Source of the DNA: a virus
Reading direction: 5' to 3' (one strand)
IMG/VR virus record: IMGVR_UViG_3300035667_000005
Location: 1 to 44,517 of that record
DNA length: 44,517 nucleotides
A program made the translations under genes and the position numbers. Within the stretch, counting starts at the first letter, position 1. Each line of letters opens with the position of its first letter. The notes below the pieces were generated by a model. The model was not told where the DNA came from, made no database searches, and worked only from the letters and a program-made list of their open reading frames with translations. Below are positions 1 through 44,517 of this stretch, one piece after another.

Positions 1-114
1 GGGACCGTCTTCTCCGTCCTCTTCACCAACGAAGTCCTCAACCAGGAGTTCACGATCCACCGTAACGAGCTTCTCGTCCCAGGCCTCTCAGAACCAGCGC
101 GGATTGGGGCGTAA
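1..114 (+). CDS. 3' end of nozzle-like tail protein (duplicate of 44391-44504)
   Basis: This is the last 37 codons and the TAA stop (112-114) of the 524-residue tail protein that runs 42930-44504, repeated because the contig overlaps itself. It is not a separate gene. Its last 65 bp are antisense to the 3' end of the reverse-strand gene at 50-550. Confidence 0.9.
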   Translation, partial: GTVFSVLFTNEVLNQEFTIHRNELLVPGLSEPARIGA

Positions 115-127
115 TCCGTTCCCGGTT
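1..127. repeat. Terminal direct repeat (assembly overlap), left copy
   Basis: These 127 bases are identical to 44391-44517. A 127-bp exact end overlap is what a short-read assembler with k=127 leaves when it closes a circular or circularly permuted molecule. The molecule is therefore complete, with about 44,390 unique bases. It is probably not a biological terminal repeat, since it falls inside a coding gene. Confidence 0.95.
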
Positions 128-550
128 ACAAGTATTCGCCCAGATCCAAGCTCCAACCGGATCAGGGTCGTAGGTCACGTCGAGAGCCGTCGTAGGAAGC
201 GTAAACGGCCCGTCAGTCCCCTGAAGCTGGAAGACGTAGCCCGAAGGCCCTTGTTCTTGCCCGTAGCGCGATATGGGGACTTCTCCGAGGCAGCGCTGGA
301 ATCCTGAGGCCCAGGTGGCCAACTGGACGTTTCGGGCCTCAGAAGCCGTTACATAGCCTCTCAGGCCTTCTATGGCCGTGGCTTGCTGATCCAGCCTTTC
401 TTCTGCTTCTCCCAGCTCAGCCCTTAGTTCAAGCGCTAGGTAGTGCAAGCCCGTGACCTTGTGCGCAACGCAGGCGAAGTGGCACTTGGCTACCGCGCTT
501 GCAGGGAGAAGGGCGAGTAGCAACGTGCCGATAACGAGACTACGTCTCAT
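50..550 (-). CDS. Secreted/periplasmic-type protein with signal peptide and coiled coil
   Basis: 166 residues. The N-terminus (MRRSLVIGTLLLALLPASAVA) is a Sec signal peptide with a plausible AVA cleavage site before KC. It is followed by a predicted coiled coil rich in E, L, A and Q (about residues 40-75) and a C-terminal domain with Cys pairs. The function is not recognised. Its ATG overlaps the stop of the 40-residue membrane protein upstream (ATGA), so the two form a reverse-strand pair inside the forward virion block. The pair shares a promoter carrying the palindrome at 668-681. The position and export signal suggest a moron-type envelope protein, for example superinfection exclusion or lysogenic conversion (inference). 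A longer start at 577 exists but would put residues ahead of the signal peptide. Confidence 0.75.
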   Translation of the reverse strand: MRRSLVIGTLLLALLPASAVAKCHFACVAHKVTGLHYLALELRAELGEAEERLDQQATAIEGLRGYVTASEARNVQLATWASGFQRCLGEVPISRYGQEQGPSGYVFQLQGTDGPFTLPTTALDVTYDPDPVGAWIWANTCNRERITPQSALVLRGLGREARYGGS

Positions 551-669
551 TGGTGAGTCGCGACCCACGAGATCCAAAATCCCGTGTTCAGTCCGATGAA
601 TCCCATGATGATGTAGAGCACGATCCAGATGTCTGTAAGGCGTTTAGCGATTTTGTCTTCCGAGATCAT
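547..669 (-). CDS. 40-residue membrane protein, probably leaderless
   Basis: Starts at CAT 667-669 on the plus strand and ends with TGA overlapping the next ATG. Residues 1-13 are charged; about residues 14-27 (DIWIVLYIIMGFIG) form a membrane segment, continuing to a W/F-rich end. No ribosome-binding site is present. A reverse-strand TATTGT box (677-682) lies 7 nt before the ATG, the spacing expected for leaderless mRNA. The palindrome 668-681 covers this start. It is likely co-expressed with the exported protein at 50-550. Function unknown. Confidence 0.7.
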   Translation of the reverse strand: MISEDKIAKRLTDIWIVLYIIMGFIGLNTGFWISWVATHQ

Positions 670-682
670 TATGTCCACAATA
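653..682. promoter_or_regulatory. Divergent promoter with palindromic operator, site 1
   Basis: ATTATG-TC-CACAAT lies at 668-681, a 14-bp near-palindrome of the family found at nine other promoters here. Leftward, TATTGT (677-682) sits 7 nt from the ATG at 669. Rightward, TTGTCT (653-658), a 17-bp spacer and CACAAT (676-681) could serve the gene at 702. Binding at the palindrome would block both. Confidence 0.6.
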
Positions 683-701
683 TCAAGGATCAGAAACTTC
701 T

Positions 702-1181
702 ATGGCTCTATTCAACCTGGCGATCTCAAAAGAAGAGTCTCGCGAATCTACGGTCTTCGGAACCCTTCCCACCGCCGACTTGATCAAAGAAGTCGTCGTA
801 GGCGAAGAGGGCCTCGTCCGAATCGGCTATTCCGCTCGCTTCAAATCCAGCGTCTCGGCGGCAGGTAAGGCCGCCGTCTTCCTCGGAGTCAACCAGCTTA
901 AGCTCTTCACGACCGAATCGAAAGCCGTAGCGGCTTCGACGGTAGGCCTGGGCTTTCGGAGCCTCTCTTCAGGCTCAAACGCAGGGCTGGTCACCTACGC
1001 ATCCGGGGACGCCGTGGGAGCTGATGCAACCACCGGGCAGCTTCTCTCCACGAGCTTGGATGGAGGCATGGCCGAACTTTGGCTCGCAGCAGGGACCTAC
1101 GACATCTCGGTCCAATACCGCGCGACAGAAGGCAAAGTGACGGCGAAGGAAAGACGGATCTGGGTTGAGACCCCGGAATAG
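702..1181 (+). CDS. Tail appendage / receptor-binding beta protein, paralogue of 1267-1899
   Basis: 159 residues, rich in G, A, V, S and T, with alternating hydrophobic patterns typical of beta-sandwich virion appendages. Residues 17-70 and the last 35 align with the next gene: FGTLPTAD against FGTLTTAD, GLVRIGY against GLIVIGY, AGTYDISVQ against AGTYNISVQ. The end motif GTYxISVQ(Y/F)(R/K)A(T/A)EGKV is nearly identical, so the two arose by tandem duplication. It follows the nozzle-like tail gene on the circle, and its neighbours look like fibre tips. A role in host binding is inferred; no enzyme motif is seen. Confidence 0.7.
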   Translation: MALFNLAISKEESRESTVFGTLPTADLIKEVVVGEEGLVRIGYSARFKSSVSAAGKAAVFLGVNQLKLFTTESKAVAASTVGLGFRSLSSGSNAGLVTYASGDAVGADATTGQLLSTSLDGGMAELWLAAGTYDISVQYRATEGKVTAKERRIWVETPE

Positions 1182-1266
1182 GAACATCTCGGTATGCAGA
1201 GTACTGCCTTGTTCGCTAGGTTGAGCAGGTTGTGTTCAAATCTAAAGAAAGACTGACGAAGACCTA

Positions 1267-1899
1267 ATGGCAGGCACCTACGAAATTCCGACTGAAGGAA
1301 GCCCGAACAGCACCGAGGATCCGAAGATCAAAACGATGCTCAAAGGGATGAACGAAAAACTCGATTCCTCTAACGACCTTACGAGCACTGGGATCTCGAA
1401 AGGCTTCATGGGTCGGTGGTATCCGCCAACGGTTATCGCGACAGAACAGGAACGAGAAAACGTTGCGTTCGGGACATTGACGACGGCGGACGAAGTCAAA
1501 AACGTTGTTCTGCCCGAAAATGGCCTGATCGTGATTGGCTACAGAGCGATTTGGAAAAACAGCGTCGCGAGTAAAGGGCAAGCCGCGTTCTTCATCGGAG
1601 CTAACCAATTGAAGATTCAAGGTAGTGCAGGCGCTCCAAGCGTTCAGGCAGTTGAAGGCGCAGCGAGCACGGCCCTTCGAGCGCTTAGCTCCGGCCCCCA
1701 AGGTATTTCAAACGGCGTTGTGGAAGCCGTTAACTTCGTGACAACTGGCCAGGTTTTGACTTCTGGCGGAAGTGGCGGCCTAACTTTGGTCTTCGCTACT
1801 GCTGGGACATACAATATCTCGGTTCAATTCAAGGCTGCTGAAGGTAAAGTCGCAGTCAAGGAACGGGTTCTCCAGGTCGGCGTTATCGGGGGCACCTGA
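1267..1899 (+). CDS. Tail appendage beta protein, paralogue of 702-1181
   Basis: 210 residues. It has an N-terminal extension of about 50 residues (coiled-coil-like DPKIKTMLKGMNEKLDSSND) absent from the upstream copy, followed by the shared beta domain (FGTLTTAD, GLIVIGYRA, QAAFFIGANQLKI, AGTYNISVQFKAAEGKV). The extension may be a trimerising or anchoring stalk. Its TGA overlaps the ATG of the next gene. The structural role is inferred from context and composition. Confidence 0.7.
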   Translation: MAGTYEIPTEGSPNSTEDPKIKTMLKGMNEKLDSSNDLTSTGISKGFMGRWYPPTVIATEQERENVAFGTLTTADEVKNVVLPENGLIVIGYRAIWKNSVASKGQAAFFIGANQLKIQGSAGAPSVQAVEGAASTALRALSSGPQGISNGVVEAVNFVTTGQVLTSGGSGGLTLVFATAGTYNISVQFKAAEGKVAVKERVLQVGVIGGT

Positions 1900-2399
1900 T
1901 GGCCTCTCTCTTTGCAGTGGAAGACAAATTCGCTCAACGGGGCCGCTTCGCCGAGTCTCCCTACGGTTGCTCGGTTTGCCTTACGAGCAAAAAGGCGGTT
2001 AGCAACTCGGTCGGGACGGCGATCTCCTGGGACTCTGCGTCCAACGGGGCTTGCTACAACGACGGGCAGCCCTGGTCGTCTAAAGCCAAAACGCGCTTCT
2101 CAGCCCCTGAAGAAGGCGTTTACCAGCTCAGCTTCTCCGTGACCTGGGGAGAAGCTGCTAAAGCCGGAGAGCGGTCTGTCTTCATCACCGTCAACGGGAA
2201 CGAAGACAATAAGCTGGCTGATTCGCAGGGAACCTTCCAGAGTGAAACGCAGCTATGCACCGCGATGACCTTCCTCGACGCAGGCGATTACATGGAGGCT
2301 CGGGTCTATCAGGACTCAGGGGTTTCTGACTCCCTCTTGGCCGATGCTTATGGGACCAGCTTTGAGGTTGGAAGGGCCACCTTCGAGAAGGTGCGCTGA
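1899..2399 (+). CDS. C1q/TNF-like beta-sandwich tail protein
   Basis: 166 residues. The pattern resembles C1q-like domains of phage fibres: a start near SVGTAISWDS, then RFSAPEEGVYQLSFSVTW, RSVFITVNG, and a late LDAGDYMEARVYQDSG strand pair. Such domains trimerise and often bind receptors. The family assignment is by eye. Its neighbours are other appendage proteins in the same rightward operon. Confidence 0.6.
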   Translation: MASLFAVEDKFAQRGRFAESPYGCSVCLTSKKAVSNSVGTAISWDSASNGACYNDGQPWSSKAKTRFSAPEEGVYQLSFSVTWGEAAKAGERSVFITVNGNEDNKLADSQGTFQSETQLCTAMTFLDAGDYMEARVYQDSGVSDSLLADAYGTSFEVGRATFEKVR

Positions 2400-2402
2400 G
2401 CC

Positions 2403-2801
2403 GTGACCAACTGGCCCGTAGCGGGCGGGACCGTTCGGGATACAGCAACTGAGCGCAACCTGCGAGACATACGCAAGCGCGGGGGAGGAGTAGAGCGCCG
2501 TCTTGACGAATACCCGCGCTTGCCGAGTCCCGGTGCCCGGACCCTGATCGCCGGACAAGTCAGCGCTGCCGGAGCCGTGGTCCTAGGCGACGGCTTCACC
2601 TCTGAAAAAACCGGCGTTGGCAAATACACGATCGCTTTTAAAGCCCCTCTGGCCACGGTTCCTTCCGTGACCTACGGCTCGGTGGGGACCTTTGGTCATT
2701 TCACGACCGCTGAAGCCACCCAAGCGTTCTTCAAAGTTGTCACTGGAAATGCAGCGGGAGCCGAAGGCGATCATGCCTTTGGCTTCAAGGCCCTGGGATA
2801 A
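2403..2801 (+). CDS. Tail fibre tip-like protein
   Basis: 132 residues from a GTG start. Residues 1-45 are charged and probably helical. The remainder is a beta domain with the GxGxYTIxFxxPLxxxPSVTYG pattern (VGKYTIAFKAPLATVPSVTY) that recurs at the C-terminus of many phage fibres. A fibre-tip or receptor-binding role is inferred. Confidence 0.6.
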   Translation: MTNWPVAGGTVRDTATERNLRDIRKRGGGVERRLDEYPRLPSPGARTLIAGQVSAAGAVVLGDGFTSEKTGVGKYTIAFKAPLATVPSVTYGSVGTFGHFTTAEATQAFFKVVTGNAAGAEGDHAFGFKALG

Positions 2802-3359
2802 ATGCCCTCTAACGCAAAGGAACCGATGAGCAGACGAGCGATGATTCTCCAAGGACTGGGAAGGGGCAGAGGAACAGAAGCCTCTGGCGGCAGGCGTAAA
2901 CAGATCAAGGAAAGCCTCGCCGGCACTCGCAACCTCCCCTCCTTGCAACGCAAGGGCGGTGCGGGTAACGAAGGGCCGCTCTCGGCCAACCCCTATCCGA
3001 ATCGGCCGATGCCACGTGGAAACCCCGGGGTGCAGGGCCAGAAGATCGGACAGGGCGTTCCCAATGAGCGCTTCAAGGTTGCGGGAGTTGGAGGACAGCG
3101 CACGGGCGTTGGCCAGAACTCTCAGCCCGGCCTCGGCCCGCAACTCTCCAATCGAGTCAAGAGCGGAGCCATCGACCAGGGTCAAGCTCGCAAAGTAGCC
3201 CAGCAACGCCGCATGCTCCAGAAAGCCTTCGGCTCAGACTGGCGTACTCAGGTCTTCGGGAAAGGCGGGGCGAAAGGGATCGCTGGCCCCTTCTCCCCAG
3301 CGCAGGTCAGGGCTAAGCGTAGTGCTGGCCTAGAACGCGCTAAACGGAAGCTTTACTAA
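2802..3359 (+). CDS. Basic, low-complexity virion-associated protein
   Basis: 185 residues, rich in G, R, K, Q and N, with no predicted globular core in the first 130 residues. The last 60 residues are more helical. The start follows the previous TAA directly. Composition and position, just before coiled-coil and giant internal proteins, suggest a DNA-associated or ejected virion protein. Function not recognised. Confidence 0.6.
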   Translation: MPSNAKEPMSRRAMILQGLGRGRGTEASGGRRKQIKESLAGTRNLPSLQRKGGAGNEGPLSANPYPNRPMPRGNPGVQGQKIGQGVPNERFKVAGVGGQRTGVGQNSQPGLGPQLSNRVKSGAIDQGQARKVAQQRRMLQKAFGSDWRTQVFGKGGAKGIAGPFSPAQVRAKRSAGLERAKRKLY

Positions 3360-3365
3360 CCTCAC

Positions 3366-4133
3366 ATGGCTCGCCCCCGCCGAGCGGTTATACGCGCAGC
3401 CGTAGCTTCAAATCGCCCGAGGCAACCCCGTCTTAGCGCGGGCGTGTCACAGAGCCAAAGTGCCACCGCAAACACAGGGGTTTCCCGTAGAACCGCTGCT
3501 AAGCCCTCTGCGGGCTTGAATCGTGGGGGAGGGGTACAGGGAGGGGCAGGCGCTCCCAGCCCGTCTACGGGTCTCCCACAAAGCTCTACGGCTATGCCCT
3601 GGGATTCTCAGGCAACGCTTGAATCAGCGGGGGGCTACCGCAACGCGGAAGACAAACTCGCAGGACTGCGCGGCAACTGGGACGCGGAACAGCGCTCCAT
3701 CGGCCTAGGCGCTGGTTACGAAAACAACCCCTACTCCCAGGCCTCCCTGCTCGTACGGCAGAAAGAAATCAACACGAGAGGGATCAACCAGCGCCCGGGA
3801 CAGCTCTACTCGGGGGCCACGATCAACCATCTCGGTCAGGCCGAACGAGGCTACAACGAAGGCTACGCGCATCTCCAGGAAGGCTACGAGGCGCGTGGCG
3901 CTCAGGTCCAGCGTGAAGAACTGGCTACCCAGCACGAAGTTCAGCAGCAGCAGGAAGAAGCCCAACTGGCGGCTGTCGAAAGGGCTAGGGAAGAAGCGCC
4001 TGAACCCGCGCCCCTGGCTGCGTCTGGCGGTACCAACTACGGGGCCAAGGGCTACAAGGGCCAAGCGCCGAAGGGGAAGGGCGCTGGCACGATCAAACCT
4101 TGGAACCCTCCACCTAAGAAGGGGAAGAAGTGA
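3366..4133 (+). CDS. Coiled-coil internal virion protein candidate
   Basis: 255 residues. The N-terminal 90 are basic and disordered (S, A, R, G). Residues about 95-160 contain a NPYSQASLL-type segment like those in ejected podovirus proteins. Residues 160-215 form a long E/Q/A-rich coiled coil, and the tail is lysine-rich with repeated KG. It sits among other basic helical proteins before the 1,417-residue internal protein. The assignment as a DNA-ejection-complex member is inference. Confidence 0.55.
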   Translation: MARPRRAVIRAAVASNRPRQPRLSAGVSQSQSATANTGVSRRTAAKPSAGLNRGGGVQGGAGAPSPSTGLPQSSTAMPWDSQATLESAGGYRNAEDKLAGLRGNWDAEQRSIGLGAGYENNPYSQASLLVRQKEINTRGINQRPGQLYSGATINHLGQAERGYNEGYAHLQEGYEARGAQVQREELATQHEVQQQQEEAQLAAVERAREEAPEPAPLAASGGTNYGAKGYKGQAPKGKGAGTIKPWNPPPKKGKK

Positions 4134-4140
4134 AGCGCAG

Positions 4141-4299
4141 ATGGTCTATCAAGGCCGCATGGTTAAGCCGGAACACTGTGAAGACTGTGGCAGGCCGACC
4201 GAAAAGCACCGGCTCCACGGTCACCACGAGGACTATTCCAAACCCCTAGACGTAGATTGGCTCTGCGATCCTTGCCATAGGAGACGACACGAATCTTGA
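4141..4299 (+). CDS. Mini zinc-binding HNH-like protein (52 aa)
   Basis: Residues C13-x2-C16, then HGHHEDYSKPLDVDWLC, and C42-x2-C45-H46-x3-H50 form a compact zinc/HNH-type core as seen in small phage HNH proteins. At 52 residues it holds almost nothing else. An upstream GGGGAAGAAG is the ribosome-binding site. Its TGA overlaps a TTG start for the next gene. It could be a minimal homing-type nuclease lodged between virion genes, or a structural zinc protein. Nuclease activity is not demonstrated. Confidence 0.65.
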   Translation: MVYQGRMVKPEHCEDCGRPTEKHRLHGHHEDYSKPLDVDWLCDPCHRRRHES

Positions 4300-5420
4300 A
4301 GCCGAGAAGGCAGCGAATCCAAAGACAACTCAAGCGTGAAACGCGGGAACGCAAAGCGCAGTCCCGGTTTGTCGAATCGCCTACGCCCAAGAAAGCCCGG
4401 CATATCGCTGGAGCTGAGGCGCGCAAGGAATATTCGCCCGTACTGCGCGGACTCAAGAGCGAAATAGCTGGCTCCAACAAGCGCGAAGGCGAACTGAAAG
4501 ACTGGTACGGAGGGTTGACGGCTCAGAACCAGGCAGCACAGCAAAGTGCCGCTACGTCAGCGGCGGGACAAGAAGCCGCGTTGACGCAACGGCTCGCCAA
4601 TGCTAGCGCTACGGATTCCAGCGCCCTTGCCGCTCAAGCTTCCAAAAACGCGGAACTGGCCAAACAGCTTGGCGGACCCACGAACACTGCCGGACAAGCT
4701 GAAGCAGCCAAAGGCGCTCAGGCCGTAGCTCAGCAGCGAGTTGCCCTCACGTCGCCCCTCAGTGCTGAAAGAGCCAGCTACCAGAACTACCTGGGCCAGC
4801 GCGGTATCTCGGCCACAGAACGCGGCATAGAGGCTCGCAAAGCCGAGACCTCCCGCAGGCGGAAAATCAAGGAAGACCTTCGGGCAGGGAAGAAGGAGCG
4901 CGGTCAGACGGTCGTGGCGAACCTGGAGAAACTGCGAGAAGGCGCAAGGGACTTCTCGATTCAGAATAAGGCGTTTGGGCAGAAGACCAAGGAATCGGCT
5001 CTCGGCGCGAAGGAAGCCGCGAGAGACCGCAGACTGAAAGCACAAGAAGGCGCTGCCAATCGCTCCATCTCCTCGCGCAACGCCGCTACCTCTGAACGCA
5101 ATGCGGCGAGCACCGAACGCTCTCAGCACGCTACGGCCCGGCACTACCGCGAAGAAAAGAAACGCGGAGGGTTGACACCGACCCAGCGACGTAACCAGAA
5201 GGAAAGTAATCAGGACGCCGCTGCCGCCGTGGGCCGCACGATCAAAGCCAACGGCGTTCCGAAGAGCGCGCAGGAATGGGCTGGCCTAGAAGCCATCGTG
5301 GCCAAAGAATCAGGCGTCGGTTCTAAGCGCGCTTCCGAAGCGGTTAAGCGCTACAAACAGCGGACGAGGCCGCAACGTGAACGGCAAGCCGTCACAAAAG
5401 CACTTCCGTCCGGATTCTAA
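4296..5420 (+). CDS. Helical basic internal virion protein candidate
   Basis: 374 residues from a TTG start that overlaps the previous stop (TTGA); AGGAG lies 11-12 nt upstream. Nearly the whole protein is predicted helix. Residues 1-35 are very basic, then come Ala/Gln-rich repeats (AAQQSAATSAAGQEAA) and long K/R/E coiled coils, with a basic end. The A/Q/K/R composition matches podovirus ejection proteins. Function inferred from composition and the neighbouring giant protein. Confidence 0.55.
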   Translation: MKPRRQRIQRQLKRETRERKAQSRFVESPTPKKARHIAGAEARKEYSPVLRGLKSEIAGSNKREGELKDWYGGLTAQNQAAQQSAATSAAGQEAALTQRLANASATDSSALAAQASKNAELAKQLGGPTNTAGQAEAAKGAQAVAQQRVALTSPLSAERASYQNYLGQRGISATERGIEARKAETSRRRKIKEDLRAGKKERGQTVVANLEKLREGARDFSIQNKAFGQKTKESALGAKEAARDRRLKAQEGAANRSISSRNAATSERNAASTERSQHATARHYREEKKRGGLTPTQRRNQKESNQDAAAAVGRTIKANGVPKSAQEWAGLEAIVAKESGVGSKRASEAVKRYKQRTRPQRERQAVTKALPSGF

Positions 5421-5502
5421 CCGCCCTACCCAGCCTGTTGTTTCAAAAGCGCCCGAACCCTGGGCCGCGATTCGAAACGTATATAGCATCTGTCAAGCGG
5501 TG

Positions 5503-5544
5503 GCTCTAGCAAGCCAAAACAGTTCAAAACTATACTTTGTATAG
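5503..5544 (+). promoter_or_regulatory. Promoter for the giant internal protein, with 6-3-6 palindrome
   Basis: TATACT (5531-5536) fits a TANNNT -10 box and lies inside a perfect palindrome, CTATAC-TTT-GTATAG (5530-5544). TAGCAA, 18 bp upstream, is a weak -35. The 14 bases GCTCTAGCAAGCCA (5503-5516) recur at 25215-25228 upstream of another small gene. A 13-nt leader with GAGAGG leads to GTG 5557. The palindrome differs from the genome-wide operator, so a separate regulator or a start-site hairpin is possible. Confidence 0.5.
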
Positions 5545-5556
5545 CGAGAGGATCTA

Positions 5557-8500
5557 GTGCCCCTTTCCACCGGAACCTACCAACGCAAAGCGCAGAAGAC
5601 GCAGCGGAAGATCAAGCGCCCTACGCATGTAGCTGTGCCATTCGCCCCTACGCCGAAGGGGAAGGCGGCAGAACGCGCTGCAACGTCGGCGGCCCCTACT
5701 GCAACTACATCGCCGTTGGCCGTTCCTTCGCTGCCTAAGGCTATTGCGACGAAGAAACGGCAGCTTCATAGGGAAACGCAACGTAAGGTCAAACGCCTGC
5801 GCGCTCTCGACACGCTTGAGCGTAAGACCCGAACGCAGCACCGTGCCGAAGGGGAGCCGAGCACGATCTTGCGACAAGCCAGCACGCATGGAACCTTCCC
5901 CCCCGCCGTAGCGAAGCTGAAACACCCAAGCGCGTACAAACGCGCCGAGAAGATTGCTCTAGCCAAACTTGCCACGAAAGAAAATCTAGGCGAACCGGAA
6001 GACATCACTCACGCCATAGAAGCCGCCTCCCTCGCAACTGGAACAGGGGCGGTAGTCAAGGGCGTTGCTAAGGGAATCGAGGAGGTTGGGCTTAAGACCT
6101 TCGCTTCGAAGGGAACCAGCGCGGCGGAGAGCGCCGCAACGCGTGCAGCTAAGAGCGCCCGCTCCTACCCAGCCAGGAAGGTAGCCAAAGTCAAGGCGAC
6201 TCCTGCTAGGGTCAGAAGTGCTCCCAAGCGCGCGCGACGGGCAGTCGCGACTCAACAGGGACGCCGGGCTGCTGCGCAGTCAACCGCACGTTCGGCCCGG
6301 CGTCATCCTGTACGCTCTGGGTATGGGGCAGCGGCTATTAGTCCCGTCCCGCTTCCGGGGTCTGCCGATAAGCGGGCCAGGGCTTTCGCAGAGGGAAGCG
6401 CTAGCGCTCTTGTCCAGCATCCCGCCGAAACTCTGGAGACAACTGGACGATCTCTCGCCGGGGCAATTACTGGTCCTGCGGCGCTACTTGGGGCAACGGC
6501 TTCGTCAATAAAGCACGGCACTCCTGAGCCACTAGTACGCACGGCGAAGGAGGAGGCTCAGGGCGTAGCCCATATTGCCTCTCAGGCGTTCTCTGGAGAC
6601 GTTAAGAAGGCTGAAGAAGCAGCGCGCAAGGAAGGCTCCCTGGCGCTTGCTACTCCTCTCCCCGCCCTCACCCGCCTCAAAGGCTACGAGCGTGTTCGTG
6701 GTCGGGTGCGAAGGACCGCCAACGAGGCACGACGCAAAGTCGCCTCGCGCGGTGACACCCTAAACAAACGAGTTCGCCATTCCCCAGAGGGAGCTGAGCC
6801 ACACGTCTCCGGTCACGCTGAGCGCAAAGCGCAGCGCAAGAAGACAGCGCTGATCAAGCAGCGGATCGACAATCCGCAGCGGATTGCGAGAGAGCATCAC
6901 GAGGCCAGCATGGCCCACGCCGCAGCGCATCTTCCCGACGAGGCGCACAAAGCGATGCAGGTTCTAGCGGAGTATGGAGCCAGAGATCCGCGCCATATCT
7001 CCGATCTGCGCCACCTAGGTCCCGGCGACAAACAGCTTCACGAGGCTCTCGACTACCTCGAAAAGCATCCGGAGGTTTGGCAGCACAAAGCCACGCAGGG
7101 AGTGCTGGCGGCGACGCAACGTGCAGCCGAGTCTGCGCCCGCTGCGGTAGTCGGTAAGGGCGAGAGAGCACGTCTCCTCCCTCAAGGCGATCTCTTTGGC
7201 CACACGCGCCCAGAGGAGATGCTGACGCTCAAAGCCGAGAAGCTGAGCGGCGAGAAGACCCGACAAGGCGCTTGGGACAAACTGGCTGCCGACGACCGCC
7301 GCATGAATGAGCTACGCAAGGAAGGCCGCAAACTCTTCAATCAGGCCGAGGTTCTGAAGGGCGCGGATCGTGATCGCGTCCTAAGCCAAGGTCGTGCCGT
7401 CTTCGCTCAGGTGCGCCAGCAATTCAAGCTGAACAAAGCGCTCTACCAAGAGATCAAAGACTTCACGTACCCTGAGCGCAACATCGACCAGAGCAAACTC
7501 GCGCCTTACAACGATGAGATGCGTGATCGTTACAAAGAGCGTGTTGAAGGCTCTCGTAAGGCTGCGGGCTATGCACCGGCCATCTACACCCACCATGCCC
7601 CCCTGGAGCAACGTGGTTCTGGGCTGGAGGGAACGCCGGGCCAGCGCCCTGCCACGGTTGAGCACATGCGCCAAGGCTATCTAGCGCTGGAAGACAATCT
7701 AGACCGCTCATTCGAGGGCTTGGTCAGAGGCGTCGCGCATCTTCCCCGCCAACGTGAGGCTGCCCGCCAGTTCATGCGCGCTGTCCCGGAGGAGTTCAAG
7801 ACGCCGTTTAAACTCGACGGTAAGGAGCGCTACATCATCCGGGATTCGAGGGACTGGAAAGCAATCACGACTCGCAAGACCAAGGAGAACCCCAACGGTG
7901 GCCAGGTAGATCCGAAACGCTACGGGCGCCTTGCCTTGCGCGAGTTCAACTCTGCGCTCAAAGACCCCTTCATGAGCGAGGCTGAGCGGACTTCGACCCT
8001 CAAGCGCATTCTTGACGAAGCGGCCGAGGGAAAGGTCAAAGGCCACGAACCCTCTCTGCTCGTACCGCGCGAGGTAATCGTGGAGGCCAGAGCGCAGACT
8101 TCTCCCAAGCATCACGAGTTCACCGAAGTCGCCAACGCCGTCAACCGAGGCGCGGTCAGGACTCTGCTCGGCACCAACCCCGCCTGGTTCATCGCCCAGC
8201 TGCCCGCCGTGGCCATACCGGCGATCCTGACCAACCCGAAACTGCTCAACCCTGTCCACGTAGGTTCGATCTACAAGGACATCCTCAAGCAGCGCAAGAA
8301 CAACCCCGAGGCAGCGTTGGCCATGGAGGGCGCGGCAGGAGCACAGTCGATCTCAAGCGCCGCCCTGCGTACGCCTCTCGATATGCAGGAGGCCCTCACG
8401 CCGGTCGAGTGGGCAAGAGGCGCGAAAGCGCTTACGCGAGGCAAGCCCGCTCGTACGGCTCTTTCCTTTGCGAAGCTGGAAATGCTGGGAAAATGGAACG

Positions 8501-9810
8501 CCAAATTCGAGGGCGAGTTGCGCCAGGTCGTCTACGCGATGAAGGCTGACAAGCAGTTCCGCGCTTGGCACAAAGGCGTTACCGGGATGTTCGATATGCA
8601 GGCCGAGCTATCTCAGCGCTTTCGCCATCAACCCCGCGGGAAGCTCTGGGACTGGCTGAAGAGCGACCCCGAGGGGAAGCGTTGGAAAGCTAAATTCGAA
8701 GACCACATGGACTCTTCGATGGGCAACTGGACCGCCTTCACCCGCTACGAGCGCGCCTTCGCCCCACTCGCGATCTTCTATGGCTTCTTGCGCTACTCGC
8801 TGCGTTGGGCAGCGTGGGCTTTCCCGCGAGACCATCCGGTTATGGCGACGGCCGCCTATATGCTGGCTCAGGCTAACGCCAATCAGATCGACAAGCTGAC
8901 GGGAGAAGGGCTCCATGAAGCAGGACTCCAGAAGACCGATGCTCCAGCAAAGTCCGCGAATCCCCTCGCCTACGCTCTCCCGGTTTATGAGGGAGCGAGC
9001 GGAAAACAATCAGTCCTTCCGGGAGGCTCTCGAATCTCGCCCGGCCAATCCTCGGTCACACAGGCTCTCAGTTCCGGTAATCCTGCCGCGATCCTAAGCT
9101 CCGCCAATCCTGCGATCAGCGCGACGATTACGGGCCTGACTGGGGTCGAAGCCTTCACCGGGCAAAAGACCTCGAACCCGAAGGGCTGGGCCGCGCTTGA
9201 ACAGATCACCGGCTTGCCCTACCCGCTACGTGCCAAGCTTCCCGGTCTCGGAGGAGAGGGGCTGGGCGAAAAGGCCCTTGAGGCATTGGGAGGACCCGGA
9301 CGCTCAGTCGCTTCTCAGGCCTATGAAAAGCTCGACAAGAATAAGAACGTGCGCTCGGGAATAATGCCCCTGCTCCCGCAGACGGGGCGCGAGTTCGGAG
9401 CTACTGAAGCCCTCTCGAAGTCCTTCGACCTGAAGTACGGCAAAGGGAAGATCCCCGGTCCCTTCGATAACGCTCTCGTTCAGGATCTCCTTTATGGAAA
9501 CAACGGCAAGCCTAAGCCGCAGCTACTCAAGAAAGTCCTTAAGGAAATTCATAAGTCAGAAGCAGCCTCAGCACTGGTCAAAGGTGCGGAGAGTCCCTTC
9601 TACCCAGATAGCGGCGGAGACTTCAGCCCTACCCAGAAGCGCTTGCTCGAAGCCGTGGAGAACGCCTGGCAGACAGGGCCACGGTCCAAGAAGAAAAAGA
9701 AGGGCAACGCCTACACGGAAGCCTTGGAAGAAAGCTCAGGGGGTAATCCCTATCTGGAAGCCCTCAAATCCCCGAGCGGGGGCAACGCCTATCTGAAAGC
9801 GCTGGAATGA
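5557..9810 (+). CDS. Giant internal virion / DNA-ejection protein (1,417 aa)
   Basis: GTG start with GAGAGG 7 nt upstream. Residues 1-110 are highly basic; 140-330 are Ala/Lys/Arg-rich; 400-870 are long charged helices. A hydrophobic stretch near 877-892 (AWFIAQLPAVAIPAIL) and an aromatic segment near 1075-1090 (YGFLRYSLRWAAWAFP) could contact membrane. The C-terminus carries three copies of GN(A/P)Y(T/L)(E/K)AL. Size, basicity and helix content fit the large ejected core protein of short-tailed phages. The W/F-rich segment also recalls the large polyvalent proteins of some phages. No catalytic motif such as a transglycosylase Glu was found. Its start (MPLSTGTY) resembles that of the NlpC/P60 protein at 27220 (MPLRTGNTY). 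Confidence 0.65.
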   Translation: MPLSTGTYQRKAQKTQRKIKRPTHVAVPFAPTPKGKAAERAATSAAPTATTSPLAVPSLPKAIATKKRQLHRETQRKVKRLRALDTLERKTRTQHRAEGEPSTILRQASTHGTFPPAVAKLKHPSAYKRAEKIALAKLATKENLGEPEDITHAIEAASLATGTGAVVKGVAKGIEEVGLKTFASKGTSAAESAATRAAKSARSYPARKVAKVKATPARVRSAPKRARRAVATQQGRRAAAQSTARSARRHPVRSGYGAAAISPVPLPGSADKRARAFAEGSASALVQHPAETLETTGRSLAGAITGPAALLGATASSIKHGTPEPLVRTAKEEAQGVAHIASQAFSGDVKKAEEAARKEGSLALATPLPALTRLKGYERVRGRVRRTANEARRKVASRGDTLNKRVRHSPEGAEPHVSGHAERKAQRKKTALIKQRIDNPQRIAREHHEASMAHAAAHLPDEAHKAMQVLAEYGARDPRHISDLRHLGPGDKQLHEALDYLEKHPEVWQHKATQGVLAATQRAAESAPAAVVGKGERARLLPQGDLFGHTRPEEMLTLKAEKLSGEKTRQGAWDKLAADDRRMNELRKEGRKLFNQAEVLKGADRDRVLSQGRAVFAQVRQQFKLNKALYQEIKDFTYPERNIDQSKLAPYNDEMRDRYKERVEGSRKAAGYAPAIYTHHAPLEQRGSGLEGTPGQRPATVEHMRQGYLALEDNLDRSFEGLVRGVAHLPRQREAARQFMRAVPEEFKTPFKLDGKERYIIRDSRDWKAITTRKTKENPNGGQVDPKRYGRLALREFNSALKDPFMSEAERTSTLKRILDEAAEGKVKGHEPSLLVPREVIVEARAQTSPKHHEFTEVANAVNRGAVRTLLGTNPAWFIAQLPAVAIPAILTNPKLLNPVHVGSIYKDILKQRKNNPEAALAMEGAAGAQSISSAALRTPLDMQEALTPVEWARGAKALTRGKPARTALSFAKLEMLGKWNAKFEGELRQVVYAMKADKQFRAWHKGVTGMFDMQAELSQRFRHQPRGKLWDWLKSDPEGKRWKAKFEDHMDSSMGNWTAFTRYERAFAPLAIFYGFLRYSLRWAAWAFPRDHPVMATAAYMLAQANANQIDKLTGEGLHEAGLQKTDAPAKSANPLAYALPVYEGASGKQSVLPGGSRISPGQSSVTQALSSGNPAAILSSANPAISATITGLTGVEAFTGQKTSNPKGWAALEQITGLPYPLRAKLPGLGGEGLGEKALEALGGPGRSVASQAYEKLDKNKNVRSGIMPLLPQTGREFGATEALSKSFDLKYGKGKIPGPFDNALVQDLLYGNNGKPKPQLLKKVLKEIHKSEAASALVKGAESPFYPDSGGDFSPTQKRLLEAVENAWQTGPRSKKKKKGNAYTEALEESSGGNPYLEALKSPSGGNAYLKALE

Positions 9811-10002
9811 GTGACCCAGGAGAACAAACAACCAGGGCGCGACTGGGTGCCCATCCTGCTCACGCTGGCTATCCTGTATCTCACCCTCTTGCTCCCCCTC
9901 GCAGCTCTGATTGGAGCCCGACCGGAGGTAATGGGTGGGGCCATCGGGGCTATAGCCGTAGCACTGGGGGGTATCGTAGGAGCCAGGGCGATAGGCAAAT
10001 GA
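9811..10002 (+). CDS. Two-helix membrane protein, holin-like candidate
   Basis: 63 residues from GTG, directly after the giant gene's stop. Two hydrophobic segments, about 12-34 (WVPILLTLAILYLTLLLPLA) and 41-58 (Gly/Ala/Val-rich), with a charged N-terminus and a short basic end. Its TGA overlaps the ATG of the next gene. Membrane topology and its place upstream of the endolysin suggest a holin or lysis accessory. An overlapping 110-aa frame from 9807 was rejected because its first 64 residues lack coherent features. Confidence 0.6.
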   Translation: MTQENKQPGRDWVPILLTLAILYLTLLLPLAALIGARPEVMGGAIGAIAVALGGIVGARAIGK

Positions 10003-10139
10003 ACTACGGCGAGCGCTTCAAACGAGAAGCTCATCTGATCTACGAGGAACTCTTGAAGACGCCGCCCATCGTATTGCTCATACTTTCCTGTCTGGCGGTG
10101 CTGCTCGTAGGAGCGATAGTCGTAGGAGCCACCCGGTGA
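9999..10139 (+). CDS. 46-aa single-pass membrane protein
   Basis: The ATG overlaps the previous stop (ATGA). Residues 1-22 are charged and amphipathic; about 23-43 (PPIVLLILSCLAVLLVGAIV) are a membrane helix with a short basic end, suggesting a class-III-holin or antiholin-like layout. Its TGA overlaps the next ATG. The lysis role is inferred from neighbours. Confidence 0.6.
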   Translation: MNYGERFKREAHLIYEELLKTPPIVLLILSCLAVLLVGAIVVGATR

Positions 10140-10213
10140 TGCCGATTCTCGATTGCCTGGGCGCTATTGCCTGCGTCGCCCCCTTCGCCGCCGTTCTTTG
10201 GTGGGCTTCATGA
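10139..10213 (+). CDS. 24-aa membrane peptide
   Basis: The ATG overlaps the upstream TGA (TGATG), and the peptide ends in an ATGA overlap with the next gene. Residues 3-23 are almost entirely hydrophobic with two Cys and a WWAS end. The exact tiling between two other genes is the main evidence that it is translated. Function unknown. Confidence 0.45.
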   Translation: MPILDCLGAIACVAPFAAVLWWAS

Positions 10214-10953
10214 TCCGCCGCCCACCCGTAGTCCTAGGCATGGCGGCAATCACGATCCTGGCACTTCTCCTGGCGGTTGGACTGATCCTCTTCTCGGTCA
10301 CTCCGACTCAGAAGGACACGCAGGCCGAGTTGAGGCAGGCGGTGATGAGCCAACACGCGATCATCTGCGCTCAGGTCCAGAACACGGCTAACTCCTACAG
10401 GTTTCGGTCTCTGACTCCGAGTGGTCAGGTCGAGCCGATCCGCCACTTCCTAACTAGGATGCAGGCTCAGCAGCAGACGCTGCGATTGGCGCGAGGCTCT
10501 AACTGTCGGAGCGCTCCCAACTTTCCTCCGGTCGGCCTGCAAGTTCGAAGGGCGCTGCATCAGATCAACGAAATCCTCCAGCACTTCGAGCCTGAGCTGC
10601 GCAAGCCGGTGGATCGTAGGACTAGCTCCAGTAAACACGCGAGTTTTCCGCAAGACATCGTCAGGCCTCCTAACGCCGGAGTAGACGAGTCTGGGGTGCC
10701 AGCTACCCTGAAGCCTGAATTGGCCCCCGGCGCTCCCCTGAAGCCGCAGAGAGGGTCTCATAGCGTTCCCGTGGAACCGCCTGAACAGACTTCCCCTCCC
10801 GTAGAAGCTCCTGCTGAATCGGCTCCTGAATCGGCTCCCGAATCGGCGCAAGAAGAAGGGGCCACGCGGGTGGAGGACAAACCTCGCATCGAACTTCCCA
10901 CGGTGCCGATCACCGTTGAAATTGAACTGCCCAAACTGGAAGGACTCGAATGA
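10210..10953 (+). CDS. Membrane-anchored Pro/Glu-rich protein of the lysis region
   Basis: 247 residues. An N-terminal anchor (about residues 7-30, VLGMAAITILALLLAVGLIL) is followed by a helical domain with two Cys, then a Pro/Glu-rich extracytoplasmic tail with ESAP repeats (about residues 200-215). The ATG at 10210 overlaps the preceding stop and is preferred over 10153, which would place a basic extension before the anchor. It lies immediately upstream of the endolysin. A cell-wall-spanning lysis accessory is possible but not shown. Confidence 0.6.
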   Translation: MIRRPPVVLGMAAITILALLLAVGLILFSVTPTQKDTQAELRQAVMSQHAIICAQVQNTANSYRFRSLTPSGQVEPIRHFLTRMQAQQQTLRLARGSNCRSAPNFPPVGLQVRRALHQINEILQHFEPELRKPVDRRTSSSKHASFPQDIVRPPNAGVDESGVPATLKPELAPGAPLKPQRGSHSVPVEPPEQTSPPVEAPAESAPESAPESAQEEGATRVEDKPRIELPTVPITVEIELPKLEGLE

Positions 10954-11819
10954 CCCGTATCAAAGCTCGGCTCGCCAAGATCCTCGAAAGACTGAAGAGC
11001 AACGAGGCCCAGCTTAAGAAGGCTCGCAGGCGTTACAAAGCCAACACCGGACTTGAGCAGAAGGAAAAGGCAAAAGCCGCGAAGTTTCAGCAGCAGGCTG
11101 ACGAAGAACGGCTGGAAACTGGTCACAGCTTTTCGAATCCCCTAGCCGCTGACGCGCTAGACCGCAAGGCGGCTCGTTGTTTGCACCGCGCTCATAAGGC
11201 TCATCTGCGCTCTGTCTATTGGCGAGGGAAAGTCAAGCTAGCCGTGCAGAAGAAGCACGACCTAGGCATCCATCAGGACAAGATTGCGGCTGAACTAGCC
11301 AAATGGAAGAAAGAGCACGGCGTTGTGGTCGAAGGCAACAAAGTAGTTGGGGGGACACCCGGTCAGCGCTGGAAAGCGGCGCTTTTGACATCTGTCAAGA
11401 ACTGCCCGAACGGCAAGAGGCGGAACTTCTACTCGCAATCGGGTAACTGGGATATCGACCACGAACTCGTAGGTGGCCCCGAGTACGGGCATCGCTCCGA
11501 TTGTTCCTCGACGGTTACCGGCTGGGCAAAGGCTTGCGGACTGCCCGATCCCAACGGAGAAGACTTCCGTGGGGGATACACCGGGACGCTTGTGGGCCAG
11601 CACAATGGCTGGAAAGAGGTCTCACGTAGCTACATGGAAACCTTCGGCCATCCCGCCTACATCGTCTATGGCCCAGGTGCCGGGCATCACGTAGAGGCCT
11701 ACCTAGGCCCCGGGGATAGGACGGCTGGGCACGGTTCGGCGGCGGTCGATTTTGGTATCGTGGACGACTTCGGAGATGGCGACCTAAGATGCTACGTCTA
11801 TGAGGGCTCTGGATCTTAG
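10950..11819 (+). CDS. Endolysin, NlpC/P60-type cysteine peptidase
   Basis: 289 residues. Residues 1-125 form a basic coiled coil. The catalytic domain starts near 135: HRSDCSS places the nucleophile at C185, and [11 protein letters not shown] places the catalytic His at H246 or H247. This family cleaves peptide cross-links or stems of peptidoglycan. The start is ATGA-coupled to the membrane protein upstream, and a holin-like gene follows about 0.6 kb downstream. The long helical N-terminus may bind wall or membrane. Confidence is high for the peptidase family, moderate for the lysis role, because a second NlpC/P60 protein is at 27220-28986. Confidence 0.8.
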
Positions 11820-12327
11820 CGGTCAACGCTTCGGTCGCCTTGTTGCGCTACACCGAATAGAGAACTCCCTGCAAGGGAAGGCCCGCTGGCGTTGCCTATG
11901 TGACTGTGAAGGCATTAAGGATGTCACATCTAGCGGGTTGAACGCCGGAGACACGCTTTCCTGTGGGTGCCTCAACAAAGAGAAGAGAGCCTCGCGAGCC
12001 CGCGCCCTTGGCTATGCGAGCAGGCTGCACGGCCACAGCGTGGAAGCTACTCGTACCTACAACACATGGCTTTGTATGAGGGCTCGTTGTAGCCGCCCCA
12101 CCGATGAGCACTTTCCTGCTTACGGGGGTCGCGGAATTCAAGTATGCAACCGATGGCAAAAGAGCTTTCAGGCTTTTCTCGAAGATATGGGGGAGCGGCC
12201 TGAAGGACGAACGTTGGATCGCGCCGACAACGAGGGGCACTATGAACCCGGCAACTGTCGTTGGGCTACGCCGAAGGAGCAAGCCAACAATCGACGGCCT
12301 CGCACAAAAGCTTCCTTCGAGGGGTAG
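11800..12327 (+). CDS. HNH/AP2-type homing-endonuclease-like protein
   Basis: 175 residues. The N-terminus ([14 protein letters not shown]) and zinc ribbon (CLCDC then SCGCL) are followed by [26 protein letters not shown] and [19 protein letters not shown] near the C-terminus. This order is characteristic of a widespread phage family related to HNH/AP2 homing endonucleases. The ATG overlaps the endolysin 3' end by 20 bp. It separates the endolysin from the holin candidate, as expected of a mobile intruder. Whether it still cuts is unknown. Confidence 0.8.
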
Positions 12328-12341
12328 GATGTGGCCATGAA
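12325..12341 (+). promoter_or_regulatory. Leaderless-type promoter with operator-like site 2
   Basis: TAGGAT (12325-12330) lies 6 nt before the ATG at 12337, with no ribosome-binding site. GATGTG-GC-CATGAA (12328-12341) overlaps box and start codon and matches the operator family less closely (GC centre). It could allow the lysis genes to be expressed independently of upstream read-through. Confidence 0.5.
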
Positions 12342-12456
12342 TAAGCTAAGAGCCTTGAAGGCTCATCAACGTTGGCTGGAAATGTTCAATCAACCACTCG
12401 TGACCATGCGCCAGGAACTCTTCGGCCTGATCCGCGACGAAAAGACAGGGGACTGA
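12337..12456 (+). CDS. 39-aa helical protein of the lysis region
   Basis: The ATG is 6 nt after a TAGGAT box, so it is probably leaderless. The protein is a single amphipathic helix (KLRALKAHQRWLEMFNQPL then RQELFGLIRDE). The stop overlaps the next ATG (TGATG). Function unknown. Confidence 0.6.
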   Translation: MNKLRALKAHQRWLEMFNQPLVTMRQELFGLIRDEKTGD

Positions 12457-12644
12457 TGAAATTCTTGGATGATCTCCCAGTTGGGACGATCACTGCCCTG
12501 GGCGGAGGGATCCTCGCCTTGATCGGGTACCTGAATCATGACATTACGATCTTCCAGGCCCTAGCAGCCTGGGGCATTACAAGCGCTGGTGGAGGCGGCA
12601 TCGGCGTCGCCCGGAACGGCTCGGGCCGAGGGGTCAGAAAGTGA
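12456..12644 (+). CDS. Holin candidate, 62 aa
   Basis: Two hydrophobic segments (about residues 10-27, GTITALGGGILALIGYL, and 33-52, FQALAAWGITSAGGGGIGV) are separated by a short NHDI turn, with a basic C-terminus (RNGSGRGVRK). Size and topology match small class II holins. It lies just downstream of the endolysin and HNH insertion. Its stop overlaps a GTG start (GTGA). Confidence 0.6.
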   Translation: MKFLDDLPVGTITALGGGILALIGYLNHDITIFQALAAWGITSAGGGGIGVARNGSGRGVRK

Positions 12645-12703
12645 TTACGACCCTTCTCGTCATCCTGCTAATCGTCGTGATCGTCGTTCTGCTCGTTCGT
12701 TGA
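12641..12703 (+). CDS. 20-aa transmembrane micropeptide
   Basis: GTG start overlapping the holin stop; TGA overlapping a TTG start for the nuclease. After MITT the peptide is an unbroken run of L, I and V ending in R, the length of one membrane helix. The tight tiling on both sides argues for translation. It may act with the neighbouring holin. Confidence 0.5.
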   Translation: MITTLLVILLIVVIVVLLVR

Positions 12704-13008
12704 GCAAAGCCCTTGGGATCCAGAGGGAGCGGCAAGTCCGGGAGCGGCTTGAGTCTGAAGGCTGGGCTGTTGTACGGGCCGCCGGCTCTCTCGGTTGTAT
12801 CGATCTAGTCGCAGGGAAGGCTGGAGAGATAACGCTTGCGGTTGAGGTCAAAGCCGACTCCAAGAAGTTCGGTCCCTTCAATAACTTCGGCCCAGATAAG
12901 CGGGCTGGACTGATCGCCTTCGCCTATGCAGCCGGGTGGAAACCGGTCCTCGCCTGGTGGCCCCCGCATGGAGAGCTGAAATGGCTGCCTCCCTCGGAGT
13001 GGCCTTGA
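12700..13008 (+). CDS. Hjc-like PD-(D/E)xK nuclease (possible Holliday-junction resolvase)
   Basis: 102 residues from a TTG start coupled to the previous stop (TTGA). Motifs: E10 in the first helix (IQRERQVRERL), D35 in CIDLVA, and E49-V-K51 in LAVEVKAD, matching the Glu...Asp...ExK core of small archaeal-type resolvases. The longer ATG start at 12589 overlaps the holin and adds residues without recognisable features. Such enzymes resolve branched DNA before packaging. It is the last gene of the rightward late block. Confidence 0.7.
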   Translation: MSKALGIQRERQVRERLESEGWAVVRAAGSLGCIDLVAGKAGEITLAVEVKADSKKFGPFNNFGPDKRAGLIAFAYAAGWKPVLAWWPPHGELKWLPPSEWP

Positions 13009-13032
13009 CATATGGCCACATTCTGATACGGT
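13005..13032 (+). promoter_or_regulatory. Strong promoter with operator in the spacer, site 3
   Basis: TTGACA (13005-13010), a 16-bp spacer and TACGGT (13027-13032, TANNNT). The layout matches the promoter at 14645 (TTGACA-16-TATGGT). CATATG-GC-CACATT (13009-13022) occupies the spacer, so bound protein would exclude polymerase. No gene starts before the terminator about 70 nt past the expected start point. Confidence 0.65.
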
Positions 13033-13038
13033 GGCCTA

Positions 13039-13137
13039 GGTCCTGTGACTGGGATCCTATCTCACTAGTTCTGTAGTTACGGTTGTTTTGCTTGATGGAT
13101 GAGGCGTTGTGCTCGAGAGGGCGCAGCGCCTCTTTTT
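13039..13137 (+). ncRNA. Candidate ~100-nt phage small RNA
   Basis: Bounded by the promoter at 13005-13032 (predicted start near 13039) and the strong hairpin plus T-run at 13101-13137. No convincing ORF lies inside: the longest start, ATG 13095, reads only 15 codons and runs through the terminator. No known RNA family was recognised. The gap between the nuclease stop (13008) and the converging gene end (13142) contains nothing else. Confidence 0.5.
13101..13137 (+). terminator. Strong rho-independent terminator
   Basis: A 12-bp stem, 13101-13112 with 13121-13132, including two G-U pairs, an 8-nt loop and then TTTTT (13133-13137). It would end both the late rightward transcript and the candidate small RNA. 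The reverse strand lacks a T-run, so it acts rightward. Confidence 0.85.
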
Positions 13138-13141
13138 CGTT

Positions 13142-13792
13142 CTAGGGCCCTTCTGGATAGAGGATCGAGAGGGCCTCTGGCGCTCCCAGCCCTGTCAAGA
13201 AGCGATCGACCGTGCGCAGGGAGACCGTCGGGTACTCCCGGGACAGGATCGTCGTAAGCTGGCGCTGGTTGATTCCAGCCGCTTCGCTGATGGCCTGGAA
13301 GCTCCTTCCCTTCATCTCCCCTTCGAGGAATAAGGCGAGAGGCTCCGTGGCCAGAAGGCTTCCCCTGCCGTGCTGACCGGGGCGCTCTAAGACCCGGCAA
13401 CCTTCTTCCCTGCGTTTGATTGCCTCTCGTTCCCGCTTGCGCTCTAGGAAGCGCTGGTAATAAGCTGGGTCTTCCACGCGCTTGCGTTCCCACCACTGCA
13501 TCCAGCGCGCGTAAGCGTCCTTCCCATCTAGTTGTTCTCGTTTCCGCGTTTCTTTGTTCTGGACCAGCTTGCAGACCTTACAAGCGCTCTCAGGGCGCCT
13601 AGTCGCTTGCTTGCCCTTGGGTTTGCGGGTGCTCCAATGGAATTCAGAGAGAGGCTTCGTCTCCCCGCATTTCGAGCAGCGCTTGTGCGTAGGGTCTTCC
13701 ACCGGAGGTGGCAGAGAAGCGAGATAGCGTTTCCGGCCTTCGCTGACTTTGCGTCGCTGCGCAGCCGTCAGCTTCTGCCCCTTGGCCCCCAC
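13142..13792 (-). CDS. Zn-ribbon plus C-terminal HTH DNA-binding protein (candidate regulator)
   Basis: 216 residues from a GTG start. CSKC...CKVC (about residues 39-73) is a zinc ribbon; residues 80-140 are highly charged helix. Residues about 155-216 form a helix-turn-helix of the kind common in actinophages (ISEAAGINQRQLTTIL, VDRFLTGLG). TAGGGT lies 6 nt before the GTG with no ribosome-binding site, so it is probably leaderless. The operator copy at 13829-13842 sits between it and the divergent gene at 13838. It is the lone reverse-strand gene between late and early rightward blocks, a typical place for a switch regulator. Binding to the palindrome is a hypothesis. Confidence 0.7.
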   Translation of the reverse strand: MGAKGQKLTAAQRRKVSEGRKRYLASLPPPVEDPTHKRCSKCGETKPLSEFHWSTRKPKGKQATRRPESACKVCKLVQNKETRKREQLDGKDAYARWMQWWERKRVEDPAYYQRFLERKREREAIKRREEGCRVLERPGQHGRGSLLATEPLALFLEGEMKGRSFQAISEAAGINQRQLTTILSREYPTVSLRTVDRFLTGLGAPEALSILYPEGP

Positions 13793-13798
13793 GTAGGC

Positions 13799-13842
13799 AC
13801 CCTATCCTACGTCCGCGAGCTGCGCTAGATTATGTCCATGAA
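13799..13842. promoter_or_regulatory. Divergent leaderless-type promoters with operator, site 4
   Basis: Leftward: TAGGGT (complement of 13799-13804), 6 nt from GTG 13792. Rightward: TAGATT (13826-13831), 6 nt from ATG 13838. ATTATG-TC-CATGAA (13829-13842) covers the rightward start and lies near the leftward -35 position, so one bound protein could repress the right gene and modulate the left. Confidence 0.6.
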
Positions 13843-14023
13843 ACAACTACGCGCAAAAGGAATCAAGAAGCTGACTCGGCAATTGCAAGCCGATTGTAAG
13901 CACTTGGAACGCTTGAGTCGTGACGATGTGGCGCTCCAGGTGACACTAGAAGGTGCTTACGACCACCTGGAGCGAGCCACCGAAAGAGTCCAAGAACTGA
14001 TCGAGGAGAGAGCCAGTGCCTGA
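13838..14023 (+). CDS. 61-aa coiled-coil protein, first early gene
   Basis: All helical, with heptad patterns (LTRQLQADCKHLERL, ATERVQELIEERA). The second in-frame ATG (13838) is preferred over 13832 because it is 6 nt from TAGATT, as at the other leaderless genes. The 3' end overlaps the SSB-like gene. Function unknown. Confidence 0.6.
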   Translation: MKQLRAKGIKKLTRQLQADCKHLERLSRDDVALQVTLEGAYDHLERATERVQELIEERASA

Positions 14024-14540
14024 TTTTCAAGTCGTACGAGCGGATCACAAGGAAGACTGGAGCGGGAAATTCGGGCCGATGAGCACCTACGCCCTGGAGC
14101 TACAGGAGGCCGGAGACGGCTCCGGGAACTCCCGACAGGTAGAGATGAACCAGAAGCCCTCGACAGCCCCTCCACTGGCCGGAGAAACGCTCTCAGGGAC
14201 CATCACGCCCAGTTCCAACCCGGACTTCGCAGATAAGTTCAAGAAGGAGTTCAAGGAGGGCGGCTTCTCAGGAGGCGGGGGTGGATCAAAGGGCGGAGGG
14301 ACTTTCAAGCCCCGCGATCCTTCTGAAATCGCGGGAGCGAGGCACGCTCATAACCTCCTCGTAGCCGCTCATACGTTCGCGCCGCTCCAGCATCCAGAAG
14401 CGACTCCGCCAGTTATTCAGCAGCGCCTGGACGACCTAGAGGCCTTCGCCTGCGTCTTGGACGAAAAGACCGCAGCGATCAGCGATGCGGCTAAGGCTCC
14501 GTCAGTCCCCGCCGAGAAGGACACCAGTATTCCATTCTGA
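14016..14540 (+). CDS. SSB-like (OB-fold) single-stranded DNA-binding protein candidate
   Basis: 174 residues. Residues 1-70 resemble actinophage ssDNA-binding-type domains (WSGKFGPMSTYALELQEAG, then VEMNQKPSTAPPLAGETLSG). Next come DFADKFKKEFKEG, a glycine linker (SGGGGGSKGGG, about residues 88-98), a helical domain, and an acidic tip ending in SIPF. Bacterial SSB ends in a similar D/E-rich tip with IPF that recruits partner enzymes. This is the only replication-type protein recognised. It is followed by a terminator at 14601-14637. Confidence 0.55.
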   Translation: MPDFQVVRADHKEDWSGKFGPMSTYALELQEAGDGSGNSRQVEMNQKPSTAPPLAGETLSGTITPSSNPDFADKFKKEFKEGGFSGGGGGSKGGGTFKPRDPSEIAGARHAHNLLVAAHTFAPLQHPEATPPVIQQRLDDLEAFACVLDEKTAAISDAAKAPSVPAEKDTSIPF

Positions 14541-14600
14541 ACTGATACCGTTGTCTTGGACCTCGCCTACGGCGCGCCAAGGGTAAAAGATTAGGGCCAT

Positions 14601-14637
14601 GGGCCGTCTTTGGTTAAAGGAGGCGGCCCTTTTGTTT
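14601..14637 (+). terminator. Rho-independent terminator
   Basis: GGGCCG (14601-14606) pairs with CGGCCC (14624-14629); the inner TCTTT pairs with AAAGGA with a bulge; GGTT loop; then TTTTGTTTG. It ends the 13838-14540 unit just before the promoter at 14645. Confidence 0.8.
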
Positions 14638-14644
14638 GTGGTTC

Positions 14645-14672
14645 TTGACAGTTCCTACGGATTCTGTATGGT
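14645..14672 (+). promoter_or_regulatory. Strong sigma-70-type early promoter
   Basis: TTGACA (14645-14650), 16-bp spacer, TATGGT (14667-14672). Predicted start near 14679; the leader has GGGAGAG before ATG 14709. No palindromic operator lies in the spacer, unlike 13005-13032, so this promoter may escape the operator network. Confidence 0.75.
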
Positions 14673-14708
14673 CTAAGAAGCACTGACTACAACGTAGGGA
14701 GAGAACCT

Positions 14709-15140
14709 ATGGGCGATAGAGCCAATACCGTAGTTCTAGACACATTCACCGACGAAGCTGTTTTCCTTTACGGACACTGGAGTGGCTCCGACCTGCCGGA
14801 GACCGTGCGCAAAGCCCTGGATAGCACTGCGGGGCGCAGCCGCTGGAAGGATTCGGCCTATCTGGCTCGCATCGTCTTCGACGCGATGAGCGCTGGCGAG
14901 CAAGGGGCGGAGACGGGCTTTGGTATTGCCACGCGGCCCCCGGACAACGAATACGATTTCATCGTCTTGAGCTGTAAAGACCAGCTTGTTTATCGTCTCG
15001 CGCGCAACAGCTACGAGCCGGGCCAACTGGGCCAAGAGCTTGGGTTGAAAGACAGCCCTTCAATCTCCTTCTCAGACTATGCGGCGGTTGCAGAGCGCAC
15101 ATGGGAGAACCTGACCGAGGAGGTAGGGGCAGATGCCTAA
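14709..15140 (+). CDS. Conserved phage protein of unknown function (GDRAN family)
   Basis: 143 residues. MGDRANTVV, FLYGHWSGSDLPETV and TGFGIATRPPDNEYDFIVL match a hypothetical protein family common in phages and plasmids; no function is established that I know of. First gene after the strong promoter. Its 3' end overlaps the winged-helix gene. Confidence 0.7.
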   Translation: MGDRANTVVLDTFTDEAVFLYGHWSGSDLPETVRKALDSTAGRSRWKDSAYLARIVFDAMSAGEQGAETGFGIATRPPDNEYDFIVLSCKDQLVYRLARNSYEPGQLGQELGLKDSPSISFSDYAAVAERTWENLTEEVGADA

Positions 15141-15534
15141 GCCCGAGAAGAACGCAATGGCCCTCGTAGACGCCTGTCGTAGCCCGATACGACGCAAGAT
15201 CATGATCTTGGCCGAAGAAGCAGCATTGACCGGGAAAGTTGTCACGGCCAAGTCAGTCAGCGAGCAGCTAGACGGAGAGCTTTCTTCGGTTAGCTACCAC
15301 ATCAACCAGCTACTAAGCGCTGGAGCTTTGCAGGTTGTAGGGGGCGAGCAGCAGCGTGGAGCGTGGCAACGGCATTTGCTTCCCACGGAAGCCTTCAAGG
15401 CTCAGATGACCGATACCGTGGTTCTTGATCGAATAGCGGAACTTATGGACGGGAGCCTCTTCGAATCTTCTGGCCCCACCGCTGATGAACTAATCGCTCT
15501 TATCCGAGCTTCTGGCCGTCCTGTGGAGGCTTGA
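15133..15534 (+). CDS. ArsR-like winged-helix DNA-binding protein
   Basis: 133 residues. Residues 9-70 fit a winged-helix/ArsR fold: SPIRRKIMILAEEA, VVTAKSVSEQL (helix 2), SSVSYHINQLLSAGAL (recognition helix), then a QVVGGEQQRGAWQRHLL wing. No metal-binding Cys pair is seen. It overlaps the preceding gene by 8 bp. A transcriptional regulator of phage or host genes is likely; its operator is unknown. Confidence 0.7.
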   Translation: MPKPEKNAMALVDACRSPIRRKIMILAEEAALTGKVVTAKSVSEQLDGELSSVSYHINQLLSAGALQVVGGEQQRGAWQRHLLPTEAFKAQMTDTVVLDRIAELMDGSLFESSGPTADELIALIRASGRPVEA

Positions 15535-15536
15535 AG

Positions 15537-15719
15537 ATGGATGCGAGAGAAGAAAGCATAAGATTGCTCGCCCAAGTACAGGGTTCCGAGGTGCAGATAA
15601 GCCTAGAGGATCTAGGCCTCATGTCCATGGCTAACAAGCGCCATCTAGACGCCATAGATGAGGATCTCCAGAAGCTACGCAAGGAACTACGGACCCGAAA
15701 CGGAGGCGACGATGCTTGA
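15537..15719 (+). CDS. 60-aa helical protein, unknown
   Basis: ATG 15537 is chosen over TTG 15531 because GGAGG (15525-15529) is 7 nt from the ATG. The sequence is charged and helical (HLDAIDEDLQKLRKELR at the end). It overlaps the next gene by 8 bp. No family recognised. Confidence 0.6.
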   Translation: MDAREESIRLLAQVQGSEVQISLEDLGLMSMANKRHLDAIDEDLQKLRKELRTRNGGDDA

Positions 15720-16257
15720 AAGCGAGCGCAGGGCGCTTCATGGCTGGGCTTCTGAGCGGCAGGACATGCTCCGTCTTAGCCGAGAGGAGAGGGACCACAT
15801 CGCGACCCATGCTCTGGACGAGCTCGTGCAGTTGGGTCTCGACCTCCACCACGGAGCTAGGAACAGCTTGGGTTGCTCTGACGTAGCTCGCAAGATCGCG
15901 GCCCTCTCCAACCTCCTAGGCGATATCGGCTGGGAGCGAGAGGCGGCGCAGGACGGGGGAACCGGGATGCCTGTCCCTTCGTGGTTCCTCGGAGAACTCT
16001 TCCCAGTAGCCCAGCTAAGGCCCTGGTTGGAGGAGTGGCAGCGTCAGGACAACGAGGCGCTCATTGAGGCTGAGAGAGCGCTTGAGGTCTTTAGCCTTGA
16101 GAAACCTCGTGGCTTTGGCCATCAGGAGTTCTTTGAGGACGAAGCCAACGAAAAGAAGAAGCTTCGTCAAGCCATAGCCGACGCCCAGACCAAGCTAGGC
16201 ACCGGAGCGATCCTCCTGGCCCGAATCGAAAAGTGGATGGCTTCAAATGCTAATTAA
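15712..16257 (+). CDS. Helical protein, unknown (181 aa)
   Basis: Starts at ATG 15712 inside the previous gene's end. Mostly helix with charged C-terminal half (EANEKKKLRQAIADAQTKL). No motif recognised. Its 3' end overlaps the next ATG by 11 bp in the early operon. Confidence 0.65.
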   Translation: MLESERRALHGWASERQDMLRLSREERDHIATHALDELVQLGLDLHHGARNSLGCSDVARKIAALSNLLGDIGWEREAAQDGGTGMPVPSWFLGELFPVAQLRPWLEEWQRQDNEALIEAERALEVFSLEKPRGFGHQEFFEDEANEKKKLRQAIADAQTKLGTGAILLARIEKWMASNAN

Positions 16258-16423
16258 AGCGGCTTCAACGCAACGTCGAGAAGAGCTTGAGCACTGGCTT
16301 CGCCGCGCTTTTATCGCTGGCTACGTTAGTGCTGGCGGAGAGGCTACGGAGGACGTGGGCCATTTGGCTCAAACAAAGGCCATCAAGCTGGTCAGGGAGT
16401 GGGTGGCTTCTCATGGAAATTAA
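16247..16423 (+). CDS. 58-aa helical protein, related in pattern to the next gene
   Basis: ATG within the end of the upstream gene. ELEHWLRRAFIAGYVSAGGEA resembles ELETAWLRGFARGKQEQGS of the following gene, suggesting small tandem paralogues. Function unknown. Confidence 0.6.
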   Translation: MLIKAASTQRREELEHWLRRAFIAGYVSAGGEATEDVGHLAQTKAIKLVREWVASHGN

Positions 16424-16628
16424 AGAGGCGCTTCAGAAGCTCTGGCCTAACGAGATCCAAGATCTCTTCCGAGAAGAACTCGAAACCGCATGGCTGCGGG
16501 GCTTTGCTCGTGGAAAACAAGAGCAAGGTTCTCTCTATCGCGAGAGTGGCATTCTCATGGAGGCAGCCGACTACGCAGAGCGAGTCGTAGGAGGCTCTAC
16601 AGCGCCCACTAGACCAGGGGTTGAGTGA
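16413..16628 (+). CDS. 71-aa protein, possible paralogue of 16247-16423
   Basis: MEIKEALQKLWPNEIQDLF start at ATG 16413, overlapping the preceding gene by 11 bp. The longer frame from 16287 would overlap that gene almost entirely and is rejected. The stop overlaps the next ATG (TGATG). Unknown function. Confidence 0.6.
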   Translation: MEIKEALQKLWPNEIQDLFREELETAWLRGFARGKQEQGSLYRESGILMEAADYAERVVGGSTAPTRPGVE

Positions 16629-16765
16629 TGACGACGGAAGAGATCGAGAACTTTGAAGCTGCCTTGGAGCGGTTGCAAGAAGCAACGCGGCTCCTAGAAG
16701 CCAATCTAAGCTCCTCTAACCTCGACCCGCTATCTACCCCTTCAAAAGACGAGAACGCCTCTTAG
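16628..16765 (+). CDS. 45-aa coiled-coil peptide
   Basis: Helical N-terminal two thirds with heptads (IENFEAALERLQEATRLLEANL) and a disordered end. Last gene before the terminator at 16821. Function unknown. Confidence 0.55.
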   Translation: MTTEEIENFEAALERLQEATRLLEANLSSSNLDPLSTPSKDENAS

Positions 16766-16820
16766 AAGCCACAGAGAGACGCCTGAGGGGACCTGAGCCT
16801 CCGCTGACGACGATGGGACT

Positions 16821-16857
16821 GGCCCGCTGCTCTCTTGATTGAGGGTGGCGGGTCTTT
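16821..16857 (+). terminator. Probable terminator
   Basis: GGCCCGCTGCTCTC (16821-16834) pairs with GAGGGTGGCGGGTC (16841-16854), with one internal mismatch pair and a 6-nt loop, followed by a weak TTT tail. It would end the 14709-16765 unit. Confidence 0.6.
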
Positions 16858-16885
16858 GCTACCCTGATCTTGGAGGGCCGGGAGC

Positions 16886-16966
16886 GTGGCGAACAAGCCG
16901 ATATGGCCAAGACCATTTTCGGAGCTGCTCCGTGTCTTGGGTCACAGGGCCTGGCCCTCCGTTTGA
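16886..16966 (+). CDS. Possible 26-aa peptide
   Basis: A GTG start is preceded by GGAGGGCCGGGAGC, a good ribosome-binding site. The peptide is W/P/R-rich (NKPIWPRPFSELLRVLGH). The strong site and position before a real gene are the only support. Confidence 0.3.
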   Translation: MANKPIWPRPFSELLRVLGHRAWPSV

Positions 16967-16978
16967 TATCTTCGGCGT

Positions 16979-17185
16979 ATGGCAGAGCGCCTACACAATC
17001 GTCTCTACTGCGAGTTGCCGGTGTGCAACGTCTGTCATCGCGTGGGAAAAGTCCCTCAGCACGGCATGGGCCGTTCTCGCATGACCATGTTCTGCACCGG
17101 GCCGCTTGAGGACCCGCATTCCAAGCAGCGCATGGAAACTCGTTTGTTCGTAGAGAGTCGGGCGGAGGTCAAGGAGACTGCGTGA
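16979..17185 (+). CDS. Small Cys-rich (zinc-type) protein, 68 aa
   Basis: C11, C16, C19 in YCELPVCNVCHRVG and a later C39 with His residues (H21, H28) suggest one zinc site. The stop overlaps the next start (GTGA). It may bind nucleic acid or a host protein; no family recognised. Confidence 0.6.
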   Translation: MAERLHNRLYCELPVCNVCHRVGKVPQHGMGRSRMTMFCTGPLEDPHSKQRMETRLFVESRAEVKETA

Positions 17186-17337
17186 ACAGCGACGACTCGA
17201 ACAACCATGATCCCCTCCGCGAGGAGTTGGAAGACGCGTTGTTGCTGACCAGGGAGTCGATGCAGTCTCTCGCGAGGGTAGATATCGAAGCCGCGCTTGA
17301 CGCTGTTTTCGGAACGAAGGTCAAGGCAGATGCCTAG
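17182..17337 (+). CDS. 51-aa acidic helical protein
   Basis: GTG start overlapping the upstream stop (GTGA). D/E-rich with an amphipathic helix (LREELEDALLLTRESMQSL). The 3' end overlaps the next ATG. Function unknown. Confidence 0.55.
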   Translation: MNSDDSNNHDPLREELEDALLLTRESMQSLARVDIEAALDAVFGTKVKADA

Positions 17338-17668
17338 ACACCCCGTGCATCTCTCGGGAACCCCGGTCGAGATGCTGCCTTCGCTTCATAAACGCGATGA
17401 CATCTCGGTCTTCTCCTATCACGAGTCTGGAACGGGACCGGGCCCTCCAGGCTCTCCCTCCTTCCTGCTCTTAAGTGAAGGGGCTGACGAGGCTGAGGCT
17501 ATCGAGCGCGTAAGAAAGCTTGCTGAAGAGGTTGGAGACCAGTACTACCTGGTTGAGAAGGGACATTGGCTTCACGATTACGGCCTCTCAAAAGAGAAAG
17601 ACCGCCCCGAAGGACGGCCTCTCAAGCATTCCCCATCGGCAAACAAGGATGCAATGCAGGAACGTTAG
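17330..17668 (+). CDS. Unknown protein, 112 aa
   Basis: Starts at ATG 17330, inside the previous gene's last codons; the upstream start 17297 would overlap that gene further. A central segment ADEAEAIERVRKLAEEVGDQYYLVEKG looks like a small alpha/beta domain; the C-terminal 30 residues are disordered. A gap of about 250 bp follows. Confidence 0.6.
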   Translation: MPRHPVHLSGTPVEMLPSLHKRDDISVFSYHESGTGPGPPGSPSFLLLSEGADEAEAIERVRKLAEEVGDQYYLVEKGHWLHDYGLSKEKDRPEGRPLKHSPSANKDAMQER

Positions 17669-17723
17669 CACAGTCCGGCAGAGCCGATGACATTCCTTGT
17701 GGACTGAGCAGGGGCGCGTGGGG

Positions 17724-17873
17724 GTGAGCCTTGACACGGCGAGCGGATCAGGCGGGATTCGGATGGGTCTTACGGAGGCGTTACAGCCCGTAAGCAGCGC
17801 GATACCCCTCTATCTGACGAGCTTGAAGGCACCGGAGACATTCGATTCTTGCTTGGCTTGGAGGGAGTTATAG
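17724..17873 (+). CDS. Possible 49-aa protein in the 17669-17921 gap
   Basis: A GTG start after a GGGG run opens a 50-codon frame with ordinary composition (GGIRMGLTEALQPVSSAIPL). It is not overlapped by other genes. Apart from this, the 253-bp gap shows no clear promoter, terminator or tRNA. Confidence 0.3.
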   Translation: MSLDTASGSGGIRMGLTEALQPVSSAIPLYLTSLKAPETFDSCLAWREL

Positions 17874-17921
17874 GTTCCGCTACCCCCTGGCCTTCAGTAC
17901 CGGAGAACAGAAGCCCCAACT

Positions 17922-18164
17922 ATGCCTAAAACGCCGACAAGAGCGGAAATACAAGTGAAGCGACCAACGCGTAAGCAACTCATTCAGTGGGGAGTTGGAT
18001 GGCCTCCCCCGAAGGGCTGGCGTAAGCGGCTCAAGAGGAAGTCAGACCTAGTTTACGGAGCAAAGAACAACCCTCCAGCTCAGAGGAAGGGGTTGGAACC
18101 GGGCCAACTCCATCCCTATTGGTCTGAATGGCGCTGGGATGGCGAAGCTTTCGAGCGGGCGTGA
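17922..18164 (+). CDS. Basic 80-aa protein
   Basis: GGAG lies upstream of the ATG. Highly basic and Trp-rich (RKQLIQWGVGWPPPKGWRKR). It may bind nucleic acid; no family recognised. Confidence 0.55.
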   Translation: MPKTPTRAEIQVKRPTRKQLIQWGVGWPPPKGWRKRLKRKSDLVYGAKNNPPAQRKGLEPGQLHPYWSEWRWDGEAFERA

Positions 18165-18176
18165 TAGAACAGTGGC

Positions 18177-18380
18177 GTGCAAGGCGAGGGAATGGAGGAG
18201 GTGCGATGGCAGACGCTGCTCTGCGACTGCGGGGAGAAGATGGGTCGAACCTCCTCTCCCCGGTGTGAAGTCTGCTGGACGCATCCAACTCACGGCGTTG
18301 AGGTGAGGCTGACCGAGAGCAGTATCCAGCTTTTCAGCCTGAGGAAGCTCGCCGCCTATCGGAAGATTATGGGCAAGTGA
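18177..18380 (+). CDS. Zinc-ribbon small protein
   Basis: CDCG then CEVC (about residues 16-33) form a zinc ribbon; the last 30 residues are a basic helix. GTG 18177 follows a TAGAAC box by 6 nt, reminiscent of the leaderless genes though the box is off consensus; ATG 18192 is the alternative. The stop overlaps the next start (GTGA). Confidence 0.55.
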   Translation: MQGEGMEEVRWQTLLCDCGEKMGRTSSPRCEVCWTHPTHGVEVRLTESSIQLFSLRKLAAYRKIMGK

Positions 18381-18886
18381 GCCGCAGGCCGCTTCTCGGC
18401 GTGGTCTCCCCGCAGACCGGAGAGGTCGTTAGCTGCCCTCAATGCCAGCATCGAGAGGATGCCCTGCAAGGGTTGGAGAGGGACTTGCGGGTCAAGAACG
18501 CGAAGATCAAAGAATTGGAGCGCGACATTGAGACCGACGCGCGCAAGGACCCAATGTGGGCTGAGGCGGAGTGCCTTTGGACGTGGTGGGCCTTGGCCTG
18601 CAACCACGAAGGTTGCCGCTTCGAGGCCGAGGAGCTGTACCTAGCTAAGCCGCATTTGAAACGAGAGGGGCTGATAGGGTGCCTCAAGGCGGTAGCAGGC
18701 GCAGCCTTTGATCCCTATGTGGGGGAACTGAAAAACGGGAATGCAGACCGCAAGGATGATTTCGAGCTTATTTTCCGGAACAAGGCCAAGTTCAAGAGCT
18801 TTGTCAAGCGCGCACCAGGCGAGGAGGATGATCAGGTCTTATGGAGAAAGTGGCTGGTCCAACGCATCGAAGAGAATTTGAAGTAA
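18377..18886 (+). CDS. Zinc-ribbon/coiled-coil protein, 169 aa
   Basis: GTG start coupled to the upstream stop. CPQC near residue 20, a coiled coil (residues 28-55), CNHEGC near 74-79, then a helical domain. This mix suggests a nucleic-acid-binding protein of the early region. No known family assigned. Confidence 0.6.
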   Translation: MSRRPLLGVVSPQTGEVVSCPQCQHREDALQGLERDLRVKNAKIKELERDIETDARKDPMWAEAECLWTWWALACNHEGCRFEAEELYLAKPHLKREGLIGCLKAVAGAAFDPYVGELKNGNADRKDDFELIFRNKAKFKSFVKRAPGEEDDQVLWRKWLVQRIEENLK

Positions 18887-19044
18887 GAGACTGGATTGAG
18901 GACGAACTAAGGCGTGAACGCAACGGTTGGAATGATGCGATTGCGTCCGGCGCGAAGAATTCGGTAGGTGCTGGAGCGCACTCAGGAGCCGTTGAAACTC
19001 TCGAACGACTCAAGCGCTTTCTAGATGGCGACGAGGAAGCTTGA
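18841..19044 (+). CDS. 67-aa helical protein overlapping 18377-18886
   Basis: The first 15 codons overlap the previous gene by 46 bp in another frame. Beyond the overlap the sequence looks coding (VRDWIEDELRRERNGWNDAI, then ETLERLKRFLDGDEE). The stop overlaps the next TTG (TTGA). Confidence 0.5.
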   Translation: MEKVAGPTHRREFEVRDWIEDELRRERNGWNDAIASGAKNSVGAGAHSGAVETLERLKRFLDGDEEA

Positions 19045-19637
19045 CCCTCTCCCTCACCCGCCAGCAACGCAAAGCTCTGTTCGCGGGAGAACATCCAAGG
19101 ATCACGGCTTCCATAGCGGAGATTCCAAGGTGGGAGGAGACCTTCCGAGACGGAGACGGCGCATACGCGCTATCGGCGAAAGTGAGCATCAAGCTGGTCG
19201 GCTGGGAACACGGCGACGACACAAGCGTCTTGTTCTACGTAGTCAAAGACGACCGTCCCCGCCTTCTGCGTGCCAGGACTCGCAGTGCAGGCTATGAGGA
19301 GGGCCTGAGAGACGATCTAACGGGCGCTGAGCTACGGAGGGCTGCTGAGAAGTCGGCTTACACCAATAGTCCTGGAGCGGCTCTTAGAGGCACGGGAGAG
19401 GAAGTTGAACGAGAGGACCACGAACGCTTCAAGAAGCGGAGCACCGATCCAGCCCTGCAACTGCTCAGAAGTCACCGCGCCGAGGTCAAAGGTGCGTTGG
19501 ACCGCATTCGAGACAACCCGCTTTTGCATGGCCGTGGTACCTTTGGATCGGAACTTCGGTTTGCCGAGAGAAAGATCGAGAAGGTCTTGAGCAAGCTGGA
19601 ATCTAGGATCAACGAGACGGCGAGGAGAGTGGCATGA
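19041..19637 (+). CDS. Conserved-looking early protein, 198 aa, unknown
   Basis: TTG start with GAGGAAG upstream, coupled to the previous stop. Residues 1-90 form a beta-rich domain (VSIKLVGWEHGDDTSVLFYVVKDDRP is split by charged turns); residues 100-198 are charged helix. No catalytic pattern recognised. Confidence 0.6.
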   Translation: MTLSLTRQQRKALFAGEHPRITASIAEIPRWEETFRDGDGAYALSAKVSIKLVGWEHGDDTSVLFYVVKDDRPRLLRARTRSAGYEEGLRDDLTGAELRRAAEKSAYTNSPGAALRGTGEEVEREDHERFKKRSTDPALQLLRSHRAEVKGALDRIRDNPLLHGRGTFGSELRFAERKIEKVLSKLESRINETARRVA

Positions 19638-19723
19638 GAGACACGGACTGGAAGGTTTGGGCTTCTCTGGCAGTTGCGGTGGTAGCTGCGGCGGTTGAGC
19701 TTGAGCGGCTCCGTCGCGCATGA
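19634..19723 (+). CDS. 29-aa single-pass membrane peptide
   Basis: ATG overlaps the upstream stop; GAGGAG precedes it. About residues 7-22 (VWASLAVAVVAAAVEL) are a membrane helix with a basic end. The TGA overlaps the next ATG. Function unknown. Confidence 0.55.
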   Translation: MRDTDWKVWASLAVAVVAAAVELERLRRA

Positions 19724-19989
19724 ACCCTCAAGAAGCTAGAGAGCGCGCTGAGCAAGAAGCAGCGGATCAGGCCGAAGAGGAACGGATAGCGCGAGAGGAT
19801 AAGGCATGGAGAGAGGCTAAAGAGGACGAGTGTCGAGAGTGGTGTCACTCTCGGGCGCTTCCGTGGCCTCCCATGCCGCCGTGGCTCTTCGCTGACGAGC
19901 GCTCCCAGCGCAAGGCTGAGGCCATGGCCCGAGAAGAACGCCCTTGGGACGACTACTCTTCGTGGCAGAACGAACAGCTATTTCGATGA
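19720..19989 (+). CDS. Charged helical protein, 89 aa
   Basis: E/R/A-rich helix in residues 1-45, then a W/P-rich segment (ALPWPPMPPWLFAD) and a second helix. ATGA coupling at both ends. No family recognised. Confidence 0.55.
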   Translation: MNPQEARERAEQEAADQAEEERIAREDKAWREAKEDECREWCHSRALPWPPMPPWLFADERSQRKAEAMAREERPWDDYSSWQNEQLFR

Positions 19990-20369
19990 GCGATGAGTAT
20001 CGGAGGGGCGGCGGAAATCCTGAGGTCATGGACCTTGATGCCCGCCGTAAGGCGGATCGCTCTATCGCAGAAGACCGCAGGGCAGCCAGGCGAGACTACG
20101 TGCGGCACTCCGAAGAGGCTGCTAAGGAAGACCTGGCCTATCGCAAAACCAAGGCGATCAAGCTTGTCGAATACCGCGCAGCAGGAGAACCCGCAGGCGT
20201 AGCGCAGATCCGAGCAGAAGCAGACGCGGCGGAACACAAGTACAAGCGAGAACTAGCAGCTTCACTTGCTAAGGCGTCGCTCCTGAAGGTCGATGAGACC
20301 GAACGAGAGGCAACTACCGTCCGTGACATTCACGCGACGAGCCAGAAGATCGATGGCCTTAGCGCCTGA
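19986..20369 (+). CDS. Helical protein, 127 aa
   Basis: ATG 19986 (MSDEYRRGG) overlaps the previous stop and is chosen over the upstream frame start at 19944. Almost entirely charged helix/coiled coil. Unknown function; overlaps the next gene by 17 bp. Confidence 0.6.
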   Translation: MSDEYRRGGGNPEVMDLDARRKADRSIAEDRRAARRDYVRHSEEAAKEDLAYRKTKAIKLVEYRAAGEPAGVAQIRAEADAAEHKYKRELAASLAKASLLKVDETEREATTVRDIHATSQKIDGLSA

Positions 20370-20550
20370 CAAGGAGACGAAGGAGCTTCTCGCCGCCGCC
20401 GTTTTCGTTCTGGAGGGCCTCAGCCACATGGATGCGATGGACAAGGATGTTGACCTTCCGCACTTGGAGCAGCGCTTGGATCGTGCGGTTAAGGACTTTG
20501 AGTTTGCCGCGGATTGGGACTGGGACATGCATCCTCATGCCGCTTTATAA
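20353..20550 (+). CDS. Small acidic protein, 65 aa
   Basis: ATG 20353 lies inside the preceding gene. Helical, D/E-rich (HLEQRLDRAVKDFEFAADWD). Overlaps the next ATG by 14 bp. Function unknown. Confidence 0.55.
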   Translation: MALAPDKETKELLAAAVFVLEGLSHMDAMDKDVDLPHLEQRLDRAVKDFEFAADWDWDMHPHAAL

Positions 20551-20890
20551 GCCCTACAAGGACGATGGAGCAGGCGGCTGGGTCCCGCAGGCCCTGACGA
20601 AAGAGCTGACCAATGTCTCAGAGGTCGTGAAACTCCTAGGCACGGCTGAGGCAAAGCGAGAAGGCGTTCTAGCCGAGGTCTTCCATGAAAACGGCTGGGC
20701 CAGTGTCCCGGCGATTGAGGTAGACCTGAGGAGTCGTGGCTATGAGGTCGAGACGTTCTACGACAAGAAAGACGACGAACGGATCAAGCTAATAGCTCAT
20801 CCGGCAGCAGGAGCTAAGCGACGTAAGAAGGACCAGATGAGCCTCTTGGGGGACGTTCTGCCTGATTCTCCGCTAGGGCCGAATGGTTAA
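20537..20890 (+). CDS. Possible HTH-type early protein, 117 aa
   Basis: ATG 20537 is preferred to 20432. REGVLAEVFHENGWASVPAI followed by EVDLRSRGYEVETFYD resembles a small helix-turn-helix with a following strand, but this is by eye only. Basic end (AKRRKKDQM). Last sizeable gene of the unit before the hairpin at 21085. Confidence 0.5.
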   Translation: MPLYKPYKDDGAGGWVPQALTKELTNVSEVVKLLGTAEAKREGVLAEVFHENGWASVPAIEVDLRSRGYEVETFYDKKDDERIKLIAHPAAGAKRRKKDQMSLLGDVLPDSPLGPNG

Positions 20891-20972
20891 GTGGGAATTC
20901 CTGCTCTGCGCTCTTTCTTTCGGCCTGGGCGTCGGAATGCTCTTGGGGCTGTGGCTTTCAACTCGTTCTTGA
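20883..20972 (+). CDS. 29-aa membrane peptide
   Basis: ATG lies within the end of the previous gene. Residues 5-25 are a Leu/Gly-rich membrane helix (FLLCALSFGLGVGMLLGLWL). One of about ten such tiny membrane peptides in this genome. Confidence 0.5.
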   Translation: MVKWEFLLCALSFGLGVGMLLGLWLSTRS

Positions 20973-21084
20973 CTGAACTGCTATGTTTCTGGTCGATCCC
21001 TCCTAGGTTGCCCCAAGATCGCAACTGGATTCGGATGCAGCCGAAGGCCCCTCTTTCATCAGTTTGCGGTTCTCTCCCGCAATG

Positions 21085-21134
21085 CCACCGCTCGTAGAGC
21101 CTCCTCGCCGTTGATCCGCGAGCGGTGGAGTTTT
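21085..21134 (+). terminator. Stem-loop terminator of the right early block
   Basis: CCACCGCTCG (21085-21094) pairs perfectly with CGAGCGGTGG (21119-21128) across a 24-nt loop, followed by AGTTTT. The stretch 20973-21252 has no convincing gene; it holds this hairpin, the hairpin at 21153 and a promoter. Confidence 0.6.
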
Positions 21135-21149
21135 CGATATAGTGTCCCT

Positions 21150-21215
21150 GGGCACCGGGGGCGTCAACGCTCCAGATGGGGGGCCAGGCCATCTTCCTGC
21201 GTTCCCGGTGTTTTC
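21150..21215 (+). ncRNA. Structured hairpin transcript or second terminator
   Basis: A nested hairpin: 21153-21159 with 21204-21210 (CACCGGG/CCCGGTG), 21166-21170 with 21199-21203, and 21174-21179 with 21189-21194, then TTTTC. TATAGT (21138-21143) lies just upstream and would start RNA near 21150, giving a ~65-nt RNA that is nearly all stem. No good -35 is seen, so it may be only a tandem terminator. Confidence 0.4.
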
Positions 21216-21216
21216 T

Positions 21217-21252
21217 TGCCTTATGTCCACGTCCTGCGATAGGATCGTGGCC
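21217..21252 (+). promoter_or_regulatory. Leaderless-type promoter with operator in the spacer, site 5
   Basis: TTGCCT (21217-21222), 17-bp spacer, TAGGAT (21240-21245), then 7 nt to ATG 21253 with no ribosome-binding site. CTTATG-TC-CACGTC (21220-21233) overlaps the -35 and spacer. A weaker half-like GTGGCCATG spans the start codon. Confidence 0.65.
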
Positions 21253-21558
21253 ATGAGTCAGCGGATCTATTTCTCAGGCGTTGGTGAGCCGGATCTTTGG
21301 AACTCACGGTTCCTAACGGGCGTTTCTAAGCAGATGCTGGGCTTCTTGGTTTGGGACGCAACGCCTGATCTAGCCCAAGCAACGTGGGAGTGGCCCCTGC
21401 GCCCTCGTATTGAGTCTGCGTTTGCTCGCGTTGCGGATAGGGAATTTCGAGCCGCCAACCTTGATTGGGAGAGCTTCGGCTTGAAAGAGTTCGCTCGACA
21501 GCTCTACCACGATGATCCGCTCTGGCGCGAGATCCAAGAAGCCAAGGGTACGCGGTGA
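21253..21558 (+). CDS. Unknown protein, 101 aa, leaderless
   Basis: ATG 21253 is chosen because TAGGAT ends 7 nt upstream. Trp-rich (LWNSRF, WEWPLRPRIESAF, LDWESFGLKEF). It is coupled by GTGA to the next gene, a possible small terminase. No family recognised. Confidence 0.6.
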   Translation: MSQRIYFSGVGEPDLWNSRFLTGVSKQMLGFLVWDATPDLAQATWEWPLRPRIESAFARVADREFRAANLDWESFGLKEFARQLYHDDPLWREIQEAKGTR

Positions 21559-22085
21559 ACCAAACCCTCCAGCGCACGCTCTCTGTCCCCGAGATAGAGC
21601 ACATCCTTGAGTCCCTGGCCGTCAACGCAGGCAACCTGGCCGCTACAACGCGCCAGCTAGGCGATGAAGGCTACCCAGTCTCTAAGGATCGCCTCAAGAA
21701 GCTGGCGCGTGTCGAACACCCTGGCAAGTACCGCGCAGCCCGCGTCAAACGAGCGCAGGACGTTAAAGAATTCCTAGCCGACAAACACCACGCAGCGGCT
21801 ATCAGGGACCTTGAGCTTGAGGAACAGGTCACCCAGCGTCTCACTGCCAAACTTGAGGCGGGAGAGCTTAAGCCCGAGGCTGAACTGACGCTGAAGGGCA
21901 AAGCTGGCCTTGGATCAGCGATCCATACCGACAAGGGCCAGCAGCTCGACGGAGAGCAGACGCCTACGGTTCAGGTCAATATCACGCAGAATATCGCCAA
22001 CCTGGCCAACAAGGGCATCCGCGTGGTTTGGCCCGGAGAAGAGCTTGAGGGCGAAGCCGAGGAGATTGAGGATTCAGCGGCTTAG
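21555..22085 (+). CDS. HTH DNA-binding protein, possible small terminase subunit
   Basis: 176 residues from GTG overlapping the previous stop. Residues 10-55 form an HTH (VNAGNLAATTRQLGDEGYPV then KDRLKKLARVEHPG), followed by helical oligomerisation-type segments and a conserved-looking KAGLGSAIHTDKGQQL pattern seen in phage small terminases. The acidic C-terminus could contact the large subunit. It lies 7.6 kb from the large terminase, so the role is tentative. It converges with the leftward operon, overlapping by 4 bp. Confidence 0.45.
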   Translation: MNQTLQRTLSVPEIEHILESLAVNAGNLAATTRQLGDEGYPVSKDRLKKLARVEHPGKYRAARVKRAQDVKEFLADKHHAAAIRDLELEEQVTQRLTAKLEAGELKPEAELTLKGKAGLGSAIHTDKGQQLDGEQTPTVQVNITQNIANLANKGIRVVWPGEELEGEAEEIEDSAA

Positions 22086-22342
22086 CCGTGACGCCAACCA
22101 TTCTCGTTGGAGAGATCGTGGCTCCCCTTCTCCTCCAACAGCCCTAGGTGTTTCGCAACGGACCAATACGTCCCAGCCAACTTGATCGCTTCATTCATCG
22201 AAACCTCTGGGTTGTGCCGAGCCTCAAGCAGCCATTGCTTGAGTTCAACGGCGTTCTTGTTCTTCGCACCGCGCGCCTTGACCTTCTCGTAGCCGATACG
22301 GCTCAGTTCGGCCCTGATCTTCTCAGGACTTGGTTCGCTCAT
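22082..22342 (-). CDS. 86-aa helical protein, last gene of leftward operon
   Basis: Start MSEPSPEK at 22342, coupled by ATGA to the upstream gene; the longer frame to 22420 overlaps that gene. Basic helices with EAIKLAGTYWSVAKHLGLL, which resembles a short HTH. Its stop overlaps the converging gene's stop. Function unknown. Confidence 0.6.
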   Translation of the reverse strand: MSEPSPEKIRAELSRIGYEKVKARGAKNKNAVELKQWLLEARHNPEVSMNEAIKLAGTYWSVAKHLGLLEEKGSHDLSNENGWRHG

Positions 22343-22560
22343 GGAACTGCGATCAGGAAGGGGCAGTGGATGTTGTGGACCGTCATTCCGCTGCGTTCTA
22401 GCCCTCCGCAGGAAGGGCAACTACGCTGGAGGCAGCTACAACGGCCCTCTAGGTGCGCAAAGAGCATTCCTCGCATCTTCTGTACGCTCTTGACGCGACT
22501 GAAGTCGCCATCGGCGATACAAGCAAAGCCCTCTTCGATATCTGAGTAGCTGTAGCTCAT
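22339..22560 (-). CDS. Cys-rich zinc-ribbon protein, 73 aa
   Basis: GAGAGG precedes the ATG. CSCLQRSCPSCGG followed by HNIHC gives two candidate zinc ligand pairs. The N-terminal 35 residues are acidic-helical. Possibly nucleic-acid-binding. Confidence 0.55.
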   Translation of the reverse strand: MSYSYSDIEEGFACIADGDFSRVKSVQKMRGMLFAHLEGRCSCLQRSCPSCGGLERSGMTVHNIHCPFLIAVP

Positions 22561-22566
22561 ATCCTC

Positions 22567-22740
22567 TCAGTTCTGGAAGAACTCATTAATCGCCTCTTCA
22601 TAGTCCTTGCGGTGAGAAGGGATTTCAATCAGGCCTTGGAGAAGCTCTCTGTCTGCCGGGGAGAATCGTTCGCCTTGAAGCATTGGGCCTTGCATCCGCT
22701 CTAGAGCGTCTAGTAGCTCGGTATCAGTCATCTGGCTCAT
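22567..22740 (-). CDS. 57-aa helical protein
   Basis: Begins MSQMTDTELLDALERMQG and ends in an acidic amphipathic helix (DYEEAINEFFQN). ATGA-coupled to the membrane peptide upstream, and separated by 6 nt from the next gene. Unknown. Confidence 0.5.
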   Translation of the reverse strand: MSQMTDTELLDALERMQGPMLQGERFSPADRELLQGLIEIPSHRKDYEEAINEFFQN

Positions 22741-22817
22741 ATCCAGTGAACCAGGACGAAGATCAACGAAGCGCCGAGCAACAAGCCCAGCGCTTCTGAT
22801 AGCAGGCGGTCTCGCAT
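22737..22817 (-). CDS. 26-aa membrane peptide
   Basis: Starts at the last in-frame ATG (22817); residues 5-25 are a hydrophobic helix (LLSEALGLLLGASLIFVLVH). The start overlaps the upstream stop (TAATG), and the stop overlaps the next ATG. Tiling on both sides supports translation. Confidence 0.5.
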   Translation of the reverse strand: MRDRLLSEALGLLLGASLIFVLVHWI

Positions 22818-22882
22818 TAGGCTCGCCCTCCAGCCATCACAAAGGCTCCGAGAAGGATGCCTAGAGCGTCTGAGCGTGTCAT
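22817..22882 (-). CDS. 21-aa membrane peptide
   Basis: ATG overlaps the stop of the upstream 95-aa gene; TAA overlaps the next ATG. Residues 6-18 (ALGILLGAFVMAG) are hydrophobic. It pairs with the adjacent 26-aa peptide as two consecutive single-helix micropeptides. Confidence 0.45.
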   Translation of the reverse strand: MTRSDALGILLGAFVMAGGRA

Positions 22883-23166
22883 GACGCTTTCCAGTCAGGA
22901 TGGGCTGCATTTGAAGGGTCGTTTGAGCAGCCTTCGGGACAACTTGTGTAGCCCGCGATGGTTCCCAATTCATCCTCTTGCTCGACCACACCAGAGTTTT
23001 GACAAAGGTTGCAGGGAGCGTTAAGCGCTCGATCGGCGATCTTCAAAGCGGCTTTATCCGCCGCCGAGACGTAAACACCTTCGTCTTTGGCTTTGTCTAG
23101 GTGTGCCTTAAGGGCGCCTCGTGTTTGCGACAGCGCGTAAAAGAGAGCGTCTGAGCGATCAATCAT
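22879..23166 (-). CDS. DnaJ-type zinc-motif protein, 95 aa
   Basis: CNLCQNSG and CPEGC (about residues 52-80) resemble half of a DnaJ-type CxxCxGxG zinc finger, after an N-terminal helical region (ALFYALSQTRGALKAHLDKA). Overlaps its neighbours at both ends. Function unknown. Confidence 0.55.
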   Translation of the reverse strand: MIDRSDALFYALSQTRGALKAHLDKAKDEGVYVSAADKAALKIADRALNAPCNLCQNSGVVEQEDELGTIAGYTSCPEGCSNDPSNAAHPDWKAS

Positions 23167-23635
23167 TCGTGTCCTCGGTTGGAGTCGTCTCGTTGAAGTA
23201 GTCGGCCTCTTGTTGCGCCCCGCCCTCAGAGCCGTAAGCGCTTGCTCCGATCTCGCCCGTCAGGTTGTCCTTGATCTGCCATCCCTCAGTCGTCAGCTCG
23301 ACGGTGTAGCGAGGCTTTGACTCAGTCATCGGATTAAGCGTTTCCTCAAGCGCCCTCTTTGCTTTCGCGAGCGAGGAGAAGCCTCCTCGGATGGCTCCCT
23401 GCGCTAGCAAAGCGTATGCCTCATCGGCCGCTCCGGGCGGTTGGGAGGCAGCCTCAATGCCCCAGAAGCCCTCATTATCCATGTTACGGACGAGATCGAA
23501 GAAGAGCGAGCCCTCAGCTGCCTGGGCCTGCGCCTTCTGCCAACCAGGTTCTACGCGAATGTAGGTGACTAGATAGCGTTCTGCTCCCGTAGAAGCCTCC
23601 CTAACGCCCTCCGTTGTCTTCTGAGTGTCAGACAC
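23159..23635 (-). CDS. Unknown protein, 158 aa
   Basis: GTG start (VSDTQKT) at 23635 is preferred over the longer frame to 23737, which lies inside the upstream gene. It has two alpha/beta segments: YLVTYIRVEPGW near the start, and PRYTVELTTEGWQIKDN after MTESK near residue 108. The latter could be a separate internal start. Acidic end. Confidence 0.55.
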   Translation of the reverse strand: MSDTQKTTEGVREASTGAERYLVTYIRVEPGWQKAQAQAAEGSLFFDLVRNMDNEGFWGIEAASQPPGAADEAYALLAQGAIRGGFSSLAKAKRALEETLNPMTESKPRYTVELTTEGWQIKDNLTGEIGASAYGSEGGAQQEADYFNETTPTEDTND

Positions 23636-23921
23636 TGTCTTGTCCCTTCTTAGTCTTAGAGGCCTTCTGAGAGGCTTTGCAAGAAACGCTGGTGTCTTGC
23701 TCGCAGTTGAGACTCTCGGAGAGCAAAGAAATTGCATGGATCACTTCGAGAGGGCAACCCTGGTACTTGAGGTAGCGTTTCTCGCCATTGCGCAGGCAAA
23801 AGGCATGGCCGTCTACTGGCTGTTCTTCGACCACTGCGAGCAAACGCCTGCGCTCAGCTGCGACTGAAGTCGCCGCCGTAGGAAGCATCACTTCTCGGGG
23901 CTTAGAGCGGTGAGTGGGCAT
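23628..23921 (-). CDS. Unknown protein, 97 aa
   Basis: Basic, mostly helical; contains ERRRLLAVVEEQPVDGHAFC and an LRNGEKRYLKYQGC strand pair, with four Cys scattered. K/S-rich end. Overlaps neighbours on both sides. Confidence 0.55.
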   Translation of the reverse strand: MPTHRSKPREVMLPTAATSVAAERRRLLAVVEEQPVDGHAFCLRNGEKRYLKYQGCPLEVIHAISLLSESLNCEQDTSVSCKASQKASKTKKGQDSV

Positions 23922-24087
23922 CGAAGTCCCTCAACGTGGGGTTCCCAGCCACTTCGATCACGGCCCAGTAGTGCCCAGCCCTGTCACAGTTCTCGGGGAC
24001 CTTCTGCCCAATGAACGGTCTAGAAGAGGCCGCTCGTGGCGCACTAAGGTCGAACTCAACCAAGTACGGGCTTTTCTTAGCTTTCAT
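23902..24087 (-). CDS. Unknown protein, 61 aa
   Basis: Begins MKAKKSPYLVEFDLS. A small beta-rich protein (HYWAVIEVAGNPTLRDFDA). ATGA-coupled to the upstream gene. No family recognised. Confidence 0.5.
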   Translation of the reverse strand: MKAKKSPYLVEFDLSAPRAASSRPFIGQKVPENCDRAGHYWAVIEVAGNPTLRDFDAHSPL

Positions 24088-24281
24088 ATCGCCTCCATCT
24101 CGTAAAGCTCGCGGTATAGGTGAGCGATTCTGTCTTCCAGGAGTTCGATCTGCGACTCAAGGATTGAAGGGCGCTCGTGTCCCTCGCCGTCCATGCGTAG
24201 GCAGAGCGTGTCCATGTCGTAGCGCAGCAACTCAAGCTCTAGGTCAGCGCTCTTCTCGGCCAGCGAGCGTTGGTCAAGCAT
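24084..24281 (-). CDS. 65-aa acidic coiled-coil protein
   Basis: Start MLDQRSLAEK at 24281, 2 nt after the upstream stop. Two acidic helices separated by a turn (LELELLRYDMDTLCLRM and LESQIELLEDRIAHLYREL). It may oligomerise. Unknown. Confidence 0.55.
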   Translation of the reverse strand: MLDQRSLAEKSADLELELLRYDMDTLCLRMDGEGHERPSILESQIELLEDRIAHLYRELYEMEAI

Positions 24282-24283
24282 AG

Positions 24284-24418
24284 CTACCGAACCGCTGCGA
24301 TCTCGTAGCCCACACGGCGCACCTTGTCGCAAGCTTCTTGTTGAGTCCGAGCGTGGACCAGTCGCCAAGAGCCAAGCTGGGTTCCAATAATTCGCATCTT
24401 CACTCGGTAAGCCTTCAT
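24284..24418 (-). CDS. 44-aa basic protein, first gene of leftward operon
   Basis: GAGGAGG lies 5 nt before the ATG, the best ribosome-binding site in this operon. A small beta/helix protein (MKAYRVKMRIIGTQLGSW), possibly a modification-like or DNA-binding microprotein. Transcribed from the promoter at 24452-24480. Confidence 0.55.
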   Translation of the reverse strand: MKAYRVKMRIIGTQLGSWRLVHARTQQEACDKVRRVGYEIAAVR

Positions 24419-24451
24419 TAGTCCTCCTCGCGTTGTTCTGTCTTCTACAGC

Positions 24452-24505
24452 ACAGTAGACCCTAAGGACCTGAAAAGCAAACACAGAGCGGTTTGCTGGT
24501 AGGAT
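24452..24505. promoter_or_regulatory. Divergent promoters of the leftward operon and of 24513
   Basis: Leftward: TTGCTT (complement of 24475-24480), 17-bp spacer, TACTGT (complement of 24452-24457). An inverted repeat, TCTAC-6-GTAGA (24444-24459), overlaps the leftward -10. Rightward: TAGGAT (24500-24505), 7 nt from ATG 24513, with a weak -35. No copy of the genome-wide palindrome lies here. Confidence 0.65.
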
Positions 24506-24512
24506 TGAGGCT

Positions 24513-24878
24513 ATGAGCGAGGAGAAGAAAACACCGAGTCTTAGCGAGCTACGTGACGCACAGATGCGCGTAATCGCCACGCTCCAGGAACAGATCCATG
24601 AGGGGTTCTTCCCACCGCGCGATACCCAGCGACCTGAGTTCCTATCGGCCTTCCCCGCTCTTTTGACCGGCCTCGACTCAGCGATTGAGAAGCTCTTTCC
24701 CCTACTCGATTCAGTCTTCCAAGAAGACCTAAAGCAGATTAGTACTGAAAGAGAGACGGTTGGAAAGGAACGTAGAGAGCTAGAGCAGCTACGTTCTAGT
24801 AAGCCTTCAGTAGGTTCGATAGCCTCTCTACCCCGCTATCAAATGCCAGCTATCCCTCTTCTCAAGCCAAATGAATAG
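24513..24878 (+). CDS. Coiled-coil protein, 121 aa, leaderless
   Basis: ATG 7 nt after TAGGAT and no ribosome-binding site. Helical (SELRDAQMRVIATLQEQIHE; ISTERETVGKERRELEQL) with a disordered Pro-rich end. Function unknown. Its end overlaps a tiny ORF. Confidence 0.6.
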   Translation: MSEEKKTPSLSELRDAQMRVIATLQEQIHEGFFPPRDTQRPEFLSAFPALLTGLDSAIEKLFPLLDSVFQEDLKQISTERETVGKERRELEQLRSSKPSVGSIASLPRYQMPAIPLLKPNE

Positions 24879-24942
24879 CTTCCTACCCGAGGTACCTCAA
24901 TTGCCGTTAGAACGTCTTACAGAGCGTCTGAGAGGTACCTAG
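24871..24942 (+). CDS. Possible 23-aa peptide containing the first direct repeat
   Basis: ATG overlaps the end of the upstream gene. The peptide includes LERLTERLRG, part of it encoded by the 18-bp repeat at 24908-24925. It ends 2 nt before the next ATG. Could equally be regulatory leader sequence. Confidence 0.3.
   Translation: MNSFLPEVPQLPLERLTERLRGT
24908..24925 (+). repeat. 18-bp direct repeat, copy 1
   Basis: TAGAACGTCTTACAGAGC, identical to 25058-25075, exactly 150 bp apart. Two GGTACCT palindromes (24889-24898 and 24933-24940) flank this copy. No other copy was noticed. Confidence 0.85.
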
Positions 24943-24944
24943 GC

Positions 24945-25082
24945 ATGAAGGCACCAACCGAGCTGGTCCAGCTCAAGGCTGCGATGGAAGCGAGGACCGG
25001 GAACTACGTAGATCTCCGTGACCTCCTTGCTTGCCGAGACATCCTGCGTTACGTGCCTAGAACGTCTTACAGAGCCAGATGA
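24945..25082 (+). CDS. 45-aa protein, unknown
   Basis: MKAPTELVQLKAAME, then NYVDLRDLLACRDIL: two helices, ending in a basic segment encoded by the second 18-bp repeat. ATGA-coupled to the next ORF. Normal composition and tiling support it. Confidence 0.45.
   Translation: MKAPTELVQLKAAMEARTGNYVDLRDLLACRDILRYVPRTSYRAR
25058..25075 (+). repeat. 18-bp direct repeat, copy 2
   Basis: Identical to 24908-24925. Here it lies inside the 3' end of the 45-aa ORF, encoding RTSYRA. Its spacing of 150 bp from copy 1 is exact; a duplicated regulatory site is one possible reading. Confidence 0.85.
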
Positions 25083-25201
25083 AGGGCCTGCACGTAGGGA
25101 CGCAGTACCTGAGCTGGGCCACAACGATCCACGTCTGGTACCTCGACGGTGGACGCGTGGCTATCAGCGCGTCTCTCCCAAGCCCAGATCCTAAGCGCTG
25201 A
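25079..25201 (+). CDS. 40-aa protein, unknown
   Basis: ATG overlaps the previous stop (ATGA). Beta-type pattern (GTQYLSWATTIHVWYLDGGR, then VAISASLPS), reminiscent of a small OB- or SH3-like half-domain but too short to assign. Confidence 0.4.
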   Translation: MKGLHVGTQYLSWATTIHVWYLDGGRVAISASLPSPDPKR

Positions 25202-25214
25202 TTAACCTCAAACC

Positions 25215-25243
25215 GCTCTAGCAAGCCATGCTAGGCTGTATGC
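25215..25243 (+). promoter_or_regulatory. Leaderless-type promoter before the zinc microprotein
   Basis: TAGGCT (25232-25237) is 6 nt from ATG 25244. The 14-mer GCTCTAGCAAGCCA (25215-25228) is shared with the promoter region at 5503-5516. Confidence 0.45.
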
Positions 25244-25330
25244 ATGCGTTGTAGAGCGTGCTACCACCTCTTGACCTGGCTAGAGATAGACAGGCTCAAG
25301 TGCGCACGCTGTGGCGCGTGTCACGAGTAG
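25244..25330 (+). CDS. 28-aa zinc-ribbon microprotein
   Basis: Cys residues at 3, 6, 20, 23 and 26 plus a final His: CRAC, a 13-residue linker (YHLLTWLEIDRLK), then CARCGACH. This is the minimum for a treble-clef/zinc-ribbon knuckle, like phage Com-type zinc-finger proteins. No ribosome-binding site; a TAGGCT box sits 6 nt upstream. A translational or transcriptional regulator is possible by analogy only. Confidence 0.5.
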   Translation: MRCRACYHLLTWLEIDRLKCARCGACHE

Positions 25331-25350
25331 CTTAAACCTAGGCGCAGGAA

Positions 25351-25398
25351 GGCTCAAACGTAGTCGTAGAGCCAAGTAGGGGGGCGGGGGAGTGGGGG
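25351..25398 (+). other. Hairpin and G-run in the 25331-25467 gap
   Basis: GGCTC-AA-ACG-TAGT-CGT-A-GAGCC (25351-25373) can fold. It is followed by G6-C-G5-AGT-G5 (25379-25398), a strong G skew that might form a quadruplex, then an AT-rich stretch near 25415-25430. No gene lies here. An origin or regulatory role is speculative. Confidence 0.4.
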
Positions 25399-25467
25399 CT
25401 GTGCGCGACTGAGCTATTTCTTTTATAGGCACGACTTGCACAAGCCCAGGCGTAATAGGCTTAGGTA

Positions 25468-25504
25468 TTGACAATGCGCACTGACATGCTGTATTGTCAT
25501 TCCT
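25468..25504 (+). promoter_or_regulatory. Promoter of the RHH gene with inverted repeat
   Basis: TTGACA (25468-25473), 18-bp spacer, TATTGT (25492-25497), 7 nt to ATG 25505 (leaderless geometry). TGACAAT (25469-25475) and ATTGTCA (25493-25499) form an inverted repeat spanning the -35 to the -10, a natural autoregulatory operator. It does not match the genome-wide palindrome. Confidence 0.7.
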
Positions 25505-25966
25505 ATGGCTAGAGATAAGAATTTCCAGATTCGAGTTTCAGAGCAGGAGAAGTGGCGCATCGAGGAACGCGCCAGAGGACATGGGTATCGACCAGCAGCC
25601 TTCATGCGAATGCTTTCCCTCTACGGGGGGATGGAGGTTGAGGGGATCCCTTACGAGCCTCCACGTGTCCCTTCGGCGTTGGAGCAACGAGACCGCCAAC
25701 CCGACCATGAGCTGCAAGCAGCCCGCGAACGGATCGAGAACGATTCCTCGAACCTCAACGTCACGTTGGACGACCAAGGCGGTCTCGTTGCAAAAGAGAC
25801 CGGGAAACCGATGGCCTACGAATCACCGCCAGAAGAAGTCGAGGTGCCGATAAGCCGGGATATGTGGATCGCATCAACCGCTCGGATTCTGATGATGGAG
25901 AAAGGGCTCTCTAAGGTCGCGGCCACGATGCAGGCTTCGAAGGAATGGGACGAGCGCAATGGCTAG
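25505..25966 (+). CDS. Ribbon-helix-helix DNA-binding protein (probable autorepressor)
   Basis: 153 residues. The N-terminus KNFQIRVSEQEKWRIEERAR followed by GYRPAAFMRMLSLYGG fits a MetJ/Arc-type fold: one strand, helix, turn, helix. The remaining ~100 residues are acidic and probably disordered, with a C-terminal helix. Such proteins bind inverted repeats as dimers; one overlaps its promoter at 25469-25499. Leaderless start. It heads the second early unit, so it may set its timing (inference). Confidence 0.65.
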   Translation: MARDKNFQIRVSEQEKWRIEERARGHGYRPAAFMRMLSLYGGMEVEGIPYEPPRVPSALEQRDRQPDHELQAARERIENDSSNLNVTLDDQGGLVAKETGKPMAYESPPEEVEVPISRDMWIASTARILMMEKGLSKVAATMQASKEWDERNG

Positions 25967-26102
25967 CTCCGGGCTTCTCAAAAAGGCGCTGGTTCAGGAG
26001 GAAGCTAAGGGACGCGATAAGAACACGACCGAAGAAGACAGGCGCATCGCCATCTACAAGGCCAGGGCTATTCGCTACTACCTGCAATTCCTGGGGATGT
26101 GA
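25959..26102 (+). CDS. Basic 47-aa protein
   Basis: ATG 25959 overlaps the end of the RHH gene. Lys/Arg-rich helix (EEDRRIAIYKARAIRYYLQF). Its last codons contain the left half of operator site 6. Function unknown. Confidence 0.5.
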   Translation: MASSGLLKKALVQEEAKGRDKNTTEEDRRIAIYKARAIRYYLQFLGM

Positions 26103-26118
26103 CCACATCTGCTAGTCT
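26096..26118 (+). promoter_or_regulatory. Operator site 6 (perfect palindrome) and leaderless-type promoter
   Basis: GATGTG-AC-CACATC (26096-26109) is a perfect 6-2-6 palindrome of the operator family. TAGTCT (26113-26118) follows, 6 nt before ATG 26125. Binding would cover the spacer region. Confidence 0.55.
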
Positions 26119-26124
26119 CGCTGC

Positions 26125-26226
26125 ATGAGCGCGATCTTGATCGGACTTGCAGTAGCCGGACTCGTCGCCTTGGTCTTCCTCGGCCGCAAGCTTTACTTGC
26201 AGGCGAAGGAAACCCTTCGTGGGTAG
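26125..26226 (+). CDS. 33-aa single-pass membrane protein
   Basis: Residues 3-20 (AILIGLAVAGLVALVFLG) are a membrane helix; the rest is a basic cytoplasmic tail. Probably leaderless and under operator site 6. The stop lies inside the next gene, which starts at GTG 26219. Confidence 0.6.
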   Translation: MSAILIGLAVAGLVALVFLGRKLYLQAKETLRG

Positions 26227-26572
26227 CGACCGCACACAGACGCTCTCGGTGGAAGGCACCACTGAGCTCGAAGAGGTCCTCGAAGCAGCACTGCGCGGCC
26301 TCTTCGAGCTAGTCGCCAAGTACAGCCCCGAAGAGTCGCCGAACGGTGAACGCTACCTGCCTGCCAATGGCGGCCACAGTATTGAGCGTGAGCTGCGAAT
26401 TGCCAAGTCAGCCCTGGACGACTCAGCCATAGAACGGAGCGCGAGCGAGCCTGCGCTGAGCAATGAGGACCGCGCGGGCCTAGAGGAGATAGCCAAATTC
26501 CTCAACACGCACTACCGGCCGGTTGAGGCTGACTTCCTCCGTGACCTCGCCTCTCGGGAGCTTCGTGGCTAA
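26219..26572 (+). CDS. Acidic helical protein, 117 aa
   Basis: GTG start overlapping the membrane peptide. E-rich helices (TTELEEVLEAALRGLFELVA; EDRAGLEEIAKFLNTHYRPV). No family recognised. Overlaps the next GTG by 8 bp. Confidence 0.55.
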   Translation: MGSDRTQTLSVEGTTELEEVLEAALRGLFELVAKYSPEESPNGERYLPANGGHSIERELRIAKSALDDSAIERSASEPALSNEDRAGLEEIAKFLNTHYRPVEADFLRDLASRELRG

Positions 26573-26894
26573 GCCCCTTCGGAACGTTCGCTTCATCTTG
26601 CCTCTCGTCGTTTGGGAGAAGAACCAGCTCGACCGGTGGGCGAGGGAGGCCAATCTCAATACTTCCGACTACGTGCGTGAAAAGCTCGGGTTGACGAAGG
26701 CCAGGAAGACTCGCAACCAGCGAGACGAGAAGCTTGAGAACCCCGAAGGCGATCCTGAGAACGCCGTAGACGTGGAGGAACTGGCTCGAAGGATTTATGA
26801 GTCGGATGATCTGACGATGCCGGGTCCCTTGTACGCTGGGACGATGGCCGAAGCTCGCCGTGAGGCGAGGCGTAGGCTGACGGGGGCAGGATGA
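26565..26894 (+). CDS. Possible RHH-type DNA-binding protein, 109 aa
   Basis: GTG 26565 is chosen over 26523. VRFILPLVVWEKNQLDRWAR followed by NTSDYVREKLGL resembles strand-helix-turn-helix of ribbon-helix-helix proteins, as in the gene at 25505. The rest is charged. ATGA-coupled to the next gene. Confidence 0.5.
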   Translation: MAKPLRNVRFILPLVVWEKNQLDRWAREANLNTSDYVREKLGLTKARKTRNQRDEKLENPEGDPENAVDVEELARRIYESDDLTMPGPLYAGTMAEARREARRRLTGAG

Positions 26895-27115
26895 ATCTTC
26901 GGGAGGCACAGATCGCTGCCCTGCGATCCGATCCAAAAGCTATCTCGCGACTTCTCGATGAGCGCAATCGTCTCTCTCTTGAGCGTGGCGACCTTCTCAC
27001 CTGTCTTTTTCAGCCCTATGAGACCAGGGCTCACCTTGCAGCAATTCTTCTAGGAGACAACGATTCCCTCAAAGAGCCTCTCCCAAGACAGACTGGTCAG
27101 AGCCAAAGCGGCTGA
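26891..27115 (+). CDS. 74-aa protein, possible frameshift partner of 27063-27230
   Basis: MNLREAQIAALRSDPKAISR start, helical. Its last 17 codons look less natural than the overlapping frame, which continues as a basic protein without a standard start codon. Either this gene ends here, or a +1 shift joins the two. Confidence 0.5.
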   Translation: MNLREAQIAALRSDPKAISRLLDERNRLSLERGDLLTCLFQPYETRAHLAAILLGDNDSLKEPLPRQTGQSQSG

Positions 27116-27230
27116 AGGAGCTGCTTGGGCGAAGCGTTGGATCGCTGACGAGGCGGGGACGAAGATCCCTCACATCCAGCACGTTCGCAAAGTTAAGCGG
27201 CGCAGGAAGAAGCTGAAACGTGCCGCTTAG
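27063..27230 (+). CDS. Basic C-terminal ORF with ATT start or +1 frameshift
   Basis: The open frame from 27054 to TAG 27228-27230 encodes LVRAKAAEGAAWAKRWIADE and a very basic end (KVKRRRKKLKRAA), plausible coding sequence. It contains no ATG, GTG or TTG. ATT 27063 follows AGGAGA by 5 nt and could be a rare start; alternatively ribosomes shift +1 from 26891-27115. Sequencing error is a third option. It overlaps the GTG of the next gene by 11 bp. Confidence 0.4.
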   Translation: MPSKSLSQDRLVRAKAAEGAAWAKRWIADEAGTKIPHIQHVRKVKRRRKKLKRAA

Positions 27231-28986
27231 GACCGGCAACACCTACGTCATTCCCGGCAAAGGGGTTGTCAATACGAAGCGCAAGACCTACTCCGGATCC
27301 GGCAAAGTCGGCGGAACGAAGAAGGTTCGCGTCCCCAAGCCCTCGGAAGTCCCCACGGTCACGAGCCACGCAGGTCGCGTCATATCGACCTCGGGCTTCT
27401 CTACTCCGCAAGCTGCTGAGCAGGCCGTAAGACAGCAGCGTTCCTCAACACGCCGTGTAAGGCGCATAGAGGCTCAGCAAGCTTCGGCCCTGGGGTTCCA
27501 TCGCAGAACTCAGCAACGGTCCTCTGAGGCTACCCCGCGCATCCCAGAGAGCCATGCTAAGTTGGCTTCGCTTGGGGATGCGAGCGCCAGGAAGTTGAAG
27601 CGCACTAAGTCGTCCCCGAGCTACAAACCCCCGAAGTTCCAGGGAGCTAAGACGGCAGGAACCCCAACTCTCGGCTCTCTCCAGAAAGCTCAGAGCAAAG
27701 GTCTTCTCAGGACGAATCGCAAGGGGTACGTGACGACACCGGCCGTTCGCAAGGTCTCGGGAACCTTGAAGCGGCTAGAATCAAAAGTGCAGAGATCGGC
27801 GACTAGTGCGCCACTCCCCGGCCTCACTGCCCAGCAATCGAAGGTTGCCAGGACGGTGCTGCGCCGGGGAGATAAAGCTGGCGCTACGCGTAAGGAGAAG
27901 CTTGCGGCGGCCGAGACCGGCCTAGTCGAGAGCGACTTTGAAAATCTTCCAGGTGGTGATCTGGACTCAGAAGGCTGGCGACAGGAGAGGACTTCGATCT
28001 ATGGAACGGGACCGACAGGACCGCGCAACGTTGGGGCGTCGGCGGACCGCTTTTACAAAGAGCTGCGAACCGACCCCGGTGCTCATTCAGCTCCCACGGC
28101 AGGCGTGGCCGCCCAGGCAGCTCAAGGAAGCGCCTACCCAGAACGCTACGACGAAGTCAAGCCCCAGGCCAACGCAATCGTTAAAGCCTTCGAGCGCGGA
28201 GGACTGAAGCCAGCGCAGCAGCGCAAGCTCGCCGCTACTAAACGAAAAGCCCTTAACCTTGGGTTGGCGGTTGGCAAGCAAGCGAACGCTGGGATAGCTC
28301 CCAAGAAGGTCGTGACGCGCTTCAAGGCGATCAAGGCTGCGGCCGGAGCACTGACAAAGCGCCACATCCCCTACGTCTGGGGCGGTGGTCATGGCTCAAT
28401 CGAATCGGCCCCGGCCGGTCTGGACTGCTCTGGGGCCGTCTCCTGGGTCCTGAACAAAGCAGGCATCCTCAAAACGCCTCTCACGTCAGGATCGATGGGA
28501 GAGGTTCTCAAGCCCGGCCCCGGAGCCGTGACGGTCTTCTACAACGCCGGTCATACCTTCATGAAGATCGGCAACGAATACTGGGGTACGAGCGTAGGAG
28601 ACAGCGGTGCAGGCGGCCTCGGCCCCCACCCAGTCCCTTCAGCCAGCTATCTGGCCCAATACAGCGTGGGCCACGTTCCGGGCCTCGGCAAGAAGCAGGC
28701 CCTACAGCTCGGCTTCTCTCCGACTGCCTCAGAATCTTTCCCCGGCATGACCCTCTCGGCAAGTGGCACGTCAGCTATCGTAGATTCGAGTGCAACCGCG
28801 ACGAGAGACAAGCCGGGTTTCTCCAAGTCCCCGATCAAGCTGACGCCGAATCAGAAAGCTCACCAGACCCTGAAAAAGCTGGAGCAGCTAGGCGCGGGAG
28901 TCTCCCAGTCCTCTGCTAGAGGCAGTGAGGACAAAGGCGCGATCCTGGCTGAACTTGAGAAGCGATACGGCGCGAAAGCGGCTTAG
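27220..28986 (+). CDS. NlpC/P60 domain protein, virion lysin candidate (588 aa)
   Basis: GTG start. Residues 1-370 are basic and mostly disordered or helical. The C-terminal domain starts with HIPYVWGGGH; GLDCSGAVSWVL places the nucleophile at C403, and GHTF places the catalytic His at H445. The family cleaves peptidoglycan peptide bonds. The N-terminal MPLRTGNTY resembles the start of the 1,417-aa internal protein (MPLSTGTY), and the long basic region is like the ejection proteins. So it may be packaged and open the wall at entry (inference) rather than act in lysis. Confidence 0.75.
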   Translation: MPLRTGNTYVIPGKGVVNTKRKTYSGSGKVGGTKKVRVPKPSEVPTVTSHAGRVISTSGFSTPQAAEQAVRQQRSSTRRVRRIEAQQASALGFHRRTQQRSSEATPRIPESHAKLASLGDASARKLKRTKSSPSYKPPKFQGAKTAGTPTLGSLQKAQSKGLLRTNRKGYVTTPAVRKVSGTLKRLESKVQRSATSAPLPGLTAQQSKVARTVLRRGDKAGATRKEKLAAAETGLVESDFENLPGGDLDSEGWRQERTSIYGTGPTGPRNVGASADRFYKELRTDPGAHSAPTAGVAAQAAQGSAYPERYDEVKPQANAIVKAFERGGLKPAQQRKLAATKRKALNLGLAVGKQANAGIAPKKVVTRFKAIKAAAGALTKRHIPYVWGGGHGSIESAPAGLDCSGAVSWVLNKAGILKTPLTSGSMGEVLKPGPGAVTVFYNAGHTFMKIGNEYWGTSVGDSGAGGLGPHPVPSASYLAQYSVGHVPGLGKKQALQLGFSPTASESFPGMTLSASGTSAIVDSSATATRDKPGFSKSPIKLTPNQKAHQTLKKLEQLGAGVSQSSARGSEDKGAILAELEKRYGAKAA

Positions 28987-29105
28987 CTGACGAAGAAGTC
29001 AACGACCAGAGTCATCAGCCAGCAGAATCCGTAGAGCACTAGCGAGATGGCCTCAGCAATGAGAATGCCGACCGCGACGCTTAACGCTAGTTCCCAGTCG
29101 ATCAT
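28983..29105 (-). CDS. 40-aa membrane protein, third gene of operator-controlled unit
   Basis: MIDWELALSVAVGILIAEAI followed by a second hydrophobic stretch (VLYGFCWLMTLVVDFFV): two membrane segments with almost no soluble part. The start at 29105 is ATGA-coupled to the exported protein upstream. Its stop overlaps the converging gene by 4 bp. Confidence 0.6.
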   Translation of the reverse strand: MIDWELALSVAVGILIAEAISLVLYGFCWLMTLVVDFFVS

Positions 29106-29341
29106 TCCACTTCCCATTCCATAGATCCTGGGTTGACATAGCCGTGATTCCCTCCGGCCTCTTGGTCTGAGCAATACAGACCGCCGTGGTAGCGCTCGGG
29201 GATCTTGTAGCAGTTGGCCTTATGCCAATCGGGCTTCGGTTTGTGATAGCCGGACCAGCCGAAGGGATCTGCCACTGCGATCCAGAGGGCTGCGACGCAG
29301 AGCAGGCCCAAGATCACTTCAAGGTTGAGAAGGCGTCTCAT
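29102..29341 (-). CDS. Exported/membrane-anchored protein, 79 aa
   Basis: Start MRRLLNLEVILGLLCVAALW at 29341: a signal peptide or anchor (about residues 7-22) with a positive start. The mature part is small, rich in Y, H, G, W and Cys (NCYKIPERYHGGLYCSD), suggesting a disulphide outside the membrane. Longer frame to 29635 rejected because it overlaps the first gene of this unit. An envelope function is inferred. Confidence 0.65.
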   Translation of the reverse strand: MRRLLNLEVILGLLCVAALWIAVADPFGWSGYHKPKPDWHKANCYKIPERYHGGLYCSDQEAGGNHGYVNPGSMEWEVE

Positions 29342-29673
29342 TAGCCCATCCAAGTCCGGAAGTTGCCGATCATGACGGGACGACGCTGTTTTGGGTTCCG
29401 GGTCTCGGCAAGCTCGGCAATAGCGTCGGTGCCTCCCATCGCAATGACCTCGCGCAGCCTCTCCTGCGCTTTGTTGTAAGCGAGGATTTCCTGAGTGATG
29501 ACATTTTGCTTCGTCTGCGACTTCTTCTCCCAGCCCTCTGGTGGCACGATGGCCTCTTCTAGGAAGTGTTTGACGCATTTCTCTAGCGAGATGCGTTTTG
29601 ACTTCGGGACTCTGGCACCTCCTGCCGCTTCGCATTCCTCCAGTGTGGTGCCGTGCTTACGTTCCTCGCTCAC
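29341..29673 (-). CDS. Unknown protein, 110 aa, first gene of reverse-strand unit
   Basis: GTG start with GGGAGAGAGG upstream. Helical, basic (ISLEKCVKHFLEEAIVPPEG, TQEILAYNKAQERLREVIAM). TAATG coupling to the exported protein. Transcribed away from the terminase gene from a promoter overlapping operator site 7. Confidence 0.6.
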   Translation of the reverse strand: MSEERKHGTTLEECEAAGGARVPKSKRISLEKCVKHFLEEAIVPPEGWEKKSQTKQNVITQEILAYNKAQERLREVIAMGGTDAIAELAETRNPKQRRPVMIGNFRTWMG

Positions 29674-29692
29674 GCCTCTCTCCCTTCATTGA

Positions 29693-29707
29693 ATTATGGA
29701 CATAATA
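29693..29707. promoter_or_regulatory. Operator site 7 (perfect palindrome) between TerL and the reverse unit
   Basis: ATTATG-GA-CATAAT (29693-29706) is the best palindrome of the set. Reverse-strand TATTAT (complement of 29702-29707) is a TANNNT box for the leftward gene, with a leader of about 22 nt. It ends 3 nt before the ATG of the terminase gene, which has no ribosome-binding site. One bound dimer could therefore control the reverse unit and the onset of packaging genes. Confidence 0.65.
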
Positions 29708-29709
29708 TC

Positions 29710-31305
29710 ATGAATCAGACTACCGCCCCACGGATCGAAGCAACCGATCCATCCGCTCTCAGCGACCCTGTCGTCCAGCAGGAAATCGCTCAGATATCGC
29801 AGGCAATTGAAGCCAATCCGCTCTGGGGCTATAGGCCGCACCCGAAGCAACTGGCCTTCCACTCAGCCAAAGTGCGACTGCGGGTCTACTTCGGCGGGTC
29901 GAGAAGCGGAAAGACTGCGGGTGGGGTCGTAGACGATGTGATCCAGTGCATCGACAAGGAATCGGTGCCGGAGCACCTGAAACGCTTCAAGCGCTTCGAA
30001 CCACCCTGTCGTATCCGAATCGTGGTGCCGGGCTTCGAGCTTCCGCTTAAAGCCATCGAAGAGACGATCCTGCGCTGGTGCCCCAAGTTCGAACTCAAAG
30101 GCGGCTCTTGGGAAGAGGCATGGAACCAGCGCAATCACACGCTCAAGTTCGGCAACGGCTCTTTCATCGAGATCATGTCCTACGAGCAGGACCGGGCCAA
30201 GTTCGGAGGCGTGACCAGAGACCGCATCCACTACGACGAGGAGCCAGACGGCGAGAAGGGCCAGATCATCCGCGAGGAGTGCCAAACACGCCTCATGGAG
30301 GTCAAAGGCTCGGATGAGATCTTTACTTTTACCCCGCTCGAAGGCCTCGGCTGGACCTTCGATGAGTTCGAAGAACAGAAGGGGCCGGAAATCGAAAAGA
30401 ACGTCTGGTTGGACGAGAAGATGCTCGTTGTCAGAGCGTCGGTCAGGGACAACCCGGCGATCCCGGACGAGGAGATCGACCTTCGCCTGGGCCATCTTCC
30501 AGAGCTACGCAGGCGCGCTAGGGAAGATGGAGAGTTCCTGCACCTGGAGGGTCTCGTCTACCCGATGTTCGACAAGGACTTGCATTGCGTCAACGACACC
30601 TGGCTACGCTCAGACGCAGGCAAAGACCACGTTCAGCATCTAGAGCTTCACGAGATCATCGACCCTGGCTACAACACGACGGCGGTTCTCTTCGCAGGCA
30701 TTGATCCTGAAAACCGCTTCTTGATCTACGACGAGCTTTACCTGACCGAAAAAGCCACGATTCCAGAGAACGCAGCGCAGCACATCCGGGAGAAGCGCAA
30801 CGCTTGGGGCTACGGCACCCCCGTAGCCACGCTGATCGACCCTTCCGCTCGCAACCATTCCCTAACCGGGCGCAGAGATCCGAACAGCGACGAAATGACT
30901 CCCGACACGGTGAGGATGGCCTACTACCGCGCCGGTATTCCCACGGTCAAGGCGAATAACGACAAAGAGGGCGGCGTCTTCGAGGTCATGCGTCGCCTTG
31001 AGAATCGCGACAAAGAGGGCGAGCCCGACCCGCTATTGCTCATCGGCGAAAACTGCTCCAGCTTCCTCCGTGAGCTACGGCGCTACCGACTCAAGCCCAA
31101 AGACGATGGCTCCTTCGACGTCGTCAAGCGCGAAGACCACGGACCGGACTGTTTGAGATATCTGTGTAATCACAGACCGTTGAGTAGGCCGAAGGCGATG
31201 AGCATGACTCAGCGCAGGCCGGAACAATGGGACCCTGGTGTCGCGCCTCCGGTGTCTACGAAACCGGCTGCGGAACCCGTAGGACCACTAGGAAGATTCG
31301 CCTAG
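29710..31305 (+). CDS. terL: Terminase large subunit (packaging ATPase/nuclease)
   Basis: 531 residues from ATG 29710. Walker A GGSRSGKT (62-69) follows VYF; Walker B IHYDEE (173-178). A C-terminal RNase H-like nuclease is suggested by IIDPGYNTTAVLF, TLIDPSA and EDHGPDCLRY. It pumps DNA into the prohead through the portal. No Shine-Dalgarno is visible; the palindrome at 29693 abuts the start. The longer frame from 29653 would include the operator and is rejected. Confidence 0.9.
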   Translation: MNQTTAPRIEATDPSALSDPVVQQEIAQISQAIEANPLWGYRPHPKQLAFHSAKVRLRVYFGGSRSGKTAGGVVDDVIQCIDKESVPEHLKRFKRFEPPCRIRIVVPGFELPLKAIEETILRWCPKFELKGGSWEEAWNQRNHTLKFGNGSFIEIMSYEQDRAKFGGVTRDRIHYDEEPDGEKGQIIREECQTRLMEVKGSDEIFTFTPLEGLGWTFDEFEEQKGPEIEKNVWLDEKMLVVRASVRDNPAIPDEEIDLRLGHLPELRRRAREDGEFLHLEGLVYPMFDKDLHCVNDTWLRSDAGKDHVQHLELHEIIDPGYNTTAVLFAGIDPENRFLIYDELYLTEKATIPENAAQHIREKRNAWGYGTPVATLIDPSARNHSLTGRRDPNSDEMTPDTVRMAYYRAGIPTVKANNDKEGGVFEVMRRLENRDKEGEPDPLLLIGENCSSFLRELRRYRLKPKDDGSFDVVKREDHGPDCLRYLCNHRPLSRPKAMSMTQRRPEQWDPGVAPPVSTKPAAEPVGPLGRFA

Positions 31306-31461
31306 CTGCCGCCTGTACTCCTCAGCAAGCGCTTTCCACATGATCGCGTCTGCGCAAAACTTATTGCGTTCGAAGGTTAGGCGCTCCATCGGTCCCGGTC
31401 CTTTCGGACGCGTATAGACGTAGCTTTCGGGTGCCGGAGTTGCTGGTTCGATTCTCTCCAT
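31288..31461 (-). CDS. 57-aa unknown protein, leaderless, reverse-strand insert
   Basis: ATG 31461 (MERIEPATP) lies 8 nt after reverse-strand TAGAGT with no ribosome-binding site; the operator overlaps the start. Later starts would lose conserved-looking residues (YVYTRPKGPGP then KFCADAIMWKALAEEYRRQL). Its 3' end is antisense to the last 18 bp of the terminase gene. A single reverse gene in a forward block is moron-like. Confidence 0.6.
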   Translation of the reverse strand: MERIEPATPAPESYVYTRPKGPGPMERLTFERNKFCADAIMWKALAEEYRRQLGESS

Positions 31462-31475
31462 ATGTCCACACTCTA
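31459..31475 (-). promoter_or_regulatory. Operator site 8 and leaderless-type promoter
   Basis: CATATG-TC-CACACT (31459-31472) overlaps the start codon (complement of 31459-31461), and TAGAGT is the complement of 31470-31475. Bound protein would cover the transcription start. Confidence 0.55.
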
Positions 31476-31487
31476 CCAAAGGACAAC

Positions 31488-31880
31488 ATGCCTCGCTTGA
31501 CCAAAGGACCGCTCCCCTTCTCCCCTCACGCCTGTCTCGTGACTGGATCGGAGGATGGAGAGCTGATCGACTTCGAACGCGACTTCATTGGCATGGACCC
31601 TCGGATTGTCCTGCGCAAAGAGGTCGTGGAAGAGGCAGCCCGCGAGTGCTGCCAGATGGTGCCTCTGCACGAGGTCGAAGAGATGCGCCGCCAAGTCGGT
31701 GAGCTTGGTCAGAAACTAGACGCAGCGCTCTCAGATCTCAATCTCACCAAGGACTTTGAAGCTCAGTTCGGCAAATCCCTAGAAGGCCAAGCAGAGGTAG
31801 TTGTCAATGGCGAGCTGGTCGCTGGCCGATCCTTTGAAATCGAACCCGCCACACCCGCTGGCGAGGAAGGAAGTATCTGA
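31488..31880 (+). CDS. Unknown virion-block protein, 130 aa
   Basis: ATG 31488 with AAAGGA upstream ([13 protein letters not shown]). A central helix ([20 protein letters not shown]) and acidic end. TGATG coupling to the SAP-like gene. May be a minor head or assembly factor; not recognised. Confidence 0.6.
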
Positions 31881-32332
31881 TGCCAACCGTATTCACCTTG
31901 AATATCCAGGACTCAAAGGCCCTGGAGGCTCCCGTGCGCGAGATCTCCGTAGGCGTCGGCTCCGTCCTCGTTACCCGCAAAATCCCGACCGATGAGGATG
32001 GCGGCTACGAGATCGAGAATACGCTTGTGGACAAAGAGAAGGCCTACGACGGCAAAGACACGCCCTCTCTGGCTCTCTACAGCCCCGATGGCGCTCATGT
32101 GACGGTCACGTATGCCTCCGAGTTCCCAATAGTTCAGGAGCCACCGGAGACTTCCTCAGGGGTATCTTCCGAGCCTGCCGCTGATCGCGGCGACACGGGC
32201 GGAGGCTCAGGCGGTTCTTTCGAGTCCCGCACGGTTGAGGAGTTGCACGAGCTGGGCAAGGAGCGCGGCGTCAAAGGCCAGTCCACAATGAACAAGGATG
32301 AGCTAATCGAGGCTCTGAGAGGCCAGAAGTAG
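31880..32332 (+). CDS. Virion-block protein with C-terminal SAP/Rho-N-like domain
   Basis: 150 residues. The N-terminal ~85 are beta-rich ([21 protein letters not shown]). A Gly/Ser/Glu linker ([18 protein letters not shown]) joins a final helix-extended-helix, [15 protein letters not shown]...[10 protein letters not shown], matching SAP/Rho-N motifs that bind nucleic acid. Such tails are frequent in phage head-region proteins. Confidence 0.65.
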
Positions 32333-32335
32333 CCG

Positions 32336-32629
32336 ATGGCCTTCGTCCAGCAGAGCGGCTCCAGCACGGAAGCCAGGGTTCCTAAGGGGAAACTCACGGC
32401 TAAAACCGAATCGAAAGAACTGATCAAAGTCAATGCGGACTGCATCGAAGTGATCATTTCCAACGAAGGGACGAAAGACGTTTGGCTCTCCCTCGGCTCT
32501 GCTGCCGTGGCGAAAGAAGGCATCTATCTGAAGAATGGCGGCGGGGCCTTCACGACCGGCAGTTATTCGGGAGCCATTTTCGCGATCACGGCTGAAGGCG
32601 AATCCAACGTTTGCTGGACTGAAATCTAA
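32336..32629 (+). CDS. Small beta-sandwich virion protein, 97 aa
   Basis: Pattern IKVNADCIEVIISNEGTKDVWLSLGSAA...IYLKNGGGAFTT...SGAIFAI...VCWTEI fits a common phage structural family of about 100 residues placed beside tailspike or head genes. TAATG overlap with the tailspike. Probably a decoration or adaptor protein. Confidence 0.65.
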   Translation: MAFVQQSGSSTEARVPKGKLTAKTESKELIKVNADCIEVIISNEGTKDVWLSLGSAAVAKEGIYLKNGGGAFTTGSYSGAIFAITAEGESNVCWTEI

Positions 32630-34287
32630 TGGCGCTGATCAATCCCAGTGGCCCTGCGATAGGCACCTCCTCTGGGACAGCAGCCGCCGGGAATGACTCC
32701 CGGTTCGCCCTCGCAATCCCAACGCACTCTCTCGATGGAGACTTCGGGGCGGTCAGCGGCACCGATTGCACGGAAGCTTTCACAAAAGCTTATGCCGCCC
32801 TTGTTAAAGGCAATGTCCTCTTGATCCCCGACGGCACCTGGAAACTCGGCGCATCAGGTGGTGGCATTGGAGTAGCGGATGGAGTAAAGACCATCGGCTC
32901 CGGTCGCAAAGCTTCAATCATCGAATGCAACTATGCGGGGACCAGCCGGGTCAAGATGCTGGCCCCCGCCGGGGATGCGGAATTCGCGGATCTCGGCTTC
33001 AAGATGGGAGCTTCCGTCGAAAGGACGGCTGAACCTCAAGTCATCTTTGGTCAGACAACGGCGACCAGGATCGCGGTTAGTCGCTGCGACTTCCTCGGCG
33101 GCTTCGCGATGTGCGTCGATACCTCTCTCGACAAAACGACCGATATGTGGCTGCGCGATTGCATCTTCGATGGAGAAGACGCAGGCTTGGCAACGAAAGG
33201 CAACCGCACCACCGCCATGGGCATCCAGCACAATGGCGCGGGCCGGGTGGTTGTCGATAACTGCGAATTCGCCCGCCTCGGCTCCAACGCCACCGACAAG
33301 CCTTTCTCCTCTCACGGCATGTACATTGCCCCTACAGCAACCCTAGAGGCTTCCAAGTGCCGCTTCCGGGGCCATATCCAGGGTCGTTCGATCCAGTTTT
33401 TCGAGGGCTTCGCTGAAGTCCCTCCGACTCCAATCGGCCCAAGCGTAATCCGCGATTGTCTCTTCGGGGCCTACAACGAAGCCGCGACCGCGAAACCCTT
33501 CTCGGTGTGCGAGACATCGGAAAAAACGTTCACGCACTATCTGGATAACGAATTCGCTAAACAAGGGACCACCTCCGGCGTCACGGTCGTCGTCAAGGGG
33601 CCATCGCGCTTCGCAGGCACTCGTTTTGCAGGCACTTCCACCAAACCTTCCGAATATCTTGGCGACCCCGAAAACGAATTCCCGCTCACATCGAGCTACG
33701 ATGCGATAGGTGCTTACTTCAACGGCGTCAAGTTTGGAGAAGAACGGGATTCCTTTACGGGGATGCCCAACCCCTACGTGGCGCAGACCTGCGATTCGAT
33801 CCTCGCCACGAACGCCTCCTTGCCAAACGGCAACACGGCTCTCCTTGGCAAGGTCTACCTCGCAAAGGAAACTACGGTCTCGAAAGTCCTGGTCCAGGTT
33901 ACGACCAAAGGCGAACTTCTCACCGCTGGGAAGAACGAGATGGGCCTCTACAGCGTCAAAACGGGGGAACTGGTCGCAAGAACGGCGGACCAGTCAACCG
34001 CTTGGGGGACGGCGGGACAGCAGGAAGCGACCTTGACAGCGGAGGCCAAACAGTCCCTGACGCTCCCAATCGGCTACTACTATTTGGGCCTGATCACCAA
34101 TGGCACCGTGCGCCCGACATTCACCCGCGTGCCGATAGGCATTGGCACGGCTACGACCTTTAACGCCGGACATCCATCGCCTACGCCCAGAGCCGCGACA
34201 GGCAATACGACTTCTGAAAAACTGGCATCGGCACTAGGGACGCTCACTGCGTTCTCAAGCCTGATCTGGATGGCGTTGAAGGAATGA
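32629..34287 (+). CDS. Tailspike with parallel beta-helix (552 aa)
   Basis: Residues 1-25 look like an anchor segment shared by spike-associated proteins (INPSGPAIGTSSGTA). Near 38, DGDFGAVSGTDCTEAFTKAY begins a pectate-lyase-3-type right-handed helix with N/G/D-rich repeating coils (about 60-330), then a C-terminal beta domain. Such spikes bind or degrade surface polysaccharide. Catalytic residues cannot be assigned. Its position between terminase and portal is unusual. Confidence 0.75.
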   Translation: MALINPSGPAIGTSSGTAAAGNDSRFALAIPTHSLDGDFGAVSGTDCTEAFTKAYAALVKGNVLLIPDGTWKLGASGGGIGVADGVKTIGSGRKASIIECNYAGTSRVKMLAPAGDAEFADLGFKMGASVERTAEPQVIFGQTTATRIAVSRCDFLGGFAMCVDTSLDKTTDMWLRDCIFDGEDAGLATKGNRTTAMGIQHNGAGRVVVDNCEFARLGSNATDKPFSSHGMYIAPTATLEASKCRFRGHIQGRSIQFFEGFAEVPPTPIGPSVIRDCLFGAYNEAATAKPFSVCETSEKTFTHYLDNEFAKQGTTSGVTVVVKGPSRFAGTRFAGTSTKPSEYLGDPENEFPLTSSYDAIGAYFNGVKFGEERDSFTGMPNPYVAQTCDSILATNASLPNGNTALLGKVYLAKETTVSKVLVQVTTKGELLTAGKNEMGLYSVKTGELVARTADQSTAWGTAGQQEATLTAEAKQSLTLPIGYYYLGLITNGTVRPTFTRVPIGIGTATTFNAGHPSPTPRAATGNTTSEKLASALGTLTAFSSLIWMALKE

Positions 34288-34544
34288 TCCTCCTCTTCGC
34301 TCTCTCCTGGCTCTTCGTTGTCGCAGCCTTGATCCTGGTCATCGTGCATCACGGACAGCGGGAAGACGCTTGGAGCAAGGAGCGCGCCGAACTGATTCAG
34401 CGCATCCAGGCCCCCGAGAGCGCCGTGTTGACTTACGCGCATGGGCAGACGGGACCGCTTCAGCCGGTAGCGCCTATCGCCCTAGACGACGATCAGGCTT
34501 ACGAGAAGCTACGACTGGAGAGGCAGGGTTTGGCTGGGGATTAG
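34284..34544 (+). CDS. Membrane-anchored coiled-coil protein, 86 aa
   Basis: Residues 1-22 (MILLFALSWLFVVAALILVI) are an anchor; 26-48 are helical, followed by a Pro/Asp-rich tail. ATGA-coupled to the tailspike. Topology is like an inner-membrane spanin or exclusion protein, but it is far from the lysis genes. Function unknown. Confidence 0.6.
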   Translation: MILLFALSWLFVVAALILVIVHHGQREDAWSKERAELIQRIQAPESAVLTYAHGQTGPLQPVAPIALDDDQAYEKLRLERQGLAGD

Positions 34545-34750
34545 GCAGCCCGCGTTTCCGTGAACTCAACCGAGGCGATTACGCTTGAGCCAACAGCAAT
34601 TCCCTTCAACCACTCGCGCGAATATTTCATCGACTTGGTTCGAGCGTGAGAATCGGGAAGCTGATGCTCATAGAACCAGGTTCCGTCCTCCGAAAAGAAG
34701 CGTCCTAGCTTTCCATCGCCATAGGTGATCTTGGCCTGATGAATCGTCAT
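34541..34750 (-). CDS. 69-aa unknown protein, reverse-strand insert
   Basis: MTIHQAKITYGDGKLGRFF at 34750, with GAGGAGGA about 8-10 nt upstream. A small mixed alpha/beta protein. Driven by an extended -10 promoter overlapping operator site 9. Its 3' end overlaps the converging gene by 4 bp. Moron-like position. Confidence 0.6.
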   Translation of the reverse strand: MTIHQAKITYGDGKLGRFFSEDGTWFYEHQLPDSHARTKSMKYSREWLKGIAVGSSVIASVEFTETRAA

Positions 34751-34773
34751 TTCAGGAATCCTCCTCGCATTGG

Positions 34774-34793
34774 ATTGTGGACACATTATACCA
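34774..34793. promoter_or_regulatory. Operator site 9 with reverse-strand promoter
   Basis: ATTGTG-GA-CACATT (34774-34787). On the reverse strand TATAAT (complement of 34785-34790) follows TGG, an extended -10; RNA would start near 34778, within the operator. It also lies 18 bp upstream of the portal ATG. Confidence 0.65.
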
Positions 34794-34804
34794 GAGAGGT
34801 TTGA

Positions 34805-36922
34805 ATGGCCGTACTCGACCAGCTTGAGAAAAAGGCAGAACAGGCGCTAGACGCTCTGCGTCCTGCCGCACAGCCGATCCCGAAGGACGTGCAGGAACGG
34901 ATCACGCGCGGCAAATCACGTCTGGAAGAGCTGAAGCCGCAGCGCCGTCTCGCCGTTGAGTTCGCGGATGGTAAGCACTACGGCTACCTGAGTGAAGACG
35001 GCGGCTCCGTCAAACACTTGGCAACGTTGACCTATCTGCTCGGCGGCAAGAAGGAGGACCACCGCGTCAGGCGTTCCCACGACCTGATCGGCCCGATGGT
35101 CCAATCTAAGGTCTCAGCAGCCACGCAGCGTGTCCCCGGCTACGAAGTCAATCCTTCGACCAACGACCCGGAGGACTACACGGCGGCCCAGACCGCCAAA
35201 AAGATCGCCTATGCAGGCTTTGAACTTTGGCGGATAAAGCGAGCCACCCAGAAGCTCGTCTGGAACGCTCTGGTCACCGAAGAGGGCTTCATCATGGCCT
35301 ACTGGGATTCCTCGATAGGTCCCTACGTGGACGTGCAGATGGACCCCGAAGGAGAGCCCGAGCATGTGGGCATAGGCGACGTGCGGATCGGCGTCTGGAA
35401 TGGCCTGGAAGTGATGTGGGAGCCAGGCGTGGACTTCGAGGAGAGCCGCTGGTGGGCGATAGAACACGCGCGGCCTAGGGATCAGGTCGAAGCCGAACCA
35501 GGCTACGTGGGCGGCAAACTCCCAGCCAACGCGGAACTAGAAGGCTCGATGAAGAAAGCTGAGTCTTCGAACCTCTGCATGGTCACCGAGTACCTGGAGC
35601 GCCCTTCGGCCAAGTACCCGCAGGGTCGCAGGCTCTTTTCAGCCGCTGGCAAGCAGATCTTCCCCGAAGAGGGCTATCCGCTAACCGACGCGAAAGGTCA
35701 GGTCGTGGATGAGCCTTGCATCCATCGCCTCGGCTACACGGTCAACCCGGCCTCAGATCGCGATAAGGGCCTCGTCCGCTCGCTGATCGAGAGTATGCGG
35801 ACTTACGACTTCGCTCAGAACAAGATTGCCGAGTTCGCGCAGGAGGGCCTCGTGCCGAAGACCCTTGCGCCCGTTGGGGCTTTTAAGCTTCCAGCCACAG
35901 ACCAACCTGGAGCGCGAGAAGAATACGATCCGACTGTCCTGATGGGCGGCAAAATCGAATTCGCCCCCACGCAGGGGATTCCGGCTGAGCTATTCAAACT
36001 CAAAGAAGAAGCAATGGCCGAGATGCGCTTCGAGGCGCATGACAACGAAGTGCCGTCTCAGGTCTCAGCCAATCAGGCCGTGCAGAGCATCCTCCAGAAG
36101 GACGAAATCGCCTGGGAGGACTTGATTGCCAATCTGGCCGAAACCCACTCTCGCATCATGCGCGATTGCCTCACGCTGGTTCAGCGCCACTTCACCGAGG
36201 ACCGGCTAATGAAGTACCGGGGCCGCACCGGCTGGATGCCGATCGAAGACTTCAAGGGCGCGGACCTTCGCGACCAGACGGATGTACGAGTCCAGCCTGG
36301 CTCTCTTACGCCCTTCACGCGTCAGGCGATAGAGCAGAGAATCCAGAACATCGCCCAGATGTTCCCCGGCTACTTCCCCCCAGAGGTTCTTCTGAGCGCG
36401 ATGAACAACGGCAACGCTGAAGGCCTGCTCGAAGGCTACGAAGAGGACGTAGGCCGGATCAACTACATCATCAACCAGATCCGCGCCGGGACCTTCGAAA
36501 AAATGGGAATGCGCCCTGTCTGGCCTGGAGAGGAAGCAGGCTTCAAACTCAACGTCGAAACCGAAGAACCGGAAATCGGTCCTGACGGACAACCGGTGAT
36601 GGAGACCGAAGTCCCGGCTTGGATGCCCCGACCCGGCGTCGATAACTACAAAGTCTGGTCCTCCGTTCTCGCCAACTGGGCCAAGAGCGATGAATTCGCG
36701 CACCTTGACCCAGAAGCCCAGAAAGCAGCGATGCTGGTCTTCAGCGCGCTACGCGACCTGGAAATGCGAGAGGCGCAGCGCGAACAGGAACTTCAGACGA
36801 ATCAGGCTGAAGAACTCGGCTTGAAGAACGCAGCGGCCCCGCAGAGCAAGCCCATGCCGTCCCTACCGGCCTTGAACGCTGGAGGAGGGTCAAACCCAGC
36901 GGAAGGGCCTCCGGGGGCTTAG
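34805..36922 (+). CDS. Portal protein (705 aa)
   Basis: Large portal of the short-tailed-phage type. The clip/stem/wing order is suggested by an N-terminal helical region, SHDLIGPMVQSKVSAATQRV, conserved-looking WNALVTEEGFIMAYWD, and long stem helices (EAMAEMRFEAHDNEVPSQVS). The C-terminal ~100 residues are E/Q-rich helix and Pro/Gly tail, like the P22 barrel region. It forms the dodecameric DNA gate and docks with TerL. AGAGAGG is the ribosome-binding site. Identification rests on size, order and motifs. Confidence 0.8.
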   Translation: MAVLDQLEKKAEQALDALRPAAQPIPKDVQERITRGKSRLEELKPQRRLAVEFADGKHYGYLSEDGGSVKHLATLTYLLGGKKEDHRVRRSHDLIGPMVQSKVSAATQRVPGYEVNPSTNDPEDYTAAQTAKKIAYAGFELWRIKRATQKLVWNALVTEEGFIMAYWDSSIGPYVDVQMDPEGEPEHVGIGDVRIGVWNGLEVMWEPGVDFEESRWWAIEHARPRDQVEAEPGYVGGKLPANAELEGSMKKAESSNLCMVTEYLERPSAKYPQGRRLFSAAGKQIFPEEGYPLTDAKGQVVDEPCIHRLGYTVNPASDRDKGLVRSLIESMRTYDFAQNKIAEFAQEGLVPKTLAPVGAFKLPATDQPGAREEYDPTVLMGGKIEFAPTQGIPAELFKLKEEAMAEMRFEAHDNEVPSQVSANQAVQSILQKDEIAWEDLIANLAETHSRIMRDCLTLVQRHFTEDRLMKYRGRTGWMPIEDFKGADLRDQTDVRVQPGSLTPFTRQAIEQRIQNIAQMFPGYFPPEVLLSAMNNGNAEGLLEGYEEDVGRINYIINQIRAGTFEKMGMRPVWPGEEAGFKLNVETEEPEIGPDGQPVMETEVPAWMPRPGVDNYKVWSSVLANWAKSDEFAHLDPEAQKAAMLVFSALRDLEMREAQREQELQTNQAEELGLKNAAAPQSKPMPSLPALNAGGGSNPAEGPPGA

Positions 36923-36957
36923 AACGCGCGGTACGGCCTTGCGAAGAACCGCTGTGT

Positions 36958-37302
36958 TTACGGTTCGAGGGCCTTAGCCGCGATCTTGCGCATCCGCGCA
37001 GCGTCGTCCCAGGAGGTGCCGAGGAGAAGGAGTGTTTCAAGGGCCATGCGGTACCGGTCGATAACCGATCCCGAGTCTCCCCGAATCTCAGATAGCCCTT
37101 GGCGAGTGATGGCCCAGGTTCCCGGGTCGCCAGGAAAATGCGCTACGAGATCGTGTTTGCGCAGCATGGAGAGCGCGCCTTGGACCTTCGGGACACCAGT
37201 GTCCATCCAGTCGGCTACTGCCGCGACCGTGTAGGCATGCTCAGCACGTTCTGCCAGCCACTCCAAGATTGCTCGCGCTTGCGCGCTCAAAGCTTCGTCC
37301 AC
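36958..37302 (-). CDS. Winged-helix DNA-binding protein, reverse-strand insert
   Basis: 114 residues from GTG with GGAGA upstream. Residues 3-65 form a winged helix: SAQARAILEWLAERA, VAAVADWMDT, VPKVQGALSMLRKHDLVAHF, then GTWAITRQGL as the wing. No ligand or metal site is obvious. It sits alone on the reverse strand between portal and scaffold, with operator site 10 over its start site, so autoregulation and control of the other nine sites are plausible. A candidate for the master repressor; not proven. Confidence 0.75.
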   Translation of the reverse strand: MDEALSAQARAILEWLAERAEHAYTVAAVADWMDTGVPKVQGALSMLRKHDLVAHFPGDPGTWAITRQGLSEIRGDSGSVIDRYRMALETLLLLGTSWDDAARMRKIAAKALEP

Positions 37303-37318
37303 GCTGTCTCCTCACTTA

Positions 37319-37336
37319 GATGTGGACACAATCTTA
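37319..37336 (-). promoter_or_regulatory. Operator site 10 and promoter of the winged-helix gene
   Basis: GATGTG-GA-CACAAT (37319-37332); reverse TAAGAT (complement of 37331-37336) is the -10, with start near 37324 inside the operator, and a 22-nt leader holding GAGGAGA. Confidence 0.65.
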
Positions 37337-37413
37337 TCAGCGGACAAGCTTCTCCGGAAGCCCCGTTCAATACGCGGACAAGGCTACGGCCCCCGCCCCA
37401 TGAAAGGTAGTAA

Positions 37414-38163
37414 ATGCCAGACGAAGCAGCAGAGGCCCCTGATCTAGGACAAGCCGCCGAGATCGACGACGCCCCGGATACCGGACAAGCGACAGAGGCT
37501 CAGGAGTCCTTTACGGACTTCGACCCGGAGCAGGTTCCGGAGGACGCCCGCCCGCATGTAGAAGCCTTGCAGAAGCAATGGCAGGCCAACTACACGAAAA
37601 CGCGACAAGCGGAGACTCAGGAGCTAGCGAAGGAGCGCCAAGAAGCGCAGGAATACCGTGATTTCATCACGGCAATGCAGAATGACCCCGCCGCACGAGA
37701 TGCCTGGCTCCAGCAGGAGTTCGGCTACGAATTCGATGAAGGCGAGCCAGAGGAGTTCCTAGACCCTGAGGATGAGCTGCGTGCCCGTCTTGAGAACGTC
37801 GAAGGCGCTCTGACTCACCAGCAACAGGAAGAGGTTCAGGCGCAGCAGAGCGCTCAGGCGACAGATGAAATCGCCGAGGGCATTGAATCGCTTGAGAAGT
37901 CTTTCGGCAACGGATTCGAGTTTGAGCCTAAAACGCTCAAAGCAATCTCTTCCTATGCGGAAGTGCATGGACCGCAGGCAATCCCCGAGATCGGCGAGAC
38001 CTTCAAGGGCTTTGTTGACGAATGGATTGCCAGCAAAAAAGGCGGTCCGAGGCGGATAAGTCAGGGAAGCCCTGCGAGGAAGGCGTTTGACCCTACGAAT
38101 CAACAGGAGCGCTACAAAGTTTATGACGAAATCGCTGAGGAAGCGGCTCCGTCGCTTGAATAG
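37414..38163 (+). CDS. Scaffolding protein candidate (249 aa)
   Basis: Directly precedes the major capsid gene. Residues 1-60 are acidic and disordered; 65-160 are E/Q-rich coiled coil; residues 200-249 are basic (KKGGPRRISQGSPARKAF), as in the C-terminal capsid-binding ends of scaffolds. Expected to guide prohead assembly and leave before maturation. Confidence 0.75.
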   Translation: MPDEAAEAPDLGQAAEIDDAPDTGQATEAQESFTDFDPEQVPEDARPHVEALQKQWQANYTKTRQAETQELAKERQEAQEYRDFITAMQNDPAARDAWLQQEFGYEFDEGEPEEFLDPEDELRARLENVEGALTHQQQEEVQAQQSAQATDEIAEGIESLEKSFGNGFEFEPKTLKAISSYAEVHGPQAIPEIGETFKGFVDEWIASKKGGPRRISQGSPARKAFDPTNQQERYKVYDEIAEEAAPSLE

Positions 38164-38190
38164 CGCTCCCAAATCCATAAGGAGCCTTTG

Positions 38191-39420
38191 ATGTCCGTCT
38201 CGACATTCGAAGTCGCTGAAGCCGGTGCCAAGCAGGTTTGGACCGGTGGGAACTTCGAGAAGCAGTTCTATTCGAAAGACCCGATGCTGGAAGAGGTTTT
38301 AAGGCTAAAACCAGAAATCCAGATCGGTCTTGAAGCCCTCACCCCCGTCCAGGCAGGGCGCGGTGGCGGTATCACCTGGGTCCCCAAAACAGGTTCGGGA
38401 GCTCTCAACGAAGCAGCCCCGCAGCAGACCACACGGGCGAAATGGGAATACAAGCGCCAGTGGGGCATGATCGAAATGGATACCGCTGCGATTGAGCGGA
38501 CCAAAGACGCCGCGAAGGCAATCATGCGCCAGCTTGACCTCGAAGTCGAAGGCAAGCTCTCAGATATGCGCAAGCAGCTCACCCGCACCCTGTTCGGGGA
38601 CGGGACCGCGCTGATCGCCCAGTGCGCCAAAGAAGAATCCGAATCGAAAACGATCAACCTGCTGAAAACAGGGTTCGGCTACCAGGCGCTGCGCAACGGC
38701 TACCTGCCTGTTGGACAGGTAATCGATATCGGTTCCAAAACAGAAGAGGGGCTGAAGGCCGCTGACAAAGCGATCCTGGCCTTCTCCGAATCAGAAGAAA
38801 CGCCGACGCTGGAAATCGCGACCAAAATCAAAACGGCGGAAACCGACTACGTCTCTCTGGCCAACTCCCGTTCCGGGGAAACCAGCTACGAGAACAACGG
38901 CTGGGGCAACCTCGCCTCGGAAACCTCGACCCTGGGTGGCCTGAAACCGGAAACCACCGGTTCTTGGAAGGGCATCGTGGAAGACGCCAAATCAACCCCG
39001 ATCACGCGCCAGAAGGTGATCAAACTGCGGCGCAGGGTCCGCCAGAAGGGCGAAACCCCCGATTGGGCCTTCACGTCTCTCGCCCAGATCGCGAACCTGG
39101 AAAACGAAAGCTTCACTCAGGTTCGCTTCCCCGACACGAAATCCCAGAATACGGGAGACGGGGAGTCGATCATGGTTGGGAATCTGTCCGTTCAGGGCCA
39201 TCAGGATTGCCCGGACAAAGATTTCTACATGGCCGTCAAGAAGCACGTCTTCATCCTGCGTGCAGGCGCTCCGGAGTGGGCTACCGAGAAGTACGGAGGG
39301 AAAGGCATCCTCATGTACATCCCGAAAACCACCTACGTCAACGGTGCGATTGAGGCCTACATGGAGTTCGCCACCAACCGGCGTAACTCCATCGGCCGTC
39401 TGACCGGCCTGTCGGTCTAG
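38191..39420 (+). CDS. Major capsid protein (409 aa)
   Basis: ATG 38191 with AAGGAG 6 nt upstream; TTG 38188 is less well placed. HK97/P22-type features: N-terminal helix, WVPKTGSG, YKRQWGMIEMDTAAIERT (spine-like), GLSV end after EAYMEFATNRRNSIGRL. It follows the scaffold and is followed by a hairpin and a small head protein. Forms the icosahedral shell. Confidence 0.8.
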   Translation: MSVSTFEVAEAGAKQVWTGGNFEKQFYSKDPMLEEVLRLKPEIQIGLEALTPVQAGRGGGITWVPKTGSGALNEAAPQQTTRAKWEYKRQWGMIEMDTAAIERTKDAAKAIMRQLDLEVEGKLSDMRKQLTRTLFGDGTALIAQCAKEESESKTINLLKTGFGYQALRNGYLPVGQVIDIGSKTEEGLKAADKAILAFSESEETPTLEIATKIKTAETDYVSLANSRSGETSYENNGWGNLASETSTLGGLKPETTGSWKGIVEDAKSTPITRQKVIKLRRRVRQKGETPDWAFTSLAQIANLENESFTQVRFPDTKSQNTGDGESIMVGNLSVQGHQDCPDKDFYMAVKKHVFILRAGAPEWATEKYGGKGILMYIPKTTYVNGAIEAYMEFATNRRNSIGRLTGLSV

Positions 39421-39426
39421 GTATCT

Positions 39427-39463
39427 GCCCGCCTCTGGCTAACGCTGGGGGCGGGCTTCAAAT
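39427..39463 (+). terminator. Attenuating terminator after the capsid gene
   Basis: GCCCGCC (39427-39433) pairs with GGCGGGC (39450-39456), extended by wobble pairs, followed by a weak TTCAAATCTT. A partial terminator here would raise capsid mRNA relative to downstream genes. Confidence 0.55.
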
Positions 39464-39482
39464 CTTCTGAAAGGACAGTCTC

Positions 39483-39803
39483 TTGGCGGTTACGACCAAA
39501 ATTCTCGACCAGCCTCGCATCCCGGGGGCACGCAGGCAAGTAGTTGCAGAAGTGGTTCTAGACTCCAGCTACCTCGAAGGTGGCGAGTCCCTGACCGCTG
39601 CTGAACTCGGACTCAAGAGCGTGGCCTGGGCCTTCTGCCTGCTTCTCCAGGGCTCCGAATCGGAAACCGTAGAAGTCGGCTGGGCGACCTATAACGCTGA
39701 AAAAGAATTGATCAAGCTCTTCAACTACAAAACCCAGAAAGAAATCGGCACGACCAAAAACGTGGAAAAAGTTAAAGTTATGGTCATCGCCTACGGAATC
39801 TGA
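39483..39803 (+). CDS. Small head protein (decoration-like), 106 aa
   Basis: TTG start with AAAGGA 7-9 nt upstream. The motif SSYLEGGESLTAAELGLKSV matches a family that follows the major capsid gene in many phages. Beta-rich C-terminus. Probable head decoration or completion role. Confidence 0.7.
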   Translation: MAVTTKILDQPRIPGARRQVVAEVVLDSSYLEGGESLTAAELGLKSVAWAFCLLLQGSESETVEVGWATYNAEKELIKLFNYKTQKEIGTTKNVEKVKVMVIAYGI

Positions 39804-39805
39804 TT

Positions 39806-40336
39806 ATGCCCCTCGCTCCCCCAGGGTCCTACGAAGCCCAGCAGATCAACCGTGAAATCGAGCAACAGGTAGATGCTCAGATCGAAGAGGCTGCTCACTG
39901 GAACAAGGAGCTAAAGCGGATCGACCCTGGGCTCTCGCTGGTCCTAGGCGTCCAGAACGCCTCTGACACGGAGTTGAAGGCTGGCTACTGGCACGTGCGG
40001 AAACGGGTCCCTGGGGGCGTAGATGCCTATATCGTCCTCCAGGGTCCACAGGGCCAGTATCGCGAACCGGGAGCTTGGATGCTGGAGATGCTCCAGGCGG
40101 CCGATATGTGGAACGACCGGGTCAAGGAAGAACGCAAGCGCATTCAGCGCCATGTAGCCGAAGCAAAGGCCCGCGCTCAGGCCACAGAGAAGGAACAGCA
40201 GTTGGACATGGCAGATGAAGCTATGCGAGCTGCTAAGCGCCTTCGTGGCCCCGCCGGATTCAAGGAACGCACTGACTTGAAAGGCCACGCCTCGCGCAGC
40301 TCAAAAGCCCGTAAATACGCTCCGGAGAAACCCTAG
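39806..40336 (+). CDS. Head-region protein, helical, 176 aa
   Basis: Residues 1-40 helical; 40-90 beta (LSLVLGVQ, GYWHVRKRVPGGVDAYIVLQ); 95-150 long basic coiled coil; basic end. Found between head and tailspike genes, so a connector, head-completion or minor structural role is likely. Not recognised further. Confidence 0.6.
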   Translation: MPLAPPGSYEAQQINREIEQQVDAQIEEAAHWNKELKRIDPGLSLVLGVQNASDTELKAGYWHVRKRVPGGVDAYIVLQGPQGQYREPGAWMLEMLQAADMWNDRVKEERKRIQRHVAEAKARAQATEKEQQLDMADEAMRAAKRLRGPAGFKERTDLKGHASRSSKARKYAPEKP

Positions 40337-40341
40337 CGTTT

Positions 40342-42288
40342 ATGAGCCGGGTCGCTCTCACTGAAATCGTATTCAAGGACAGTGCCCCCCTAGCCGTAGC
40401 CCGCAAAGTCCCTGTCTACGTCTACGAGCGGGGGACTGAAACCGAAGCGCTTCTCTACAGCGCTGAATCGGGCGGTACGAGCGTAGCTCAGCCGTTGCTC
40501 ACGGACAACGAGGGCCGTCCTGAGGCAAACGGCGCAACTGCTTGGGCCGAACCAGGCTCCTATGACTTAGTCGTTTCCGGCCAGACGGTCCCATGGGAGG
40601 CCGTGACTAGCTCGGATCTGAGCAATCTCGACATTGTCAGTGTCAGCGACTTTGGGGCCGTTGGAAACGGCGTGACGGATGACACCGCCGCGATTCAGGC
40701 CGCAATCGCCAGCGGCAGCGAAGTCCGGATCCCAGCGGGCACCTTCAAGGTCAAAGGGCTGATCTACGAAGACGGCCTACGCCTTGTCGGAGCGGGGCCT
40801 GGGCTGACCACGTTGCGCCTAGCCCCGAAACAAGAAGGGGGGATTCTCGGCGGCGTCTTCAGCATGACCGGCATCGGATCTAACGTTCCCATTGAAGACC
40901 TCTATCTGGAGGGGATCACCTTCGACGGGGACAAGGCCAACTCCGAACTCGAAGAAGCTGCTCCCGCCGGGTCCTTGGTCCACGCGTATGCAATGCGTCG
41001 CTTCCATGCCTTGCGTTGCAACTTCATCAACAGCCGGGGTTACGGCCTAGGGCTACAGGGAAGGCCCGAAGGTGAAGCGGCTAAGCGAGGGCCAATCTCC
41101 GATGTCTATCTGGAGAAGTGCCGGATCATCAATAACGGCCTCGCCGACGGCTCTTCAGATGGCATGGACGTGAAGTCCTCAGAACGCGTCACGCTGGTCG
41201 ATTGCTACGCCTCCGGCAATGCCGATCACGGCTTCGACGTTCGAGGCAGGCACGTCCGCTTCCTCGGCTGCACGGCTGAAAACAACGTGGTCGCTGGGTT
41301 CAGCGTCCGCGCGCTCGAATCACTAACGACGACCACCGCGTTGTCAGCGGCTATCAATAGCTCAGTGACTGAAGTCCCGGTAGAAGACGCTTCATTTCTG
41401 CCCCCGCAGGGAAATATCCTGGTTGACAGCGAGCGGGTCTATTACGGGCTGATAGAAGGCAATACGCTGAAGAGCTGTGAACGAAGCTCTGGGCGCGGTG
41501 CGGCGGCGAGCCATAGCAAAGGCGCAACTGTCTCTTTCGAAGACTCGGATTCGTGGACCAAGCTGGTTGGGTGCTCGGCGGACAACAACGCTGGGATCGG
41601 CATCGCTATCTCAGCGACCGGCAATGCCGATCACCGCTGTGACGTAATCGGAACGGACGCGAGGGAAAACGGTTCGCAGGGGTTGCTCTGTGCGGCTCCG
41701 GGTTCGACTGGGACGATCCGCCTCAATGTATCCGAGGGCTTCTACCACAAAAACACCTCCCACGGAATCCTTGTGGAAGCAGCCTTTTCCTGCACGATCT
41801 CCGGCTCGCAAAGCCATAGCAACGGGTCGGACGGAATCCGCTTCGTCAATCAGGCCAACGGGGGCAAGGTAATCGGAGCCGATCTCCAGAAAAACACCGG
41901 CTTCGGTCTCAAATCCACAGGGACCAGCGACAGCCTCAATATCGTTTCGCCTCGCGTCAAGGAAAACGCAGGCGGCGGCTTCTCGACCGTGGGGACCAAT
42001 AATCGCGGAATCGGGATCGACACGGATCAATCCAACGGCCCCTTCAGTGCTAGCGAAACAATGACGTTTGGGCCTAATGCCGACTATTGGCTGATCTCGG
42101 GGACCGCCGCAATCAAAAAAATCACTGCGAGCTACAAAGGCCGCGTCTTGGCTCTGCGCCTGACGAGCACCGGCAGCCTCGAAGATGCCTCTCCGCTCTT
42201 CCTCGTCGGCAAATTTACCGGCCCGGGGCTGATCCAACTCCAGTGCGACGGGGAAAACTGGTATGAGCTTTCAAGGAGCGCGCCTTGA
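40342..42288 (+). CDS. Second tailspike, pectate-lyase-like beta-helix (648 aa)
   Basis: N-terminal ~80 residues form an anchor-type beta domain (VPVYVYERGTETEALLYSAE, GSYDLVVSG). The canonical start of a right-handed helix, DFGAVGNGVTDDTAAIQAA (103-121), is followed by many N/G/S-rich coils to about residue 570, then a C-terminal cap. Depolymerase or receptor-binding activity is likely; catalytic acids cannot be named from sequence alone. TTGA coupling to the connector gene. Confidence 0.8.
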   Translation: MSRVALTEIVFKDSAPLAVARKVPVYVYERGTETEALLYSAESGGTSVAQPLLTDNEGRPEANGATAWAEPGSYDLVVSGQTVPWEAVTSSDLSNLDIVSVSDFGAVGNGVTDDTAAIQAAIASGSEVRIPAGTFKVKGLIYEDGLRLVGAGPGLTTLRLAPKQEGGILGGVFSMTGIGSNVPIEDLYLEGITFDGDKANSELEEAAPAGSLVHAYAMRRFHALRCNFINSRGYGLGLQGRPEGEAAKRGPISDVYLEKCRIINNGLADGSSDGMDVKSSERVTLVDCYASGNADHGFDVRGRHVRFLGCTAENNVVAGFSVRALESLTTTTALSAAINSSVTEVPVEDASFLPPQGNILVDSERVYYGLIEGNTLKSCERSSGRGAAASHSKGATVSFEDSDSWTKLVGCSADNNAGIGIAISATGNADHRCDVIGTDARENGSQGLLCAAPGSTGTIRLNVSEGFYHKNTSHGILVEAAFSCTISGSQSHSNGSDGIRFVNQANGGKVIGADLQKNTGFGLKSTGTSDSLNIVSPRVKENAGGGFSTVGTNNRGIGIDTDQSNGPFSASETMTFGPNADYWLISGTAAIKKITASYKGRVLALRLTSTGSLEDASPLFLVGKFTGPGLIQLQCDGENWYELSRSAP

Positions 42289-42929
42289 GCCCGATCATCG
42301 TGGAACCAAAAGACAGCGAAGTCTCAATGACATTCGGCGCTCTAGTCGAAGAGGTTATAGCGCGGGGATATGACTATATGTCCAAAGCGCGGATTGAAAG
42401 CTTTGTCAGGCGCTCTTATCAAATCTTGTGCTCGCGATTCCAATGGCCCTTCTTGGAAGCCGAAGCCGAAGGCACGGCTCCTCTTGAAATCGAAAACCTG
42501 CGCTACGTCCTCTCGGTGACCGACAAAACGAATCAGTGGCCGTTGCACGGTGCTGATCGGCGTTGGCTAGCAGAAGCTTTCCCCAACCTCGAAGAAGAAG
42601 GCCTTCCTCAATTTTGGTATCTCGAAAATAACGTCTTGCAAGCCTACCCACTCTCAAGCGTCTCTGAGATAACCGTGCGCTATGTCCAGCGCGCCGCGGC
42701 CCTTCTAGAAGAAGGCGATGAGCCGGTGGTCCCGGGAGAGTGGCAATATTTGATTGTGGACATGGCTGTAGTTCAGTGCCTGAAAGACAACGATGAATAC
42801 CAGGTAGCTGCTGAATTGAAAGGCTCGATTGAGGAAGACCTTCGGGCAATGATCTCCGACCAGCTTCAAAAAGACTTTCAGAGACCTCGTACGATCCAGC
42901 GCAGCGGCAGGCCCTGGGACTATCTCTAG
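42285..42929 (+). CDS. Head-to-tail connector / tail tubular A-like protein (214 aa)
   Basis: TTG start overlapping the spike stop, with AAGGAG 6 nt upstream. SKARIESFVRRSYQILCSRF, RYVLSVTDK, LPQFWYLENNVLQAYPL and VRYVQRAAAL match the adaptor fold of T7 gp11-like connectors. It would join portal to nozzle. Order and size support this. Confidence 0.75.
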   Translation: MSPIIVEPKDSEVSMTFGALVEEVIARGYDYMSKARIESFVRRSYQILCSRFQWPFLEAEAEGTAPLEIENLRYVLSVTDKTNQWPLHGADRRWLAEAFPNLEEEGLPQFWYLENNVLQAYPLSSVSEITVRYVQRAAALLEEGDEPVVPGEWQYLIVDMAVVQCLKDNDEYQVAAELKGSIEEDLRAMISDQLQKDFQRPRTIQRSGRPWDYL

Positions 42930-44504
42930 ATGCCTCGCTACCAGTCCCTGCCATTTGAAGGCTTCGGGAAGGGCTTGAATCTCGTAGACAAGGCCGATTC
43001 CGTAGACCCGGCTCAATGCGTGGACGACCTCAATGTCTTGTTCAGCCAGCGTGGTGCCATCGAATCGCGCCCCGGCTACAACAATCTGACCGGCTCGGAA
43101 CTGACCAACCGCGTGGAAAGCTTGTCCCCTTTCTACACGGCCTCAGGTACCAAGCAGCTCATAGCCGGTTGTGGGACCCGCCTGGAGGCCGTGTCTACCG
43201 GGGGCACGATAGTAGCTTCGGCGACCGGTCTTTCAGGTGGTCCTTGGGATTTCACGCACTTCGGCAAACCCAACGAAGAGAGCGTGTATACCGGAAACGG
43301 AACCGATAGCCTGCGCAAATGGAATGGCACCGAATGGACCAACCCGACGATTTCCGTTGACGGCGTCGGAGCCAAAACCGGCGTCAAAGCCGCCTCTCTC
43401 TGCGTGCTGCCCGCTTACAATCGCTTGGTCTGCGGGGGGTTCTCCTCCAAAGCCGGTGGCCCCGGCGGAGCCGAATCCTCCCCCAGTCATGTTTATTTCT
43501 CAGAAGAAGGCAATCCCGAGAGTTTCGAATCTACCGCCTACATTCAGTTCACACCGGGCGACGGGGAGAAAGTCCAAGCGGTCATAACCTGGCGAGAATT
43601 CGTCTTCGTCTTCAAGGAATCGAAGTTCTTCGTCATCACCGACCAGGCTCGCGACTCCGAAAACAAACCGGAATTCGTCTTCCAGACGATCGAAACAGGT
43701 GTAGGCCTAGCTTCCCCACGTGCCGTCTGCATCCATCAGACCGGCGTCTACTTCATGAGTCGCGAGGGCGTTTACAGGACCACCGGCTCCGAGCCAGAAC
43801 AGGTCTCCAACCTCGTGGAACCGATTTGGTCGGGGGATACGAGCCTCTTCTACAAAGGCGGTACTCTCGCCTTCAGCGAAATCACCAACTGCGCGATGGA
43901 AACCTGGGAGGAAAAGATCTATCTGAGCTTCCCGACCTCCAGTGCCAATAACCGCCAGTTGGTCTACAGCCCGGAATACAAGTGGTGGTCGCTTCAAGAT
44001 CTACCCGCCTCCTGCTTCGCCACCTTCCGGGTTGAAAACGCGACAGAGCTGGTCTTCGGCTATTCCAGCGGAGAAAAGATGATCGGGCGACACAAAACGA
44101 GCTACACGAACGACGACGGCAAAGCGATCAAAGAGCGCTGGCGATCAGGCTGGTTCGACCTTGGCTCAGCGGATATCAAGAAGGTCCGGGCCTCGAAGGT
44201 CTGGGGGACCGGCAAAGTCACGATGGAGATCGACAAAGACTTCGCGGAATCGACCGGTAAACCTGAAGAACTTGATCTGAGCGGTGCAAGCGGCTCGCTA
44301 TTCGCGGGAGCCGGGCTATTCGCGGGAGAAGGCTTCTTCGCCGATCTCTCAGCGGGCCTGGTCGGCAAAGAGCGCAGGATCGCTTTGCGAGGGACCGTCT
44401 TCTCCGTCCTCTTCACCAACGAAGTCCTCAACCAGGAGTTCACGATCCACCGTAACGAGCTTCTCGTCCCAGGCCTCTCAGAACCAGCGCGGATTGGGGC
44501 GTAA
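42930..44504 (+). CDS. Tail nozzle / tail tubular B-like protein (524 aa)
   Basis: Starts directly after the connector. N-terminal FGKGLNLVDKADSVDPAQCVDDLNV and RPGYN are typical of podovirus nozzle-like proteins. Residues 60-440 are beta-propeller-like with repeated W/Y/G blades. The end carries a Gly/Phe repeat (SLFAGAGLFAGEGFFADL). The final 114 bp are also at 1-114 because of the contig overlap. Confidence 0.75.
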   Translation: MPRYQSLPFEGFGKGLNLVDKADSVDPAQCVDDLNVLFSQRGAIESRPGYNNLTGSELTNRVESLSPFYTASGTKQLIAGCGTRLEAVSTGGTIVASATGLSGGPWDFTHFGKPNEESVYTGNGTDSLRKWNGTEWTNPTISVDGVGAKTGVKAASLCVLPAYNRLVCGGFSSKAGGPGGAESSPSHVYFSEEGNPESFESTAYIQFTPGDGEKVQAVITWREFVFVFKESKFFVITDQARDSENKPEFVFQTIETGVGLASPRAVCIHQTGVYFMSREGVYRTTGSEPEQVSNLVEPIWSGDTSLFYKGGTLAFSEITNCAMETWEEKIYLSFPTSSANNRQLVYSPEYKWWSLQDLPASCFATFRVENATELVFGYSSGEKMIGRHKTSYTNDDGKAIKERWRSGWFDLGSADIKKVRASKVWGTGKVTMEIDKDFAESTGKPEELDLSGASGSLFAGAGLFAGEGFFADLSAGLVGKERRIALRGTVFSVLFTNEVLNQEFTIHRNELLVPGLSEPARIGA

Positions 44505-44517
44505 TCCGTTCCCGGTT
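44391..44517. repeat. Terminal direct repeat (assembly overlap), right copy
   Basis: Identical to 1-127. Joining the copies gives a 44,390-bp circle in which the tail nozzle gene is intact and runs into the reverse-strand gene at 50-550. Confidence 0.95.

Follow-up and report, generated by a model that had tools for sequence, protein, structure and literature searches.

Uncharacterized repeats in viral genomes

What is the function of a short palindrome that recurs about ten times in the genome of an uncultured soil virus of bacteria and of its close relatives, each copy lying within a promoter? This question is raised by the 44,517-nucleotide stretch of DNA analysed here and called the window (IMG/VR record IMGVR_UViG_3300035667_000005). 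A sequence-only reading had listed ten 14-bp near-palindromes in it, and all ten are present at the start positions that it gave. Its description also holds: 29693 and 26096 form perfect 6-2-6 palindromes, and a TC/GA centre occurs in seven of the ten. The family is real; the consensus proposed for it, WTTRTGNNCAYAAW, is too strict, being matched exactly only by sites 668 and 29693, with one to four mismatches in the other window sites. The invariant part of the site is TG-KM-CA, within RTGKMCAY, and the AT flanks are softer. The palindrome of the clade is written here WTTRTGKMCAYAAW.

A symmetric weight matrix was seeded on 44 hand-picked sites and used, with a cut-off score of at least 12, to scan the window and six relatives. 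It produced 60 matches in the seven genomes, many of them themselves in the training set, versus 1.3 expected from a third-order Markov model and 2.2 (maximum 11) from column-permuted matrices. Because of this training, the independent evidence comes from the conserved positions in relatives, from a control in which the motif was read backwards (zero matches in the seven genomes) and from the placement of the sites. In the window, the matrix recovered nine of the ten known sites; the exception is 26096, whose AC centre lowers its score and whose ortholog is a strong site in the six relatives. An additional window site was found at 21244, sharing the -10 element of 21220. The matches are not spread through genes: in a window that is 85% coding according to the gene map of this analysis, each of the ten sites has at most 7 of its 14 bases within a gene. 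The sites are a repeated dyad-symmetric family above chance. A search of the literature for the site sequence matched only unrelated papers.

The conservation in related phages suggested as a check is also observed. The sites are kept at the same places in relatives whose large terminase subunit (TerL) is about 80% identical; the site orthologous to 26096 is found in all seven genomes and that orthologous to 13009 in six of the seven. No operator site was found in 12 more distant relatives. A dyad count detected CCTCGAGG in the distant relatives G010-G012, scattered and apparently in coding sequence; this count is so strict that most near genomes fail to yield even the known motif, and absence by this measure means little. 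When IMG/VR was scanned with a stricter promoter-operator pattern, the matches consisted of the clade and five contigs resembling chance or lone sites.

The sites are probable promoter operators

A -10 element of the form TANNNT lies at the correct spacing from 59 of 62 sites (32% in the control), and an extended -10 (TGN-TANNNT) abuts the palindrome at 30 of 62 (1.6% in the control). The sites overlap promoter elements and are probably promoter operators. The promoters that the sequence-only reading had placed by eye are thus borne out, with -10 elements at the right distance, and their direction has to be amended: half of the promoters point leftward to small genes on the opposite strand, not to the plus-strand late genes. 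The leftward sites of the window are the following.

668-681: operator ATTATGTCCACAAT; extended -10 TATTGT at 677-682 (minus strand); leftward promoter of a 40-aa leaderless-type gene at about 547-669 (minus strand)
29693-29706: operator ATTATGGACATAAT; extended -10 TATTAT at 29702-29707 (minus strand); leftward gene 29341-29673 (minus strand)
31459-31472: operator CATATGTCCACACT; extended -10 TAGAGT at 31470-31475 (minus strand); leftward leaderless-type gene 31288-31461 (minus strand)
34774-34787: operator ATTGTGGACACATT; extended -10 TGGTATAAT, hexamer at 34785-34790 (minus strand); leftward gene 34541-34750 (minus strand)
37319-37332: operator GATGTGGACACAAT; extended -10 TAAGAT at 37331-37336 (minus strand); leftward gene 36958-37302 (minus strand)

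These five of the ten window sites do not serve terminase, portal or scaffold. The TerL gene starts at 29710, on the strand opposite to the leftward gene 29341-29673, and the leftward gene 34541-34750 is inserted upstream of the portal gene. The direction is written in the bases outside the dyad: A12 is found in 30 of 30 leftward sites and T16 in 29 of 30, versus 10 and 12 of 28 other sites (Fisher p=3e-8 for A12), and both bases are the reverse complement of the minus-strand extended -10. The possibility that the five late-region sites drive TerL, portal and scaffold from a -10 in the right arm was considered and abandoned, the extended -10 fitting the opposite strand. It was dropped because of the position of the TerL ATG, the C bias at the would-be -12 and the CT-rich tract, which is the Shine-Dalgarno sequence of a minus-strand gene. 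No promoter of their own was recognised for TerL, portal and scaffold, which must therefore be read through from upstream.

Downstream of the rightward sites lie a candidate small RNA, a conserved gene of 61 aa, a small-terminase (TerS) gene and a lysis operon encoding a ribbon-helix-helix (RHH)-like protein.

12328-12341: operator GATGTGGCCATGAA; covers the start point; -10 TAGGAT at 12325-12330 (plus strand); drives a 39-aa gene, 12337-12456 (plus strand), also found in G006
13009-13022: operator CATATGGCCACATT; in the spacer of TTGACA (13005-13010)-16-TACGGT (13027-13032), rightward; drives the candidate small RNA
13038-13139: candidate small RNA (plus strand), ending at a terminator, 13101-13132
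13829-13842: operator ATTATGTCCATGAA; covers the start point; -10 TAGATT at 13826-13831 (plus strand); leaderless-type gene 13838-14023 (plus strand), conserved in all seven genomes
21220-21233: operator CTTATGTCCACGTC; in the spacer of TTGCCT (21216-21221)-18-TAGGAT (21240-21245), rightward; gene 21253-21558, then TerS-like gene 21555-22085
21244-21257: second operator-like site, at the start point of the 21220 promoter
26096-26109: operator GATGTGACCACATC; upstream of -10 TAGTCT at 26113-26118, rightward; leaderless-type gene 26125-26226, in an operon that includes the RHH-like protein 26568-26894

All transcription start points given here are predictions. Whether in the spacer, at the -10 or at the start point, the site would occlude the promoter, which argues for repression, and the positions of the sites fit a repressor that would bind them. 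The -35 elements are weak at most extended -10 promoters, a feature that may leave room for an activator. No match to PF00940, the phage single-subunit RNA polymerase, was obtained in the seven genomes, a weak test as control genomes were likewise silent, and no single-subunit RNA polymerase PHROG was found on the large genes tested.

Leftward genes form variable cassettes

Of the 29 leftward ORFs (40-204 aa) in the seven genomes, 28 have a higher codon score than any of the other five frames. Homology between their products across genomes is almost lacking, the one pair being those at site 31459 of G000 and 2788 of G002, and the flanking genes are conserved. The leftward genes are present or absent as compact cassettes, made of the ORF with its promoter/operator, between conserved late genes. 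Gap lengths reveal single-genome insertions exactly at the positions of the sites. Between genes 2802-3359 and 3366-4133, six genomes have a gap of 6 bp, and G003 has one of 210 bp with a site; that between the major capsid protein gene (MCP) and the next gene is about 60 bp versus 242 bp; that between 31431-31880 and 31880-32332 is -8 to 2 bp versus 165 bp in G002.

Candidate binding proteins

Three proteins of the window were considered as putative ligands of the operator.

15133-15534 (plus strand): winged-helix protein (ArsR/MarR-like), from HTH_20 (E=3.8e-6) and a structure model
26568-26894 (plus strand): ribbon-helix-helix-like (NikA-like) protein, E=0.022, below the Pfam cut-off; second candidate
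13142-13792 (minus strand): CxxC..CxxC protein with a C-terminal HTH_31-like region; third candidate

Our best guess is the first, on the basis of co-occurrence: it accompanies the site in all seven near relatives, and the five distant genomes that were searched in full lack it. Its model (H-H-H-H-E-E-H, pLDDT 77-89 in the winged-helix region, best PDB matches of ArsR/MarR types) predicts a winged-helix fold. It is read from an early promoter, 14645-14672, which is without operator in five of the seven genomes and with operator in two. The RHH-like protein lies behind the 26096 operator in all seven genomes. The two regulators put forward by the sequence-only reading fared less well. The product of 13142-13792 is not favoured, its homologues also occurring in phages without the motif. 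The product of 36958-37302 (minus strand), weakly winged-helix-like (Rrf2, E=0.0027, below the Pfam cut-off), is excluded as common regulator, having no homologue in the six relatives.

A global repressor of the host could read the sites instead, the phage exploiting a host protein. None of the phage genes is linked exclusively to the sites, and the candidate proteins differ between relatives in their recognition regions, although the site stays the same. This possibility is nevertheless unlikely: distant relatives that may well infect similar soil bacteria lack the motif, and the distribution of the winged-helix protein follows that of the site in the genomes searched.

A proposed regulon

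The palindrome is likely to be the operator of one dimeric protein, built into the promoters of the clade, through which one repressor would silence the whole set; a single protein probably controls all these promoters. According to this proposal, the operator would occupy the core of sigma-70-type promoters across the phage clade. At half of the window sites it directly follows the extended -10 and would cover about -9 to +5 of short-leader or leaderless promoters, which read small accessory genes leftward, opposite to the late genes. At other sites, it lies in the -35/-10 spacer or over the start point of promoters that read rightward, into the 61-aa gene with its downstream ORF, the candidate small RNA, TerS and the lysis/RHH operon. 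RNA polymerase would be blocked by a protein bound there. We infer a time course in which host polymerase reads the strong cassette promoters early and an early protein, possibly 15133-15534, then shuts them, also clearing the opposing transcription in the late region. At the lysis/late-side promoter 26096, repression is not an obvious task for an early repressor, and the effect there could differ.

More tentatively, and with slightly less than even confidence, the module can be viewed as a socket: exchangeable accessory genes would be wired into one regulon by the same minimal extended -10/operator module, inserted against late transcription, and a single repressor would switch the set off, so that it no longer collides with late transcription. 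The genes may also be swapped through the homology that the shared module provides. Their functions are perhaps host takeover or counter-defence, many of which reside in small variable phage genes that are hard to recognise by sequence. In this clade the shared promoter/operator marks such genes from DNA alone, 29 of them leftward in the seven genomes, and leads to the prediction that they are regulated together as one set. The clade also offers a concrete case in which to ask how phages may stop newly acquired genes, inserted against the late programme, from disturbing it.

Three other explanations were weighed against this repressor. In a temperate phage, the sites could be lysogeny operators or stoperators, with which an immunity repressor silences or roadblocks the prophage genome, as in cluster A mycobacteriophages. 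About ten intergenic sites are spread across the genome, four of them (12328, 13009, 13829, 29693) directly after a stop codon, and a divergent regulator-like gene adjoins 13829. This reading is improbable, as no integrase was seen among the larger genes of the window; two scans of about 85,000 species genomes, in which the host was sought via prophages, returned no TerL relative; the strong early promoter 14645 lacks the operator in five of seven genomes; and the sites combine dyad symmetry with fixed registers relative to the promoters, whereas stoperators are asymmetric. A phage activator replacing the missing -35 and turning on the plus-strand late genes (TerL, portal, scaffold), which begin 17-95 bp away from the sites and have no sigma-70 -35, is very improbable: the directional bases fit a minus-strand -10 and not a plus-strand one, the TerL ATG would fall within the promoter region, relatives without a site upstream of portal still have portal, and most placements overlap the -10 or +1, which is unusual for activators. 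An RNA element, either an mRNA hairpin or a translation-start signal like the SAS of cluster K, is scarcely credible even if many genes have their start codon overlapping the palindrome or after it, since a large number of sites fall outside the mRNA, being in the promoter spacer or ahead of the predicted start point, and arm positions 4/11 are pairable in only 53%. A resemblance of the palindrome to TTGTCCACA, which we take to be a DnaA box, was dropped because it fits one centre type only.

Comparison with known systems

In its arrangement, this system resembles stoperators, SAS/ESAS and T4 PeSL cassettes, and it is likely a member of none of them. The stoperators of cluster A phages such as L5 and Bxb1 are 13-bp asymmetric sites, mostly in one orientation, to which the immunity repressor of these temperate phages binds as a monomer (PMC6550527, PMC9283540). 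Both systems consist of many copies of a short site of lineage-specific sequence, distributed between genes genome-wide, and presumably bound by a protein in the present case. The 13-bp asymmetric form with one orientation relative to transcription is not observed here; the site is instead a 14-bp dyad locked to the -10, in both orientations, in a phage with no integrase seen among its larger genes and no prophage relatives in the genomes scanned.

In cluster K, the SAS is an asymmetric 13-bp sequence, GGGATAGGAGCCC, at the ribosome-binding site, where it overlaps the Shine-Dalgarno, and the ESAS has 17-bp inverted-repeat arms with a variable spacer before co-directional non-structural genes, with protein binding suggested (PMC3203893). 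As here, these repeats lie immediately upstream of gene starts and are attached to genes of different families. Sequence and architecture differ: the present site is a compact 6-2-6 dyad on promoters, half of which oppose the late genes.

A standard regulatory module travelling with variable small phage genes is also a property of the PeSL of T4-type phages, mobile regulatory cassettes reportedly described by Arbiol et al. in 2010 as an early promoter and a stem-loop flanking variable ORFs. Promoter and variable ORFs are present here; no stem-loop was seen at the four aligned cassette slots and no terminator in the cassettes examined, the module being an extended -10 promoter with a dyad operator.

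Finally, the morons of lambdoid phages are extra genes lying between conserved genes, with their own promoter and usually a terminator. The leftward genes described here are likewise inserted between conserved genes with their own promoters. To our knowledge, lambdoid morons share no single genome-wide operator, whereas one operator is common to the cassettes throughout the genomes of this clade.

A complete phage genome and its near relatives

The virus record is a complete 44.5-kb phage genome with a direct end repeat of 127 bp, and it carries P22-like portal, terminase, head, SU10-type adaptor and spike genes. Megablast against about 50,000 phage records gave no near match to bases 1-24000, and the portal has weak matches only, the majority in phages of actinobacteria. 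Relatives were drawn from IMG/VR by portal, terminase large subunit (TerL) and MCP searches, and six long contigs (G001-G006; TerL identity 67-87%) were examined whole. A 1417-aa protein (5557-9810, + strand), kept in distant relatives too, matched nothing in Pfam or PHROG. The product of 14016-14540 (+), glycine-rich with an acidic C-terminus and an IPF end, resembles a single-stranded-DNA-binding protein; PHROGs and Pfam gave no identification.

A probable operator family confined to one clade

The sequence-only reading had proposed a family of ten 14-bp near-palindromic operators (6-2-6 dyads), and all are present where it had placed them:

668, 29693, 31459, 34774, 37319: leftward sites
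12328, 13009, 13829, 21220, 26096: rightward sites

The core pattern WTRTGKMCAYAW occurs in 2-7 copies per contig in G001-G006, against 0 for the backwards-read control. The weight-matrix scan suggested by the same reading, performed with a symmetric matrix seeded by hand, gave 60 sites scoring at least 12 in the seven genomes versus 1.3 in Markov shuffles. Site counts, here and below, include orthologous sites of common ancestry, so that the probabilities given overstate independence. Conservation in related phages also held, the motif being present in G001-G006 and in the smaller near relatives L007, L019, L020, L022 and L063. It was not found at loci with 28-48% TerL identity, two isolated weak hits excepted, nor in 12 distant records scanned whole. 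Since near relatives have the motif and these distant loci and records do not, it is a property of one clade.

Within the operator, the variable half-site positions 4 and 11 are anticorrelated over all genomes (A/C 28, G/T 17, G/C 10, A/T 6; Fisher p=5e-4, with the same shared ancestry), a TATG half being paired with a TGTG half in most operators.

Leftward cassettes

The most independent evidence is provided by cassette insertions and by the unrelated genes downstream. Each cassette combines a small leftward gene with its promoter and operator. Of the 29 leftward ORFs in the seven genomes, 28 outscore the other five reading frames; their products are almost all mutually unrelated, and the + strand genes around the sites are conserved. 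The gaps between conserved neighbours differ in length (210 bp in G003 versus 6 bp at one slot, 242 bp in G003 versus ~60 bp at another, 165 bp in G002 versus -8 to 2 bp, 177 bp in G004 versus around -4 bp), and the cassettes are therefore insertions. Upstream of the portal, a cassette or site is found in the window, G003, G005, G006, L009 and L012, and neither in G001, L005, L006 and L011. In contigs G002 (~830) and G004 (~8625), a degenerate second copy of the operator with its Shine-Dalgarno tract lies upstream of the TerL site at a distance of about 200 bp, as if a duplication or an earlier cassette had left a remnant.

Promoter anatomy

Late-region sites conserve bases outside the dyad: A12 (30/30) and T16 (29/30), followed by A/C, with A also at 20-22. 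These flanks were at first read as a + strand -10, a reading dropped when the minus strand resolved the pattern: it is TGN-TANNNT in reverse complement, as TGGTATAAT at 34774 illustrates. Among 62 sites scanned in both orientations (61 matrix sites scoring at least 11, plus 26096), TANNNT stands at the expected spacing in 59, versus 32% in a control of real palindromes grafted at random places, and an extended -10 abuts the palindrome in 30, versus 1.6%.

In one geometry, the -10 ends within the first bases of the palindrome, the dyad spans about -9 to +5 of the predicted start point, and start codons often fall within the dyad or a few bases past it (short-leader or leaderless). In the other, the palindrome occupies the spacer of TTGACA-16, TTGACC-17 or TTGCCT-18 promoters (13009, G001 10480, G004 38164, 21220), the 26096 type having a weak -35. 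At 21220-21257, a single -10 (TAGGAT) is flanked by two operator-like sites, in the spacer and at the start point, upstream of a small-terminase-like gene.

The rightward sites have conserved targets:

13838: 61-68-aa gene, 7/7 genomes
gene before the terminase small subunit gene
lysis/ribbon-helix-helix (RHH) operon, 7/7 genomes
13038-13139 (+): candidate small RNA of ~100 nt after site 13009, the site in 6/7 genomes

The candidate small RNA has a TTGACA-16-TACGGT promoter with the operator within the spacer, a GTTACGGTTG block kept in six genomes, a strong 3' terminator (13101-13132) and a fold z of -3.7; Rfam gave no match.

A probable repressor and its candidates

By established promoter anatomy, the three distinct placements relative to polymerase would all be blocking, and thus point to a repressor as the operator-binding protein. 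The winged-helix gene 15133-15534 lies downstream of a strong early promoter (14645; TTGACA-16-TATGGT), which has the operator in two genomes and not in five. This promoter and its leader with CAACGTAGGGAGAGAACC (14645-14708) are conserved in 7/7 genomes. In G003, CAACGAAGGGAGAGAAC, nearly identical to this Shine-Dalgarno leader, precedes the leftward gene next to TerL. An early product would shut off the cassette promoters.

The 15133-15534 product (HTH_20, E=3.8e-6; predicted model and Foldseek leading to ArsR/MarR proteins) is the leading, still tentative, candidate binder. It occurs in 7/7 near genomes, with invariant SYH in the recognition helix and RGA in the wing, and was not found in five distant genomes examined whole, another distant record giving one domain match. 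A host protein in this role is somewhat unlikely. The RHH-like protein 26568-26894, encoded in an operon behind the operator in 7/7 genomes and differing in G003 at its presumed DNA-facing strand, is an unlikely binder; 13142-13792, with a variable helix and homologues in phages devoid of the site, is an improbable one. The sequence-only reading had also suggested 36958-37302, which has no homologue in the six relatives and can hardly be the regulator.

Comparison with known systems

No match to the site sequence was found in the open literature searched. The T4 PeSL cassettes are reportedly travelling regulatory modules, an idea common to the cassettes described here; the paper on them is cited in PMC4177764. 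The stoperators of cluster A mycobacteriophages (PMC6550527) and the SAS/ESAS of cluster K (PMC3203893) are likewise repeated sites between genes, but differ from the present sites in symmetry, orientation or architecture.
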